A stretch of 64,000 nt of DNA from Physcia stellaris (lineage: Eukaryota > Ascomycota > Lecanoromycetes > Caliciales > Physciaceae), in the NCBI GenBank assembly GCA_018902385.1, contig JABSSW010000046.1:124001-188000 (forward strand), read 5' to 3'. The translations under genes and the position numbers were made by a program. Of this stretch, positions 1-64,000 are shown piece by piece; position 1 is the stretch's first letter, and each line of letters begins with the position of its first letter. The notes under the pieces were generated by a model. It ran no database searches, was not told the origin of the DNA, and worked only from the letters and a program-made list of their open reading frames with translations.

Positions 1-116
1 GAGGCTGTTGCCAGCCGCTCAGCAGCCGGCAATGTAGCACGAATTCTATTTGGCGTCGGTCTGTGGTGGCATTGGTGGCACACCTACTGCTGGTCGACCT
101 GGGAATCTTGGAGGCA

Positions 117-1100
117 TTAAAAATTGCTGTTGGCTGCAAGCAGCCTAGTGCTGCTGCTGTTGACCGGTCGACAAACAGCCTGAGAATCCTGAAGAGGACA
201 TTGTGGCACAGAAGTCCGAACTCTGAGTTGAAGAAGACTTGTCAGCTTCGTAGCCAACAGAGAAGAAAGCATGGAATGAGTGTGACTAACAGGATATCCA
301 TGGCTGAATTCAGGGCTCACAGCGAATGGAGTATGAGGTATTGTATGGCCGTACAATGGCCCACCGTACAGCATCGGGGTCGGTTGGTGAGGAAAGACCT
401 GCTGAGGAGGTATACCATACACTGGAGGATCCGGAACACCAGTGTATTGAAATTGATGAGGATGGTATGGTCCAGGAACCAGAGGAAAAGGCAAGTCTGG
501 GTGAGTCCTGAAGAGGACATGGTGGCCCAAGAAGTCCGAACCCTGGGTTGAAGAAAGTTTGTCAGCTGCGTGGCCCAAAGAGAAGAAAGCATGGAATGTG
601 TGTAACTAACAGGATATCCATGGCTGAATCCAGGGGTCATAGCGAATGGAGTATGAAGTATTGCATGACCGTACAATAGCCCACCGTACAGCATCGGGAT
701 CGGTTGCTGAGGAAAGACCTGGAACACTATTGTATTGAAATTGATGAGGATGGTAGACTTCAGAAACCCGAGAAAGAGGCACGTTTGACGGTATGTTTAT
801 CGTCGAAGTCATTGTTGGATATGGATAGTAGTTTTGATTAGAGCTTGAAGCCGAAGCTGGCAATGATTGAGGTGGAGTGGCACTCGATGTAGGGATGTTG
901 ATGAAAGACGGCGTGAACATGCTCTGTGGTCGAGGAGCGGGAAGATTTTCTGGCTGGGAGGCATTGACCTTGTGAGCCTCCGAGTTACCTGCTACATCCG
1001 GACCATGCTCCCCACCCATGGGGTGGGGATCGGACGGGCGGCCTTCTCGCCTAGGATCCACATGGACATCCATACTCATCTTGTAGTCACAGAGACGCAT
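117..1100 (-). pseudogene. Q/P-rich middle-exon fragments of the local C2HC family
   Basis: On the minus strand two overlapping reading frames carry a proline-, tyrosine- and histidine-rich text (TPMLYGGPLYGH, then SHGYPVSHTHS) that is also found on the plus strand near 11690-11800. A third stretch, about 620-1020, is a Ser/Pro/Asn-rich low-complexity text. This resembles the disordered central exon of the C2HC-finger family described at 8281-10265. No start, finger exon or complete gene is attached, and the frames are interrupted, so I read it as broken copies in inverted orientation. The assignment to the family is inference from composition and from the 11.7 kb match. Confidence 0.45.
186..780. 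repeat. Tandem duplication, unit about 320 bp
   Basis: Positions 186-500 and 508-780 are near copies: both start with cctgaagaggacat, contain aacaggatatccatggctgaat, and end in ttgaaattgatgaggatggta. The second copy lacks an internal stretch. Confidence 0.85.
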
Positions 1101-1198
1101 TGTATCTTGATGTACTCGCGGCTGAGGTTGTGAAAAGGTATGTTTGCCGTCGAAGCCATTGTTGGATACGGATAGTAGTTTTGATTAGAGCTTGAGGG
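789..1198. repeat. Pair of 63-bp direct repeats
   Basis: About 63 bases at 789-853 recur at 1136-1198 (cattgttggatayggatagtagttttgattag core, shown here in part). The spacing is about 346 bases. The DNA between them is fragment sequence of the preceding entry. Confidence 0.75.
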
Positions 1199-1399
1199 TT
1201 AACTATTCGAAGGTCGATGAGCAGAGAGAGAATAGCCAGGTTCTGGACATCCTGAATGGTGTTTTGGATGGGGACGAAAGGTGATCGTAGGCCTGCTGGT
1301 TCCTAACCCCGAGAAAAATGGGGCCGCTTAAAGATTCACTTCTGCCACTACCACACTTGGCTAGAACTTCACGATCACTCTGTACACAGTAGCCAACCT

Positions 1400-2135
1400 A
1401 TGCTCTGTTGACAGGTAATGAGGGAATATGTATTGCGTACGTTACGCACACAAGCGTTGCGATCACCAGCGCACCCAATCCTCTCACAAGCTCTTCCCTC
1501 GACCACTCGCCGAGGGCGACCTCCAAGTTCAGCCCCAAAGCCCTGCAGGAGCCCTACAGCCACCCGTACAGCTACTCCGGCAATCAATCCCTGAACGGCA
1601 AGAGCGAGGAGCTGGCGACCTCCAAGTTCAGTCCCAAAGCCAGGAGCCCTACAACATCCGGTACAGCCACCTGGTGGGTGAACTCCCGAACGGTAAGTGC
1701 GAACAGCTGACGATCTTCAAACATAGAGGTTGGAATTTTTCTGATCAAATGTACGATAGCTATGCGGGAAGCTGCTGTCAGGCTTTGGAACTGGCCGAAC
1801 CAGACAGAACCGCCTTCTGATTGTAGCGTCCCACCGCTTACACCGCCACGTCACAACGACGCTCTGTCTTACCAATACGGGCCATCAGAGCCTTGGAGCT
1901 CACTCGTCAAGACTATCATGCAATCACAGGCAACGAAGCCCCTGTGACTCCGGCCGATAGCAGCTACGAAATCCAGTACCACTCCTTACAATTGGAGCTG
2001 GTCAAGATGATGGTCTGGGAGCAAGGAAGTCTGAGGGTACCAAAATTGGTCTGCGTCGGACCATTCGAGAATGGGTGGGATGATTGGACGCCCCCTGACC
2101 CTTCGCTGCGTGTTATAAAGGCGGAGAGTCTCTAG
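1400..2135 (+). pseudogene. Mosaic of short coding fragments, incl. REAAVR..WNWPNQTEP copy
   Basis: There is an internal duplication of gcgacctccaagttcag (1518 and 1616), giving repeated DLQVQ text. At 1762-1860 there is a degenerate copy of a repeated fragment whose best form is at about 14160-14270 (key residues REAAVRFWDWLNQTEP). The remaining sequence (1880-2135) has open but unrecognised frames. No complete gene could be built. A CACGATCAC motif lies at 1370-1378. Confidence 0.4.
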
Positions 2136-2203
2136 GACAGAGGAGTGAGCTCAGTCTCAATCTACTTTTCACGAGTCGCCAGATATCAGGTGAATCTGCG
2201 CAA

Positions 2204-2335
2204 CACATCGCGCGCAACTGTACCGAAGGAGGAGGTGGCTATGGAGGTTATGGCCAGAACCAAGGCGGTTATGGTGGCGGTTACGGAGGTGGTGGTCGCG
2301 GAGGCCAGGAGGCCAGACTTGCTACTCATGCGCGT
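2204..2335 (+). pseudogene. CNBP/Gis2-type zinc-knuckle protein fragment
   Basis: One frame reads HIARNCTEGGGGYGGYGQNQ and then a Gly/Tyr/Arg-rich linker ending GGRGGQ. This is the second half of a CCHC zinc knuckle followed by an RGG-type linker, as in cellular nucleic-acid-binding proteins (CNBP, Gis2, Byr3), which bind single-stranded DNA and mRNA. An 8-base duplication (gaggccag) near 2305 shifts the frame before the next knuckle. It is one of at least five CNBP-derived pieces in the window (18.4, 20.2, 26.0 and 28.5-29.5 kb). Confidence 0.7.
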
Positions 2336-2993
2336 TGGATAAAGACGACAGATCGGTCCAAGATGACGAACGGGATATGAGTGTTGTGGCTGATTCTTCA
2401 GGGCTTGTTGCGTCTTCATGTACATACAGCTTGTCTTTTGCCCGATAGCAATTCGAGGATTTTGTGAGACCGTTTCAGCCAGTCTACGCACGAGCGAGCA
2501 GCTTTGATCTGTAATTATAAGTCTAGAGGTGGGCCGGCTCAATCAACTGTCTTTACGTGCCTCATCTGGGGAGTCGTTGTGTGACAGGATGGATTGGTTC
2601 TATGACAGCGGGGATTGGGGCGTAGCCTGATGCACACATAGTCACCGTATGGTTGCAGATCATCAAGAAATCTCAAAGCAGGAGCTTCTTCTAATAATGG
2701 AGACTAAGTCTCCAACGCCCGCCTCGCTCCTTCTCCCTCTCCATCTAGCAACCGCAGCAACCCCCAACCACAAACACAACTGCGTAAAACAACGCGAATT
2801 TCTTTTCTCTGGCTGGTATCTCCGAGAGTGTCCCGTGTGTCGAATAGTCCATTAGACCTTCTAGCAGGCCGAAAGCATAGATCAAGCATAGAGGAGGGAA
2901 GCACAAGCAAGGAACAAGAACGACCCGTCCAAATTCTTTCTGGCGTTTCAAGAGTGCATCGGTTCGGTGACCTGGGATGAAGTGCATGGAGGC
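2336..2993. other. Region without a recognised gene
   Basis: There are only short, unsupported frames here on both strands. I see no domain, RNA gene or convincing splice pair. Confidence 0.4.
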
Positions 2994-3618
2994 CTAAGCC
3001 TCCACCCCGTCACCCTCTTGCTCCCGTATCTGGTCCACCAGACGATCAACTTCCGCCCGGAGACGGTCGGCACCTTCCTTTAGCTTTTCGTTGAGCTTGG
3101 CGAAGTAGGCCCGACGGGCGACAGGGTCCTGGTTTTGGACTTGAATCAGCTTCTATGGGTGAGGATATGGGGAATAGATCTTACGGATGGGGGCTCGATG
3201 GCCTCCATGCCACCATCTTTCTCTTCAGCCCCGCTTGGGCCATATAGCTCCCGTTCCCTACGGGAGATCTCTTCCATCCGATCATGCTCGGCCCCGAGCC
3301 AAGCGCGCTCTCTTTTGAACCGTTCTTCGTCGATGGTGGGAGGGCGGAGCGAGACGGGCTGCCGTTTTAAGACTTGAATCAGCTTCTATGCGTGAGCACT
3401 TCAGGAATAGATCTTACGGATGGTGGAGGTGGGGGCGGGGGTTCGTTGCGCTGGGCATCGTTCTTTTGCCAGTACGATGCTAGGTCTGTGGTCGAAGGGG
3501 GGGCCGAGTCTGCGCGCTTCTGGTCTTCGGGGTCGAAGCCCCTACACATCGCGGATTGCGCCCCTGGGCGCCCATTCTGTGGGGTAGCCCACACTGGGGT
3601 ACTCGGCTGAGTGTTCAT
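2994..3618 (-). CDS. Small unknown protein, polyproline then charged coiled-coil tail
   Basis: On the minus strand the frame starts with MNTQPSTPVW at 3618, runs through a Gln/Pro region into seven prolines, and continues after a frame change as a charged helical text (ERFKRERAWLGAEHDRMEE, then FAKLNEKLKEGADRLRAEVD) ending at a stop at 2994. Two nearly identical 65-base segments (3133-3195 and 3365-3430) each contain a GTAAGA donor-like site and a CCATAG or GCATAG acceptor-like site. Joining them would keep the frame but implies introns of only about 32 bases, so either the introns are unusually short or the gene has two matching frame shifts. The function is unknown. The coiled coil is inferred from the heptad-like Leu/Ala/Arg/Glu pattern. 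Confidence 0.45.
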
Positions 3619-3858
3619 TTTGACTTGAGGGTATTATGACGCTCGACGTAAGCTCGCAGAATGTTTCCGGCCTGGGGGAAGCGTTGAATTATTAGGAGAT
3701 GAGGCTTTGGATAGAACGGGATCTAGAATGTTGTAGAGATGAGTGGTCAAATTGCTAACGAAGATTGCGGTGCGGGTGGCGAAGGCGTTTTGTCGTCAAA
3801 TGTCATTATGCCAAGCCAAATCTCTGAGACTATCCACTCTACTAGAACGTTCTCCATG

Positions 3859-4115
3859 CCACACAGAGCCTCCTCTAAGTCTTGAACTTTCAGCATAAGC
3901 CATACCGGGCCTCGCGTGGTTCTATTCGTGAAACTAATCAACTTAAGCAGTCAGCATTGAAAGACTCGTTCCTGCTCCTTATTCATGTCACAAAGAGCTT
4001 CCTCTAAGTCTTGAGCTTTCAGCATAAGCTATACCGGTCTTAACGTGGATTTGTTTGTGGAACCAATCAACTTAAGCATTCAGCATTGAAAGACCCGTCC
4101 CTGCCCCATATTCGA
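3859..4115. repeat. Tandem duplication, unit about 130 bp
   Basis: The stretch from 3859 recurs from 3989: both contain cctctaagtcttgarctttc, then caacttaagc and cagcattgaaagac. It lies just 5' of the first exon at 4163, so it duplicates a likely promoter or leader. Confidence 0.85.
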
Positions 4116-4162
4116 CCTACATTGCTCTCGCTCCCACATATTACACACTGAGAAGCTCGAAA

Positions 4163-4640
4163 ATGGAAAACGAATCATTGAAACCCATTTATGTTCCGGA
4201 CAACATTGTCCTTAACATAGAACTTGCTCTTCATCGCAAGGGCAGGGCGAAAATAACCGATAAAACATGCCTGGAGCTAATTGCCCAGATCGTGGACTGG
4301 TGGGAGGCGTCCTTAACGGATAAAGAGCTTGAGACAGCTCTATTTATGCTAGGAGACCGTCAAAAGCTATCAAAGCCCCCAGGAAAAGAGAGCTTTTCGA
4401 TAGGTATGCTCATTCCCTTTGACATTTATCATCGAGAGCGAAAGACTGATGAGTTTAGTGGCGGCTCCAAAACACGGCCGACCCGACTGGCCTCACATTA
4501 AAATGAATGAGCAGGGTGCGTTATTATGTCATAGAGAGCTGGATTTGAAGCTACTAATCGAAACGTGTGTAGTGCTCAACGATACGCCCTTACCCCTCAA
4601 ACGCTACTATACATTGGTTCCACCGGACAAGGGAAGCCTG
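4163..4640 (+). CDS. Family member D: first exon of the C2HC-type family (partial)
   Basis: The start ATG at 4163 follows the tandemly repeated leader and opens an 80-codon exon (MENESLKPIYVPDN...). Its end reads IVDWWEASLTDKELETALFM, then LGDRQKLSKPPG, which aligns by eye with member E at 5607 (MVDWCDAIFTNAQLSAAVEV, then LGDRSELSRRPG) and more loosely with exon 1 of members A and B. A GTATGC donor at 4404 leaves phase 1, the same phase as in A, B and E. Downstream frames exist (4509-4640; 4709-4885, acidic; 4925-5220, with a KRPRKRD basic cluster), but I could not chain them, and no C2HC finger exon was found. It is probably a truncated or decaying copy. The function is unknown. Confidence 0.45.
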
Positions 4641-5606
4641 AGTTCAAGGAGTGAGTAGCCTGCAATGGCCGATGGTGTTCAGTATCAAAAAAGCTAAATT
4701 GGGGGCCTAGTTCTAAAGCCGTGGATTGAGCCTGATTGGCGCATTTCTCCACCGAAGATCGTCTCTCCAGTTTCCCAAACATGTCTTGATATCTTCGGCC
4801 AAGATATGGATGACTTATTCAATGAAGATATAGAAGACGTCATCTTCTCAATAGATGATGGTGAGAATGAGACTTTTTGGCTGTAAGAGGGCGGTGGGCT
4901 GGTCTGGGGACGTCCGCGAGACCGAGCCTGGAACAGGTCCTCGACGTGGCAGCCAGATTCCTGGATCTGGCTAACCTGCGTCTGGAAGCTCGGCTTGCGC
5001 TCAGTTATCTTGTGGACGCATGTTGGGCGATCAAGAGCGGATTTTAGAGCTATCTAGCGGAGCGGTACGATTCGGAAAAAAGACCTCGAAAAAGGGACTT
5101 TGAGGCTGGGGGAGGATCCGAGAATGAGGAGGAGACAATTGATGCAGGCCCGCTATCTCAATCTGTATCTTCCTACTACTTTCCATGTACTGCTATGGCT
5201 GAAATCGAGACGATCTCCTTTATCGTAGAGATGGAAACGTGATTATGTCCAGACTTTCCATGATCCCCTAACAACTACAACCTTGAATAAGGTCCTGTAT
5301 ACTTTGAAAAGTATCCAGCAGATGATGCTCGAAAGCCAGGCATTTCCTACGAGATTACCATGAAGCCGAAGCACTGAGATATCTCTCTTGTGCTGTCATT
5401 TCGTCCAGATGACACCCGGAAATGATCATTGATTGAGACCAGGACCTCCTTGCAATGGAACCTCGGTTGCAGCTCCACAGTGTTGATCTGTATTGAGATT
5501 GCCAACCCCATTCTGTGTTTTCCTGTAGATTTCAAACTGTAACCCGTCGTATACCTCGTTTCCCCCCCTAAACCTCGACTCGACACTTTATAGATCAGCC
5601 GATAAA
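4641..5606 (+). pseudogene. Possible downstream exon remnants of member D
   Basis: Three open stretches stand out. The first, 4709-4885, ends in an acidic text (DMDDLFNEDIEDVIF). The second, 4925-5045, reads as an amphipathic helix (VLDVAARFLDLANLRLEARL). The third, 5050-5230, has a nuclear-localisation-like KRPRKRD followed by an acidic Ser-rich tail. They lie in different frames, with stops between, and no clear splice chain was found. 5230-5606 holds nothing I recognise except a pyrimidine-rich leader just before 5607. Confidence 0.3.
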
Positions 5607-5909
5607 ATGGAAATCCAGTCTACTGAAACTATCACTTTTCAACGTTGCCATTTCAGAAGTATAGATATCCATATCAAACGACTCCAGAAGGGAAAGACCC
5701 ATCCCAACGACGACATAGAGCCATATCGAAACAGTCTCGCCCAGATGGTCGACTGGTGCGACGCAATATTTACCAATGCCCAACTCAGCGCAGCTGTAGA
5801 GGTACTTGGAGACCGATCTGAGTTGTCACGGCGGCCAGGTTTCTTCCCAGATTTGGCAAATCCAATGGGTACGATGTTGTCCCACAACGCTGAGAAGCGG
5901 GATAAATAA
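5607..5909 (+). CDS. Family member E: first exon of the C2HC-type family (partial)
   Basis: The ATG at 5607 opens an exon (MEIQSTETITFQRC...) paralogous to member D: both carry a segment of the form xxxLAQhVDWxxxxhTxxxLxxAhxhLGDRxxLSxxPG. A GTACGA donor at 5869 would end the exon in phase 1, matching A, B and D. Read without splicing, the frame stops at 5909 after about 100 residues. No middle or finger exons follow before the unrelated DNA at 5.9-7.5 kb. I treat it as a truncated family member. The function is unknown. Confidence 0.45.
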   Translation: MEIQSTETITFQRCHFRSIDIHIKRLQKGKTHPNDDIEPYRNSLAQMVDWCDAIFTNAQLSAAVEVLGDRSELSRRPGFFPDLANPMGTMLSHNAEKRDK

Positions 5910-7573
5910 AAGACTGATGATTTATGATAGTGGGATTACTCTCACCAGGCCGGCCTGTATGGCCACACATCAGGCTCACTGATGAGTGTAAGTTATCAAG
6001 TCTCTGTGACCGGAATTGAATATGCTAGCCCACTGGTTCTGTAGTAATACTGAGTGGGGACCTCCCACAACCACGATTTTACTGGCCGTCTACCCACATC
6101 GAATATGGTAAGTAGCCCATATTGATCAATGTTGTTTGGTAGCAGAAGCTGAACTATCGGTACTTATAGCACTGCACCCGGTAGTCATCCCGCCTTCAGG
6201 AGCCTGGGCTGCAGCCATGGCTGTATTAGATTAGATCACCAATTCCTAAGAGCAAGACGTCGTCCAAGCCATTAGCGGAAAGTGGAGGTAGAAACATCCC
6301 TTATGTCACATATGAGCAAAAGCAAGATATTTACAATTGTCGGTTGAAAATGGCGTTGGGGGGAATTGGCTTTCCTAGATAGAAACCACGAGCATCTGAG
6401 CTCGGCGAACTAAAGCTAGTTCGCCACAAGTCCCGTTCCACCTCTTTGAGGTAGTAAATAGCATCTGATAGATATTTTGCCTGATGATAGAGAAGAATCG
6501 TCGTAATGCTAGCTCGTTCTCGAAGCCAGCGGGCATGGTGTTATAAACCGGGCTTTTGCCAAGCCTCAAAGTCATTGACCCTTTCTTGCGTGGAGGATTC
6601 TTTGTTTGGTGTAGCTAGCAAACTTCTGTCAACTTTGACCTCTCAGCGGCTGGCTCACATTAACTGAGAGAGAATGCGACGTCAATGAATAGCCCCGCTG
6701 AATGCGTTCGGGACAGCGATCCAGCCTAGCTTCCAGAGGACGAAATCGATCTCGCTTTCCTAGCCTATTCCAGGTCTGCCTTGATGAAGGCAAAGCAGCT
6801 GAGCACTCGGCATCTGAAAATGATAGCGATGACTTTTCCCACTCAGGGCACTCTTTACACTGATTTAACAGAGGAGTCCAGGCTTTCAAGAACAAGTCGG
6901 CTGACGTGGCTCAAGTGGCGAGCTCTCCCGTTCACGTCCGAAGCGTTGGCCGTCCTGAGCGCCCGTTTCGGGGCGGTTTAAAGGGTACAGCATCTCGCTC
7001 CTTCCTTTGCTGGCTGACCTCCGCTGACCTAAATTTCATCTGCGCAGTGGCCTATCAACGACTTCGATTGCCAGACGGCCGACCTCTCTCCGCTGTCAAC
7101 TCCATCAAGAGATCATCAACCTTCACGTTTTGCCGAGTCTCCGCTAGAATAACTTGTGTTGGGAACGTTATCTATGGTGAGCAATACTGAATACTCCCGT
7201 TCATCTTAGAGGCGCTCAGATGGACTGAAATACTTCAGTGTTGCACATGCCCTCCGCGTTTACGACAAGAAGCCCATACGAAACAGCAGATCTCTCGGTT
7301 GCGGCTTGTTACTTACGACGGGGATAGATGGATATATTAGGATGATGCGGGCAATGCTTTCTACAGATCCGCCAGGGACGATACTTTCTTTGCCTTTGTT
7401 CACGGCGGGGAGGCTGGTTGGCAAGCATTCTGTCTCCATTCGATTCTTGGGGTCTGCCGTCTAGGATGTTATTCATGAGGGCAAAGATTGGAAAAGAACG
7501 GGCCTATTGAGTCATTCGAAGGGATTGGAGGTTTCTAGCTAGCCCGAATCTGGGGTCAAAGCCCAGAAAGTCT
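5910..7573. other. Region without a recognised gene
   Basis: Several frames of 60-95 codons occur on both strands (for example 6629-6895 minus and 6906-7190 plus), but none shows a domain, biased composition or convincing splice context. No tandem repeats were noticed. Confidence 0.4.
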
Positions 7574-7804
7574 GTGAAAATTGGGGTTGAGGGCAATTTT
7601 CTGAGAATTCTGAGAGAACAGTTGGGTAATCTGCCACATAGTGACGAAGAACCAGATGTCCCTAGAATTGCTTCTGCTCGTGAAGATCTGGTAGGTCATG
7701 TCCCTGACAATTACTACCTTTCCGTTGTCAAAAAGAAGACATTGTCATCGTCCCACTTTGGCCGTCAGGCTAAGGCTTTCGTCGCTTCGATGACAATCCT
7801 TTGA
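7574..7804 (+). CDS. Short open frame, unknown, doubtful
   Basis: An open frame of 76 codons has a charged C-terminal half (VVKKKTLSSSHFGRQAKAF). There is no recognised domain, and the first codon is GTG, so an upstream exon would be needed. It ends 25 bases before the tRNA-like sequence. It may be chance. Confidence 0.15.
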   Translation: MKIGVEGNFLRILREQLGNLPHSDEEPDVPRIASAREDLVGHVPDNYYLSVVKKKTLSSSHFGRQAKAFVASMTIL

Positions 7805-7829
7805 AGCTTAACCAGAGTAAAAAAGGTGT

Positions 7830-7905
7830 GCCCGTGGGGGGATTCGAACCACCCGTCTCATGTCTAGGAAAACTAGCAAGCGCGTTACCATTACGCCACA
7901 CGGAC
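7830..7905 (-). tRNA. tRNA-like gene, anticodon arm atypical
   Basis: On the minus strand the 76 bases start GTCCGTG and end CACGGGC, a 7-bp acceptor stem with one G-U pair. They contain a D arm (GCGTAATGGTAACGC) and a T arm with the GGTTCGAATCC box, one stem mismatch. The central part is 4-5 bases longer than a normal short-variable-loop tRNA and does not fold into a clean 5-bp anticodon stem with T33 and a purine at 37. A ctag/ctag hairpin is the best I see. It could be a tRNA pseudogene, a gene with a tiny intron, or a divergent tRNA. I do not assign an amino acid. Confidence 0.6.
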
Positions 7906-8154
7906 TTTTGTTATGCTTCATAAGGGTAGTGTTTGCATATAAGAGGCTCCAAGTCCGCAGCTACTGTGACTAAGCCGTGCATATCTACTCTCGCATAGAT
8001 AGCTATATCCGTGTGCTACTTGCTGCAGTCCGACTCTCTCGCTCAGGCCTGGTCTCCCTCGGCACTGTGCTTCCTGATGAGCTCCATGATTGCAGGGATG
8101 ATTCCAAATCGCTGATTGGACGGAGCATTGATTCTCCGGGGCTGGGATGAATGC

Positions 8155-8280
8155 GTTTCAATGTTCAGTGTCAAGACATGGTGAAGGAAGTGAGCTTAAA
8201 GAGCGGCTCCATTCTGTGAAAATCTCTTCCCTCCTGTAACCACGATCACCTTCTCACTTCTCAATCTTTGCAAACCGTCC
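8155..8280 (+). promoter_or_regulatory. Leader/promoter of member A with CACGATCAC motif
   Basis: A pyrimidine-rich leader precedes the ATG at 8281. It contains CACGATCAC at 8241-8249, about 32 bases before the start codon. The same motif sits in similar leader-like DNA elsewhere in the left 43 kb. Confidence 0.5.
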
Positions 8281-10265
8281 ATGACAATGGCGACAACAAA
8301 CGATCTGCATCGTGATACGCTCATCAAATACAATAATCACTTGTATCTAAACAATGTCATCGACTATTCTGACGACCCAGCAGAGGTAACGTTCGTTGTG
8401 GACGAACTCTACTGCTACCTCCCGCCTGCAAGGATTGCTCGTGGGCTAAGAAGACTTGGTCGACCAAATGACTTGCCCGCCAGATATAGACGGGAATGGA
8501 GACAAGAACGTACGTAAGCTTTTCGTCTGTTAGGGGCTGTTGGCTAACGTTGCTGCTATTTCAGTCCATGGGAGATGGGCGGTGCTCTGTTCTTTACCAG
8601 ATGCGAATGGCAAGTAAAATCAATCCAAATATTAGCGCTGTTACTGTCAAGCTAAAACTTAATGCTGTAGATAGTTCTCTTGCCGATCGTCTTAAAAATA
8701 TGGCCTTGCTGAGGTTCGGACGCGATGCAGGAGGTTGGTCGTTTACTGTCCTGATACGACCATAACTGACAATGGCCCAGAAATCCCTGGTCCAGATCTA
8801 TCACATCCTTCAACAGCCAACCCAGACACCCAACATTATGGTTCGTCGAACAATACTGTTTCTATCCGGGCATGAGTACTCAGCTGACCTGGTTCACAGT
8901 GGGGAAAGTTATATCGCGATCACCCCCTGCCAAAGAAACATACAATGACTATCATCTCGCAAGCAATACACACAAAGACCCCTTACTTTCTCCAGAACCT
9001 ATGAGTAACGAACAACACCAGCAGCTTCTGCCTAGGCCAGTGTACTACCAGCCCGCAGAGCCTATGGGTAATGGTTCTTCAATGTTCGATGAAGAACACC
9101 AGCAGCTCTTGCCTGGGTCAGTGGGCTTTCAGTCTTCACAGCCTATGGGTCATGATTATGCAACATCTAACGAGCAATACAAGCAGCTTTTGGCTGGGCC
9201 ATTAAATCAACAGTTTCCAGACGCTGGTCAGTGCGTTTTTGATTCCTTGGAGATGTCGGCCACCTCAGCCGCGTTTATCCCAGGGACGCCTGGTCAGCAC
9301 GTGTCTGCTACAAGTGCGAACAATCCGGACACATTCAATCTGCCTGCTTGGCTTGAATTTGACATGTTCGACCAGCCAATTCTCGGCTCTGGCGCTTGCA
9401 CTAGCTCGGGCTTGGATGATGGTATGGACAATCCCTCCTTGTTCGCGGACTGGATACCCTCGGCGAGCACATGCGGGATCCAACAAGAAGGTGGCCATGA
9501 CGCCGATCATGTTTCCCGCCCTTCGCATGATCATGATCGAGACAACATCTGTGATGATGTCTTCGGAAATCCGGCCAGTCACTCGCACAACTGGACCACT
9601 AGCGATCACATTGATTATGCCAATGTTCCCGGCCCTGTCAATAACCAGACTTGGAGCTCTTTTTCGGATGGAGAGAGAAATAATGTCAATGGTAAGGTCT
9701 AGCTCCGGTGTGGACTTGGGGCAAGAATAAGCTAACAATCTCAGATCAACATGTGATGGGTCCATCACAAGGCCAGAGTGCCAATTTTCCGGTTTCGGCC
9801 ACCCAGTTTGATCCGGGGTTTGCACCAATTGTATCAGGTGTTCCCCATACATCTGGACCTCAATTTCGGTCCATAGCTCCAGCCCGGCCCATAGCCCCGG
9901 CTCAACCCATAGCTGAAGCTCGCCCCAGAAAGCGCCGTACGTATCAAGGATAGAGACTTTAAGTAAAGAGAACGTCAAGCTAACACAGTGATTCAGAGCG
10001 TGTCTTGGCCAGCCAGGGTAATGGTTCTACAAAGAAAGGTAGAAATGCCACTTCAGCGTGCGGGGTATATAAGCCTCGAACACACCGTCCAATTCCCCCA
10101 GGGAAAATGATCGGAAGTGACCCGAAATTCTGCTGTTCCAACTGCAATAACAAGTGGACGCAGAAAGCCGCTGTTCAAAACCACTACGTGAAGTGTTGTG
10201 AGACCTATGGTAATCCACAGGCAATGGAATGGGACGGTCATCCTTCCTTTGGCCGCCACCACTGA
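8281..10265 (+). CDS. Member A: seven-exon C2HC-finger protein, 549 aa, intact
   Basis: Exons 8281-8509, 8565-8613, 8675-8733, 8781-8840, 8900-9691, 9745-9936 and 9997-10265 join in frame at GT-AG introns of 47-61 bases and end at TGA. Exon 1 encodes the family N-terminal domain (ends LPPARIARGLRRLGRPNDLP). Exon 5 is a long Q/P/S/D/N-rich region with repeats of EQHQQLLPRPV type, probably disordered. Exon 6 ends in a basic cluster, RPRKR. The last exon carries GRNATSACGVY, RPIPPGK, then C-x2-C-x12-H-x3-C (about residues 507-527) followed by YGNP. Layout and basic cluster suggest a nuclear DNA- or RNA-binding regulator. That is inference, and no named family was recognised. Member B at 22224 shares the exon junction before EIPGP and the finger exon. 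Confidence 0.75.
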
Positions 10266-10890
10266 CCGCTACCGTAAAGTCGGCTGAAGGTGCCCATACC
10301 ATCTCGAAAGCCAGTCAGGATCTCCTCAACTAGCTTCCTCTGCGGACCCCATGTCTGGCTAGGCTTCAAGCCATTACTCTCCATTTCGCTGGTCCGAGCT
10401 CCGGCGGTCGTGCATATGGCGGTCAACCTCAAGTTCCCGGCTCTGCAGGCATGCCTTCTGGGAGTGCCGACGTTTACGGTCACGGGGTGAGTAGGGCTAA
10501 GATTTCGAGTGTCTCGGGGCCTGGGCGTACACATTTGAGTGGACATTGGAGGCTCATCTTTGTTTTTCTGCACAAAAGCACCTGCTGGAAGATTCTTCCC
10601 CTTCTTTAATGATTTTCTGAATCTCTTTGAGAATTCAAGGCATGTAATTAGCTGCTTCTAGATAGACTAGCAAACGATGATCACTTTGCTTGAAGTGGTT
10701 TCGCCTGCTGTCTCAAGCTTCAGCTAAGACTTCCACGAAGCTTGGAAGGAACAGTCTTTTGGTTAACATTGTAGCCTGTCAGAACCAGAATTTCTAACCG
10801 CTGTCTCACCAAGAATAAGTTGACGTGTACGAGTAGAGATTCGATGAGACAAGGACGCATTCCGATCTCGGACGAACCGTTCATGGAAAG
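10266..10890. other. Region without a recognised gene
   Basis: This is downstream flank of member A. Short frames on both strands have no recognisable content. Near 10860-10946 a leader-like stretch begins, with GCCAAGCC and CACGATCAC (10938-10946). Confidence 0.4.
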
Positions 10891-11292
10891 GTGGTGTTAC
10901 GGGGATCAATGCCAAGCCTCGTAGATGGTTTAAAATCCACGATCACCTCCTCGTTTCCAGTTTTTCTGCCTCAAAACTCCGCACATTCCTTGTGGCCGTC
11001 TGAGGAAAGAGTCGCAACGTTTACTGATGAAGCCAGTGCTCCGTTTGAGGCATTTCCCTCTGCTTCAAGCATTCGGGAACGATTAGAGTTTGGGATGGCT
11101 GGGTCAAACCCAGTCAGTTATCGAGGGCGAACAGTATTAAGGGAATCAACAAAAGCACTCCAGCTAGCACCCGGGCATTTACACCGCACCCAATCCGGCT
11201 GGTTGACAGTACTGGCTTATTCCGGTGGACAAGCAACGCCCGCGGTTCGTCGGCCGCCAGATGCTGGCATTGAAAGTGGGCTGATAAAATAG
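10891..11292 (+). CDS. Open frame of 133 codons, unknown, overlaps leader-like DNA
   Basis: A continuous frame starts inside the leader-like segment that carries GCCAAGCC and CACGATCAC and ends at TAG near 11292. The text (for example FTDEASAPFEAFPSASSIRE) is Ser/Ala/Pro-rich and has no recognised domain. Its 3' end is copied in part at 11456-11510. It may be a chance frame through duplicated promoter DNA. Confidence 0.2.
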   Translation: MVLRGSMPSLVDGLKSTITSSFPVFLPQNSAHSLWPSEERVATFTDEASAPFEAFPSASSIRERLEFGMAGSNPVSYRGRTVLRESTKALQLAPGHLHRTQSGWLTVLAYSGGQATPAVRRPPDAGIESGLIK

Positions 11293-11327
11293 ATCTAGCT
11301 TTTCTCTGTCTGCTATAATGTCTCTTA

Positions 11328-11660
11328 GGTGCAGCGACACCTTTCAATTACCCGAGATCCACGCTCCAACCAGACGTCTCCTAATACCAATTTGAATCAG
11401 TCTATGAGCGGGCTGGATCTCAGTATTAAGCAGAAGTCTTTCAGGGCTGAGCTACTCGGTGGATAGACAACGCCCGCGATTCGATATCCGCCAGATGCTG
11501 ACACTGCAGATGGTCGTTCCCTTTGGGTGCAGCGACACCTTTAATCTACCGGAGATCCACGCTCCAACCAGATGTCTCCTAATACCAATTTGAATCAGTC
11601 TATGAACGGACTGGATCTCAGTAGTAAGCAGAAGTCTTTCAGGGCCGAGCTACTCGGCGG
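11328..11660. repeat. Tandem duplication, unit 198 bp
   Basis: The unit starting ggtgcagcgacaccttt at 11328 recurs at 11526. It includes gagatccacgctccaacc, then ctaataccaatttgaatcag and agcagaagtctttcagggc. The unit length is a multiple of three. Confidence 0.9.
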
Positions 11661-12525
11661 GCACCAGCTCTCGGTCTTCCTTCACCAACCAACCCCGATG
11701 CTGTACGGCCAATCTGAGCCATTATACGACCACGTAATACCTCAGACTCCATTCGCTATGTCCCCTTATGGATTCAGCCATGGATATCCTGTTAGTCATA
11801 ACCCATTACCCGTCATGGGGCAACAGCAATTTCCTATGCCTCCAATATTCGCAGGAAGGTCGTCGAGGAACTCAAGAACGCCAACGGCCGGACCTCTAGA
11901 TCATCCTCTGCTCTAAGGCAATCATCCTCAGCTACATTTAAATTGAAACAGCTCGCCCGTTGATAGACTTCCCTGTGCTCCCACGACAAGTAAGTTCCCA
12001 GTGTCCGTTCACGTATCAGGATAATCTGTTGACACAACATTTCAGATCAGCTCGCAGGAGTATTGGTTCAATGTTCGGGAGTCAGATCCTGAATGGATCG
12101 ATAGATCACGAGGCTGCTGTGCGGAGGCGCTAGTCTTCGTGCAGACTTGCATCAGACTCGGTTATCTATATGGATTGTCCTTTTCTGCAGGACGCCCTGC
12201 AAAATGGAACACTTTTCAGCAGCGACTTGTGCGACTTCGGCCCGATTTCAGCATTCTCTCGTGGCACCAAACCAGGAGCGACGGCGCGAACAATTCACCG
12301 AGGGAACACATTCTTGCCAACCTAACTCGCGCACAAAAAGAGATGAACACAACTCGAGGGACCACTCCGGGTCTTGTAGTCCCTGAATACGGCGAAGACG
12401 GAGGCCGACTCCCGCTGCCCAATCACGAGGATAGTCGAGGGTTTGGGCGCCAGTTTCGAACATCATCGCTTGGCAGGGCAAAGTTGTTTCTACTTCCTCA
12501 AATCGAGAAGAACCACTCCAAATAA
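11572..12525 (+). CDS. Two or more exons of a Q/P-rich family member (partial)
   Basis: The first exon-like stretch (from 11572) is rich in Gln/Pro/Tyr and carries the text HQPTPMLYGQSEPLYDHV, also present inverted at 160-780. After about 11850 the frame becomes less certain. A well-formed intron (GTAAGT at 11990 to TTTCAG at about 12045) leads into an exon reading ISSQEYWFNVRESDPEWIDR, then VQTCIRLGYLYGLSF, and continuing to a stop at 12525. The region of 12129-12184 is copied at 20024-20079. It could be a member of the C2HC family whose finger exon is lost, or a different gene. No domain was recognised. Confidence 0.35.
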
Positions 12526-13428
12526 TTTGCACCAGAGGAAACATGTGTAAGTTCAGCCATTTGCACGGCATTAGTCGGGGCGCGATCACGGTTTACAAGG
12601 GGCTCCAAGTTTAGCAAAGCAGCTAGATGTCGGAGTAATGGCAACGATACACCCCCAAGCTGCTGGAACGGAGCAAATGAGGGAGTAAAGACCACATGTC
12701 ACATGTAGCATCCCAGAAGCAGATTTTGAAACGATCACCCCTCCGTTCCTCATACATGTTTACTCTGGTGATCCTTCCATCTCGGTCCAAATCCGCAGAG
12801 CTACTAGCGGCCTCGCCAAGGTGGTAGGTTTGGTTATTGGCTAGTGACAAGGTTGAGTGAGCTGTTGTGGCTAGGGAGTCGGCAAGAAGGGACGGTGGAA
12901 GCGTGAGGAAGCTCCTGGGTGTTCTGAAACCTCACTTTCCGGATTCGTGCATGATTTCTAGGCTTTGCTTTGTGACTCTACTGCAGAATTGAAGACTTTG
13001 CCAACATTGCGCCTCCCTTTGAAGATGCATGTTCTTCTCTCTGAAGAGACTAAGGTATCCTGATTGCTGATTCTATAGTCCACCATGCTAGCCTTTTTCC
13101 TTGCTTGTAGGGCACACTATACTTGTAAGACCCGTCTCGGAATACGGCTTGTACATAATGAATGCAGCTGACTTCATTCCATTATTGTAGTCATGCATGA
13201 ATAAGAAGTGCGTGTCAGAATGCCAAGACTTTGTGGTGAATTAGCTTGGAAGAGATTTTGTGACTTCTTTCGCCCCTCTCCTTCTGCCACGATCACTATC
13301 ATCCACGAGTCTTCCACGGAGCCCCAACACATCTTCTCTCCGAGGTAAGCTTCTAGAACGACTTAACATCGCGGTCTGATCCTCGGCTTACGTTTTCAAA
13401 GAAGTAAAGCCAGTTCGGAAAGGCACTC
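12526..13428. other. Region without a recognised gene
   Basis: Only short frames occur. An AACGATCAC variant of the recurring motif is at 12730-12738, and an exact CACGATCAC at 13288-13296 sits in pyrimidine-rich DNA resembling a promoter leader. Confidence 0.4.
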
Positions 13429-13555
13429 GTGCTCTCGACTTCTGATTTGAGATTCGTCCTGATCCATTGCATCGAAGAGCCAGAGACCAAAGGCGTCATC
13501 TTCGCAAAGGTACTCGGTCACACCAACGTCTTGAACCATCAACTAACATCGCTGA

Positions 13556-14402
13556 GGGCTGAAAAGCCCTCCCAGATTCGTGGCCACTATCCAGATCCAG
13601 CCCGACGCACTCAAGAATTATGTGTATAGGCAGGTCTTCGATGGTAATGGCGATCCACCAACGCCATTGACACAGTCCGAGGCTTCAAAGGAGATCCGAG
13701 TGGGGAACACTATTACTACCAGATGACAGACTCCAAGCCAGGCGTTAACATGTCTCTGCCGAATGAGCAATCTCCAATACCAGGTCAAATGCGAGACCAG
13801 CGTGAAGCTGCTGTCAGGTTTTGGGACTGGCTGAGGAGCCCTCCCAGATTCGTGGCCACAATCCAGACCCAGCCCTGGAACTAATCTTCCAGATAGAGCG
13901 GTGCTTATACGAGTTAGAAGACAAGATTGAGAATATCTTGCGCAAAGTCCAGGATGGTAATGGCGATCCACCGACGCCATTGACACAGTCCGAGGCCTCA
14001 AAAGAGATCCGAGTGGGGAACACTATTACTACCAGAGAGGTTGGTTTACCCAAAGGTTTTCCAAAACAAAAGCTACCCATTGGGGCAAAAGAACTGGAAA
14101 TTCTAGAGACCTTAGTCGAAGCAGTCTCGGAGGAACGTCCAATACCGGGTCAAATGCGAGACCAGCGTGAAGCTGCTGTCAGGTTTTGGGACTGGCTGAA
14201 TCAGACAGAACCGCTTTCTGATTGTCCTACGTCCCACCGTCTACACCGCCACGAATACTTTCGTGATGATACGTCAAATAATCTCCCAACCGAGCTACTC
14301 TCTATAGTGTGTGAGTTTCCTATCCGGGACGTTCAGTCATCAGCCAGGTCTCCCACATTCTTTTTTGAGATCAAAGCTTATGTATGGCAAAGATCCGAGT
14401 AG
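13556..14402 (+). CDS. Unknown 190-residue frame with repeated segments
   Basis: The best form is an open frame from 13821 to 14402. Its parts are a helical stretch (LELIFQIERCLYELEDKIEN, then ILRKVQDGNGDPPTPLTQ), a middle ETLVEAVSEERPIPGQMRDQ, and REAAVRFWDWLNQTEPLSDC. Part of it (NGDPPTPLTQ to the VGNTITTR text) is repeated at 13640-13725 and again near 14388-14430. The REAAVRFWDW part recurs at 1762, 13799, 14628 and 15223. I do not recognise the family. It is probably a decaying, locally multiplied gene and not a functional one. Confidence 0.35.
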
Positions 14403-15018
14403 GGAACACTATCACTACCAGAGGGGTTGCCGAACATACAAGATCCGTACAATAAGGATGTCGTCTTACGTCTATTCTCCAGTTATCAGCGTTACTGTAG
14501 GACAGTTCAGTCCCCGAATCCGTCTAACCGCGCAAGCCATCAACATACTTTGGCAATTCAAGATTCTTGAGACCCTAGTCGAAGCGGTCTCGGAGGAACA
14601 TCCAATACCCGGTCATGCGAGACCAGCGTGAAGCTGCTGTCAAGTTTTGGGACTGGCTAAACCAGAACCCCCTCTAGCAGGGGAAGAGCATGGCAGTCGC
14701 AAAGAGTCAGTGAATCTTCCCTCAAGCTTTAGCGGACCGCTTTCTTATTATCCAAAAGTCTCATCGTCTACACCGCCACGTCACAACGACTACAAGAGCT
14801 CGACCCTATCCTGAGAATCTGCGGTGTCACCAAGTAATGCTCAATACCGAACGTCGGGCAGTGAACCATATTCTGGGCTCTGCGGGTGGTTCATGCGGTA
14901 CGTATAGCCACTGGCTCAGTCTTGAGGCTCGAGATCATTGCTAATGGAGAGAAACTAGATTTGGTGCCGAAGATCGCGCCCTGTCCTCCGCGACGCCGCA
15001 CAAGACCACATCGTTCAT
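14403..15018 (+). pseudogene. Further broken copies of the FWDWLNQ-type fragment
   Basis: The ETLVEAVSEE text recurs at 14571-14605 and the EAAVKFWDW text at 14628-14660. A partial copy of the downstream SHRLHRHVTTT text is at 14757-14800. The frames are broken and no gene can be built. Confidence 0.4.
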
Positions 15019-15301
15019 TCTACATGACCCCCAAGCCGAAGAGAATTTCCTTGAGATACAATCAGACGCCATCACGAAGGGGTAAAGTGTGCTTCATGAT
15101 CCCCAGGCCGGAGAGGATTTCTCCGAGACACAATCAGACGCCATCACGAAGGGGCAAAGTGTGGTCGTGGTAGACGACAAGGCTGAATATGGGGTACTAG
15201 AGACATGGACCCGGGATTCCTTTTGGGACTGGCTGAACCAGACAGAACCGCTTTCTGATTGTCCACACGTCGCCCTGTCTACACCGCCACGCCACATATG
15301 A
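15019..15301 (+). pseudogene. Twofold APRT fragment fused to the FWDWLNQ fragment
   Basis: Two 73-base copies (about 15019-15092 and 15093-15165) encode the APRT text EDFxEIQSDAITKGQSV, the strand and loop leading to the PRPP-binding VVDD motif. The second copy continues VVVVDD and then, in frame, DSFWDWLNQTEPLSDC, the locally repeated unknown fragment. Codons 15089-15301 stay open. APRT (EC 2.4.2.7) salvages adenine to AMP. This piece has only the central portion and cannot be an enzyme. Confidence 0.65.
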
Positions 15302-16089
15302 TACAAGAGCCATATGGCAGAAAGTCAAGAACAGCCAAGGCCCCAGTGACTGGGGAATTAGAAGTGCTTAGGACGAGGGTCTCGTTACTGGACGCCGAGA
15401 ATAAGCAGATATCTCAGTTGCGAGGGTCTGGAGGGAGCGTTGACGGCAACGCAGTAGAACGAATCCAGCGCTGCCCCGAGAGACTTTCTTTTAGCGTACG
15501 CTGGACAATAAGACTTTCGATGAGATACGCCATCTGATCAATGTAGTGTGAGGTGAGGTGAGGTGAAATGGAACGTCTCGATAAGACACAGTTGCTATAG
15601 TTTGGATGGCCATGGATTAGCTTTATATTGTGTAAAAGCATGCTAGCGCTATGACCTCCTGCTTAAAGTCGTGACACAGTTGCCCGTCGTTGAACTTTTC
15701 TCGAACATCGACTCTGTGAAATGTCCTCAGTAAAGAGCCGACGCCTTGCCTTCTAATAATCAGAGCATCGTTCGCCTCGGCTTCGAATCCCAACAGCACC
15801 GCTTCAGTATCGGTTGAGTGACGAACCATCTTGCCTAGGACAGCGGCCCGGGAAGGCGCCGTGTTCTGCAGCCGCTCCGAAGATTTCCCAACAAACGACC
15901 GGTCAGCAAGGCAGAGGATCGTCAGAGCCTTCTTCAAAGCTTACTGAACTCGAGCACGCCGCAGCTTATCGGAAAACATAGAGTCATCAGTTGACCTCAC
16001 GTCTGAGGATATCACTCTGAGTTCCAGTCACTGGTGGAGTATGAGCTAAACCGTTCTACCACACCACAATCTCGATCTCTCAACGGAAA
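15302..16089. other. Region with short fragments only
   Basis: A short coiled-coil-like frame (TGELEVLRTRVSLLDAENKQ) lies at 15340-15430. At 15455-15600 there is a degenerate copy of the sequence at 25200-25370 (gagatacgccatctgatc shared), and at 15670-15725 a further scrap of the same. No gene was found. Confidence 0.4.
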
Positions 16090-16099
16090 GTCGGAATAC

Positions 16100-16263
16100 T
16101 CGGAAGGACTTACTCCGCGAGTCGTTCTTCCCTGACTGGAACAACGACGCCGCCAACGCCGGCTTTGCCAGCCCCGCCGAGATGCAGAAGCAGGACCCAT
16201 TGGCAACGCAGATATGGAGTTGTACAGCAAGACGAAGACACAGCTGCCGAATCAAGAGCGCAT
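16100..16263 (+). pseudogene. DUF1752 fragment of an AreA-like GATA factor
   Basis: The frame reads RKDLLRESFFPDWNNDAANA, then ASPAEMQKQDPLATQIW and, after a one-base deletion near 16220, KTKTQLPNQERM. This is the DUF1752 signature found near the N-terminus of AreA/Nit2-type nitrogen regulators, just before the usual NLTWRMM. Neither the rest of the activation region nor the GATA zinc finger is present. It is a lone fragment on the plus strand like the other host-gene pieces. Confidence 0.7.
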
Positions 16264-16482
16264 GGGTCGCAACCACGCGATGAGAACCCAATGACAAGTG
16301 GTGAGACCCAACCTCCGAACCAGTCATACGCACAGCTAATAGCCAGCAAGCAGGCAATGAGCGCCATCCTCTGGGACTTCTTTCAGTACTCTCTTCGCAC
16401 CCTTTGATAAGTCAATAGGCAGCTTCAGGGCCCCAGGGATGTTGATTCCCTTCTTCCTGCCTATTTCCTCGGGGTAGATATC

Positions 16483-17600
16483 ATGGCGACTAGCTCTAAG
16501 GAGTGCATAGCGGACGCAATTAAGAACGAATTGAGAGGCAATCGCACCATGAGCGTCACTGATATCATGGATCTTGTGAGAGTGGTATATGACAATACCT
16601 CACGAGGGGATAGACTGCGTCAGGTTTTGGTGGATCACCACCAGTTCGTTCAAAACTACACCTGGAATGGTCAGGATGAGAATTCTGTCAATCGGGGAAC
16701 AGAAGGGACCGCTCCGGCTCGACATCATCTCCAATCCTCTCCGGCGGTGCCGCTACATGTGTTGTGGGGGTTTAGTCGACAACATTCCGGAACTGATTAT
16801 AATGGTGGTTTCCATCCAGGTGGCCAGCCGGCCATGGTTAACAATAACCATCATCAGCGTGCCTTCAACCACCAGAGCCCAATTCGTTTTCATGAGGGCC
16901 AGCAAGCTTTCAATCATGGTACCCCTAACACGTTCGATCAGGGAGCTTCCACGCCGGCGCCGGTGACTCCGCATTCCCAGCGATCCTCACGATAGCGCAT
17001 CCCAACACAACTTCCAACTTAACCTCATCAGCTACGGGCCACCAGGCCGAGTGGTCCAGAAACCATTCTATGCAGAATGGGACGTTGGCCACCGGCCGTA
17101 CTTGCCTTCTCAGGGCTGTCAGCAAATACCGGCGCTCCAGCTTTATGGCGCGACCCCACAGGTGTCCCTCTCAAGCGCTGGACTTGGACCAAATGCCGCC
17201 ACGATTTGTCCATCCAAGTATCTATCAGCCGTTCTATGAACAGTCAATGCCTCAGCAGGATCGACCACCACTTCGGTACTCAAGCTTGTAAGTCCTTCCA
17301 ATCAGTGACCCAAATGTGAAATGAATTACGGCTGACATCTCCTCATTTAGTGCTACAGCGGCCTTCTCCCTTAGGCTACGATCCCTGGCTACGACCCTTG
17401 GCCAAACTCCACGCGAGTGCAGACTGTTTCACTCTAGCCAGCCTCTCAGTCAACCTCAGAGAAAGCCAGAAATGTTTTCAAGGAAGATATTCATCGCTCA
17501 GTCAGCTCAGTCACGACGATCTCTTCGTCAGCTTCTGTGGCAGCTATCAAGGACAGTGGAACAGCACGGATCACCCAACAGAATGTTTTCAAGAAGCCTA
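16483..17600 (+). CDS. Member C: possible Q/N/H-rich family member (exon limits unsure)
   Basis: The ATG at 16483 opens a 170-codon frame with a helical N-terminal part (MSVTDIMDLVRVVYDN) and then a Gly/Asn/His/Gln-rich part (GQPAMVNNNHHQRAFNHQ). This recalls the exon 1 plus disordered-exon layout of members A and B, although sequence identity is weak. It stops at 16995. A good intron (GTAAGT at 17289 to TTTAG at 17350) follows another Pro/Gln-rich open stretch (17040-17288) and leads into a Ser/Gln-rich frame up to about 17600, so later exons may exist. No finger exon was seen. The function is unknown. Confidence 0.35.
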
Positions 17601-18107
17601 GCTCACGCTACGCTGTAGCTAGCTCATCGACGAAGTAGCATTTTGTCCGACTACACCAAAGACGCCTCTTAGAGACGAATCCTCGGCTTTTCTACCTGAG
17701 ACGCGCAAGGCTTGCTGGATGAAAGGATGACAGGGATTGGCCACCAACCAGTCAACGCGGACTGAGCTTTTGTCGCTGAGCGCGTTCTAGCTTTACGTAT
17801 GCTCTTGCTTGCTATTCATTGCTAATCTGTGGTGCACTCCATGCAAAGAATTCTTCTTCACGATCGTGTATTTTGATCTGTAACGCTCAACTCTGTCTGA
17901 TCCACGGTGCTAAAATTGAGCCGAGTCTCGCTTAAGGATTGCCAGTGATCGTAGCACGTAGTCTGCAAGTCCCCTTGAAATGCTAGGAACTACTGCACTT
18001 CCTCCCTTGAATTGTACCATCCTCTTGCATCTCCTAAAGCACAAGAGTCATAGCACAGTGCTGCTGTATGAGATGAAGACCCCGTATGCTGTTTCCGGAA
18101 GCGAGTG
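17601..18107. other. Region without a recognised gene
   Basis: No supported frame was found. A reverse-strand copy of the recurring motif (GTGATCGTA) is at 17945-17953. Confidence 0.4.
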
Positions 18108-18182
18108 TTGAGTCCCAAGGTAGCGTATGCCAAGCCCCGTTCACATTTCCGTCTTCCTTAAATCTGTCCTTTTCACGATCAC
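18106..18182 (+). promoter_or_regulatory. Leader-like module: AGTGTTGAG, GCCAAGCC, CACGATCAC
   Basis: AGTGTTGAG (18106), GCCAAGCC (18130), a pyrimidine-rich run and CACGATCAC (18174-18182) occur in order. The same order recurs at 19904-19999 and, without the last element, at 22008-22090 upstream of member B. Confidence 0.45.
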
Positions 18183-18420
18183 CCCCACAGCACAGTTTGT
18201 CTCTCAACGCCAAAACCCCAAGGTTGAGATGATACGAGTGGGCAGCGATCATTCGAACCCAAATAGACCTGGCGGCCTCCAGTGTATGGTCCCGCTCGCC
18301 CAGCCCCGAGGCCGTACGGTCATCATCCATCAATGTACGGCCACGCCGTACCTCGACTATCTTTGATCACATCTTACATAGGATCTCTCTTCGAGATAGG
18401 CAGTTCTGTTCCCCAAAGGA

Positions 18421-18890
18421 TATGGCCAAAACCAAGGCGGTTACGGCACTGGCTGGCAAAGCAACCAACGTGAAGACCAGACTTGCTACTCATGCGGAGG
18501 TACCTACCGCACTGTCTGTTTGCTGGAGCGCTGCTGATTTTCTTAGGCTACGGAGGTGGTGGGCGTGGAGGCCAGACTTGCTACTCATGCGGAGGTATTT
18601 CTTCCACACTGCCTTCTTGCTTGAGCGTTGCTGATTGTCTCAGGCTACGGATTGGCGGGTGCGGAGGCCAGACTTGCTACTTATGCGGAGGTATCTTCCA
18701 CACTGCCTCTTTGTTGGAGCGCTGCTGATTATCTCAGGCTACGGAGTGGTGGGCGTGGAGGCCAGACTTGCTACTCATGCGGAGGTACCTACTGCATTAC
18801 CTCCTTGCTTGAGCACTGCTGATTGTCTCAGGCTACGGTCACATGAGTCGCGACTGTACCATGGCTGCTCAGGAAACACGAACATGTCCA
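18421..18890 (+). pseudogene. CNBP-type gene piece with four tandem exon-intron units
   Basis: This is a Gly-rich linker (GYGQNQGGYG) followed by four copies of a unit made of a 47-48 base exon (coding [16 protein letters not shown]) and a 46-50 base intron with GTAYYT donor, GCTGATT branch and YYAG acceptor. Introns are about 18500-18546, 18595-18643, 18691-18735 and 18783-18830. The last unit runs into [11 protein letters not shown], completing a CCHC knuckle. The normal gene needs one such unit. Two of the four exons are 47 bases long and break the frame. CNBP/Gis2-like proteins bind nucleic acid through such knuckles. Confidence 0.75.
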
Positions 18891-19100
18891 CAGCGTTCTT
18901 CAACCGTGACAATCGAGGAATTGTTCGTGATACGATTGAGCTTCTCAAAGAGACCCACCAGGATCGCAAGCCCCCAGACTCATGCCCCTGAAGGCTTCTG
19001 TATAGAGACTTTGATGATTGATCCGGCCAACGAACACCGCCTATGTAAGAAGACCACCCACAAGAAGTTTTGCTGGGCAAAAGCATCGCCGACTAACTTT
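18891..19100. other. No recognised feature
   Basis: This is a short flank with an open frame containing [19 protein letters not shown] text. Nothing was recognised. Confidence 0.3.
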
Positions 19101-19109
19101 TCTATTTAG

Positions 19110-19400
19110 CGGCCGGCTCTCCGATGGTGACGGTCGAGGCCGAGAAGGTGCCCTCGTGATTTTCGCAAGACTGGTGGTGGCGGTGGTGGTGTCGGTTGAG
19201 GATAAATGGGCGGTGGCGGCTATGGTAGTCGCCTCGGGGGTGGCTATGGTTGATGTTTCGGTGGCTTTCAGGTGGCGGCTATGGTATGTGATCCTAGGTT
19301 CCAAAGTGACCAGCCAGGGCTAATATCTCACACAGGCAGCTACGGCGGTGGTGCTCCCAATATCTCCCGCAGCTACGATGAGAGAACAGAGGTTTTTAGG
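19110..19400 (+). pseudogene. Gly-rich protein fragment with one intron
   Basis: One frame is glycine-rich with scattered stops (KTGGGGGGVG, GGGGYGSRLGGGYG). A clean intron (GTATGTGATC near 19286 to CACACAG at 19336) leads into GSYGGGAPNISRSYDE. It resembles the RGG/GYG tail of an RNA-binding protein, possibly the same CNBP-type source or an RRM glycine-rich protein. Confidence 0.4.
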
Positions 19401-19903
19401 TCATAATCATTTCCATTTGCCCTCGGTGATCTCGCACGCTGAATCAAAGGATAGAGAGAAGTAGCTCCTGGACCATATTTCGCCTGAAGATCCCATGCCT
19501 ACGAAGTTACAAACCCTTCTTTGTGGTGCTGGTGTTGGTGCTCCAGGATAGAAGATCCTGCGAAAGAGTCTCTTCTTCTTTGTTGAGGCAAACAGTCTCT
19601 CCCTGGGATTCGGAATCAGGTTATCAGGTGCTTTCATCTACGTTATTCCTTCTACTTCCACCATTCAAGCCGCCTTGCCCATGACGATGTTTGTTGAAGC
19701 GTAACATCAGAAGTCGTCTGAAGGTGACGCTCGTAGATTTGACTCCTGAAAATTGCCATCTGCCCTGCTCCGGGACATATGCCCTTAGACTTTGCCTCAT
19801 AGATTACAAAGAACTAACATCCTCGAGGTATGATGGTATCAAGCTCTTATTTTCCGAGTAGAATGCATCTCCATAGAATCAAACAGCTCAATCTGTTATT
19901 GAG
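19401..19903. other. Region without a recognised gene
   Basis: No domain or repeat was recognised. The minus-strand frame at 19407-19637 has no support. Confidence 0.35.
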
Positions 19904-20083
19904 AGGGACTGGAGTGTTGAGTAAGCGCCAAGCCTTGATGCTTGTGATAAATGAAGTTTCACATTTTCCGACTTCTTCACTTCTTCCATCCACGATCAAC
20001 CTCAGCTGCCATCACGACACAAAGCTAGTCTTCGTGCGGAGTTTCATCAGACTCGGTTATCTATATGGATTGTCCTTTTAGCG
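19904..20083 (+). promoter_or_regulatory. Leader-like module joined to an exon scrap
   Basis: AGTGTTGAG, GCCAAGCC, a pyrimidine-rich run and CACGATCAA (19991-19999) are followed at 20024-20079 by a 56-base near copy of 12129-12184, which codes RLGYLYGLSF. A promoter-type segment has thus been joined to an internal exon piece. Confidence 0.45.
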
Positions 20084-20189
20084 ATCCTGATCGCGGTCGG
20101 GCATGAAGCGAGCTGGCAGCAGTATTGCCAGCGCCAGGGCTGCTGGCAGTCCTGGCGTAGGCTTCTCGAGCAGCCCTTGCGACGGGCAT

Positions 20190-20370
20190 GTGGGGGACCT
20201 AACCATTACGCCCGAGGGCTGTCAGGCGCAAGCAATGAAATGCTACGCTTGCGGAAGGTTGGTAAGACTGCTCGTCCATTGAAGAGAACACTTAGCTCAC
20301 TGTAGCAGGGCCACATCTCTCATGATTGTACCGCTCCAACGCTGCGGGAGCTGAGGATTCTGCTAAGTAC
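20190..20370 (+). pseudogene. CNBP-type zinc-knuckle exon pair
   Basis: The frame reads AMKCYACGR, then an intron (GTAAGA at 20264 to TAGCAG at 20310), then GHISHDCTAP. The spliced text is a C-x2-C-x4-H-x4-C knuckle as in CNBP/Gis2 proteins. The flanking sequence does not continue the gene. Confidence 0.65.
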
Positions 20371-20809
20371 GTATCCATCAACAGGTCTTGCACCCCATGG
20401 ATTTCAGCTTGATTCGTCTGCGATGCTGCGAAAGGTTTGGACACCATGTCCTCAGACGGATGGATACCAATCCGTTCACATTGTCACCAATGAAGGATCT
20501 GTGTCACAGGATCTGCGTCACGGTATTCGATGGGTATGAGCACTAGCCTGATCTTCAAACTCTCCATCATGCTAATCGAGTACCTAGATGTGGTCCTGGG
20601 CTCGAAGACGATAGAATAAGAGCTTCTCCTCCCTATCCAGGCGACTCCTCGCCTCTTCAAAGAGGAGATAACTGAGCTTTATGAAAAGGTCAAGAAGACC
20701 TTGGCTCTTTGGGTATTTCCTGACACGAGCCCTTCAGCCAAAATGATTTATTGATACTTTCATCTTTCAGATACACTTTGACTGTCTCGTCCTTGGCCCG
20801 TACAAACCG
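20371..20809. other. Region without a recognised gene
   Basis: One open stretch (TDGYQSVHIVTNEGSVSQ, about 20460-20530) may be a gene scrap. Nothing was identified. Confidence 0.3.
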
Positions 20810-21033
20810 GATGAAGGCGATCACAATGTTCTAGAGATGTCTCCAAGCGCAAGAAAGCCAACGGGGATGAAGGCGATCACAATGTACTAGAGATGTCTCC
20901 AAGCGCAAGAAAGCCAACCGGGATGGAGGCGATCACAATGTCCTAGAGATGTCTCCAAGCGCAAGAAAGCCAGCCGGGATGAAGGCGATCACAATGTCCT
21001 AGAGATGTCTCCAAGCGCAGGAAAGCCAGTCAA
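20810..21033. repeat. Four tandem copies of a 56-bp unit
   Basis: Copies start at 20810, 20866, 20922 and 20978. Each reads gatgaaggcgatcacaatg, then agagatgtctccaagcgcar and gaaagcc. They differ at only a few positions, so the expansion is recent. The unit contains GCGATCAC, close to the dispersed CACGATCAC motif. Confidence 0.95.
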
Positions 21034-21660
21034 GCCGTTGAAAAGGGAGTCGACAAGGCAAAGCGCCTGACACTGGATCTGGCACTAACAACCAGAATAC
21101 ACTCAATAGCCTTGAGGATCAAGCGAGAGGTCAGTAGCCAGGTGTCTCTCCCAGCCGACATCGAGATTGTTACTCGAGAGCGCCAGCTCGACTAAAGTAC
21201 TCGTACAGTACCTTACCATCAATGGACGACGAACCACCCAGACCGCGACGTCTCACCAAACCTCCACCCCAAATGCATCGTTCAATGCGAGGATGAGTGC
21301 CAACGTCGCGACCCAACTGGCGCCAGCTCGACTAAAGTACCGTCTGGACGACGAACCACCCAGACCGTGACGTCTCACCAAACCTCCACACCCCAAATGC
21401 ATCGTTCAATGCGAGGATGAGTGCCAACGTCGCGACCCAACTAGGGTGCACGCAGAGGCAGTTTTGAGAGATGGAAGGGTGGCTTTGCTTGGGCAAGAGC
21501 AGGAATACAAGAGCGAAGGACCGCGACGTCTCACCAAACCTCAACCCCCAAATGCATCGTTCAATGCGAGGATGAGTGCCAATATCGCGACACGGCTTGG
21601 GCGCACGCATGCATTACTAGAAAGAGATAGTGTTTTAAAGGTAGATGAGACGTAGCTTGT
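21034..21660 (+). repeat. Three copies of a NASFNARMSAN-coding segment
   Basis: About 60 bases with the core aaatgcatcgttcaatgcga recur at 21268, 21396 and 21547, each followed by gatgagtgccaay. One frame reads NASFNARMSANVATQL, then GRTHAxA. The flanks (gacgtctcaccaaacctc) are repeated too. The source protein was not recognised. Confidence 0.75.
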
Positions 21661-22007
21661 AGGCTCAATCCTTGGAATCGACTCTTCTGCTTTTTGGATC
21701 TCGTTCGATAGACTGGCAATTGTGCAGGCATGATGAGTTCTAGAGTATCATTTCCAAAATCCCCACGATCACCATGAATAAGGTAGCGCGATTGACTAGG
21801 ATTGTGATCGTCCAATCCTTAAGACACTTGAGTTTGGGGATGATGATATCCTGAGTAGACTTCGTTTGAAGCTGGCTTCCGTCCAATTGACGCCCATCGT
21901 CTGATAGAAGCCCTGCAGACCCTCTAGAAGTAGCTACATCCTCTTACTTCTTAGTAGGTTCTCAATGGCAAGGCGTCGATCCTCGGAAGCCGTTTCTGAA
22001 AGGGGAG
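21661..22007. other. No recognised gene
   Basis: Short frames only. CACGATCAC is at 21764-21772. Confidence 0.4.
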
Positions 22008-22223
22008 TGTTGACATGATGCCAAGCCTTGATGTTGTGATAGTCATGTCCCACAAAAATATTTCTTTCCCTCTTCACGACCGGACTTTCTTCTCAGCAAC
22101 CAAGCTTTTGTCGCCGGGCAAAACAACTCCCTATCGTGATCATCGAGGCTCCTTTATCGCGAGGAACAAGACCAGTTCTTTCTAGAAGACGAAACTTCCC
22201 TGCTACATCTCGGGAGTCGTACA
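22008..22223 (+). promoter_or_regulatory. Upstream region of member B with shared module
   Basis: GAGTGTTGACATGATGCCAA (22007) gives the AGTGTTGA and GCCAAGCC elements also seen at 18.1 and 19.9 kb, followed by a pyrimidine-rich run with TTCACGACC in place of CACGATCAC. The start codon of member B lies about 130 bases further on. Confidence 0.45.
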
Positions 22224-23269
22224 ATGTCGTCTTCAGACGTCACTTTCTTTTCCACCACCATCTGGCGGCTGGAAGAGAGGAACACATTACGGTACATAGT
22301 AGAGAACTGGTCGGAATATCTGACCCGTGCACAAGTGTACCAAGCACTTGTGCAACTCGGTGGACCTAACTCCCCCAACTATCGTTTCAATCATCGTTCG
22401 ACAGATCTCTATGATGGTAAGCCGGTTCTTGCAGGTACCCAGTGCATCAGAGTAACTGACGGCGAGTCCGCCAGGGAACGACGAATGGATGAGTGAATAT
22501 GAGCCAATGAGCGAGGTGGACCCAAGGTTCCCAGAGAACCGTAATCCAAACTACAATCAATGTAAATTTGAAGCCCGTTCCCACCGCTTGAAAGAACAGA
22601 GGGCTGACGTCTTCATCGCAGCGCTGTCCCCGTACGAGAATCTAGGCTTTCCCATTTTGAATTTCGGGTTCGAAGAAAATGGTATGGAGCATAATCCGCA
22701 ACTTGAGCTCGTCGGCTAAATGTCTTGTTAGAAATCCCTGGGCCCAATGTACCTCTGCCAACCACGTCGCTGAACCAGCTCTTTGCGAAATTCTGTGAAT
22801 TGAACCTTGGGCACTTCGAGGACAGAATAGAAGCTGATAGGGAGATAAATAGTCATTCGCACCGTACCTGATCCGCAGCTCAACGGTTCGTCGGCCGTGA
22901 TCTCGATGGCTTGTTGTAATCCGAAAGCTAACGCGGAGAGTAGCACCACCTTTTCTTCACCCATGGCCGTCTGGCCCAGCACCCTTTGTCACTGAAGACC
23001 AGATGCGACACCTCACGAAGCGGTGCTATGGTAAAACCGTATACGGCAGGAATCGGACCGCTTTCTGTGCCATCTATATCCAAGGCCGAGAACGACCAAT
23101 TCCTCCATACAAGTACAACGGCCGAGCAATACATCCTCTGATTTTCCCCTGCCCGATCTGCCCCCGCCTCTTCGCGCACAGTTCCAGCGTGAGACCGCAC
23201 TTTGTCGAATGTGTCCGACAATATGGCAATCCAGCATCTCTTCATTTCGACTCCGCCATAGGGCCTTAG
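22224..23269 (+). CDS. Member B: shorter C2HC-finger family gene
   Basis: Supported exons are 22224-22416, 22475-22681, 22732-about 22863, and the last one from about 23003 to the stop at 23269. Exon 1 ends YLTRAQVYQALVQLGGPNSP and splices in phase 1, as in A, D and E. The exon beginning EIPGPN matches the exon of A beginning EIPGPD at the same junction and phase. The last exon has GRNRTAFCAIY, RERPIPPYK and C-x2-C-x12-H-x3-C followed by YGNP, aligned throughout with A. Only about 140 bases separate exon 3 from the finger exon, so the long Q-rich exon of A is missing. I could not fix that junction. It is either a short functional variant or a deletion derivative. Confidence 0.6.
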
Positions 23270-24639
23270 GGATTACGATAACCTCTGCACTGGCACTCTC
23301 GCTTACTCCGGTCTTTTAATTGCCAATGGTGGTGGGCCCGATGGACCTGTCAACGTGTGGACCGATAGCGATCTTCAAGAGAGCGAGCATCTTTTCGCGG
23401 GGATGAGACTTATGGATTCAAATCTGGAAAGTTTCGCACAGGGGTAATGCTTTCGAGAAAAAAATGTTTCTTAGAGACTACAGGAAAGGGGGACCGCTGA
23501 TGGCATAGTGGCTTTGCGGTGGTTTCTGAAAGCAGAGTGCAAGATGCGGCTAAATGCACAACTGACGCAGGTGGCATGATTGCTTTGCTGTAGCGGTCAA
23601 GAACAGCAGGGAAGGCGCGGCTTGTTGCATAAAGAGAATCCTTAGACTTGCACAACTGGTGATCGTAGTCCTCCCCAATGTTTGCTCTCTACCCTGCCCT
23701 CCGTAAAGCAGGATCCGGCTCCTCACGAAGGAGCCAAATTGGGAACTGTGTGATCTCTAGAGATTTGATCCCTAGTTGTAGCCCCTGTGTCTTGTAAAGT
23801 AAGGGACGAAGTCGCGGAATGCCGTTCATGGAACACTCATTTTTAAGGCAATGCCAAGCCGTAGTCAGCCGAGCTGCAGGATTTTCTGTTTCTTTATTAC
23901 CCTGGGTTGCCACCACACCTTTCGCTCGATAATTTCGTCAGGTCTTCTACGCATGCTGTCCTCACGATGAAGATCGACGAGAGCCATAAGGGTAGGCCGC
24001 CTCAACGTGTTCAGCCGGAATTCAGTGTGGACTGACCACCTGACGGAGTTGCAGAAAACCCTTCAGCAACTCCTAAGCCACGATCACCACCTTGCAGGAG
24101 CGAGGCACACCACACTCTGATCTCTAGGACGAGTCTCAAGCCGGAGCGGACCATAGAGACCATAAATCTGGCCTCGAGGAACTTCAGAGCGCCGGGCTTC
24201 GTCTACGCTGAAGAAGCTGCTTTTGTAAGTCTCCTCAGTTTGCCGTCGACCGAGCTGACAGCGCAGCAGTGACGGAGCCTACTGAATAGACTCCGGCCAA
24301 ATTCTACGATCACTACTCTCGTTGCGAATTATTGGGGTAGGCCGCACTTCGATTAACGTTCCCGCCGAGCTGATGCTGATGACGACAGACTCTTGTGATT
24401 CGAATCTGTCCACCACAAGCCTACCTCCTCCACTGGTTCTGGTTGAAGGTCAGTTTGTTTCGATGTTCGCATGGACTTATGGCAAGTAGCTGATCCTGGC
24501 GTTAGACACCATTACTGTCTCCTGGTAATCCTGCCACAGCACGATTCTTTACGACCGAGAACTCCGCAGTCTTGAGGACAAGCTGCATGAGAATTATTCT
24601 CATCTCTCAACCAGGTACACTCACTCAAGAAAGTCGTGG
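23270..24639. other. Region with promoter-like scraps, no recognised gene
   Basis: 23816-23860 repeats ATGCCGTTCATGGAA and AATGCCAAGCC, elements also present near 10880-10915. Recurring motifs are at 24079-24087 (CACGATCAC), 24305-24313 (TACGATCAC) and 23660 (reverse strand). No convincing coding region was found. Confidence 0.4.
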
Positions 24640-25560
24640 ATGTTGAATATATCTAAGTTGACTGGTGTAGTAACAGCGCCAACACTGGCCAGGCGAACCG
24701 TCCCTCCAGTCAGCATACTTCACGATCACCGCGTCCCCCACCCTCAACCTACTTCACGATCACCGCACGGCTGCGGACCTTTACCACCGAGCAAGAGACT
24801 AGGTTGGCATAGGAAGGCGACTATCTACTGTGGAGAAGCCTGACATGATGCCGCTTACGGTATTTTCGACGTACTTGGCAGATTCAAGATCACAGTGTAC
24901 AATCAAGACCGGTTAGAGGACAATGCGCTTGAAGAGACCGTCAGTCGGCAGTATACGCCAACGATGTTCAGCTCTTCACTGAATACAATGCCAATCTGGT
25001 TACAATGGCCGGAGTCCTTGAGAGCCTTCACGACACTGCCGTGGGCTTACCGATCACACTTCAAGATGTCATGGACAACAACCTGCGGGACAAGGACCAG
25101 AGGGAACAGGTTATGTCAAAGCGTTGGCCGGCAACTACGCACATCAGGGACGACTTCTTGGTTTCTGTATCACATGCCTTTGATTGGAAGTGTCTCGAGG
25201 GCCGCCGCCCGAGAGATTCCTTTTAGCGTCCGCCGGGGACATCAAGACTCTTGATGAGGTACGCCATCTGATCCAGGTAATACGACGTGGAGTGGAACGT
25301 CTCGGTATGGCACAGTTGCCCGGCGTCGAATTCCTCCCAAACACCGACCCTGTGAGATTGTCTTCTCGGCCCCTACCAGACATCGTCATGGAAATATTAC
25401 TGGAAACGTAGCCTCATCAGGCACGTGCAAGATCCTCGTCAGGAGCTGCGAAGCGCCGTGGCCGTCTAGTTCAAGGACAGCGCGTCACGTTAGAGAGCGA
25501 TGGTGCGACGAATACAGACGATGAGATGGAGCTTCGCGCTTCCGAGACTATTTATCATAG
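24640..25560 (+). pseudogene. Unknown coding scraps; 25.2 kb segment repeated at 15.5 kb
   Basis: Two CACGATCAC motifs lie 33 bases apart at 24721 and 24754. At 25184-25411 one frame reads LDEVRHLIQVIRRGVERLGM, then QLPGVEFLPNTDPV; degenerate copies are at 15460-15600, 15670-15725 and, for the last part, 39205-39255. The protein was not recognised. Confidence 0.35.
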
Positions 25561-25870
25561 ATGTTCATGAATCTCGTCACTTTCGAGATGAATCAAGGTC
25601 AGTTTGTCTCTTTGCTTCGACCATTCAGTCTTCTCATCGAATCAAGCAGGCCAATTTAAAGCACGGCAAGAAAATTTGCCACTGTTGTCCCCTGGCTGGA
25701 CTGGCGATCAATCCGCTTCAGTCGGCAATCCAAAATCGACCCCTGTCTTCGAGCAAGCACGTACCATTTCTGACAAGACTTCTACGGAATCTCCACTTGC
25801 TAGTCGAAGTACGCGGAGACGAACAAAGACACCCACTGGAAGATTTGCTATAATTCTCCGTTGGGGGTAA
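25561..25870 (+). CDS. Two-exon small protein of about 85 aa, unknown
   Basis: The ATG at 25561 opens a short exon (MFMNLVTFEMNQ) that joins through a 52-base intron (GTCAGT at 25598 to GCAG at 25649) to a frame reading GQFKARQENLPLLSPG and ending in a basic Thr/Ser-rich tail (RSTRRRTKTPTGR) with a stop at 25870. Frames and splice sites agree. No homology was recognised. It sits directly upstream of the CNBP-type piece at 25.9 kb and may itself be a fragment of a longer gene. Confidence 0.35.
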
Positions 25871-25919
25871 GCGGCCTCGAAAGAAAGGTTTTTAAAGCAC
25901 ATCAGAGGATTTTCAGGCA

Positions 25920-26400
25920 ATGAAGGGCGCGCTTCGGCGCGGCACCTGGAGGGTCCTATGGCGGCGGTGGAGGGGGCGCTTCGGCGCGGCACCTGGAGGG
26001 TCCTATGGCGGCGGTGGAGGGCAAGAGTGTTACAAGTGCGGCGCTTTCGATCTGAAACGAGTCATGAAAGCGTTGAGTACTTTAAAAGACAGCCCACGCA
26101 AATTCTTCTTTCACGACGGGGTTGTCGATCGACGTGCCGTTACAAAAGACATCCTCGACCTGTTTGCAGGTGACGACGACTTCGAACCCGGAGTGGGGAG
26201 ACTCTCATTACCGCAACCTCGCAGATGCATTTGGGATTCTCCCTTCGGTCCGGGGACTCGGTCACCCTGGGAATGGAGGACACATCGCACGTAACTGTAC
26301 CGAAGGTGGAGGTGGCTATGGAGGCTGTGGCCAGAACCAAGGCGGTTACGGCGGCGGTTACGGAGGTGGTGGTCGCGGAGGACACCGTCTGAACTTTCAT
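25920..26400 (+). pseudogene. CNBP-type piece interrupted by an unrelated segment
   Basis: A 48-base Gly-rich unit (coding GRFGAAPGGSYGGGGG) is duplicated in tandem at 25926 and 25974, then reads QECYKCG. An unrelated segment follows (FFFHDGVVDRRAVTKDILDL, 26100-26170), and the CNBP text resumes at about 26277 with GHIARNCTEGGGGYGGCGQN up to GGRGGH. A knuckle has thus been split by foreign sequence of about 220 bases. Confidence 0.65.
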
Positions 26401-26689
26401 CCTTTACATAGTAGAGAAGTTCCAAAGCGTATATCCACTTGTACTAGCCGTAGTAACTGTAGTGGAAGCCAAATAGATACTGCAATAAAATGACGATTCC
26501 CAGTCGCTGAAGGGCGCCTGCCGAGCCATCCCGGATAGGGGTATTTAAGCGAGCAGTAGGTCTCACAACTTTCACCGCTCCCTTGTGAAGTCTTCAAAGT
26601 GATCTTAGGTCCGTCCGTCTTCCTACTGTAACCTTCAACCCACGCACCCTCCTCTTCCTCCCCCTCTCCCTTCGCACACTGGATCCACA
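26401..26689 (+). promoter_or_regulatory. Pyrimidine-rich leader before the chimeric frame at 26690
   Basis: A run rich in C and T (ccctcctcttcctccccctc region, about 26645-26680) ends 10 bases before an ATG in the context CACAATGAC. This is typical of strong fungal 5' leaders. 26400-26640 has no recognised feature. Confidence 0.4.
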
Positions 26690-27275
26690 ATGACAATCAT
26701 GAGGCAAAGTGACATCTTTTTACTGCTTGGTACGGCCCCTGGAGCTCGACTTCCTCGGGGGCCGTACCAAGCTCAATGCTCCAGTACACACCCTACTCTC
26801 CAGTCAAAAGAACGGCTCTGCCGAGTCATGATATCCTGTGTGCTCGTGGTGGACGATATTATTGCCACTGGTGAGTGAGACTGACTGCTACACACCCTAC
26901 TAGAGTACGCCAGCTGACTGAATTGATTCAGGTGGATCCGCTGCGGCTGCGGGATCCTTAGTCGAGCAGCTCGGCGGAATACTCTGCTTCCTCATCCTTC
27001 GTATACTCGAACTTCACGGGGCGGCCCCTAGAGCTGGACTTCCTAGGGGTCGTCTCGTGGTAGACGACATTATTGACGTTTTTAGCACCAAACAACATAG
27101 CAAGGAGAAACTTTGCTGGATTCATGATCGTTGTGGCTACTTGGGAGAATCACTCTTCGAAATATGTGTGCATTTACATACCGGTGAGACTGACTGCTAC
27201 CCATCATACTAGTGCACGCCAGCTGACTGGATTGACTTAGGTGGACCTGCTGCGGCGGCAGGATCCCTAGTGTAG
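26690..27275 (+). CDS. Chimeric APRT-derived frame, 155 aa, three exons
   Basis: Exons 26690-26870, 26932-27183 and 27241-27275 join in frame at GT-AG introns whose sequences are copies of each other (gtgagactgactgctac start, ctgactg near the end). The first exon has a novel N-terminus (MTIMRQSDIF) and then the APRT PRPP-binding motif VLVVDDIIATG. The second starts GGSAAAAGSLVEQLGGIL, as in APRT, and then departs into unrelated text (STKQHSKEKLCWIHDRC). The APRT N-terminal half is absent, so adenine salvage activity is not expected. It may be a transcribed new gene or a chance-open fragment array. Confidence 0.45.
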
Positions 27276-27278
27276 CAG

Positions 27279-27661
27279 ATGGGCGGAGTACTTCTAGGGT
27301 ACATCTTCATATTGGAACTCGACTTTCTCAAGGGCCGTACAAAGCTGAATGCTCCTGTACACCCCTACTCTCCAGCCAAAATGTCGGCTCTGCCGAGCTC
27401 GGGGCAGAGTGTGCTCGTGGTGGACGATATCATTGCCACTGGTGAGACTGATTGCTACACAACTTACTAGAGCACGCAGCTGACTGAGTTGACTCAGGTG
27501 GGTCCGCTGCGGCTGCAGGATCACTCGTGGAGCGAATAGGCGGCATACTCCTAGGATACGTGTTCATACTAGAGCTGGACTTCCTAAAGGGCTGCACCAA
27601 GCTCGAGGCCCCTGTATACACCCTCCTTTCTGGTCAGAAGGACAGCTCTGTCGAGTCATGA
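27279..27661 (+). CDS. APRT C-terminal chimera with internal duplication, 108 aa
   Basis: The ATG at 27279 opens an exon (to 27441) that reads the APRT C-terminal strand text (YIFILELDFLKGRTKLNAPV), then returns to the PRPP motif VLVVDDIIATG. A 56-base intron leads to the exon 27498-27661, which repeats GGSAAAAGSLVERIGGILLG, then LELDFLKG, and ends in an intact-looking C-terminus YTLLSGQKDSSVES. The order C-term, PRPP loop, C-term shows a tandem duplication of the last APRT exons. The N-terminal half is missing. Confidence 0.5.
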
Positions 27662-28375
27662 TATCGTTAATCTCGAACCCACTTATCCCGTCAGATTTTT
27701 GAGCCCGGGTCCGCTTCGGCTGCACGATCACTTGTCGAGCAAATTGGCGGCATACCCCTAGGATACGTGTTCATACTAGAGCTGGACTTCCTAAAGGGCC
27801 GCACCAAGTTCAAGGCCTCTGTATACACCCTCCTTTCTGGTCAGAAGGACAGCTCTGCCGAGCCATGATATCCTTAATTTCGAAACCACACTCCTGGGAT
27901 ACTTAGAGCTGGACTTCCTAAAGAGCTTTACCAAGCTCAATGACTCTGTACACACCCTTCTTTCTGGTCAGAAGGACAGCTCTGCCAAGTGACGATAGCA
28001 TTTCGAAACCACTTATCGCGTCACACAAGAAGAAGCTCTTCGGATAACATCCAGATGTCGTGCCAGCTTGTAGTCTGCACTTTTCAGACCTAGCTTCAGT
28101 ATCTCTATATCTAGGCTCGTCCACATACGCACCCAGTGGTCCTTGGCTTGAGAATGGACGAAGTCACCCCCATCACGACCACGTCTCACAGTACTCTCCA
28201 GTCAAAAGGACGGCTCTGCGAGTCATGATATCCTTAATCTCGAAACCACTTCTCCCGCCAGATTTTGGACGCTGGGGTTCCGCTGCGGCCGCAGGATCGG
28301 TCGTCGAGCAGATTGACGGCATACTCCCGGGATACTTAGAGCTGGACTTCCTAAAGGGCCGTACCAATAGCGGTC
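27662..28375 (+). pseudogene. Further copies of the last APRT exon
   Basis: At least three more partial copies of the last exon lie at about 27715-27870, 27890-27990 and 28170-28370 (LELDFLKGRTK; SGQKDSSAE; GSAAAAGSVVEQIDG). Each is shorter or altered. A CACGATCAC at 27723 arises within one copy from the APRT text. Confidence 0.65.
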
Positions 28376-28486
28376 GCACGCAGACTCGAAGGTCTGATCA
28401 TGAGAAGAAGCATCAAGCAAAGCCTGGTCGCCATGCTGTGTTTTTAGAGACAATAAATATTCAGCTCTCAGAACCCACCCCCGAAG

Positions 28487-29510
28487 GCAAGAGTGCTCCA
28501 AGTGCAGAAAAGAGGACACATCGCGCGCAACTGTACCGTTCGGTGGAGGTGGCTATGGGGGTCCGTTCCGTTCGATCCTCTGGTCACCTGGTTCCTCGGG
28601 TTTTTTTTTTTTTTTTTTTTAATCGTCGATGGAGGGCAAGAGTGCTACAAGCGCGGAAAAGTAGGACACATCGCGCGCAACTATACCGGTCGGTGGAGGT
28701 GGCTATGGAAGTCCGCCTTTCGAATATTCCGTTCGACCCTCTGGTGACCTGGTTTCTCCGGGCTTTTTTTTTTTTTTTTTTTTTATCGTCGATGGAGGGC
28801 AAGAATGCTACATGTGCGGGAAAGTAGGACACATCGCACGTAACTGCACCGGGTGGAGGTGGCTATGGACGTTTGCCTTTCGACTCTTCCGGCCGACCCT
28901 CTGGCAACCTGTTCTCTCGGTGCTCTTTCGACGATGGGCGGCAATAGTTCTACAAGTGCGGAAGTTAGGACACATCGCTCGCAACTGCACCGAAGGCGGA
29001 GATATCTACAAAGCACAAGAGTGCGACCTCTTAGGTCGTGACGTGCAGTATCCTCAACAGCTCGCTCAACAAATACGCTTTCGACAAGTGTGGCGGAGCA
29101 GGACACATCGCACGTAACTGCGCTGGCGGAGGTGGCTACAGAGACAAGCCTGTGTTCGGTCTGCTTGTCAGGGATGCTGATGCAGAGAAGGCGCAACAGT
29201 CAGGGGAATTGCTCGAATCTTCTGCTCCTTTTACTGCGGGCGTCCGCCGATCTGTTCCGGCCTGTCATTTCTCGTTCTCATCAACCTCGAGCTACCTACA
29301 GATAACGCCATGTCATCTCAGCATCTATACACCCACTTCTGGGGATTTTTAAGAGTGTCACAAGTGTGGCGGAGTAGGACACATCGCGCGCAATTGTACC
29401 GAAGGCGGAGGTGGAGAGCAAGAGTGCTACAACCGCGGGAAGGTAGGGCACATCGCACGTAACTGTACCGAAGGCGGAGGTGGCTATGGAGGCAAGTGTG
29501 TTTTCCGGAG
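28487..29510 (+). pseudogene. Array of CNBP-type zinc-knuckle exons
   Basis: Seven copies of a segment coding QECYKCGKVGHIARNCTEGG or close variants lie at about 28487, 28633, 28795, 28930, 29085, 29350 and 29420. The first three are spaced about 160 bases and include a shared stretch (gaccctctggtgacctgg type) followed in two copies by runs of 20 and 21 T. They are read in different frames and no array-wide gene is possible, although a 255-codon frame from 28060 runs through the APRT scrap and the first copies out of frame. Confidence 0.75.
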
Positions 29511-29644
29511 GTCTTGAGCCAACAGTGGAGAAGGGATCTCCTGAGTTCTTGTTGGGTATTGTGTGGAAGGGGAATCACTGGTCGTAAGTTACTCAGGCGT
29601 CCTTTTACTCTTTGCGCGGCAACTAATGGCAATCCTAGGGCAGC

Positions 29645-30400
29645 CTTTCGGAATCAGCACGCTTCATGCCGTCCCTTTCGTCCTCCTTATCTCCAAGCGA
29701 ATCCCGAGATCCACCGAGAGGAATGCTGGGCAAAGAGCGAGGACACTTTTCAAGGAAAAGAGATGGTTTGTTGGGATACACACACAATGCCACGGCAGCT
29801 TCTTGGAATCAGCACGCTTCATGCCGTCCCCTGCGTCCTCGTCATCTCCAAACCAATCCCGAGATCCACCGAGAAGAATGCTAGGCAAATGGCGAGAAGA
29901 TTTTTCCAGGGAAAAGAGGTGGTTTCTCGGGAAAGACTGGCAAGTTGAAAGACAGATTCATGAGCTCAGCATGCGTTTGCCATCCTCTTCGCCCTCAAAA
30001 TTCCAACATCCCCAAAAGGGTCAGAGAGAAAGGCTGGGTAAATGGCAAGCATGGTAGTCAAGCAAACGGGGTGGTCTTGGGGGAAGATTGGCGATCTAAA
30101 GACAGATCCTTGAGCTCAGCACGCCTTTGCCGTCCTCTTCGCCCTCACAAATCCCAAGATCCCCAACAATCAGCGAAAGGGAGGCCGTGTGAATGGGAAG
30201 AACGGTAGTCAAGCAAAAGAGGCGGTTCGTTGGGACAGATTGGCAATCTGAAGACAAACTCTTAAGATCAGCACGCTTTCGCTGCCCTCGTCGTCCACAT
30301 ACGTCCCAGGATCCCCAAAGATCAGCGAGAGGAAGGCTGGGCGAATGGCAAGAACGGCAGTCAAGCATAAGTGGTGGCTCGTTGGTGGAGGCAGACGATA
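29645..30400 (+). repeat. Five diverged tandem copies of a unit of about 150 bp
   Basis: Units near 29655, 29807, 29965, 30115 and 30270 share agcacgcttc, a ccgtcctcttcgccctc type run, aatcccragatccmc and gaaaggctgggcaaatgg. The most readable frame gives SARFMPSPSSSS, then SRDPPRRMLGKWRE. No known protein was recognised. Divergence rises along the array. Confidence 0.75.
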
Positions 30401-31336
30401 GAATCAGGCGGCGTTTTGACAAGCCTCTAGTCATTGCAATACAGGCTCTGATTGACCGCAACCAATTGCTCGATGACTCCATATCCTTCTGCCCGTTTTC
30501 GTCCGTAAATGTCCATATCTCGCCCCTCTCTCCCCGCCAAAGAAGCAGAAGCCCCCAAGGCAAGATTTGCCGGCGAACTAGACCTCGTACGTCTGATCTA
30601 CAAGGTGAATAGAAATTTCCGCCAGTCGTCCCGAGGCTGCTGCTGCATAGCCGGGACAGATTGAATAGCAATCACATCGGCGTAACGGCTTCGCTGTGGT
30701 TTCACTATGACAGCTACTCGTAGAGTGATAGATCATTGAATCTACGAGGTGATCGCGGCTATGACGAGGCCTTGCAGCTCCTCCTCGTCCAATCATGGCC
30801 CAGCATTGGGGCGAAACGCCCTTCAATTCCGTGAATAGAAGCTTCATGCGTCTGATAACCCCTGTATAAGTGTCAGAGGGCTGTGATTGTAGCCGTAGAG
30901 TGATAGATCATTGAATACACGAGGTGATCGCCGGACCTTGCAGCTGCTCCTCGTCCAATCATGGGTCAGCATTGAGCGAAACGTGCTCCTTTTCCGTGAA
31001 TAGGGTCATTGATGATCGCGGCAGGAGGATCATAGAGCTGTGATTGTAGCCGTTCGACGATGATGTGGACAGTAACGTTGTTGTTCACTGATCGGGGCCG
31101 TCCCGATTGGGAATCGAATGACATCCCGCTGGTTAAATATCCGGGCCCCCAGCTCTGATTCTTCGAACTTCAACTCCACCACCTTTCAGTCTGTTCACGA
31201 TTGCAAGCAAAGTCTTCGTGGATGATGATGTTGCTTCTTGGTGCCTCTTATCAATACTCCATGCTGCCTTGCACTTTACTGTTGTGGTGTGGATAGGATG
31301 GCTTCGCGGCCTGGCTGGCAACTCCGCCGTGCTCTT
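30401..31336. repeat. Duplicated non-coding segment of about 170 bp
   Basis: gtagagtgatagatcattga at 30720 and 30895 starts two similar blocks (cgaggtgatcgc, cagctsctcctcgtccaatc, atggsycagcattg). A third partial start is near 31040. The rest of 30401-31336 shows no gene. Confidence 0.7.
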
Positions 31337-31625
31337 CAGCTGGTGAGCTTACACATTGACTACCCTCCACTACTGTCACTATTGTGAAGACTGTCGTGGC
31401 TACGATCACTACTCCGCAGAGCATCGAGCTTGTGTATCTTGATCATGGTGCTGCTGCTTGACGGCGAGCTCTTTAGCTGGTGAGTTCACACACTGACTAC
31501 CCTCCACTCCCCACTCCTGTCATTATTGTCAAGACAGTCGTGGCTACGATCACTGATCTGCGAGGCCAGCGAGCTTCTGCATCTTGATTATGGTGCTGCT
31601 GCTAGACGGCGGGCTCCGCGGCTGG
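31337..31625. repeat. Tandem duplication of about 144 bp
   Basis: ctggtgag at 31337 and 31479 starts two copies containing actgactaccctccact, aagacwgtcgtggctacgat and ttatggtgctgctgct. Each carries TACGATCAC (31401 and 31545). Confidence 0.85.
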
Positions 31626-32769
31626 TGGTCAGCGGTCACCACCAACGACTCCAGCTGCTGCAGCCAGTGATACTGACGGCGACGTGGAACAGACACCTCT
31701 ACAGCCTGACGGCTATTCTTCTTACTCTTGCCTCCTTCTAGCAACAAGAAGCAACTCAGACTGTCTTGAGCGGACCACTTGATCCTTCCCCAACGACCTT
31801 CACACCACTCCGACGACGACAGTGACCACTAGCTACTTGCCCCACTATCCTCTTAGGACAGTCTCTTTGTATGTAAGTAAGTACTGTTTGCTTCTGCTTC
31901 TTGGAGTTAATGTTTGCTGACTCTTGGTTTTAGGCGTTCTTTGTTGATTCACACCTCAGCTCGTGAGAAATCCTACGATCATCCATTTGAAGATACTCCA
32001 CCCTTTCTCCAAGTCCACGGAGCCTTCGACCTTCCTATCCTCTGCACAACATAGCGCACGTCAGAGATTTATTGCAAATCCTAGCTGCTGGCGAGTCCTT
32101 CGCTGAAAAAGACGAGTAAGATCTCGCATCCTTCTGGACAAATCTCAACAAGAGTCAAAGGCATTTGCAGAGACGAGGCCACTAGTCTTCGTGGCTGGTT
32201 GGAATGGGTGATATCATTGCAAGGCAAGTCTCCCCGTCCTAGATAAACAGCCGGGCATCTTTCACGCTCTAATCGTGTGGACTAGGCAGAGCGAGAAGAT
32301 AGAAGTCGATAAGCCAGAGCAAGAGCACCAAGCCAACCACGCCGACACCGATTTTCCTCTCGACCCGACCAGCAGTTGCAACAACTGGTGTCCTGGCGGC
32401 TCCTGTCGAGACAGAGCACACTCAAGGAGCTTCTCAGGTTGTCTCAGCATGACAGACGAGCACGAAATGGCACACCTCGAATACCCATCCTCATGCCTTC
32501 AACCTTCTGGCGGATGCACTAGTTCAAGGCTCATTGAACCATCCAGCACATCCCAATCATCGATCTCATTTCAGCAGAAAGAGTCTCGTCGAAGGTAGAC
32601 TTTGGCTTCGCAAGGAGATCGATCAACGGTGAGCTATCCTTGTAGCCTCTTTTGCCGTGAGCACTGATTGATAATTAATATAGCATCGACACAAGATCGT
32701 CCTTTTCCAACTGGTGCAATGCCTGCATTCAACTCTCGCAGAAAGAGAAGATGTCTCTTCTCAGCCTCC
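31626..32769. other. Region without a recognised gene
   Basis: There are Ser/Thr/Asp-rich scraps and one frame at 32275-32598 with no recognised domain. TACGATCAT is at 31974. Confidence 0.35.
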
Positions 32770-33255
32770 CTCATCACCTTCGAACTCCTGGATCTGGAGG
32801 TAAAACTGCACCAATCTCTTCGCCAAAAGCTTATCCTGCAGATCTTCCCGCTGAGCATCATCATGCCTTCTTTCTACTGATCCGGGGGTAGAGGCGGTCG
32901 TCTGCGGGTTCGAAAGAGCTCAGCGTCGCGGTTGTGCCATCTCTGCTCGCGCAGAGAGGCAGAGGAAGAGTGCAGTTGCTAATTTGAAGCAGTGGCGCCG
33001 CAGCCGTGGTGTCTCGACATCAATCGCGTTGCAAGCATTCCTCCGGGGCCCAATTTCTCTGACTGGCTTAAACATACAGTATTCGGGGACTTCCCCCACC
33101 ACCACCGAACTCTCCGATCTGGAGGTAAAACTGCATCAATCGCTTCGCCAATTTCCCGACTTCCCCTCACCTGGCATACTGTTCGAAGATATCCTGCCTA
33201 TATTCAGCAACCCCGCCCTTCACGAAGCCTTAATACGTGCCCTTGAGCTACATAT
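32770..33255 (+). pseudogene. Two copies of the APRT N-terminal region
   Basis: The text DLEVKLHQSLRQ occurs at 32785-32830 and at 33118-33153. The second copy continues FPDFPSPGILFEDILPIFSN, then PALHEALIRALELHI, the classical APRT N-terminus. In between is unrelated DNA. Together with 33457 and 26.7-28.4 kb, all parts of APRT exist in this window, but in scattered order. Confidence 0.7.
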
Positions 33256-33339
33256 ATCGCCCTGCATTGCACCAAGCAGTGATTGATTTTGCTCGCTTCT
33301 TTCACGACGCATCACAACGCCGCCGACCCTTTGCTCACA

Positions 33340-33412
33340 TCAGTCAAGCTATTTGAGGTTATTATCATCGATGAAGGCACACAAGCTCACGAGACGGATC
33401 TCTTTAAGGTTG
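33340..33412 (+). pseudogene. Possible SF1 helicase motif II scrap
   Basis: A short open stretch reads KLFEVIIIDEGTQAHETDLF, recalling the Walker B motif of Upf1/Sen1-like superfamily 1 helicases (DEAxQxxE). It is only about 24 residues and the identification is tentative. Confidence 0.25.
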
Positions 33413-33456
33413 GATGTCCAATGTAATGACATGGATGTGTTGGGAGTTGGTCTCCT

Positions 33457-34158
33457 CAGGACCACGCCAAGAAGGGAAAGCTTCCTGGACCTACCAATTC
33501 GGCTTCTTATGAGAAAGAGTACGGAGAGGACTTCTTTGAGATACAATCAGACGCTATCACGAAGGGACAAAGTGTGCTCGAGGGTGCACCACCACAGACA
33601 CCGACGCCAAATCGAATCCGTGCTACATTGCCGCCTGCTGAGCGGCCAGCGACAGTTTCCACATGGGCAAAGCCAAAGGATTTCAACGTTGCAGGGTGCC
33701 GGGTGTCCCGCTCTCATTGGTATTGCAGAGGAACTATTGTGATGTTCCATCTCCGCTCTGATGGATATTTCGAGACTCCGAGTGAGTAGGCTCACTCAAG
33801 AGCATCGACCTAAGACTCCAGCCTCATCTTCCAACCAACAGTGGTTGCTGCGCCTAATCCACTCACCGTCAGCACATCCAAAGCTGCCTCGGCCATGCAT
33901 GTAATGAGGTACCGGGTAGGAATGGACACCATGTATCCGAAACCAACTGGCGAAATGAGTATGAGGCTGCGCGACCTGACCAAGAACGGAGATGAATCGA
34001 GGATGCATGTCAGCGATGAATTGGGTTTTGGCGAAAGAACACAGACCATCCTTGCCAGTCTAAATCAGGAGGGGACGTTCCGGACTTCTTTCCCTTTGAA
34101 GGCATATCTCGCTATGGAGGTCCGCCGCCACGGGGTGTGGTCCGCATCGGAAACGTAG
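33457..34158 (+). CDS. In-frame fusion: APRT middle exon plus unknown domain
   Basis: From a CCTCAG acceptor-like site near 33459 the frame reads KKGKLPGPTNSASYEKEYGE, then DFFEIQSDAITKGQSVL (APRT), and without any stop continues EGAPPQTPTPNRIRATLPP and an unrecognised text (HWYCRGTIVMFHLRSDGYF). A 60-base intron (GTGAGT at 33782 to ACAG at 33841) joins in frame to an exon ending at 34158 (MHVMRYRVGMDTMYPKPTG, then LGFGERTQTILASL). The unknown part therefore has conserved-looking exon structure, and the APRT part is an in-frame N-terminal addition. No upstream exon supplying an ATG was found. Confidence 0.45.
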
Positions 34159-34487
34159 GTTGTCCCCATACAAAGGGTGTTATGACTCTGTGCTAACATC
34201 ACGGTCTTCAGAGTCCATATGACCTCCCTCGACAAGAAGTCGTCGCTTTCCTCGGCCATCACCACCAGCGTCTTATCTGGTTCGCTCCTGACTGTCGCTA
34301 AGTCTTCCGATATACTATATATTTGTCATTTTTGTTGCCACACCCTTTCAAAGCTCGAAACAACTCTTCAAATCGACTCTTTTAAAGAGTGTATATACCC
34401 TCGATTAATCTTCCTCTATACCGAACGCAACAACCATGCCTGTTCTTCACCCAGGCATTCTCCTTTTCTCTCACCACTCTCGCCTGC

Positions 34488-34794
34488 CACGATCACTCAA
34501 ACACCGTTTCAGCAGCGGAATCGGCGGCGCAGGCAACATGCACAGGCATTCGATGACGCAATTGCCGAGCTTGACTCGCTTTCGGAAGAATCCTACCGGG
34601 ACAGCACCCTGATCATGCAGCTACTGCGTGAAAACCTTCCGCTTTGGACCTCATCCGATGGTGGTGACGGTGAGGCTGCTGCATCCGGCGATGCAGCTAA
34701 GGAGGGTGAGAAAGCCTCACCAGCGGAGCCTAAGGCTGATGCTCCTGCGTCAACCGAACCCCCGGCGGAGGCTCCTCGTTCTACCGAATCCTAA
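34488..34794 (+). pseudogene. 14-3-3 protein C-terminal exon
   Basis: The frame from 34543 reads [20 protein letters not shown], then [20 protein letters not shown], the last helices of fungal 14-3-3 (Bmh/ArtA) proteins, which bind phosphoserine clients. It is followed by an Ala/Glu/Pro tail to a stop at 34794. The upstream seven helices are absent. CACGATCAC (34488-34496) in pyrimidine-rich DNA stands about 50 bases before the exon, as if a promoter leader had been put next to a 3' exon. Confidence 0.8.
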
Positions 34795-34997
34795 ATACCC
34801 ACCTCTGCTGTCATCCACCGATTCCCGTAAGGACCTGTTTGACGAGGCCTTGACAAACCAATCGATCAGGAGCATAGCCGCTGGTGGAAGGATTAAGGAT
34901 TGGTATAAGAAGAGCAAGTTTTTCGTTTTAGCCTGCGAAAGATCCCATCCTTGGGCCAGCAAGAATCTGGATGACTGGATCATGTCTCTAGATCGGG
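34795..34997 (+). other. Open scrap between two host-gene fragments
   Basis: The frame reads GGRIKDWYKKSKFFVLACER, then HPWASKNLDDWIMSLD. It is coding-like but not recognised. It may be the link sequence of another captured gene. Confidence 0.25.
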
Positions 34998-35154
34998 CAG
35001 GTGCCCGCAGAGCAAGGTCGCAGGTTGGCAGAGGAATTCAAATGCGCCTTCACCGAAGCCAGTGCGAGGTTAAACCAGAATGTCTCCAAGGCCTTCGAGC
35101 AAATGATTGCAGAAGTGGAAAAATCCCAAAATCCTAGCGAGCCGACGGGTGGGA
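34998..35154 (+). pseudogene. Rheb-like small GTPase C-terminal fragment
   Basis: The text VPAEQGRRLAEEFKCAFTEA, then SARLNQNVSKAFEQMIAEVE, matches the end of Rheb/Rhb1-type GTPases (G5-region SAR motif, final helix), which signal to TOR. The G1-G4 motifs are missing and the usual CaaX end is not reached. Confidence 0.7.
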
Positions 35155-35530
35155 AGACTCTTCGAACTTCCAGTTACACCCTTATGACCCTGATGAGGAC
35201 GAGACGGTATTGGTGGATGAAACACCTGACGACGATAGCGACACAGCCTACGACCCTCATGAGGATGACACTGCATTTAAGGATGGAACATCTGATGACG
35301 ATAGTGATACCGAAGAGTCTACAACCACGGACTCCGACTACGCAGAAGATGGAATTGAGGACTTAAGCGACAATCCTGAGAGCACGTCAGCGGCTCCCCA
35401 AACAGTCCCAGCTGGAGACGCAGATGTTGCAACGCAGAAAGAACTGAAGCCGGCATTGAGGTTCTTCGCATCTCTTGAGATGAAAATGCGTTATGGTCGA
35501 GGATGAGGCTTCTGACCATGCATGACTCGT
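35155..35530 (+). CDS. Acidic Asp/Glu/Ser-rich frame with internal repeats
   Basis: The frame up to about 35506 reads DETPDDDSDTAYDPHEDDTA, then further DDDSD and DSDYAEDG repeats, and ends QKELKPALRFFASLEMKMRY. An acidic disordered segment plus a short ordered end is all that can be said. The first codon is not a clear ATG start, and it may be a 3' exon of an unknown gene joined behind the GTPase fragment. Confidence 0.25.
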
Positions 35531-36290
35531 CTTTGTTGACTCCTTCCTCTTAGTCTACGGATGCATTATCATGTGATGTCAGAGGCGTACTTCTAGTTCT
35601 GGTCGAGCCGGGTAACAAACAGATGGCTGGATGAGGATTCACCGAGTTAATGGAAGGCTGTCCCGAATCGAGTACCTTGCGTGGAAAGTTGGAGGCTAGA
35701 TCAGTTGACCCAAAATCGGACGGCGACTTTTCCAGGCAAGGCACTCTGGCGTAGCGACGACGGCGATCAAGATCAGGTTCATTTCTTCCACAACCGGCGC
35801 CCCCAGATCCGAAAACATCAACACATGGATCTTCCAAATAATCTTCTCGTCAGCAAATTCAAGCCCGGGTGCGATATCGCTGGCAATAGATTCTGTGCCG
35901 CCGGTACAACCTTCATCGAATCTAGCGCGTGAACGGAGCAGACAAGTCTCGCTCATCCAAGAGACAGTAGAGAGTGATCTTTCTTCGTTCAAGAACACCA
36001 CCGCCAACGATGGTAGGAGGAGGGCCGCGGCTTACGAATTCAACGCAGTCGACATGAACGACTTGGACGAATTCAACATGGATGACTGGGTCCAAGAAGA
36101 GGTCGTCATGAACGACTTGGACGAATTCAACATGGATGACTGGGTCCAGGAAGAGGTCGTCATTCCAGAAAACCTCCTTGATGACTCACTATTCCCCGAA
36201 GCGTCGTGGAAGGTCGCTGCACGCAGCAATGAGAGTAAGCTCGCTCCACAGATAGACCATAGGCATATCACTAACATCTGTTGTTCTTAG
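35531..36290 (+). CDS. Unknown frame with 54-bp in-frame duplication
   Basis: Around 35895-36290 the frame contains an acidic 18-residue unit (MNDLDEFNMDDWVQEEVV) twice in tandem (36053-36106 and 36107-36160), then IPENLLDDSLFPEASW. Upstream, 35770-35930 is open but unrecognised. The unit length is exactly divisible by three and the copies differ at one base, so the duplication is recent. The function is unknown. Confidence 0.3.
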
Positions 36291-37290
36291 ATCTGCCTCT
36301 CCCTTGACGTTGAAGTCTGTATTGGCCGTAGCCAGCCGCACTGTGTACACCACTCATTTGTCCTTCAACAAGACTCATCCCACACACTCTACGGCATCGC
36401 TCTACGAGTCTGGTCTCGAGCTGACGAGAAGCGGGCCAAGATCATTCGAGACTCAAGAAGGCGGACCGAGTCAGACTATTACGATTCACCAGACGATACC
36501 CGCTCGATTCCCTGTTGCCTAAGCTTCTTATCAAGATATTCGTCGTCAGGCCATTACTCTGATGATCGTCGGAGCAGTCGTTCTTGTTTTCGAGACATGC
36601 TGCGACTGGTCTCCCTTCTTCGCAGACGACACTCAGCAAATGTACAAGAACAATGCTTTCGGAGGCAAGAAGCAGGCTATCGAAGCCGGCCGTGAGGCTC
36701 TGAAACTCGCAAGCACTGGCGATATCGCCGACGACGCAGAGACCGAAGTCGACGATGCAGATGGCGACAAGGCCGCAATTTTTGAAGTGTCTCCTGAACC
36801 GCAATTCGAAGCAACATCTAGGCACCTTTCTTAACAATCACGACGGCACGAACGGCGTACGGCTTCATCGTCGCCAAGACGGGCATTCAGTGCTACTGGC
36901 GTCTGTGGGTGGCGACGCTCGAAAGAATACCCTTCCAATACCCTTCCAATATTCGTTTTATCCATCAAGGCTTGATACGGAACCGAGCTGCCAGGTTGAG
37001 AGAAGAACGAAGGCAGTCAAAGACACCGTATCATCCGCCAAGCGTGTTGCTCTCCAGCATTATCTCATCATCTCGTCTGTTTGGTGCCGGCGGGGGACTT
37101 TGCTTTGTTCCTGGAGCGCATCCACCAATGACACAAAAGAATATCTCAAGAAACGTTGCCAATGGTTTCGGAAAAGGACCGGAAACGCTTAACCCTCAGG
37201 AGCGCCCCTTTGCTACTGGTCTTGATGCAGAAGAAACTCCGCGACGGTTGCGTGCCGCTCCTTGTTCCTCTCGTATTGGATAGCCATGTA
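36291..37290 (+). other. Coding-like scraps, not recognised
   Basis: Several frames follow each other (QMYKNNAFGGKKQAIEAGRE at 36640-36700; AYGFIVAKTGIQCYWRLWVA at 36860-36920; an Arg-rich stretch near 36990). No single gene could be chained and no domain was recognised. Confidence 0.25.
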
Positions 37291-37467
37291 TCGACAGGTA
37301 TATATATAACACCCACAACCTTCTTCTATCCGATACCAGAACCACTATTTCCTCTGTATAACACCCACAGCCTTCTTCTTTCCGATACCCAATCAATTAT
37401 TTTCTCCGGGGGCGCCTAAACCCCAATCCCTATACAAAGGCACTCGTGGATCGAACCCTTTCAAGCT
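37291..37467. repeat. Two copies of a leader-like 33-bp segment
   Basis: tataacacccacarccttct at 37305 and 37359 is followed by tctwtccgatacc in both copies. A TATA-like tatatatata run precedes the first. It may be promoter-type DNA in front of the Ccr4 fragment. Confidence 0.55.
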
Positions 37468-37800
37468 CTCAGATACGCCTCGACAACAATTACTTACACT
37501 ACCTCAACCCTTTGATCAGCCAGTTGAGACAATTGACTCATCTAGACCTGTCCAACAATGGGCTCAAGCTCCTGCCCCCCGAGATCGGCCGTCCTTGTTA
37601 ATTTGAGGGAGCTATATCTCTTTGACAATAAGATAAGAGATATACCTCTCGAAGTCGGATACCTATGCAAGCTCGAGATATTAGGGATCGACGGTAATAT
37701 AGGACTAGATGAAGATCTAAAAGAGATCATGGTCCAACAAGGGACGAAGGCGCTAGTAGAGCATCTTCGAGAAAGGATCGATGCCCAAAGCGATTCGTGA
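37468..37800 (+). pseudogene. Ccr4 leucine-rich-repeat fragment
   Basis: The text IRLDNNYLHYLNPLISQLRQ, then LTHLDLSNNGLKLLPPEIG and, after a frame change near 37588, LVNLRELYLFDNKIRDIPLE and DEDLKEIMVQQGTKALVEHL is the LRR block that precedes the nuclease domain in fungal Ccr4, the CCR4-NOT mRNA deadenylase. It ends IDAQSDS at a stop. The exonuclease domain is absent. Confidence 0.8.
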
Positions 37801-38084
37801 GCGGCTTGGAAGGTGTTCCTGAAGAAGGCCACGAAGGGCTCGGTTCCTCGGAGAGTCCGATCCTATATATAAGCATACACTCCTTTTCTCCGACACCTAA
37901 AATCTTTTCTTCGATATCTAAACTCTTTTTTTCGATACCTAAACAACTCTCGAACAATCCTCACTATTAGTGCGGAATCGGGAAGCCGGAGCGTGAGGTA
38001 CGCGACATGTTCTTTCTTCACGGACAGACTCTGATGTTTCACAGACCGACAAGGCGGCAGCGGATGCAATACATCCGGCTGAGC
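37801..38084. repeat. Short flank with three degenerate 24-bp repeats
   Basis: tttttcgatacctaaa-type units recur three times at about 37880-37945 (ccgacacctaaaatctttt, cgatatctaaactctttt, cgatacctaaacaactc). No gene was seen. Confidence 0.5.
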
Positions 38085-38170
38085 ACCAGCAACGAAGATC
38101 TGGTTGAGCTGTTCACGACTATCGGTAAAGTCGAGCGTGCAGAGATCCAGTACGAACCCAATGGCGGTAT
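38085..38170 (+). pseudogene. RRM fragment (first half)
   Basis: The frame reads IRLSTSNEDLVELFTTIGKV, then ERAEIQYEPNG, the beta1-alpha1-beta2 part of an RNA recognition motif. The rest of the domain is missing and the frame continues into unrelated sequence. The source gene is perhaps an Nsr1/Gbp2-like RNA-binding protein (inference). Confidence 0.6.
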
Positions 38171-38712
38171 TGAATCTCATCAACCCAGTCTACCAGAGGC
38201 TATCTCCGAGCTGGCCGAAAAACCAAACCCAGCGACTGGTCAAGTTACAGCCGCCACCGTGACTCCATCGACATCTAGGGGACTGGGGCTCAGCTGGCCC
38301 TTGAGCGTGCTGGGAATACGGAGCCGATCGTCAACTCCATGGCCGTCTTCCGAAGTACATGCGCGCGGTTGGAGATCGACCTCAAGTCGGTGCAGGAAGC
38401 CCTAATCATTCCACTGCTGGAATATCTCCAGTGAGCACTGGCCATCGTGGTAATACCACGGGGCTCAGCATACTCAAGGAACCCTGCAGAACTTGATATC
38501 AAGCTACAGCCTGTCAATCAAGTGGAGACAAACTCGTATGAGGTTGTTGCCGCCATGATCGTTGCCAGGGACAAAATCAGGAGGTCGCAAGAGATGACAA
38601 AGATCGCCATGCGGTTGAATCCAGGTGCTGCTGAATTCCATCCGGGACAACAGAGTGGAAGACAGGGAAGTAGTGGCACTCAAGGCCAGTAGAGCTGTTG
38701 CAGGATTGCAAC
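38171..38712 (+). other. Coding-like scraps, not recognised
   Basis: GAQLALERAGNTEPIVNSMA, then STCARLEIDLKSVQEAL (about 38285-38430) and SYEVVAAMIVARDKIRRSQE (about 38535-38600) look like pieces of real proteins, but I cannot name them. Confidence 0.25.
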
Positions 38713-38945
38713 TGGACGCCTGGCGAGCTGATGGATTACTGGCAAGCCGCCTCGTCATAAGTGATCAGCGCGTCGCCTGGCGAGCTGATGGATTACTGGC
38801 AAGCCCGCCTCGTCATAAGTGATCAACGGGATGCCTGGCGAGCTGATGGATTACTGGCAAGCCCGCCTCGTTATAAGTGATCAACGGGACGCCTGGCGAG
38901 CTGATGGATTACTGGCAAGCCCGCCTCGTTATAAGTGATCAGCTG
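38713..38945. repeat. Four tandem copies of a 57-58 bp unit
   Basis: gcctggcgagctgatggatt starts copies at 38718, 38775, 38833 and 38891; each also has actggcaagc, cgcctcgt and ataagtgatca. Near identity suggests recent expansion. Confidence 0.95.
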
Positions 38946-39300
38946 CGTCGCTAATCCTCACGACTCCTTTGAATCGACAGTGTCGACTGCAAGCATCTAT
39001 GACTCTGGAAGCTCAACTCCTCCTAACTCTGCCTTTCGCTCATCCGGCGATACGAGTCAATCAGTCACTGTTCCTGGTACTCCGGCAACTTCAGATACCC
39101 GAAGATCAACTCATGTACGCCGGAAAGCAGTTAATCCTGGCTATGAGCGTGGGGCCTTTTCCGAGTTCACCACAAGCCCTATCAGCTCCCTTGGACGTGC
39201 TGCAGGAAATGTACAGGCGAGGAATTCCTCCCAAATATCGACCCTGTGAGATACCCACCTAAGAAAGCCCGGAAGAATACGACCACGCCGGATGATGCTT
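38946..39300 (+). CDS. Ser/Thr-rich frame of about 100 codons, doubtful
   Basis: The frame 38935-39249 reads SFESTVSTASIYDSGSSTPP, then SQSVTVPGTPATSDTRRST. The low-complexity composition is like a disordered regulatory region. Its start lies in the 58-bp repeat. The end (about 39205-39255) repeats the text found at 25.33 kb. Confidence 0.25.
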
Positions 39301-39500
39301 CTCGTTGATTTGGCAAGAGCTATCCTTACTATGATGAGAATTCTCCATGACGAGGTGGTGAGCGTTCATTCACGGATCATCACGGACGTGCTGTAGGTTG
39401 CCTACAGGCTAAATTGCTTGACAAGGGCTATCTTGATTGTGATGAGAGCTCCTCAAGACGAGGTGTTGGGCATTCATCCACGGATCCCTACGACAGTCAG
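39301..39500. repeat. Direct repeat, offset about 106 bp
   Basis: tggcaagagctatccttactatgatgag (39310, quoted in part) and its variant at 39416 are followed by caagacgaggtg or catgacgaggtg and cattcayggat. Confidence 0.75.
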
Positions 39501-40170
39501 AGTGGTTTTAGCTCAATTGTACGTGCCGCTCGAAGTGCAGTCTTGGAGCACTATGATCGGGCTGTCGTTGACGTTTAAACTTCTTTGTTCGAACAACAGT
39601 CCGCGAGCTCGCCTGAAGAATCATTTGTCGACTTCAACATCAGTCTCTTATCTCGCCCGTTGTGCCGCACGGGAACAGAGTCGTTTGATGCATCGTTTGA
39701 TAATTCAAAGTCACGCTCTCCATCTACTTCTTATAAAATAGAGGCGCAATCACCGCTCGGTCGCAAATTGGGTCGATTCATTACATTGTCAACGCTCAGC
39801 CTTTCTCGAGCACCTCTCGCAAAGTGTAAGAAGCCACTCAGCCAGGTACCGTATCACCAGAAGAGATGGTCCAGCTCGTGTCGGAGATCCAAAGCTGCAT
39901 CATTCATTGGGAGACTGCCCGTTCTTGCAGTAATTTTCTGTCTCGTGCGGCCTGGAAACCTTCACTCTCAGTCCTTGATCCCAACAACGATCTCTGTATA
40001 TAGATATAGGCCCGAAATCGCTCCTTTCCCAAGAGCCCTCTCTGCGTCTTTCCGAGATGAGACAGCCACGATTCTTATATATGAGCCTTTGAAACAAAGC
40101 CGACATCTTAAACCTCTCTTTGATAATCAATCGCGCTCCTTGCTGCGCTCTCAAAGGCGCTGCGTTGACC
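39501..40170 (+). other. Coding-like frame then leader-like DNA
   Basis: The frame 39585-40247 is Ser/Arg-rich with no recognised domain. From 39990 a TATA-like tatatagatatag and a pyrimidine-rich stretch precede the ATG at 40171. Confidence 0.25.
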
Positions 40171-40509
40171 ATGTCATCCGCCGATTCGAGTCCAGTACAG
40201 AAGGCTCAAGCCAGCGCTTTAGCAAAAGAGACCACGACGTGGATTAAAGCCGCTCAAGAATTTCAGACCTTCATGACTTGCACTGGATGCGAAAGATTAG
40301 TCTGCCCAGAATGTGTCGGCATCTGCCCAATTGAGCCCTGCTTCGATCGCCTTTGCAAGGACTGCAGAGGCCATCATCAGCTTCTTCAATTCCAGCTCAA
40401 TGGTCTGAGCGTGATACTAGGCGTGGACCCATGCATTTTGGCACAAATCGCAAAAGACCGCGAGTTTGCCCACCCAGAGTTCAACCAAGCTCACGGATCA
40501 AAAGAATAA
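40171..40509 (+). CDS. Small Cys-rich protein, 112 aa
   Basis: An ATG in good context (GACCATGTC) follows TATA-like and pyrimidine-rich DNA. The protein has [20 protein letters not shown], then CFDRLCKDC, giving the spacing C-x2-C-x4-C-x2-C-x3-C-x3-C-x4-C-x2-C with paired CxxC motifs that could bind zinc. The family was not recognised. Its last seven codons (QAHGSKE) and stop codon come from the first bases of the PAK kinase fragment read in another frame, so the C-terminus was set by that joining event. Confidence 0.5.
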
Positions 40510-40912
40510 GCGCGCCACCATGGTCGGAACACCTTACTGGATGGCCCCTGAGGTGGTCAAGCAGAAGGAATACGGCTCCAAAGTTGACATGTGGTCCCTC
40601 GGCATCATGGCCATTGAAATGATCGAGTCGGAACCACCATACCTGAATGAGGAACCGCTTAAAGCCCTATTCCTCATCGCTACTAACGGCACGTCAACAC
40701 TCAAGAACCCCGACAAGCTTTCAAGAGAGCTCAAAGTGTTCCTTAGTCAGTGCTTAACAGCAGCCGTTGACAACCGTGCGACAGCTCAGGAGATCCTTGC
40801 TAACGACTTCTTACGCAAAGGCGACTGCTCGGTCAACAGCCTCATTGCCTTGCTCAAGTTCCGCAAGGCGGCTTTGAGACTCGAACTCTACCGTCGGGTA
40901 CTCTCGCGATAA
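40483..40912 (+). pseudogene. PAK/Ste20-family kinase C-lobe fragment
   Basis: The frame reads [20 protein letters not shown], then [40 protein letters not shown] and [18 protein letters not shown]. This is the activation segment (with the phosphosite Thr in ATMVGTPYW), APE motif and C-lobe of Cla4/Ste20 kinases, which act downstream of Cdc42. The Gly loop, VAIK Lys, HRD and DFG motifs are absent, so it cannot be a kinase. The reading frame is otherwise intact to 40912. Confidence 0.85.
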
Positions 40913-41169
40913 TATTAGCACCAACGCTCAATCGACAAATGCTACTCCATCCCAGTACCTTCGTTATTCGAATGAGAATAGATCTCCAATGAGCCTGGCT
41001 CCTTCTCACCGCGCACCTCAGCAGCTTAGTCCTGTCAGAATACAAGATCAAAACGCTCCCGCTCATTCATCCAAGCTGTTCAAGTCACCTTCTCCGCTTG
41101 TAAGGGGATCTTTGCTAGAGACTTCCAGAGTGCTCAAAGTACCGGTGCTCCAAGCAATAAACTGACGTT
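40913..41169. other. Link sequence between fragments
   Basis: A Pro/Ser/Gln-rich scrap (APQQLSPVRIQDQN) but no recognised domain. Confidence 0.3.
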
Positions 41170-41319
41170 GATGGCTGCTCGATCATAAAAGACCCTCATA
41201 CCCAAGAAACTCGCCGCTTTAGATTTATTAAGATGTTTACTGCTGAGCAAGCCGATGCTGCGAAATGGAATCTTCGGGATGAGAATGTTGAAGGTCGTAC
41301 ACTAACCATTCAAAAAGCT
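41170..41319 (+). pseudogene. RRM fragment (second half)
   Basis: The frame reads IIKDPHTQETRRFRFIKMFT, then AEQADAAKWNLRDENVEGRT and LTIQKA. It matches the RNP1 strand, helix 2 and last strand of a Tra2-like RRM (dPxTxesRGFGFV). Two RNP1 positions are altered (FRFIKM). It is a fragment of a splicing-factor type gene distinct from the 38.1 kb piece. Confidence 0.65.
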
Positions 41320-42091
41320 CCGATACCCAGTCTTCTGCTGTCTCTGACATTGGCTTCCAGAATCCCGACTACCAATCAGGCTCGACGTGCTCGACCCCGA
41401 ACTCCCACGTCTGGTTAATATTTGGGTCGACTCAATCAAGTCCGACCTAAACGCGGTCTCAACCGGATATCCCATGGGCATTGATAGCAGAATCAATGCT
41501 GGTGACACCGGCAAGAAAGTCGAACAATCAACGCACTGCGCCTGACGCCAGCAATGGCTTTCGGAATGCTAGCACGGACAAAGGCCTGCATGATTCCACA
41601 GCCCCTGGAAATGGCGGTGGCTGGGATGAAGTTCCCAAGACTGATGGGGTTACTATTCACAACAATCAACCACTGCGTCTGAGGTTGGCGTCCATACAAC
41701 AAGCAACGCACTGCGCCTAGCAATAGCGTCCGACACTCACAAGACAGTACGACCATTCCGAGCCGACACGAAGAAGTCCGCTGAGCTCGATGATAACAAC
41801 ACCAATAATCCTGGAGATCCTCGATAAGAACGGTATCCGAGGAGACCGCGTGTGGAGACGCCAAACAAGAAGGGGACCAGAAGCATGGATGCTCCTCCGT
41901 GCAGTCAACTGGGCTAGAGTAAGTTCAAGTTCCAAGGTTTGACGAAAGAAAGACACTAACATTGAAAGACAGAGTGAAAGTCTATCAAGGAAAAGAATCA
42001 TGACTGGGATGACTGATGGACGATAAGGTATGAAATTGCTCTTGGCTTTTTCTGAAGGAAAGGAATCTAATTGTGAATTGGGAAAGGATCT
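41320..42091. other. Region without a recognised gene
   Basis: Short frames occur. Small repeats of caacgcactgcgcct are at 41528 and 41705. Nothing was identified. Confidence 0.35.
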
Positions 42092-42450
42092 ACAAAGGAA
42101 AGATACATCTACAGGCACGATGGCTCTTCCAAGGACGGTAATATCGCGATGACAGTGATGCTACTAAGGAAAGAAAGCTTCAATACTGGCACGATGGCTC
42201 TTCCAAAAGGGAATAGGGTAATGACAGTGACTCTACTAAAGAAAGATATATCTACAGGCACGATAGCTCTTTCAAGAAAGGAAATATAGCGATGACAATG
42301 ACTCTACTAAGGAAAGAAAGCTTCAATACTGGCGCGATGGCTCTTTCAAAAGGGAATACGACGTTGACAGTGACTCTACTAAGGAAAGAAATATCTACAG
42401 GCACGATGGCTCTTTCGGGAATATAGCGATGACAGTGACTCTACTAAGGG
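42092..42450. repeat. Five copies of a unit of about 72 bp, alternating two subtypes
   Basis: ggcacgatggctctt (or one-base variants) recurs five times between about 42115 and 42415 at 69-74 base spacing. Units alternate between an atctacagg form and a cttcaatactgg form, so the original duplication was of a dimer. All share gacagtgactctactaagga. Confidence 0.9.
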
Positions 42451-42539
42451 AACAAATTCCAGAATTCTACCAAGGAAAGGTGTGCAGTGTGACAGGGCTA
42501 CCAATGAAAGGAAGACAGCAACATTGATGTGGAATACAA

Positions 42540-42615
42540 CCATTGACCTGTGGGAGATGTACATCCTGGATATCCATGGGTATGTCCTGGTAATCCATGG
42601 GTACGTCCTGGTAGT
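42540..42615. repeat. Three copies of a 24-bp unit
   Basis: tgtacatcctggatatccat, tgtcctggtaatccatgggt and cgtcctggtagtccaccggt are near copies in tandem. Confidence 0.7.
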
Positions 42616-44010
42616 CCACCGGTGGTGAGTCCTTGGTGATGGTCCCAAGTGCCAGAGGCCAGTCTAGTCATCGAGACGCATGGCATCCTCCTTTTCTCCT
42701 CCTCTTCCCTTCTCATGTTCACTCGATGGGTTTGTATCAGTCTCCATATCCTTCTTGTCCTAGCTCTCATTGTCTGGTTTCTTTCTCGACCCAGGGTGAT
42801 GGTGTGGCTGCTCTGCTCAGCTCAGCTCGGCTGAGTCCAGCTTGTGAGCTCCCACTCTTGATCTTCTTCCCAGAGCCAGATCTCACTTTCGATCTCTTTC
42901 CCATCATCTCCGACCGATAGACTTGGCTCAGAGGGTTGGTGGTGTGGATGAGCGGGTATCCGCAGTCCTCGTCCCAAGGCCAGCTCTCACTCTCTGTCTC
43001 CTTTCCATCTCACCCGATCGGTTAATGTGACTGCAGGGATGATGGCTTCGGTGAGGGCAGCTACCGCTTTGTGGACAATCAGGAGTGAGGAGGTTGGGGA
43101 GGGGTGGTGAGTAGGATTTGGTTGGGGGGTGAGGCCGCCTAGCGTGGATTTGACTTTGGTGTGAGAATTTCACTTTTGCTGGGCCGGAGTTAACGGTCCG
43201 AGTTCCCCCGAGCTGTCCTGCTGCTGTGAAAGGGATGAAGAGGCGGCTGTCGCGTCTGTCTAGGGTGCTAGGTGTGGAATGCACTTCATTGGGATGTTTA
43301 CTGTGAGGGATTGTCTGAGGGTTGGGGTAAGAGCTGCAGATTGTGGGACACTGAGGACTGGCGGGCTTTGGAACTTCTGGATGGAATCACGATCACTGAC
43401 AGCAACCTCCTTGAGCTGTCTACCTTTGTGCAGGTGGACTGCGGTGACAGGGCAAAGGTAGGCCAATCCAAGAGGCTGCACTCACTTCTGAGGACAGAGC
43501 TAATGTCCTTTGTAGGCATCGGCCGTGGACCGCCTGCACTTTTCCGAGTATGCACCTTTCCGAGCCTTCAGTGTGGAATTGCCCTGAAGTCGAGTAACAA
43601 ATGAGCGCCTCCTCACGGAATTCCATTGATCCCTGCCTTTACTGGTCTTCGGGCTACCAACACCATCTAATAGAACCAGGGCTACAACAGAAGGCCAGGG
43701 GAGAGGGACAGGGACGGAACAAGGGGAAAGGAAGTCTTCGTCAAGTCGGCCAGTGGGCGCGACTGCCGTTTCAAGAATCAAATGCCGGGGAAGGTCCCAA
43801 CGCGATTCAGTAAACGATCTCGTCTCGAATCATCCAGGCACGAGAAGGCCGAGGATGATGGGAGTCAAGAGCGAGGGGCCAGAGTATGGGGACGAGAGAA
43901 CTCGCTGAGTCGACAAGGATGCCAGATGACAGGGTTCTTCTTTCCGAAAGATAATCGGCCGGATGCAATCTACCAAAGATGGTTCAACGAAGGATCTCCT
44001 CTCGAATAAT
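42616..44010. other. Region without a convincing gene
   Basis: Frames at 43272-43604 and 43601-44009 lack recognised features. CACGATCAC at 43388-43396 is the last copy of the recurring motif before the ordinary half of the window. Confidence 0.35.
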
Positions 44011-44181
44011 CTACGCAGAAAGAGCGAGGTTGATGAAATTAGGAGCACGGAATGAAGAGCTGGGATGTTGCTGGCCAGCCCGATTGACCTTGGGCTTGCT
44101 TGACGAATCGGCTCTCTGATACTCAGGAAGGATGCGCTTCCTCTCCTGGCAGTAGATTTCTACGGTCACGGCGTCAGCCAT
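44011..44181 (-). CDS. Short frame of 56 aa, doubtful
   Basis: The minus-strand ATG at 44181 starts MADAVTVEIYCQERKRILPE and ends FINLALSA at 44011. It is polar, Ser/Pro-rich and unrecognised. It is coding-like but short. Confidence 0.25.
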   Translation of the reverse strand: MADAVTVEIYCQERKRILPEYQRADSSSKPKVNRAGQQHPSSSFRAPNFINLALSA

Positions 44182-44489
44182 GCGAGGGTTTGGATTGAGC
44201 GTCTGCATTGGAAATCTGGCAGGGGCATTTGATTCGGCTCGCAGGAGCGATTTTTCCAGGGTTCAAGGTACTCGTTGATGGCTCGGGTATGTGCATCTTC
44301 AGACTCCCGTTACGAATTTGGCTAAGAAAGATTAATTCAGTCGCAGCTGCTTTCCGCCTCAAGGATCTCTACATCAAGCTAAGGACGCGGGTAACCGTTC
44401 GCCTGAACCTCGAGAAACACTTGGCTACCGCCGACAATTAGTCTGAAGGGCTTTCCCTTCGATCAACGACCTCCTACCTATCTACAAGG
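44182..44489. other. No recognised gene
   Basis: One plus-strand frame (44208-44441) is Arg/Leu-rich without a recognised domain. Confidence 0.3.
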
Positions 44490-45121
44490 ATGTCAGATCC
44501 GCAAATAAGCCCTTCTACGTCAAACCAACATGTCACAGCCCTGGGAAGACGCTTTCAATGCGAGTCAACCTTCTCAAACTATCGACCTCACACGTCAGCT
44601 ACTACTCCTACAAGCGCCCTCATCCCTGGAGCCAAATTCTCATCTCATACCGTCCAAGATCTCAATTCTATTACGGGCCTACACATACAACTTGTTTCAC
44701 TCTTAATCAACTTACACCAAAGCCTTTCAACATGCGAAGACCGTTTTCAACGTCAGCAGAGATCTGTCAACCTGAGCGACGTCACGAGCGTGACCTTCTC
44801 CGCCACGGGCTTGCTCCTGTCCATCTACCACTATCTTTCCTTGAGAAGAGAGATTTGACTAAGACATTACCGCCACGGCATATTGATAGGCTACGCACTA
44901 TACTGCAGTACTCCAAAAATTTGCACCTCTCTCTTCCTACGCCGCCTTACCATCTTATGAAATACGACAGCGAAACGACCGGCCTGCGGATTCATCTCGG
45001 TGCAGTACGCATACGATGGGTGCGCGCTTTAGCAGACCTGAAGACTCAAGAATTTGCTAGAAGGCTGGGGTTATCGGAGGAAAGCGATCTCAGGTCACCG
45101 AGTCATGGAGATGGATACTAG
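44490..45121 (+). pseudogene. Paralogue of the 49.5 kb gene, probably frame-shifted
   Basis: Around 44742-45118 the frame reads PERRHERDLLRHGLAPVHLP, which aligns with the repeated domain of the 49533 gene (KERRHERETLRVLLARNGLP and RQRLHERESLRHSLAKQGFP), then diverges. A likely ancestral start is at 44530, where MSQPWEDAF recalls MSQPLVDKP of the paralogue, but it lies in a different frame and stops early. Either a small intron or a frame shift separates the two parts. The function is unknown. Confidence 0.45.
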
Positions 45122-46271
45122 GAGGGGGAAGTTAGGATGGATTCTGAGAGGGAAGTGCAGGGTTATGGTGAGGGGGCGATGGGGGGAGGATTGAGATGAT
45201 GGGTGGAGGACTTGTGTATCTATGCGTATACTGGGAAATATATGTTGGATAATGGTTAATGTAATAATGGCTGCAAAGGGGGCAATCGAATCACGGCCCA
45301 TTCCTTAATCTACCTTATGAGATGATTTATCCGAACTCCTTTCAGTAACTTTGACATTGCGATCAAGCCCAAAGCAACCCACAAATCTGAAACACGTCCG
45401 AACGATCCCAATATCCATGCATCATCTCCAATTCCTATCCTTGTACTCCAAAGGATTCAATTCCAATGGTGCCTTTCGTTGCAATTCCCCCGAAGTGCCC
45501 ACAGCTAGAACCCTAATCTACACGTGATCAAATCGGCTAGGGTTCGCTGATAAAGATACGCTACGTCTGTATTGGTTAGTGGGCTTGGCAAGGGGGCTTA
45601 GGAGATGGAGATTTTGCGCGAAAGAGTTTTGCTCCTGTAAGCTACAGCGCAGAATGAGTGAGATGCGATCTGTCTAGCAATGATTGCTGAAGCGATGATT
45701 CAATTGCTTTGTTGGTTGTTTTGAGATTTATTGAACATTTGATTTTGTTTTGGCGTGCAGCTTTTTTTGCGTACTTTTTTCATGCTATGTATCAAAACTT
45801 TGGTATTTTGAGTCCGGTCAGTTTGTAAGTTTTCTGCCGAGCGCGAACTGGCTCAGTAGAGCAGCTTTCAGATCTTGGCTACTCTTTTTGCCTCTGCGAC
45901 TGGATTGTAGAGCGAAACTCCTTCATTGAAACTGAAAACAAAGCCTCCCTCGCCTCCTAAAGAGGTGGAAACCCCGAAAACGGCCAATAATAGGAGTGGG
46001 CGAGCGAAGCAGAAAGGAAAGACAAATATGGAGGATGGAGAAGATGAGGCATTGACATTCTATCAATTGGGAGGCCTTCCTTGCAACGCCTTTTTCATTT
46101 CGTCGTTTCTGCATTAGCACCCATGTCTAATCTGGACGACAATCCGCAAGAAACCATGGATGGAGCTTGCGCAGCATGCTATCTTGGACAAGCATAACTT
46201 ATACCGCGTCCCTCACTATGATTGTCCCCGCAAAAACTCAAAGTGTTGTGCTTTGCGATTAACTTCGCTAT
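45122..46271. other. Intergenic, T-rich in part
   Basis: No gene was recognised. A T-rich stretch with ctttttttgcgtacttttttc is near 45760-45780. A 63-codon frame at 45926 is basic but unsupported. Confidence 0.4.
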
Positions 46272-48585
46272 TTACGCCGTCAGCGCAAGGCTCGTCATCG
46301 GCTTGTCCTCCTCTTCAAACAGGTAATCCAGCTCATCCTTGCACTCCTTGTTCTCAGGCAGCTCTGTTGTTGAGATCTCGGTAGTACTAGTGAATGATGT
46401 GTCTTCTGCTTTTGACGCCAATATTGAGGTTGTGGCGCTGGTGTCAGCATCTGTGGTGATGGAATGAGTTTCTGACTCTATCGCTGCTTTTGGGTGCTTG
46501 GTGTTTCCCGGCTTGCCAGCTACGTCGGATACTGAACTGACTGTCCGCTTGTGCCGAAGGCCAGAAGTAGTTGTCGTTGCCAATTTCTGAAGGATCTGAT
46601 CTCTACCGCCGGCCTGCGGACCTTCAGCATACACATCTTCAAAGGAATCGAACTTCGGTCGCTTCATAGCCGCATGAGGCCTTGTGTCACATGCTAAATG
46701 AATGACATTAGTATCGCAAATCTCCGAACCGTGAACTTCAACTTGAGGTGTTAAGGAATGAAACAGCTAGTACGGACTGACAGTCTCGTCCTGGGATTCT
46801 ACATACCTGAACGTGAAGAGATAGCTTTAGCCTCCTTTGCTTTTTCTAACGACTGACCGTAAGTCTTTGGAGGCAGAGCGCGAGACCTCTGCAAATTAGG
46901 TCCCTCGAATCGCGCCCACTCATACGCAACCTCCTCCATACATGGCCGGTCAGCAGGATTCATCGCGATCATTCGACGAAGCAGGCGGGAGTAATGTGCA
47001 GCGGGTTCAGAGCTTGAGGCGCATTTCTCAAGAGCTCTGTACGCTGCTTCGAGCCACTCTTTACTCTGACGATGATTACAGTTGTAGGTAGGCCACCGTT
47101 CAACCTCTGGGAGCAGGATAGTCGTCATTGCAAAACCAAGGGAGTAGACATCCGCCGGCTTACCATATTGGGTCTGACCATCAATCTCCGGTGCTCGTGT
47201 GGCGGCTGGTCCAATCTCTTCTGTACTGCTAGTTGACTTGAGAACGGCTTTGCCAAAATCCCCGAGCGCTCCACTCAATGGAGGGCCGGGAAGGACGAAC
47301 ATGTTCAGCGTGGTGACATCGCGATGGAGGTAAGCGTCGACGTGTAGTATCCTCAATCCTTCTACTACCCCTTGAAATACCATAACGATTAATGCAAAGC
47401 TTGGCCTGTCCTGGCTCCATCGCCAGAAGTCGACAGCTAACGGTAAGACCACAAAAATCTTGTACGCCAAAGGACTGGTCTTTAGGAATCCTTGCATTTT
47501 GATTGCTTCTCCAGGGAACCAGGTGTTGCCTCGGTCGTCGCTAATCTCTTTGGCCTGTATCAGTCCTCTCCGACCCTAGACTATTGTCAATATTTTCATT
47601 TCGGCTGGATGTTACAATGCGTACCTGGTAGCTCAAGTAAATGGTCAGCTCGTTCAACAAACCCTGCAGTATATATTCTCTATGGATATGCATTTCTTTG
47701 ACAGCCCATGGTCGAGCAGTGGATTTTTCGACAGCTGCCCATACAGTGCCAAAAGCCCCTACTCCTAGCAGCGGATGGAAGACCATTGAACCAGCTTGTC
47801 GCCGATGGACTTCCCTTGGCAAAGGATCAAAACGCCCGTCCGGCTGACGCATTCCGTTGGTGTTCAAAGCAGTGTCGCGCAAAGTTACATAGTGATGTTG
47901 CTCCATGAGATTCATGATCCTAAAGACGAAAATGAATTGGAGCCCTCCGAGCTCAATACGCGTCCGGATATGGTCGAGTACATGTCGATGACCATTTCGG
48001 AGAACCTTCGCTTCTGCATTGACGAACACCGTGACCGTATGATTGTCATTGAGGGCAAGCAGATAAATTTGTCCAGAGTCTTGATCGATCTCGATCTTCA
48101 CGTGTCGGGCAGCGACTCCTCGAGGATCCTTGCCGGGTCGGCCGATGAGATGTGTGACACCTCTGGTAGGTCCAAACTTTGAGGCGCCCCGACCCAGTAT
48201 CCAGCTACAATTTATCTTAGCATCCGGCTGACGACGAAATGCTACCTCGTAATCTCCCTGGTAGGTAAGTTTACGGGTGACCATGTCAGGCTCATAATCG
48301 CTGGTGTCTTCATCGAGGGGGTACACTTTCTCGGGATAATCCTGGAGTTCTGCCCGAATGTTTTCTCGGAGCGAAGGGTGCAACTGCTGCTGGTATTGGC
48401 TAACCTCGTCGAATGTCCTAGCTGCGACCTCGTTGGCGGGTTCGATGGTGGCTATGACGAATGGAAGAAGTGTGTCTATGTCTGGTTGCTGTGGTTATGA
48501 TTGCTAGTAAGTACTAATTCACAAAACATGTACCAAGGACTACCTTATCTCCAGCTACCTGGGATGGTGTCATCAATCTGGACAT
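46272..48585 (-). CDS. FHA-domain serine/threonine protein kinase, 691 aa
   Basis: Exons (minus) 48544-48585, 47625-48488, 46807-47554 and 46272-46693 join in frame with introns of 54-113 bases and good donors (GTAGTC, GTACGC, GTATGT). The protein starts MSRLMTPSQVAGDK. An FHA-like region occupies about residues 113-180 (HLIGRPGKDPRGVAARHVKI: the GR, S/A-RH signature), then a kinase domain from about 256 with Gly loop GVGAFGTV, AVKE Lys, YLHRDV catalytic loop (about 378), LGDFGKA (about 399) and RAPEID. The C-terminal 150 residues are Ser/Thr-rich and disordered. FHA domains bind phosphothreonine and such kinases act in signalling or checkpoint responses. The precise role is unknown. The catalytic loop has T-T-L-N in place of the more usual K-P-x-N, so activity should not be assumed. 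Confidence 0.8.
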
Positions 48586-49532
48586 GATGTTTAAGAAAGG
48601 CGTGTTTGATTGTAGACGTCGTGGAGGATGCTAAGTTCTGCTCTCTAGACAGCCTTACTGAACAGGCTCAAGATGTGATCAAAACAGACCGACAAACATT
48701 CATGATCACCCTCGCTGACCACAGGGAGTTACCGATTGAAGAGAAGGAACCCGTAATGATGAGAGAAGTTATAGATGAGGGTGAGTATTTAAATATAACG
48801 GTACATCCGATTACAGTGTGTTCGAACCCAGACACGTGGTAGCCTTGAGCGTTGACAGAATGGCAAACAGGTGTTATGGAGGTGTTATGATCCCATGGTC
48901 TGATGGGATGCGAGCGCTATGTCCATGCATCGCCACAAAGACGCCCACTATAAAAGGACGCTCGCCTGACCGTGGCACATCGCGTGTGAATTGGACATGA
49001 AATGATCACAGTCCTCCGATTCCGCCCCAAGTCAGGTACATATAATCGGAGGTCTAAATCGCACCATTGAGCACTAGGCCATGAGATATCTCGAAATGTG
49101 TTTTGGAATTCAGGCAAAGCATAAAATAGACTCGCACTTGATGGTATCATACTTCCATCAATGAGAAGGACTATCGGTCAACTTTAGTGGTGGAACAACA
49201 CCATGTATGAGAAGATGCATCACACTTGGAGAATCCATAGGCATATCAGGAAGTGAATCCAGAACCCGTCAGTGTCAAATCATGACGTAGCCGTCAAGTG
49301 TTAAAAGACAGACACCACTCAATGAATACATCTCCTGGGGTTGTCACAAGCGATGTTAATTTTACACCCTTCTGCCCCACTTCTGTAGCCTCCTTCCTCG
49401 TTGCAACCATACCCGAATTCTGATTCTGTTCCCCAACTTTATTATCGGCCTCAATTCCAGCTTGTTCGGGCATTCAATTCGGCTCATTGATAACATAAAA
49501 GCAAGAGCTAGGACTCTTTTTCAAAGGAGAGA
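48586..49532. other. Intergenic between divergent genes
   Basis: This is shared upstream DNA of the minus-strand kinase and the plus-strand 49533 gene. A plus-strand frame of 78 codons at 48606 starts with TTG and has no support. Nothing else was recognised. Confidence 0.4.
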
Positions 49533-51608
49533 ATGTCTCAACCTCTAGTCGACAAACCTAGCTACCAGGAAACCTTCCATGCGAATGAGCAGAGAATGTC
49601 CACCAATGGGTCTACGAGCACTTCTATTTCGAGCTCAAGAGCTCCAGGCTACGATGACTCCCCGCCAACGCTTTACTTTACCCCTGATGGACTGCCACCA
49701 AAGCCGCTAACACCCGGGGAGATCCTCCAAAAGGAGCGCCGACATGAGCGAGAAACGTTGCGAGTGCTTCTTGCGAGGAATGGCCTACCGCTTCCTGGAT
49801 TCATAGAAAATGAATCTTTGGATAGACCATCGCCTTTGTGGGACCTTGGTATGGCCGAACAGATTGTCACTTATCACCGCGCGCTCCGAGACTCTGAAAC
49901 CACTAGAATCACTTCCCTCCTCACTTCGCCTTACAATTGTGTTGAAGACATGGAGCCACCATCGGAAGCACCTGCTTGCGGGTTGACTTCATCTCCTTCT
50001 TCCTCCCCGAACAGCCTGGACACTAAAAACCACCTGACCATTCAATTCGATGGCTCAAAACTGGAATCAGCCTATCCCTCCGACCCCGAAGCCTTCCGGC
50101 GACAGCGCCTTCACGAGCGTGAGAGCCTACGGCACTCACTAGCCAAACAAGGGTTCCCTCTTCCGGAGATGATCGAAAAGGAAGACCTAAGCCAGCCATC
50201 CCACTTGTGGTGTCCTAGCCGAGTGGAAGCCATAGCGAGATACCACCGTGAGATTCGCGATTCTAAAACCACCGTACTTCTGAGTTCACCATACTACTCC
50301 TATACGATTCCCAAGCCGCAAAAGCTTCCTGATACGGGAAAGCGCACCTCGGACTCGCCGCCACCTGACGCAAAGCGAAGGAGGACAGAGACGGTGTCTC
50401 CACAGCATGAGGATGAGACTCTACTATTGGACAACACCAATTCTCTCGCTACGGGTGAAGAAGTGCATCAAGTTAGTCAGCCCACCATCAAGGTCCCAAC
50501 AGCGGCAGAAATCGGTCGAGAGGTGAGGAGGAGGATTACAAACGCACCTACACGCAAACCAAAGATGACGGAAACCTTCATAAACCGTCGGCCAGCCAAT
50601 GCAGAAGCGCATTGTGAGCTTCCTGAAGATAGCTCTCTGCTCAGCGCGGCAGAGATCCCGGCCATGAAGGACCAGGCATCAAAGTCAGAAGACCACTTGA
50701 AAACATACGAGGGACCGGACAGCATTAAGGCCGAGGACAATACTTCGGCTGATGCAGAAGCTCCCACACCTCACGAAAACATACCTTCATCAACCCTAAA
50801 CGAACGAGACCCCCTCCGAGCGCCATACGACCATGTAGTAGGCTTTCCACCCGAACGGCCAGCAGAAGCAGAACAAAACAAGATTCATGTATCATGGCCT
50901 GAGCCATTCCGCGGACATTCCTCGATAGTAGGGGCATATGCTACTTTGCAGGAGGAAGACAGTCACAATAGTACAATACTCGAGCCGGAGGCAAACTTGG
51001 ATGGAGACAAGCATGAAGTAGAAGAGAACGTAAATTCCTCAAAGGATTTACAGTCACGGATGGCTTCGGTGAATGAGACGGAGCAGGTAGTTGAGAAGTC
51101 AAAGAGTCAAGATGAGATAGGCACGGATATTAAAGACCTTGATCGGGAGGCGGAAGAATGTCATCAGGACTCTCAGACCCAGGACAATTGCTTGGGCGAT
51201 GAAACCGATGCGCCAGCAGCCTCGACTTCTGGCTCTTACACCATACGCCCCTCAGACTGGGAAGTAGTCGAGGAGATCGTTATTGCGTCTCTGGATGTAG
51301 CGACCTCCACACAACAGTATGAGGTGGAGCTGCTGGATGAGGATGAGGGTCAGGCTCGTGTAGTTAAAGAAGAGACACCCAGCTTTGCAGAATTCCCTAC
51401 ATATCCCGCTGCAGATGACAGTCTGGAGAACACCACCACAGAAATCCGTTCGCCAAAGAAGTCCGGTCGCAAAGATGGTAAATACGAGACGCTTGGAAAG
51501 GGCGTGCAGTCATCGAGGGTTCAGAAGGCTTCATTGCGGAAGCAGAAGAAGATCAAGGAGCACACGTCACTGAAGGCTATCAGACTGGAGCGCGCTTGTG
51601 CAATTTGA
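49533..51608 (+). CDS. 691-aa unknown protein with duplicated RHERE domain
   Basis: A single exon with ATG at 49533 in context GAGAATGTC. A roughly 70-residue domain occurs twice, at about residues 64-134 (KERRHERETLRVLLARNGLP, then YHRALRDSETT and LLTSPYN) and 187-257 (RQRLHERESLRHSLAKQGFP, then YHREIRDSKTT and LLSSPYY). Between and after them the protein is hydrophilic and rich in Glu, Ser, Asp and Pro, with a basic patch (PPDAKRRRTE, about residue 280) that could be a nuclear localisation signal, and a Lys/Arg-rich end (KASLRKQKKIKE). A broken paralogue lies at 44.5-45.1 kb. I do not recognise the family. A nuclear disordered protein is inferred. Confidence 0.85.
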   Translation: MSQPLVDKPSYQETFHANEQRMSTNGSTSTSISSSRAPGYDDSPPTLYFTPDGLPPKPLTPGEILQKERRHERETLRVLLARNGLPLPGFIENESLDRPSPLWDLGMAEQIVTYHRALRDSETTRITSLLTSPYNCVEDMEPPSEAPACGLTSSPSSSPNSLDTKNHLTIQFDGSKLESAYPSDPEAFRRQRLHERESLRHSLAKQGFPLPEMIEKEDLSQPSHLWCPSRVEAIARYHREIRDSKTTVLLSSPYYSYTIPKPQKLPDTGKRTSDSPPPDAKRRRTETVSPQHEDETLLLDNTNSLATGEEVHQVSQPTIKVPTAAEIGREVRRRITNAPTRKPKMTETFINRRPANAEAHCELPEDSSLLSAAEIPAMKDQASKSEDHLKTYEGPDSIKAEDNTSADAEAPTPHENIPSSTLNERDPLRAPYDHVVGFPPERPAEAEQNKIHVSWPEPFRGHSSIVGAYATLQEEDSHNSTILEPEANLDGDKHEVEENVNSSKDLQSRMASVNETEQVVEKSKSQDEIGTDIKDLDREAEECHQDSQTQDNCLGDETDAPAASTSGSYTIRPSDWEVVEEIVIASLDVATSTQQYEVELLDEDEGQARVVKEETPSFAEFPTYPAADDSLENTTTEIRSPKKSGRKDGKYETLGKGVQSSRVQKASLRKQKKIKEHTSLKAIRLERACAI

Positions 51609-52328
51609 TTTCGCAGGATACAGATAAGTGTCTGGTGTCGAATTAGGTTGGGAGAGATGGTCGGGATTTGCTCAGGTGGCTGACTACGGATGAGGCCCAG
51701 AAGACATGCAATTCTCACAGGGACCGAAACGTTGCAGCTGGATGTTCGGGGTAAAGTTACGGGACACGAGAGACTTTCATCCTGAGATCGTGAAGGGGTG
51801 CAACTCAACGTATGGCACAAGTATGCTAGTGGGAAAACATTATGTCGTCGGCGGATACATGCTTCTTGTCTAATAGTGTGTAGACAGGTGCTTCATGTCG
51901 ATTTGATCCTCTGCTCATGGTCTACGAAGTACATACTCGAGATGATAAGGTACTCTCAAGAGTAGGTAAGGGAGTTCAGGGGCTTAAGTCCGATCGACCC
52001 GAAGCTACCGCAGCGCTTGGCGCCAAGCCATCCACATACGACTTCCTCCCGAACAACCAAGACATCATCACAGCAAGCAATTTCGATCAACGGGACGTAG
52101 TAAGTTCAGTGAACAGTAGGTCTATGGTTTGCAGCATGATAGCCAAAGCACAATAAGCCATGCAAAGAAAACGCAGCCGTCTATGCCCCATGCCTCTCCC
52201 ACCCACTCCTCTTCCGCTTGCTTTGCAGGCCAACATCCAGGGTTTTCTGGTCAGAGAGGCTGTTAAGAATGTTAGCGTCCCCACTCTCTGCTAGGAAACG
52301 TAATCGACATACCCAACCCAAGTCCAAC
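51609..52328. other. Intergenic, one doubtful frame
   Basis: An ATG at 51917 opens 79 codons (MVYEVHTRDDKVLSRVGKGV) without recognised features. 52157-52328 may hold a second exon of the minus-strand gene at 52329, because a GTATGT-GCTAAC-ACAG intron pattern occurs at about 52264-52316, but an upstream stop argues against it. Confidence 0.3.
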
Positions 52329-52556
52329 TCATCTCCTGGAGCCATAAGCCCTCTTCGCCTCCTCTCCCACGTTGGCAGGTGGGTGGGCAAGGGGATTGAG
52401 GGGCGTACGAGGGCTCTCTCTAGGCGTCTCGTTCAGCCATCGCTGCATGGCGTAGCTCATAGTGGGTGGGGAGGGCGGGCGTTGGGGCTCAGAGGATGTG
52501 TTGGTTGGTTTGTCGTCGGGGGCTTTGTCGTCAGACGAAGATTTCTTTGATGGCAT
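52329..52556 (-). CDS. Small conserved-looking protein, 75 aa
   Basis: The minus-strand ATG at 52556 starts MPSKKSSSDDKAPDDKP and runs through a Pro-rich stretch (PQRPPSPPTMSYAMQRWLNE) to AKRAYGSRR at a stop at 52329. The upstream 190 bases (minus strand) are strongly pyrimidine-rich, as in fungal leaders. Ser/Pro/Lys-rich, probably disordered with one short helix (MSYAMQRWLNE). The family was not recognised. Confidence 0.45.
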   Translation of the reverse strand: MPSKKSSSDDKAPDDKPTNTSSEPQRPPSPPTMSYAMQRWLNETPRESPRTPLNPLAHPPANVGEEAKRAYGSRR

Positions 52557-52814
52557 GCTGGGCACTGTGAGTCCTAGGTTGAATGAAGGAGTATGAGGGC
52601 TGAGAGTGGGAGATTGGAGTGAGGATTGGAGTTGGGAGTTTGGTTTTGGAATGCTGGAGTTTAATACTGGAGTTGGAATGGGATGTGAGGGTTTGGATCG
52701 AATGGTTTGGAGATTGGGAAGAGAATCGAGGGCTGGCTCCCTTTTATATTCCAGCTCCCGTCATTTCCTCCGAGGTATCGGCTAATGGGAAAGACGTTAC
52801 ACAACACAACTACT

Positions 52815-53010
52815 AGAGGGAGTGGAGACGGGCAATGATCATAAAGGTTTTGGGGCGCTAATGGAGACAGGGGAGCGACTTATCTCCTCTATTCTACTAC
52901 GGAGCCCTGCAAGAGGCTGTGGAGATTGGTAACGAGCATAAAGATTTTGCTGCGCCAATGGAGACAGGGGAGCGAGTTGTCTCTTCTACTTCACTACGGA
53001 GCTTTGAGAG
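52815..53010. repeat. Tandem duplication of about 100 bp
   Basis: ggagacgggcaatgatcataaag (52820, quoted in part) and ggagattggtaacgagcataaag (52920) start two copies sharing atggagacaggggagcga and actacggagc. Confidence 0.85.
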
Positions 53011-54040
53011 CGGCCGGGTTCAGGCTGTTGCACAATCTTCTCGATTAGATAGTGGAGCGGGTCTTTGGAGGAGCAAGAGGTCAGGCACACTCTACGATAT
53101 GGGGTTTAGTCAAGTGATGGGATCTGGCTGGTGACGCTGCAGCAGCATAGCTGTGCAGCGATGATGTCTTGTGCGTTTCCAGATTCCAGACTAGCATTAG
53201 AGGAAGGAAAGCACACTAGGTACTGATCCCGGCAACAAGAGCCGACACTTCCATCATTGTCATTCGTTGTTGCTGGTGTGCAGCTGAAAAGCCGATGGAA
53301 GCTCTCGCAGCATCCCTGATGATGGTTCCGCTAAAGCCAGTCAGGGGTTGCTGGCGGGTCATAATCATGACCAAGCATACGTATTCAGGGGTGTTGGGTC
53401 AGGCTTACAGCTGCTTGTACGCGTGTTGACGTTGGCAGTGGGGAAAGCTCACCTACCTGCGTGTGATAAAGGCCATAAAGCTTTTGGCGGCAGCTGATGT
53501 CAATTGGTGGCGTCGGAGCCTTGATCGAGTCCCAGACACACATCGAATGAAACATAAAGCTTTTGTTGCACCAATGGAGATGCAGAGATTCAGTAACGAT
53601 CGTTGGGGTGAGCAAGCGGTGCGTAAGCTGGCGGGTCATGATATTGATCAAGCATATGAATTCAGGGGTGTTGGGTCAGGCTGACAGCTGCTTGTACGCC
53701 TGTTGAGGTTGGCAGTGGGGAAAGCTCATCTGTCGGCGTGTGATAAGGGTCATAAAGCTTTTGACAACCGATCTCAATTGGTGGCGTCTAAAGCCTTGAC
53801 ATGGTCGTAGTGGGCGGTATCTCGGATGAAGCATAAAGCTTTTGTCGACGGCTCTGGTTGGCGCACAGTATTCAGGCGCATCCTTTGTCGTTATCATGCA
53901 GGTTACCAGAAATAGGTTTTCTTCCCACGCTCTCTCTGGCCGGGACATGGGTAGCCAATCAGACAAAAGCTCTATGCAGGTCTGCAGATCCTCTGTGGAA
54001 GGGAGACGATGCACCAATCAGTCAAAATCTTTATGCATGA
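53011..54040. repeat. 277-bp duplication and CATAAAGCTTTTG motif array
   Basis: attcaggggtgttgggtcag at 53383 and 53660 marks two copies of a segment of about 220 bases with offset 277. Within and around it cataaagcttttg occurs at 53469, 53554, 53751 and 53831, with reversed forms at about 53963 and 54022, and diverged forms in the 52.8 kb duplication. No gene was found here. Confidence 0.75.
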
Positions 54041-54226
54041 TTGCCTCGTCGCCTTCCGCCAACCTCAAAAGTGCCGGGTGACAACTCTTTGGTTCGCGAA
54101 TCCCCACCTGGGCGCTCGGATGCTACTTCATTGCCTACATTCGCAAATTATCTTTACCCTCTACCCTTCTTCTTCTTCTTCTTCTCCTCATCATCACTTC
54201 TGGCTTGTTCGTACAGCTGCATCGCA

Positions 54227-55829
54227 ATGTCGACGTTCTCAAATACCCCAAAGCCACTGTTGCCGTACATCAAGCCTGGCCAGAATACAGGTACGGCTCA
54301 TGGCTCTAGTACCATCATGGCACCTCCCGAGCTTCCGCCCCTCTCAGCAAATACAGCGCCGCAGCCACGACGTAAACCCAAAGCACCGACAAAGACACGA
54401 GAGCAATGGGAGGCCCAACGAACGAATATCCATCAACTCTACATCGTTGAAGACCTCTCCCTTGGGGACGTCATGAAAGCAATGGAGGACAACCACGATT
54501 TTAGGGCCTCGTATGTTGCTGCCTTCCCAGCATGTGTCCCCTAGATAGATGTAGCTCACGTCCATCCAGCAGGATCCAATACGGCTCGAAGCTCAAGGAA
54601 TGGGGGTTCGAGAAGAATATCAAAGAGAAGGATATGCGAGTCATAGCGCGCAAGAAGATTCAACGCCAGAACGAAGTTGGGAGCAAGGCTTCTGTCTTTC
54701 GCCTTCGCAAGCGGCCTGTTCCGGAACAAAGGGTAGAAAGATATATCAAGGATAAGGGAATCGATGAGAATACAGTATTTTCGGATGCTCGTGGGTTGAC
54801 GAAATCCGTGTCCGTATTTGCTGCAGACTGATTCATGTATCTAGCAACACCATCCGATATCAGCTATGACACGCCTCGCTCGATCCCTAGCCCGTCTCCG
54901 GACACTTCCTCTGCGTTAATGCAACATATCGATACCAGGGGGTGGCCGTTCGGGCTAGGTAAGCTCTCGAGGGCTGGAATTGTCATTCATGAAATTCACC
55001 GACTCCTTGATCTTACAGAAGCCCTTTCATTGGGACTTTCGACCTTTCCAGGAACGTACACTTTCGATGAGCGGTTAAGTCACGAGGCTGCCAAGGGTGA
55101 CATGATCCTCTGGCTTGAGTTTACATCACTGCGGCCCATGAGTCCAGAGAAATCTCAAAAAATCCTTCATCACATGTGGACAAAGCTCCGGGGGGCTTCA
55201 CTGACAATGCAATCTATCTATGGATCACTCAACCTCAAGACTGATCTACATGACAAACTCTGGAAATCCCTTTTTGAAACCCTGTGTGCCATTGGAAGCC
55301 ACGGTCAAGGCGATACAATGATCTCACCACGGTCTGTCGGTAGATACGGGTTATGGATGGTCTTGGCCCTTCATGAGATCAACATCTTTACAACTAGATG
55401 TTGGTGCACCGACTGCCAGTATCTCTCCACACTAATTCAATCTAAATTTGATCCGAAGGTGCTGGCATGCATACTGCAAGATGTCGTGTCTATTACCGAA
55501 GACAGAAGTTTAGATTATTTTCTCTATTGTGACTCGCTCATGCAGGTCAAATCCTTTTCAGAGGCTTCCAAGACCTGTTGTGTATCCTCGTTATTGGTTC
55601 GTACCCGATAGCATCAAAGGAGTATATTCGGATGGGGAGGTAACCAGCACCCAGATCAGGAAATTGATCGAGTGGCTGGAGGAGCGAGATGGAATTGCGA
55701 GTTCTCGAGAGGAGGATGAAGCTTTGAAGCGAATAATCTTTTTGGCTAACAATTATGGGAATTTTCTCCGATTACGGGTCTCAGGTGTGGAGCTTGATAT
55801 GCACCAGTGGTGCCCATCAGGTACGAGAT
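54227..55829 (+). CDS. Clr5-domain protein, 3' end uncertain
   Basis: The chosen ATG at 54227 (MSTFSNTPKPLLPY) follows a CT-rich leader with cttcttcttcttctt. The Clr5 domain reads REQWEAQRTNIHQLYIVEDL, then MKAMEDNHDFRAS, a 59- or 62-base intron (GTATGT at 54511 to a CAGCAG acceptor near 54570), then YGSKLKEWGFEKN. An intron at about 54791-54844 removes an in-frame stop. A long third exon to about 55500 is helical and unrecognised, and a last stretch in another frame (VVYPRYWFVPDSIKGVYSDG to 55829) needs a further intron or reflects a frame shift. Clr5-domain proteins are mostly fungal nuclear proteins of poorly known role. Confidence 0.6.
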
Positions 55830-57149
55830 AGAGAACATCCATTTCTAGCATGCACTTATCGATCTCTCGTCCCATCATACTCATCTCAATCGCACTTCTC
55901 GTTCAAATTTCTCTCAATACCTCAAGATGTTGCTCGTTGACCGACAGCAACAATATGGCTCTTGCTCCTTCCCAAATTTTGCGCAGAAGCCGACTGTCAC
56001 TATGAAAGAATAGAGATGAAGGAGCCCGCTATTCCCAACTCAGCACCCTTCTATTATACCCAATACACAAAACGCCAAAAGTAAGCAGCACCTTGCAAGC
56101 CAATCAGGAGGCCATGCCAGGCGCGCGCAAAGTAGCAGAAGGCGTTATCAGCTCTTTAATCTCAAAACACTCAATCAACGACTGTCCCGCAACTCGACAC
56201 TCGTCCATCCTTCACATGATTGCACTCTACTACTCAGTATCCAATTTCGCGGGAGTTGGGGACCCGTGGCTGATTCCGAATTGCGTTACTGGTGGTTCCC
56301 ATCGAGACTGGCATCGATCACCATCAACACCAATCCGTGTCGAGCAGGATCATAACCACAAGCGATACTGTCTTCTTCAAATCAGCATTCATTCTACCTA
56401 TCTCCATCTAGATCCCCTGGACACTTAGGCGGCGCTGTAACGCCGAGGAGCGATTGTGATGGAGATGGGATATAGCAGGAAGAGTGATTTGGGTCAATCT
56501 AGCCTTTGAGGCTGTTGCTCTTTTGATATCTGCGGAGTTTCGGTGGATACTTGTGCTGATTAATCGTCTACTCCCAATTTGTCGATTCAGATGATCAACG
56601 CCTTCGCTAAGAAGAATGAAAAGTCTGGCGATCTCCAGATCCATGGATCGGCGCTCGCAGAAAATCCATCCTGGCCCAAGCTGCTCGTCGGCGGCGAGTG
56701 GAACAAAAGCCCCTCTGCATACCCCGACCAAAGCTAGATCCATCCCTCAACCTCCACCCAATCTATTTCTCCCTGCCTAATGATCACGAACAGCCTCCGC
56801 AGGAAAGGTGCTGTCAGGGTCCAGGGCAGTTGTATGAACCGGCTGATTGGGACTAATTCATGGAGACTCGCGCCATTTTGGCCGATATCTTATCTTATGC
56901 TTGGAGACGACGGGATGCGTGGTTGATGTGGTGATGCTATGGTGGATGAGGATGGATGAGGATGGTTGTTCCACTCCTTCTCCCTCGAATCCCACCAACA
57001 TCAATTGTCTTACTTATCCCCAACCCCAACTCCCACACCAACAGCGCTCGTACCTCCCTCCACTGTTCAAATAAATTCTACAAACTCCCTCCCCGTCTAG
57101 ACACAACCCTCCTAGCGTCCGCCCCCTCAAACTTTCCTGCCTCCTCTCG
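55830..57149. other. Intergenic, nothing recognised
   Basis: There are scattered frames (for example 56093-56428) without domains. Slightly pyrimidine-rich DNA lies at 56970-57140 before the short frame at 57150. Confidence 0.4.
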
Positions 57150-57269
57150 ATGGCTCTCTACCCGGCTACAGTTCCATCGTATCATCCCCGGCACAGCACC
57201 GATACTGTCATCAAGAGGTACGACGATTTACCCGCCCCGGTGACAGAAGCCCAAAATCTCGTTCCCTAG
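57150..57269 (+). CDS. Possible 39-aa protein
   Basis: An ATG in context TCGATGG after a long pyrimidine-rich leader starts MALYPATVPSYHPRHSTDTV and ends TEAQNLVP at 57269. It is too short to judge. The strong leader and protein-like composition are the only support. Confidence 0.3.
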   Translation: MALYPATVPSYHPRHSTDTVIKRYDDLPAPVTEAQNLVP

Positions 57270-57601
57270 CCATCCCCCAGATCACTGCCTGGACGCCCTC
57301 TTACTAGAGCTTTCATGAGGGAAGATATAGATATCGGGCGGGCTTCTGGAGATTGGGTGCTAAAGGAGGTGGGATTGTTGGTGCTTTGCGTTGGAAGCGG
57401 TGGGGAGATGGAGGATGGGAGATGGGATGAGAGGTGTGGATGGGTGGAGGTAGTAGAGGCCGGATTAAGTGGGGGCGGTGGAGGAGGAGGGCAGTAGGTA
57501 GAAGTGCTTTCTGGAACGGGAGCTAGGTACCTAGGTGGAGGTGATGTCGTAGATTGGTGAGCTTGAAGCGGGTGTGAGAAGGTGAGTAGAAAGTGAGGCA
57601 T
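57266..57601 (-). CDS. Pro/Ser-rich frame, 111 aa, doubtful
   Basis: The minus-strand ATG at 57601 (MPHFLLTFSHPLQAHQ) leads through seven prolines and a Ser/Thr/Pro-rich text to SLMKALVRGRPGSDLG. The composition reflects G/A-rich DNA on the plus strand and may be chance, though the last 25 residues look protein-like. Confidence 0.25.
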   Translation of the reverse strand: MPHFLLTFSHPLQAHQSTTSPPPRYLAPVPESTSTYCPPPPPPPLNPASTTSTHPHLSSHLPSSISPPLPTQSTNNPTSFSTQSPEARPISISSLMKALVRGRPGSDLGDG

Positions 57602-58572
57602 CTGGTTATCAGGGAATGAAGGGGGGAAGGAACGAGGAAGAGACGGGAAATGAGAAATTGAAGCTTGAAATTCGAGGGTTTAGAAGATGTGAGATGGGAA
57701 AAGAAAAGATGTAAGATTTTTACTTCTTCGCGAGTTATAGAAGGATATCTACAGATTGAGAGATGACACATTGAGATGAAATGGAGACGCTTCAAGGTTG
57801 TTTACTCCTAGAAAAAGGACGGTATTTCGAAATCCTATACCCAACCATCCTCATCTAAATGAAAAGCAACGACAATTTTATTCCACCTTACCATCTCCCA
57901 ATATCTCCCCTCCTCTCTCCACCCCACCAACCCCCCAGTCTCTTCCCCCCCTCCGCCCCCTCCCACCTTTATCTCCCCCTCACTCACTCCCCCATCCCGA
58001 ATTCCGCATATCTCAACCCACACCACCATCCTCTTGTATCCCCCTCTGACCTCGTGCAAATTCCACCTCTCACGCATCACCACTTGGCTGGCAACCAGTC
58101 GTGTACCCATCCATCATTGGCACAAAAGCTTTGAATACATTTCAGATCCCGTCCCAAGTCGGGTAATCACAGATCGGTCGAGGGATATCTCACGATAGAT
58201 TAGCACCAGGCTAAGGGAGTTTAAAAAAGAGCTGGGAAGCTCTCAAGTACCTCGGGTTGGAGGCACATGTGTTCGGAGGATCTAAGACTTACCCGGCCAT
58301 TTGCATCTCGGATTCGTCGTTAAATGTAGCTGAAGTACTACGGCAGTGTGTAGGAGAGTAGACGGTCCTGTTTTTGGTGGTTGTTGGCCAAGAAGGAGAA
58401 GGAGAAGGGGAGCGTCGGGTTTATTGGATGGACGGTGTGACTTCCGCTGGGAGTTTGCAAAAGACCTTCGAGTAAGGTGCGGCTGTGATGATCGGATTTG
58501 CGTCCTTGGGTTCATTTAGGATGGTGTTGTTAGGGGTATGGAATACGTGATATGGTGCAGCTCCGAAATAGC
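57602..58572. other. Intergenic, C/T-rich on plus strand
   Basis: 57880-58080 is very pyrimidine-rich (ctcccccatcccg, cctccgccccctccc) and gives Pro/Ser-rich frames that I do not accept as genes. Confidence 0.4.
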
Positions 58573-58990
58573 TCAATGCTGGTACACATCAGAGAGTGGG
58601 TGTATCTTCGGCGATGGCTTCGAAAGGACAATTATGACAGAAAGTTTGTATACCTCCACCTACTGTGGATTAGTAATCCGTTGTTGATTGTAGAATTTGC
58701 TTACCTCAATCCCAACATGCTCTCCTCGATATTCCGGTGCAAGTACGGAGGTGTCAGCTTCTGACCTGTCGCTGGAGTTGCCCCCTAAGAAGACCGAGGG
58801 CTTTCGGTCGAAGATTGTGGGGACATCTAGTATCAGCTTACTCGCCAGAGAAAGTGAAGTGAATTGCGGGTGGGACTGGGGTTTACCACTTCTAAGGGCC
58901 ATTGCACCAACATAAGGCGAACTTGGTTGCCTTGCAGCTGCCTTGCGGCGAAGATCATGAAACTCAACGATAAGTAGCAACACTTGCGCG
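58573..58990 (-). CDS. Possible small membrane protein, 5' end not found
   Basis: Minus-strand exons 58887 to about 58990, 58705-58826 and 58573-58659 join in frame with introns of 45 and 60 bases, the latter with GCTGATACTAG at its end. The first exon reads RIAFFAQVLLLIVEFHDLRR, a probable transmembrane helix followed by basic residues. Then come MALRSDVPTIFDRKPSVFLG, VLAPEYRGEHVGIE, and the end VYKLSVIIVLSKPSPKIHPL. No ATG exon was identified upstream. The family was not recognised. Confidence 0.35.
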
Positions 58991-59429
58991 AAGAATGCGA
59001 TCCTGCAGTTACCTTAGATGAACGCCCGTTGTCACCTACCTGATTTAACGGTGTTGAGTTTGGAAGCTCAGCAGACAGTGGATGATAGAGAACAGGATTC
59101 TCAAGATAGATAAAGGGGCGAACCATTGAACATGAAAGGGCCGGCTTTCGCTGTTCGACATTTCAAATCCAGCTGATAAACTTGTGTGAAAAGGCCTGGA
59201 TGATCGAGTAAACGAGGTTATCGTCAAGACACAGTTTCACCCCTTTCTTGCGTCAAATTGAACGCTCTTTTGCTTACTAAGCCATGCGTTGCTAGTGAGG
59301 TTCATTTCATGCATCTACCGTCGTATCGTGAAGCATCGGCTACAAGCAATGCAATCGCCATCATTCTCATCAATATTGCACAAGCGATAACCGCAAGCCT
59401 GCTCGCGAGCTTGTCGTAGCGATACTCAC
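58991..59429. other. No recognised gene
   Basis: May contain the missing 5' exon of the preceding minus-strand model. Otherwise it is the 3' flank of the kelch gene. Confidence 0.35.
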
Positions 59430-61068
59430 CTACTTGATCCGCACAATCCACCCTTCTCCCTCTACCTCTCCCTTCGCGTTCTTCCCTCCCCACAACACGA
59501 CCCCGTTCCCATCGATACCTGCAGCACCGAACCATCCCCGCGGACCAGGGTGGCTCTTCCCTCCACCTTGACCCGTCTCCATCTTACCGGCTTCTTTCTT
59601 TTCGGGGGCCTCGTCTTGCCCACTCTCGACCACTTCTTCCACATCAGCCACTATGGTGACCTCTGCCCACGTGCCTTCACCTGTGGCTATACCGAGCGAT
59701 GAACGTGTCGCATCTTTGATGCCGGAGGCAGTGGCAGCTTGTGCGGGAGTCTGATATGACCAGACATCACTCCAGTAAAGCGGCTCTTCCGACGCAGGGC
59801 CTTCGCTTGTCTCTTTGGAAGGAGATGATGAAGACGCAAGTCGTTCGCCAAGAAAGTAAAGAAGGTATTCGCGGCCATTACCGGTGGTCACAGGTACCAG
59901 ACCTGCACCTTTTCGTGGTCTTGGCCCTGGCGCTAGTGGATTGCTTGGGAAGGGCAACGTAGTCCAGTCTCCTTTCTTCTCCGCCTCCGATTTCTCTTGG
60001 CCACCAAACATGGGCTGTAGATTAGCATTGGGATCTGCTTCAGCACCTGAAGCTTTGCTATCGTAGAAGACCGTTTTGGGCAACGGTAAGTAAAGCATTT
60101 CGCTGCCGACGTCTGATGATGAGGTTATGGTGTAGAGTCGGTTATGAGTAAGCGCTATACTGGGTGCCGAGGAAAAAGTAATAGAAGAAGGAAGAGAAGG
60201 AAGCTCGGTCCAGGTGCTGGTGAGAACATTGAACGACCAAGCGTCCTTTAGAGCTTCATTTGAAGATGAGGAAGACAGTCCAGAGCACAGTATAATTGTT
60301 CCGTGAGGCTCCTTGGGCGTCATTGATTTGCCAAGAAGGGAAGGGACTTTGGCGAGGGTGTTTTGTATTGATTCCTTGTACGTGGATGCTGGGGTGTCTG
60401 GAGAGTTGCTGGGTAGTGGATGCTCACTGCTTACGCAGCCGTGTTGAAATCTTCCCACAGGATATGGCGTGCCTGACGCAGGGTCGATGAAGCTCCAGTG
60501 TAGTGTCTCGGTATCGAATATCCATAGTCTTCCCTTCTCTTCAATAACGTTCCCATCTTCTCCCTTGCCACCAAAAAGATAGATCTGCTGCCCTGAACCT
60601 ACCGCTGTATGCCCTGCCCTTGCAGTAGGGACCTCTCCGTCACTGCCCTCCTCCTCTTTTCCATCCGCTAACTTTGTAATGCTACCTCCCAATGCGGGGA
60701 CGACCTTGTATTCCGCGGCACCTTCCACGCTGCCCTTCGATTTACTCTTTGCTGGCAGTTGTACGATGTGCATGTCACTACCTGCCAAGCCTCCTCCGCT
60801 GTCGTAGCCACCCCATATGTAGCCTTTGCCATTGATTATGGTGAGAGTGTGGTGTGAACGTGGTAAGAAGGCGGGAGAGGAGATGGAGTTGAAGGTTGCG
60901 GAGAGGGGTTGTGTCTTCTGTGCAAGGCCTAGAATGGTCAGCATTCCTCCATTTATCAAACAATGATCTGTGAGTAGGCATGGATATACCGTAAGCGGCA
61001 ACAGCGCCAGTCTCGAGTGTGGTCGAGACAACCTGCTCCGCTGCTATGAGGGTTGCTGGATCGGCCAT
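59430..61068 (-). CDS. Kelch-repeat protein, 525 aa
   Basis: The first exon 60990-61068 (MADPATLIAAEQVVSTTLET, then GAVAAYG) joins in phase 1 through a 61-base intron (GTATAT to TTCTAG) to exon 59430-60928. The protein contains several kelch-type blades: SHHTLTIINGKGYIWGGYD, TARAGHTAVGSGQQIYLFGG, LWIFDTETLHWSFIDP, FQHGCVS, WSFNVLTSTWTELPSLPSS, and a last GWFGAAGIDGNGVVLWGGKN. Such beta-propellers bind other proteins. Fungal relatives of this length are cytosolic scaffold-like proteins, but the partner is unknown. A Glu/Lys-rich insertion lies near residues 455-485. Confidence 0.85.
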
Positions 61069-61347
61069 GGCGATAACGGATACACCACGGAGGCAGTACG
61101 AGATTGAGTATTAGGAGTAGTCACAAATTAACCAGGCCAGTGAGGTCTTAAATGAACAATGGGGCGACTTGATGACGTTGTTGACGCAAAGATTCACGCG
61201 AGACGCTCCCCACGACACGACGTCCGTTTAGGGCTGTCTTAGGGTTACATAAGGGGTAGGTGCTCCGAAGAACAAAATCTCACTCGGCCATGAATTTCAC
61301 CGCAATTAATTTGAGTGAGCATACAAAAATTCAGTTATGATTGTTCC
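61069..61347. other. Intergenic between two minus-strand genes
   Basis: This is the 5' flank of the kelch gene and the 3' flank of the next gene. Nothing else was recognised. Confidence 0.4.
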
Positions 61348-62226
61348 TCACTCCTCAACGGTAAAACCGACCAGATTACTTGCAGCAAGAACGACAATCG
61401 GCGTGTCCAAGCTCCCCAGCTCAGCCCACGGAGGTTTCTTCTCATGTTTTAGTTCCTGCATTCGTTATTAGCAGAGACTCCCATTGGGTTACCAGATCTG
61501 GTTGATAGATGCTGACCTCAAGATTTGCAAGCTTCCACCATCTGAGCCAACTTCCTCGAAAATTGACACAATACTCCACTCCTTCCTCTAATTTTACCCC
61601 TGTCCCCGAGTACACCAACTTGGCTTCCACTTGTACACTTTCGCCAACAGCCAGACTAGCGAAACCATGTTCTCGAACAATGGGCACTTCACTGCCCACT
61701 TCGCTATCAAACGGCGGGCATGACGTATCATGATCATCGTCTAGTTCCTCCATTTCGCCGTCGGCAGTGCGGCGCAGTATAAGCCAGGGATAGAGATCAT
61801 TGTCGTGCAAAGTGGTAAGGCACGTGTCCTTCAAGTCAAAGGTGATGGGTTTGTTATCGGGATTTCCACTGGTGTTCGCGTGGTGTGTAATTGTTGATAT
61901 GATGGAAAAGGGCTTGCTGAGAGACATCGTAGTGGGCGCCTGGATGTTGACTGATAGGTGCGGACTATTGGCACTATTTCATGCAAGAGTATCAGCACTC
62001 ACTGAGCTTGGCGGTTCCAGGAGGAGCAAGGTACTTAAGAAGAGGGTAAGAACACTTACTGTTGTGAAGGGTCGTAGAATTTGGGAAGATTGAGTCGTGC
62101 TCGCTCTCTCTTCGCTGGCATAATTACTTTGGCGGCTTTACCCGAAGGATCTCGCAAGTTGTGGCGGGCTTCTTCTTCATTGAGCTGTGCGTCCATAACG
62201 CTTCGGTATTTGAACGTCGCTGACAT
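61348..62226 (-). CDS. Unknown protein of about 243 aa, three exons
   Basis: Exons (minus) 62060-62226, 61517-61973 and 61348-61455 join in frame. The start MSATFKYRSVMDAQLNEEEA is followed by a basic stretch (AKRERARLNLPKFYDPS), then TFDLKDTCLTTLHDNDLYPW, an acidic loop (MEELDDDHD), a strand-rich region (SLAVGESVQVEAKLVYSGTG, FRGSWLRWWKLANLE) and the end TPIVVLAASNLVGFTVEE. Two acceptors nine bases apart (GAAATAG and CCAATAG, both in frame) could start exon 2 at 61973 or 61964, giving 243 or 240 aa. The family was not recognised. The fold looks beta-rich. Confidence 0.7.
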
Positions 62227-63033
62227 TGTCGTGTGTGCTTCGATGAATGGAGTCTCGATCCTTGTACAGAGAGGTCCTGGGGTTTCCGGTCTGATTATGG
62301 TCAGTAATCACAATTGGCAGAGATTATTACACATTCACTTTTTAAGAAGATGACACGTTGAGGTGTCACTGGTTTATGCAGCTGCTACGTCATAAGGAAG
62401 CCTTCCTTCAACAGGTCAGGTAATCAGACGAGAATCAATCTGTTTCCTGTCAAAGGGGTCAGGATCGATTGCTGAGCCTCCCATGCATCACACGCGGCAC
62501 GGTTGTGGCAGGTAAAAGCTTAGTAATCCCGCACTCCAGTTAGAAGGCAGCACACATGATCTGTTTGACAGCCTAGTCAGCTTTCCTTGCAACAACTTGT
62601 GCGAATGGATCCAATGTTGCAATGGCCCCCAATTTAGTCATCAACTGCCAACACAAACCCCATGTCCGGTACGGTCACAACAACCCGCGGCGCCCCGGCC
62701 CTTTGCTTTTACAAATTACCGAGTACCGAGTCCAGTACATGAAACAAGAGATCGTTTCGAAGTTGCCTTTGCCTCACACGAGATGCTTCCGACAAAAAGG
62801 ACATGATTGGCCCCTCGGGTCCACACGAGCCGCAGTCCGTTATGGATGCGGATGATGGGAATCCTTCAACCACACACTGGACAAATGATTGAAATGAAGT
62901 CATACCATCCACAATGCTGACTGAAGTTTCACGCGCATTTGTTGAAACGTCACATCCGTTGAACAAAGCATAGCCATGATTATCGATGCTTGGTGCTTAC
63001 AATAAGATTGAAAATATGGTCATACTAGCAGAC
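62227..63033. other. Intergenic, nothing recognised
   Basis: There are frames of 70-85 codons on both strands without support. Confidence 0.4.
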
Positions 63034-63206
63034 ATATATAAAAGGTCAGTACCTGAAGGCACAATATTCTCAGCCCAGAGTCTCTACATTCTAGCATATC
63101 ACGAAATTTTTTGTCAAGATCATATTCAATTAGATTGCTTTTCGCCTTCTAGCATCATACGATAAACATTTCATTCGTCGCATCCAGCTTGAACATCATT
63201 AGTACC
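63034..63206 (+). promoter_or_regulatory. TATA-containing promoter of the metalloprotease gene
   Basis: catatataaaag at about 63033-63043 lies about 165 bases before the ATG at 63207, followed by a T/C-rich leader. Confidence 0.55.
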
Positions 63207-64000
63207 ATGCGTTTCATGCCTTCAGCAATGCAATATCAAGCTATCGCTGTCGTGTTACTGGCCTGCTCAGCAACTGCTATACCCACCAGAACGGACGACA
63301 CCAAACTTGCAACTGGCTTCCAAAGACGAGAGTATGTATTTCGATGTATAATATCACCTTCTTCTCGCTAATGAAAGTGCCAGCACTCTGCTACGAAGAC
63401 AATGGACCATGAACTGTGGTAGAAGCAAGGACGACGTGGATCTCATCAAAGACGAGCTGAACAACGCAAAGCGCATTTCCAAGTACGGTCATGATCATTT
63501 CGACGACGACTCAAAGAACTCCAAGCTTTACCTCGAGAAATTCGTCTCCCAGGGCTTGAGGGACATTCCTGATAAATACATCATCAACCAATTGAGAGAC
63601 GAATATCAGCATGGGTCCGACATGCTTGGAGACAGTGACAACTATAAGATGACAATCACCTGCGATGACAGTTCGGATTTCTGCAAGAAAGGCTACTATG
63701 CCCACATGAGCGACAGTAAAGCTACCATGAACATCTGCAGCGCATGGTTCGACCCGAAGGGCACGCCCGCAGAAAAGCTTTCAGCGCCATACCTGGAGAA
63801 GACAGAAGACATCTTGAAGGATTGTCACGACCTCGAGAAGACAAAATTCAAGAACATTGAAGACTTCTGGGCCGGAAAAGGTATGCTGACCCCCCAAGTG
63901 TTCTCTTCGCTCGCGTTATCTACCTTGTTAACACTACTGCAGCTCAGGCTCTCCTCCATGAGGTCACGCACACCAAATTCTTCACCGGGAGTCAGAAGTA
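63207..64000 (+). CDS. Secreted HExxH metalloprotease, truncated by window edge
   Basis: Exons 63207-63331, 63378-63880 and 63943 onward join in frame with introns of 46 and 62 bases (GTATGT and GTATGC donors). The N-terminus MRFMPSAMQYQAIAVVLLAC, then SATAIPTR is a signal peptide, probably followed by a short propeptide ending in RR (residues near QRR and LLRRQ are possible Kex2-type sites). The mature part begins around WTMNCGRSKDDVD and has Cys pairs at CGR, TCDDSSDFC, NICSAW and DCHD. The last visible text is AQALLHEVTHTKFF: the zinc motif HExxH (HEVTH). It resembles fungal deuterolysin-like or putative peptidase-domain secreted proteins. The glutamate or aspartate third ligand lies beyond the edge. 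Confidence 0.75.

Follow-up and report, generated by a model that had tools for sequence, protein, structure and literature searches.

Analysis of a 64,000-nucleotide window of the Physcia stellaris genome identified an array of short gene pieces, roughly 56 kb in length and contiguous within one contig (C46, the contig holding the window), which is the main locus collecting copies of genes from elsewhere in this genome. At least 36 such genes have a piece in the array, and the pieces are mainly in outward sense orientation. Captured gene fragments are ordinarily put down to transposons or to random filler inserted at breaks, and the array fits neither well: it has one main sink, no recognised element parts, an outward-sense orientation that is nearly strict, and nests several levels deep. 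Collectively, these features point to an unfamiliar mechanism by which gene copies are written directionally into a single locus.

Donors matched by a piece within the window (named by contig and kb position) include APRT (C12:380), CNBP-type knuckles (C43:312), GATA_AreA (C48:128; which we take to be the former DUF1752), 14-3-3 (C11:232), a Ras-family GTPase (C7:52), an LRR gene (C1:587), RRM genes (C3:335, C17:278, and C17:676), and the donor of a PAK kinase lobe (C21:385). A sequence-only reading of the window had recognised fragments of at least eight conserved host genes between 14.9 and 41.4 kb; every donor type it named was located elsewhere in the same genome, and its minimum count and extent, correct as far as they went, fell short of the full number of donors and of an array made up of a right arm (1384-41654) and a left arm. 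Further pieces beyond the left edge of the window reach back to C46:110.4 kb (Table 1). A transporter gene flanks the locus on the left, and kinase and Kelch genes flank it on the right. Signalling, mating, and RNA-binding regulators are among the donors.

The pieces range from 27 to 435 bp (median, 104) and are 73 to 100% identical to their donors. They occupy 49% of the window from 13.5 to 41.7 kb and 28% from 1.4 to 13.5 kb, leaving about half of the 13.5- to 41.7-kb interval with no donor detected. A codon-usage strand test on the donorless half of the array gave a coding-strand bias of 0.61 versus 0.58 for shuffled sequence, which is about equal, and a Pfam search of the three plus-strand frames of 14902-24899 returned nothing but one sub-threshold AreA_N match. 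The left arm holds sparse pieces, dispersed repeats that dominate its genome matches, and a 431-amino-acid plus-strand open reading frame (ORF).

Table 1. Gene pieces and nests of the array, in window coordinates (host[insert] denotes an insert within a host piece; percentages are identity to donor)
Feature	Position	Sense strand	Detail
Left arm within window: C52:190 gene (189.8-190.4 kb) pieces, expanded	1-1195	- (coding strand)	continues left to C46:110.4 kb
C11:505317-505384 piece	1384-1451	+	90%; first of right (plus-sense) arm
C15 PAK-type gene piece	1453-1674	+	P21-Rho-binding domain
C21:169 gene piece	1886-2146	+	a further piece antisense in left arm
CNBP piece (C43:312)	2203-2332	+
C35 piece	2777-2993	-	orientation exception, donor coding strand on minus
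C54:26 gene piece	9455-9891	+	79%
C19:653 gene pieces	11110-11665	+	90-91%, partly duplicated
C21:282 gene piece	12185-12460	+	90%
C52:190 gene pieces	13557-15296	+	nested C21:74 (BTB) 14431-14508 and APRT 15037-15179
C3:1172 gene pieces	15385-17709	+	enclose C21:164 gene pieces
C21:164 pieces		+	split by C48 GATA_AreA (16067-16265, 96.5%) and C21:74 BTB + C3:755 (16429-16990)
CNBP pieces	18417-18860	+	intron kept, tandem duplication
C28 DEAD-box helicase pieces	18870-19358	+	enclose dispersed-repeat copy 18979-19111
C35 pieces and one C12:582 piece	20113-21053	+ (C35)	last C35 pieces 95-98%
C15 PAK-type gene pieces	21179-21591	+	96-99%, duplicated
C22 gene piece	23267-23428	+	76%
C3:1172 gene piece	25208-25550	+	80%
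CNBP [C39 piece 26044-26215] CNBP	25926-26384	+	host resumption -2 bp
APRT pieces	26739-28190	+	intron kept, local multiplication
CNBP zinc-knuckle pieces	28488-29493	+	local multiplication
APRT pieces	32755-33580	+ (APRT)	91-95% in 33092-33580; enclose C52:258 piece 32886-33009
C52:190 gene pieces	33588-34262	+	collinear
14-3-3 C-terminal end + 3' flank	34543-34946	+	88%
Ras-family (96%) [C21:70 piece 35166-35506] Ras-family 3' part (96%)	34996-35660	+	host loss 6 bp
MAT alpha1 HMG-box gene piece (C4:738)	36030-36202	+	94-99%, small duplication
DENN-domain gene piece (C14)	36212-36539	+	intron kept
C60 PH_10 gene [C1 LRR 37478-37781] C60	37410-37839	+	7-bp host duplication
C40:179 [C3:335 RRM] C40:179 [C40:174 [C27 [C21:382 PAK 5' part] C27] C40:174] C40:179	38024-38951	+	deepest nest
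58-bp tandem repeat	within 38024-38951		follows deepest nest
C52:235 gene pieces	39029-39766	+	enclose C3:1172 piece 39216-39286
C52:234/235 pieces, C17:278 RRM piece, PAK kinase lobe	40136-41159	+	RRM 40360-40484; PAK 40485-40871
C17:676 RRM, C22, C30 pieces	41163-41654	+	right end of assigned array

That the array is the main sink was judged from two donors, on which its uniqueness rests: every one of the 15 secondary matches obtained with the CNBP region falls on C46, as do 21 of the 28 for the C52:190 gene, the other 7 belonging to one tandem repeat on C21. To the right of the array, 19.5 kb gave 45 genome matches (38 to one dispersed repeat and 7 others), and a 9.5-kb control on C21 had no other match anywhere in the genome. 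A candidate second array on C21 was rejected, as the 22 kb around C21:267.5 kb (9.5 kb of it compared against the whole genome) contains one tandem repeat and a dispersed repeat; the tandem repeat is related to one array piece.

The main pieces of all 36 strand-assignable donors in the right arm, comprising 28 donors and 8 later additions taken without regard to strand, are sense on the plus strand. One clear antisense piece (C35) interrupts this pattern, and for a few others (11002-11102, 22181-22224, and 32886-33009) the strand is unclear or weakly antisense. Left of 1195, pieces from donors C1, C15, C52:190, C21:169, and C24 run antisense to the plus strand, with the exception of a 96-bp C24 match (C46:117066-117157) that runs in the opposite direction outside any ORF. 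With the right arm on the plus strand and these five donors mainly on the other, the array therefore reads outward, with exceptions. The earlier view that all fragments lie on the plus strand thus holds for the main pieces of the right arm, while the left arm is reversed.

Nesting was found in 12 distinct cases, in which the host gene picks up again after a donor gap between -7 and +41 bp. Nested same-donor pairs numbered 38, a count that includes local duplicates and leaves out dispersed-repeat matches, against a mean of 7.3 and a maximum of 17 in 300 shuffles; the nesting is therefore not chance. Between different donors lying no more than 12 bp apart, 25 junctions have gaps of -7 to +9 bp, and the five inserts read base by base show short overlaps and small host losses. 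Were every insert younger than its host, it should match its donor more closely than the host matches its own; 5 of the 12 nests agree with this, 4 fail it, and 3 are mixed; such identity is a poor age clock because donors evolve at different speeds. A simple two-age picture was rejected, since third-position divergence is continuous.

Introns, recognised by their GT-AG ends, are clearly kept in three of six donor-piece alignments (CNBP, APRT, and DENN) and probably in the PAK 5' piece, bearing out the sequence-only reading for APRT and CNBP. Mature-mRNA retrocopies were rejected on these kept introns and on a scan of 127 matches that found no piece with an intron removed; neither a poly(A) tract nor any other hallmark of retrocopying was noticed. 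Kept introns fit DNA copying and unspliced pre-mRNA copying equally well. The earlier claim of DNA-level copying was thus right to set aside mature mRNA and overstated in naming DNA, because kept introns are compatible with copying of unspliced pre-mRNA. Its description of a capture and shuffling zone is borne out by donors in the genome, kept introns, and nested pieces.

The best explanation, which we favor tentatively, is a long-lived insertion sink with serial break-site insertion of transcribed-gene copies, their orientation set by transcription, most likely via unspliced RNA. Short copies of transcribed genes would enter one after another at breaks, and would be nested because each new piece lands in whatever is already present. 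Transcription of both arms would run outward, starting between 1195 and 1384. A break or nick in the array's template strand could prime the copying of an unspliced transcript close by (target-primed, RNA-templated insertion), and end joining could seal the other end of the insert. Copying RNA from a template-strand 3' end would yield sense inserts only, and this one mechanism would account for the orientation, the genic source of the pieces, and the retained introns alike. The array itself would need neither a protein nor a terminus of a mobile element. Counting against this proposal are the equal fit of kept introns to DNA copying, the lack of any noticed retrocopy hallmark, the antisense C35 piece, the opposite C24 match, the sparse left arm with its repeats and ORF, the large donorless fraction, the nests that fail the identity expectation, and the third-position-heavy divergence of right-end pieces described below. 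We regard it as a speculative and unlikely extension that a nuclear site writes cellular unspliced transcripts into DNA, in fixed orientation and without mobile-element ends or coding sequence, as a natural, directional RNA record accumulated over long periods and possibly feeding small RNAs against donor genes.

A giant rolling-circle element, whether Helitron-like or not, now immobile, might have captured gene pieces stepwise, as published for maize Helitrons in PMC3288121, which describes many gene pieces captured into one element and most elements as shorter than 10 kb, against about 56 kb here. The genome has 19 Helitron_like_N matches, 14 with stops and one in a 794-amino-acid open frame; none lies on C46, and a Pfam search of the plus-strand frames between 14902 and 41599 gave none either. 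Among the best-scoring genome candidates there was no further copy of the mosaic (no match exceeding 435 bp), and the ends of the five inserts read base by base are plain gene sequence. As membership, the earlier comparison with Helitron-like elements finds no support, and such an element is improbable. An assembly artefact is more improbable still, given the single contig, the published sequencing depth of about 31x (Nanopore) and 30x (Illumina), obtained with an axenic culture (PMC7513301), and the range of identities and nested, mutated junctions, which are not expected from misassembly.

The main rival, unlikely though to be taken seriously, is orientation-unbiased capture of DNA-level filler at a fragile locus, with antisense inserts later removed via RNAi and with RIP on longer duplicates keeping the pieces short. 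Were the arms transcribed outward, RNA made from an antisense piece would pair with donor mRNA and silence the donor, leaving sense pieces as the sole survivors. Kept introns agree with DNA-level filler, as do the short copied inserts, small losses, and short junction overlaps, which resemble end joining; Piwi-domain matches at seven places (three uninterrupted in frames of 539 to 997 amino acids, a fourth with one TGA) are in keeping with an RNAi filter, and RIP-like decay is suggested by the stops in the Helitron matches, while no array piece exceeds 435 bp. However, the filter would have to be nearly absolute, even for pieces of 46 to 82 bp and for donors such as the mating-type gene, and why the best-matched pieces sit in or beside genes stays unexplained. 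Rather less probable is an origin of the whole array, or of its right end, in a related lineage, with transfer by hybridisation, the local donors being only cousins of the true sources; as this concerns the source, it is compatible with either insertion mechanism. In eight right-end pieces, selected post hoc, divergence from the donors falls mainly at the third codon position (17:10:118 across the three positions over 1,682 sites), which capture from the own genome followed by neutral decay does not predict. The substitution spectrum is symmetric (519 versus 530) with no AT drift, and a 14-residue stretch present in one piece is missing from both the P. stellaris gene and that of its nearest relative (P0001); both observations favor hybridisation, as does the third-position excess. 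RIP was rejected as the source of divergence on this symmetry and on C>T changes not being enriched before A. Against hybridisation, the C52:190 pieces and the P. stellaris gene have 10 residues in common that set them apart from relative and outgroup, compared with 1 and 3 for the alternatives, and their source was therefore close to the P. stellaris lineage, while several pieces are 96 to 100% identical to genes in this genome. The equivalent counts for the C52:235 pieces (4, 2, and 3) decide nothing.

Serial break-site insertion and RNAi removal could be told apart: the array documents naturally occurring serial insertion, and the direction of that insertion is directly comparable with strand-specific RNA; such a comparison could separate RNA-templated nuclear insertion from removal of antisense copies.

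Open-access literature on the orientation of Helitron capture, on gene fragments nested in one another, on filler DNA, on gene-fragment mosaics, and on sense/antisense Pack-MULEs listed no comparable locus. Maize Helitrons likewise bring many unrelated gene fragments into one stretch by sequential addition; the array differs in having no recognised element protein or ends and no second copy, in its inserts within inserts, and in its length. Filler DNA at repaired breaks likewise consists of short copied stretches joined with small losses and brief overlaps; to our knowledge it is not tied to one orientation or to one genomic sink, unlike the array. In Pleurotus and other fungi, Helitrons reportedly capture and mobilise genes, a likeness in that genes are captured in a fungal genome, whereas no second copy of the array was found. 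piRNA clusters gather nested insertions at one locus in biased orientation and are similar in this accumulation, but their insertions come from transposons, while the array is made of host gene pieces. Pack-MULE and Pack-TYPE elements carry captured pieces flanked by terminal inverted repeats; they resemble the array in their shuffled coding-DNA pieces and differ in that no terminal inverted-repeat pair was found for it, with no inverted repeats of at least 40 bp (16-base seeds) in the window. BLAST of C46:107-188 kb gave seven weaker inverted pairs, at least four of which are copies of C52:190 gene pieces that lie in opposite arms, and these weaker matches connect the arms or distant places.

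Pieces assignable to donor genes run from 1384 to 41654 of the window (C46:124001-188000; C46, C21, and the like are contigs of this genome, and C52:190 is the donor gene near 190 kb of C52). Donors were sought by comparing window DNA at 14000-28200, 28100-43000, and 1-14100 with the whole genome and scoring the best candidates, so that the donor lists are lower bounds; 67 loci were fetched, and the window was then re-mapped to them with BLAST. This gave at least 127 matches over C46:107-188 kb, dispersed repeats excluded, of 27 to 435 bp (median, 104) and 73 to 100% identity. With eight later-fetched donors included, pieces account for 49% of the interval 13.5-41.7 kb and for 28% of that from 1384 to 13500. 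The assembly analyzed comprises 43.97 Mb in 147 contigs. The published assembly, as described in PMC7513301, derives from axenic ascospore cultures sequenced to ∼31× Nanopore and ∼30× Illumina depth and amounts to 46.57 Mb; its 10,522 predicted genes have ∼2.3 introns each.

The donor coding strand was assigned by best-scoring ORFs, Pfam matches, or relatives (C40:174 by likeness to C40:179), and C39, C6, C12:582, C52:258, and the dispersed repeats were excluded from the strand count. In the right arm, each of the 28 first-set donors whose strand could be assigned is represented in sense orientation. In an out-of-sample test of eight stretches from eight further donor genes, picked from a longer donor list blind to strand, the main piece was sense in this arm for 8/8; two of these donors, C24 and C21:169, are also represented left of 1195, each by a piece in antisense relative to the plus strand, and the orientation switch is located between 1195 and 1384. 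Counting the C35 piece, C11:504, and C52:258 as antisense leaves 36 of 39 sense (two-sided binomial, ∼4e-8, donors taken as independent). The sequence-only reading had placed its fragments at 14900-41400 all on the plus strand, which stands for the main pieces of the 28 + 8 donors throughout the right arm; the C35 piece at 2777-2993 is antisense, as are most pieces left of 1195.

Pfam domains in the donor ORFs are PAK-type (in two genes), Ras-family, PH_10 (a domain known from Cdc24), 14-3-3, DENN, DEAD-box, RRM (in three genes), CCCH zinc finger, phosphoribosyl transferase (APRT), MAT alpha1, GATA_AreA, BTB, and LRR. The remaining donor ORFs matched no Pfam family, and the CNBP donor was identified from its knuckles. 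Donors used again at separate array sites are C1, C15, C3:1172, C35, C22, APRT, CNBP, and C52:190. The C61 stretch (table) may belong to a diverged relative of 14-3-3.

Twelve distinct nests were found in which a host piece is interrupted by an insert from another gene and the host gene then resumes almost where it broke off, with a donor gap of -7 to +41 bp; pieces of a C28 gene around a dispersed repeat form a 13th host. Nested pairs, local duplicates counted, number 38, whereas 300 shuffles gave 7.3 on average and never more than 17. By BLAST identity, inserts match their donor better than either flanking host part matches its own in 5/12 nests, less well in 4/12, and to an intermediate degree in 3/12. 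Given this mixed split, identity is a poor guide to insertion order, and serial growth is supported by the nesting itself. GT-AG introns are clearly kept in three of six alignments (CNBP, APRT, and DENN) and probably in one more (PAK 5′), which bears out the earlier report of introns in the APRT and CNBP pieces. Collinear pieces separated in the donor by the length of an intron but contiguous in the array were scanned for, and no such intron-removed case emerged. Pieces with identity of at least ∼92% overlap or immediately adjoin a donor ORF, as far as ORF positions allow judging; since conserved donors are easier to detect, intergenic sources may go unnoticed.

Nesting, kept introns, and end-joining-like junctions characterize the array. 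We infer that the arms are transcribed outward and that the pieces were copied from unspliced RNA, because a single rule, priming from the template strand followed by copying of RNA, would account for orientation, genic origin, and introns together. Serial break-site insertion of gene copies, probably from unspliced RNA, is as a whole our tentative preference, weakened slightly by insert ages that run contrary to expectation in 4/12 nests. The main rival, an RNAi filter by which antisense inserts would have been removed afterwards, can draw on the Piwi-domain genes present in the genome and seems to us less likely. Helitron and Pack-type membership of the array is not supported. Maize Helitrons, for which stepwise capture is described (PMC3288121), are the nearest known system; searches of the open-access literature brought up no comparable locus. 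Stops occur in 14 of 19 Helitron_like_N match rows, which suggests changes of the kind that RIP would give.

Comparison of 14 of the 18 C52:190 pieces (895 residue comparisons, some residues counted repeatedly) found a residue common with this species against the relative and the outgroup 10 times, and the alternatives 1 and 3 times; the 107 piece-only changes include 60 from one frame-shifted piece. The same counts for the C52:235 pieces are 4, 2, and 3, and one of these pieces retains 14 residues lost in this species and in its nearest relative, P0001. These patterns indicate that part of the array is old. Taken together, the scored pieces differ from their donors in the ratio 265:263:578 for codon positions 1, 2, and 3 over 11,031 sites, one C14 piece being counted against two ORFs; 531 of the differences are synonymous and 575 non-synonymous. 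The substitution spectrum is symmetric (519 versus 530). The 26 rows right of 33 kb give 92:84:266 and the remaining rows 173:179:312; eight of the 26, selected post hoc (LRR, two APRT, two C52:190, 14-3-3, Ras, and PAK), sum to 17:10:118 in 1682 sites. If the pieces had decayed in place since they separated from the donor, changes at position 1 or 2 should be at least about half as numerous as those at position 3. The third-position excess points either to sources that diverged as coding sequence before capture, either in a related lineage or as a coding copy that served as intermediate, or to an array unusually slow to change.

Sink uniqueness was examined for the CNBP and C52:190 regions. 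All 15 secondary genome matches of the former fall on C46:126-153 kb; of the 28 for the latter, 21 fall on C46 and 7 within a single tandem repeat (C21:267.6-268.0 kb). The last copy of this repeat is 92% identical to the array piece at window 392-479, against 83% for the C52:190 gene itself, which looks as though an array piece had been copied out and then multiplied. A control comparison of 9.5 kb of C21 with the genome gave no other match.

Left of the window, back to C46:110442, are pieces of C52:190, C15, C21:169, C1, and C24, and farther left is a transporter-like ORF, read from its translation. This side of the array is sparser than the right, and matching there is dominated by dispersed repeats. 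Given its inverted 77% match to window 52337-52526, the 431-aa frame could be either a paralogue or a piece contrary to the outward rule, and the 172-bp inverted match with its axis near window 150, not far from the orientation switch, possibly marks an ancient inverted duplication. Right of 41.8 kb lie genes that encode kinase, Clr5, and Kelch domains. The 45 matches of window 44.5-64 kb (19.5 kb, right of the array) comprise 38 to a single dispersed repeat; among the 7 others, the strongest represents a piece of a gene or else a member of a family.

Nests (host[insert]), strand exceptions, repeats, and other features; plain coordinates are those of the window, and L numbers are fetched loci
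Feature	Position	Remark
C52:190[C39]		insert farther from donor
C52:190[C21:74]		insert farther
C52:235[C3:1172]		
C21:164[C48]		insert closer
C21:164[C21:74 + C3:755]		insert closer
C43[C39]		insert farther
C7[C21:70]		insert farther
C60[C1]		
C40:179[C3:335]		insert closer
C40:179[C40:174...]		
C40:174[C27...]		insert closer
C27[C21:382]		insert closer
C35 piece	2777-2993	exception, antisense; C35 pieces elsewhere sense
C11:504	11002-11102	possible exception; best ORF would be antisense, weak score
C54:25.3	22181-22224	possible exception; best ORF would be antisense, weak score
C52:258	32886-33009	possible exception; best ORF would be antisense, score not weak
C54:27126	9963-10172	ambiguous strand
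C24 match	C46:117066-117157	contrary to left-arm rule
Tandem expansion at/inside array pieces	38709-38941	unit ∼58 bp
Tandem expansion at/inside array pieces	20803-21026	unit ∼56 bp
Tandem expansion at/inside array pieces	18469-18838	unit ∼94 bp
Tandem expansion just right of array	42089-42457	unit ∼72 bp
C21 tandem repeat	C21:267543-268032 (L070:1543-2032)	unit ∼57 bp; last copy best
Short dispersed repeat	18979-19111 / L069:6639-6954	∼320-340 bp, many copies; one inside C28 piece
Short dispersed repeat	C46:117274-117504 (L068:274-504)	∼231 bp, many copies
Right-flank dispersed repeat	45768-46139	∼370 bp; source of 38/45 match rows, 65-92% identity
Best other right-flank match	53082-53351	outside array; 88% over 270 bases to C7:366611-366884
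Helitron_like_N match	C2:1304017-1304595	within 794-aa open frame
Weak 14-3-3-like stretch	C61:113733-113966 (L006)	332-aa open frame; just under Pfam cutoff
Left-arm 431-aa open frame	C46:120311-121606 (L068:3311-4606)	plus strand
Inverted match	C46:121406-121598	77% to window 52337-52526
Inverted match	C46:120681-120852 (L068)	172 bp, 79% to window 3455-3623
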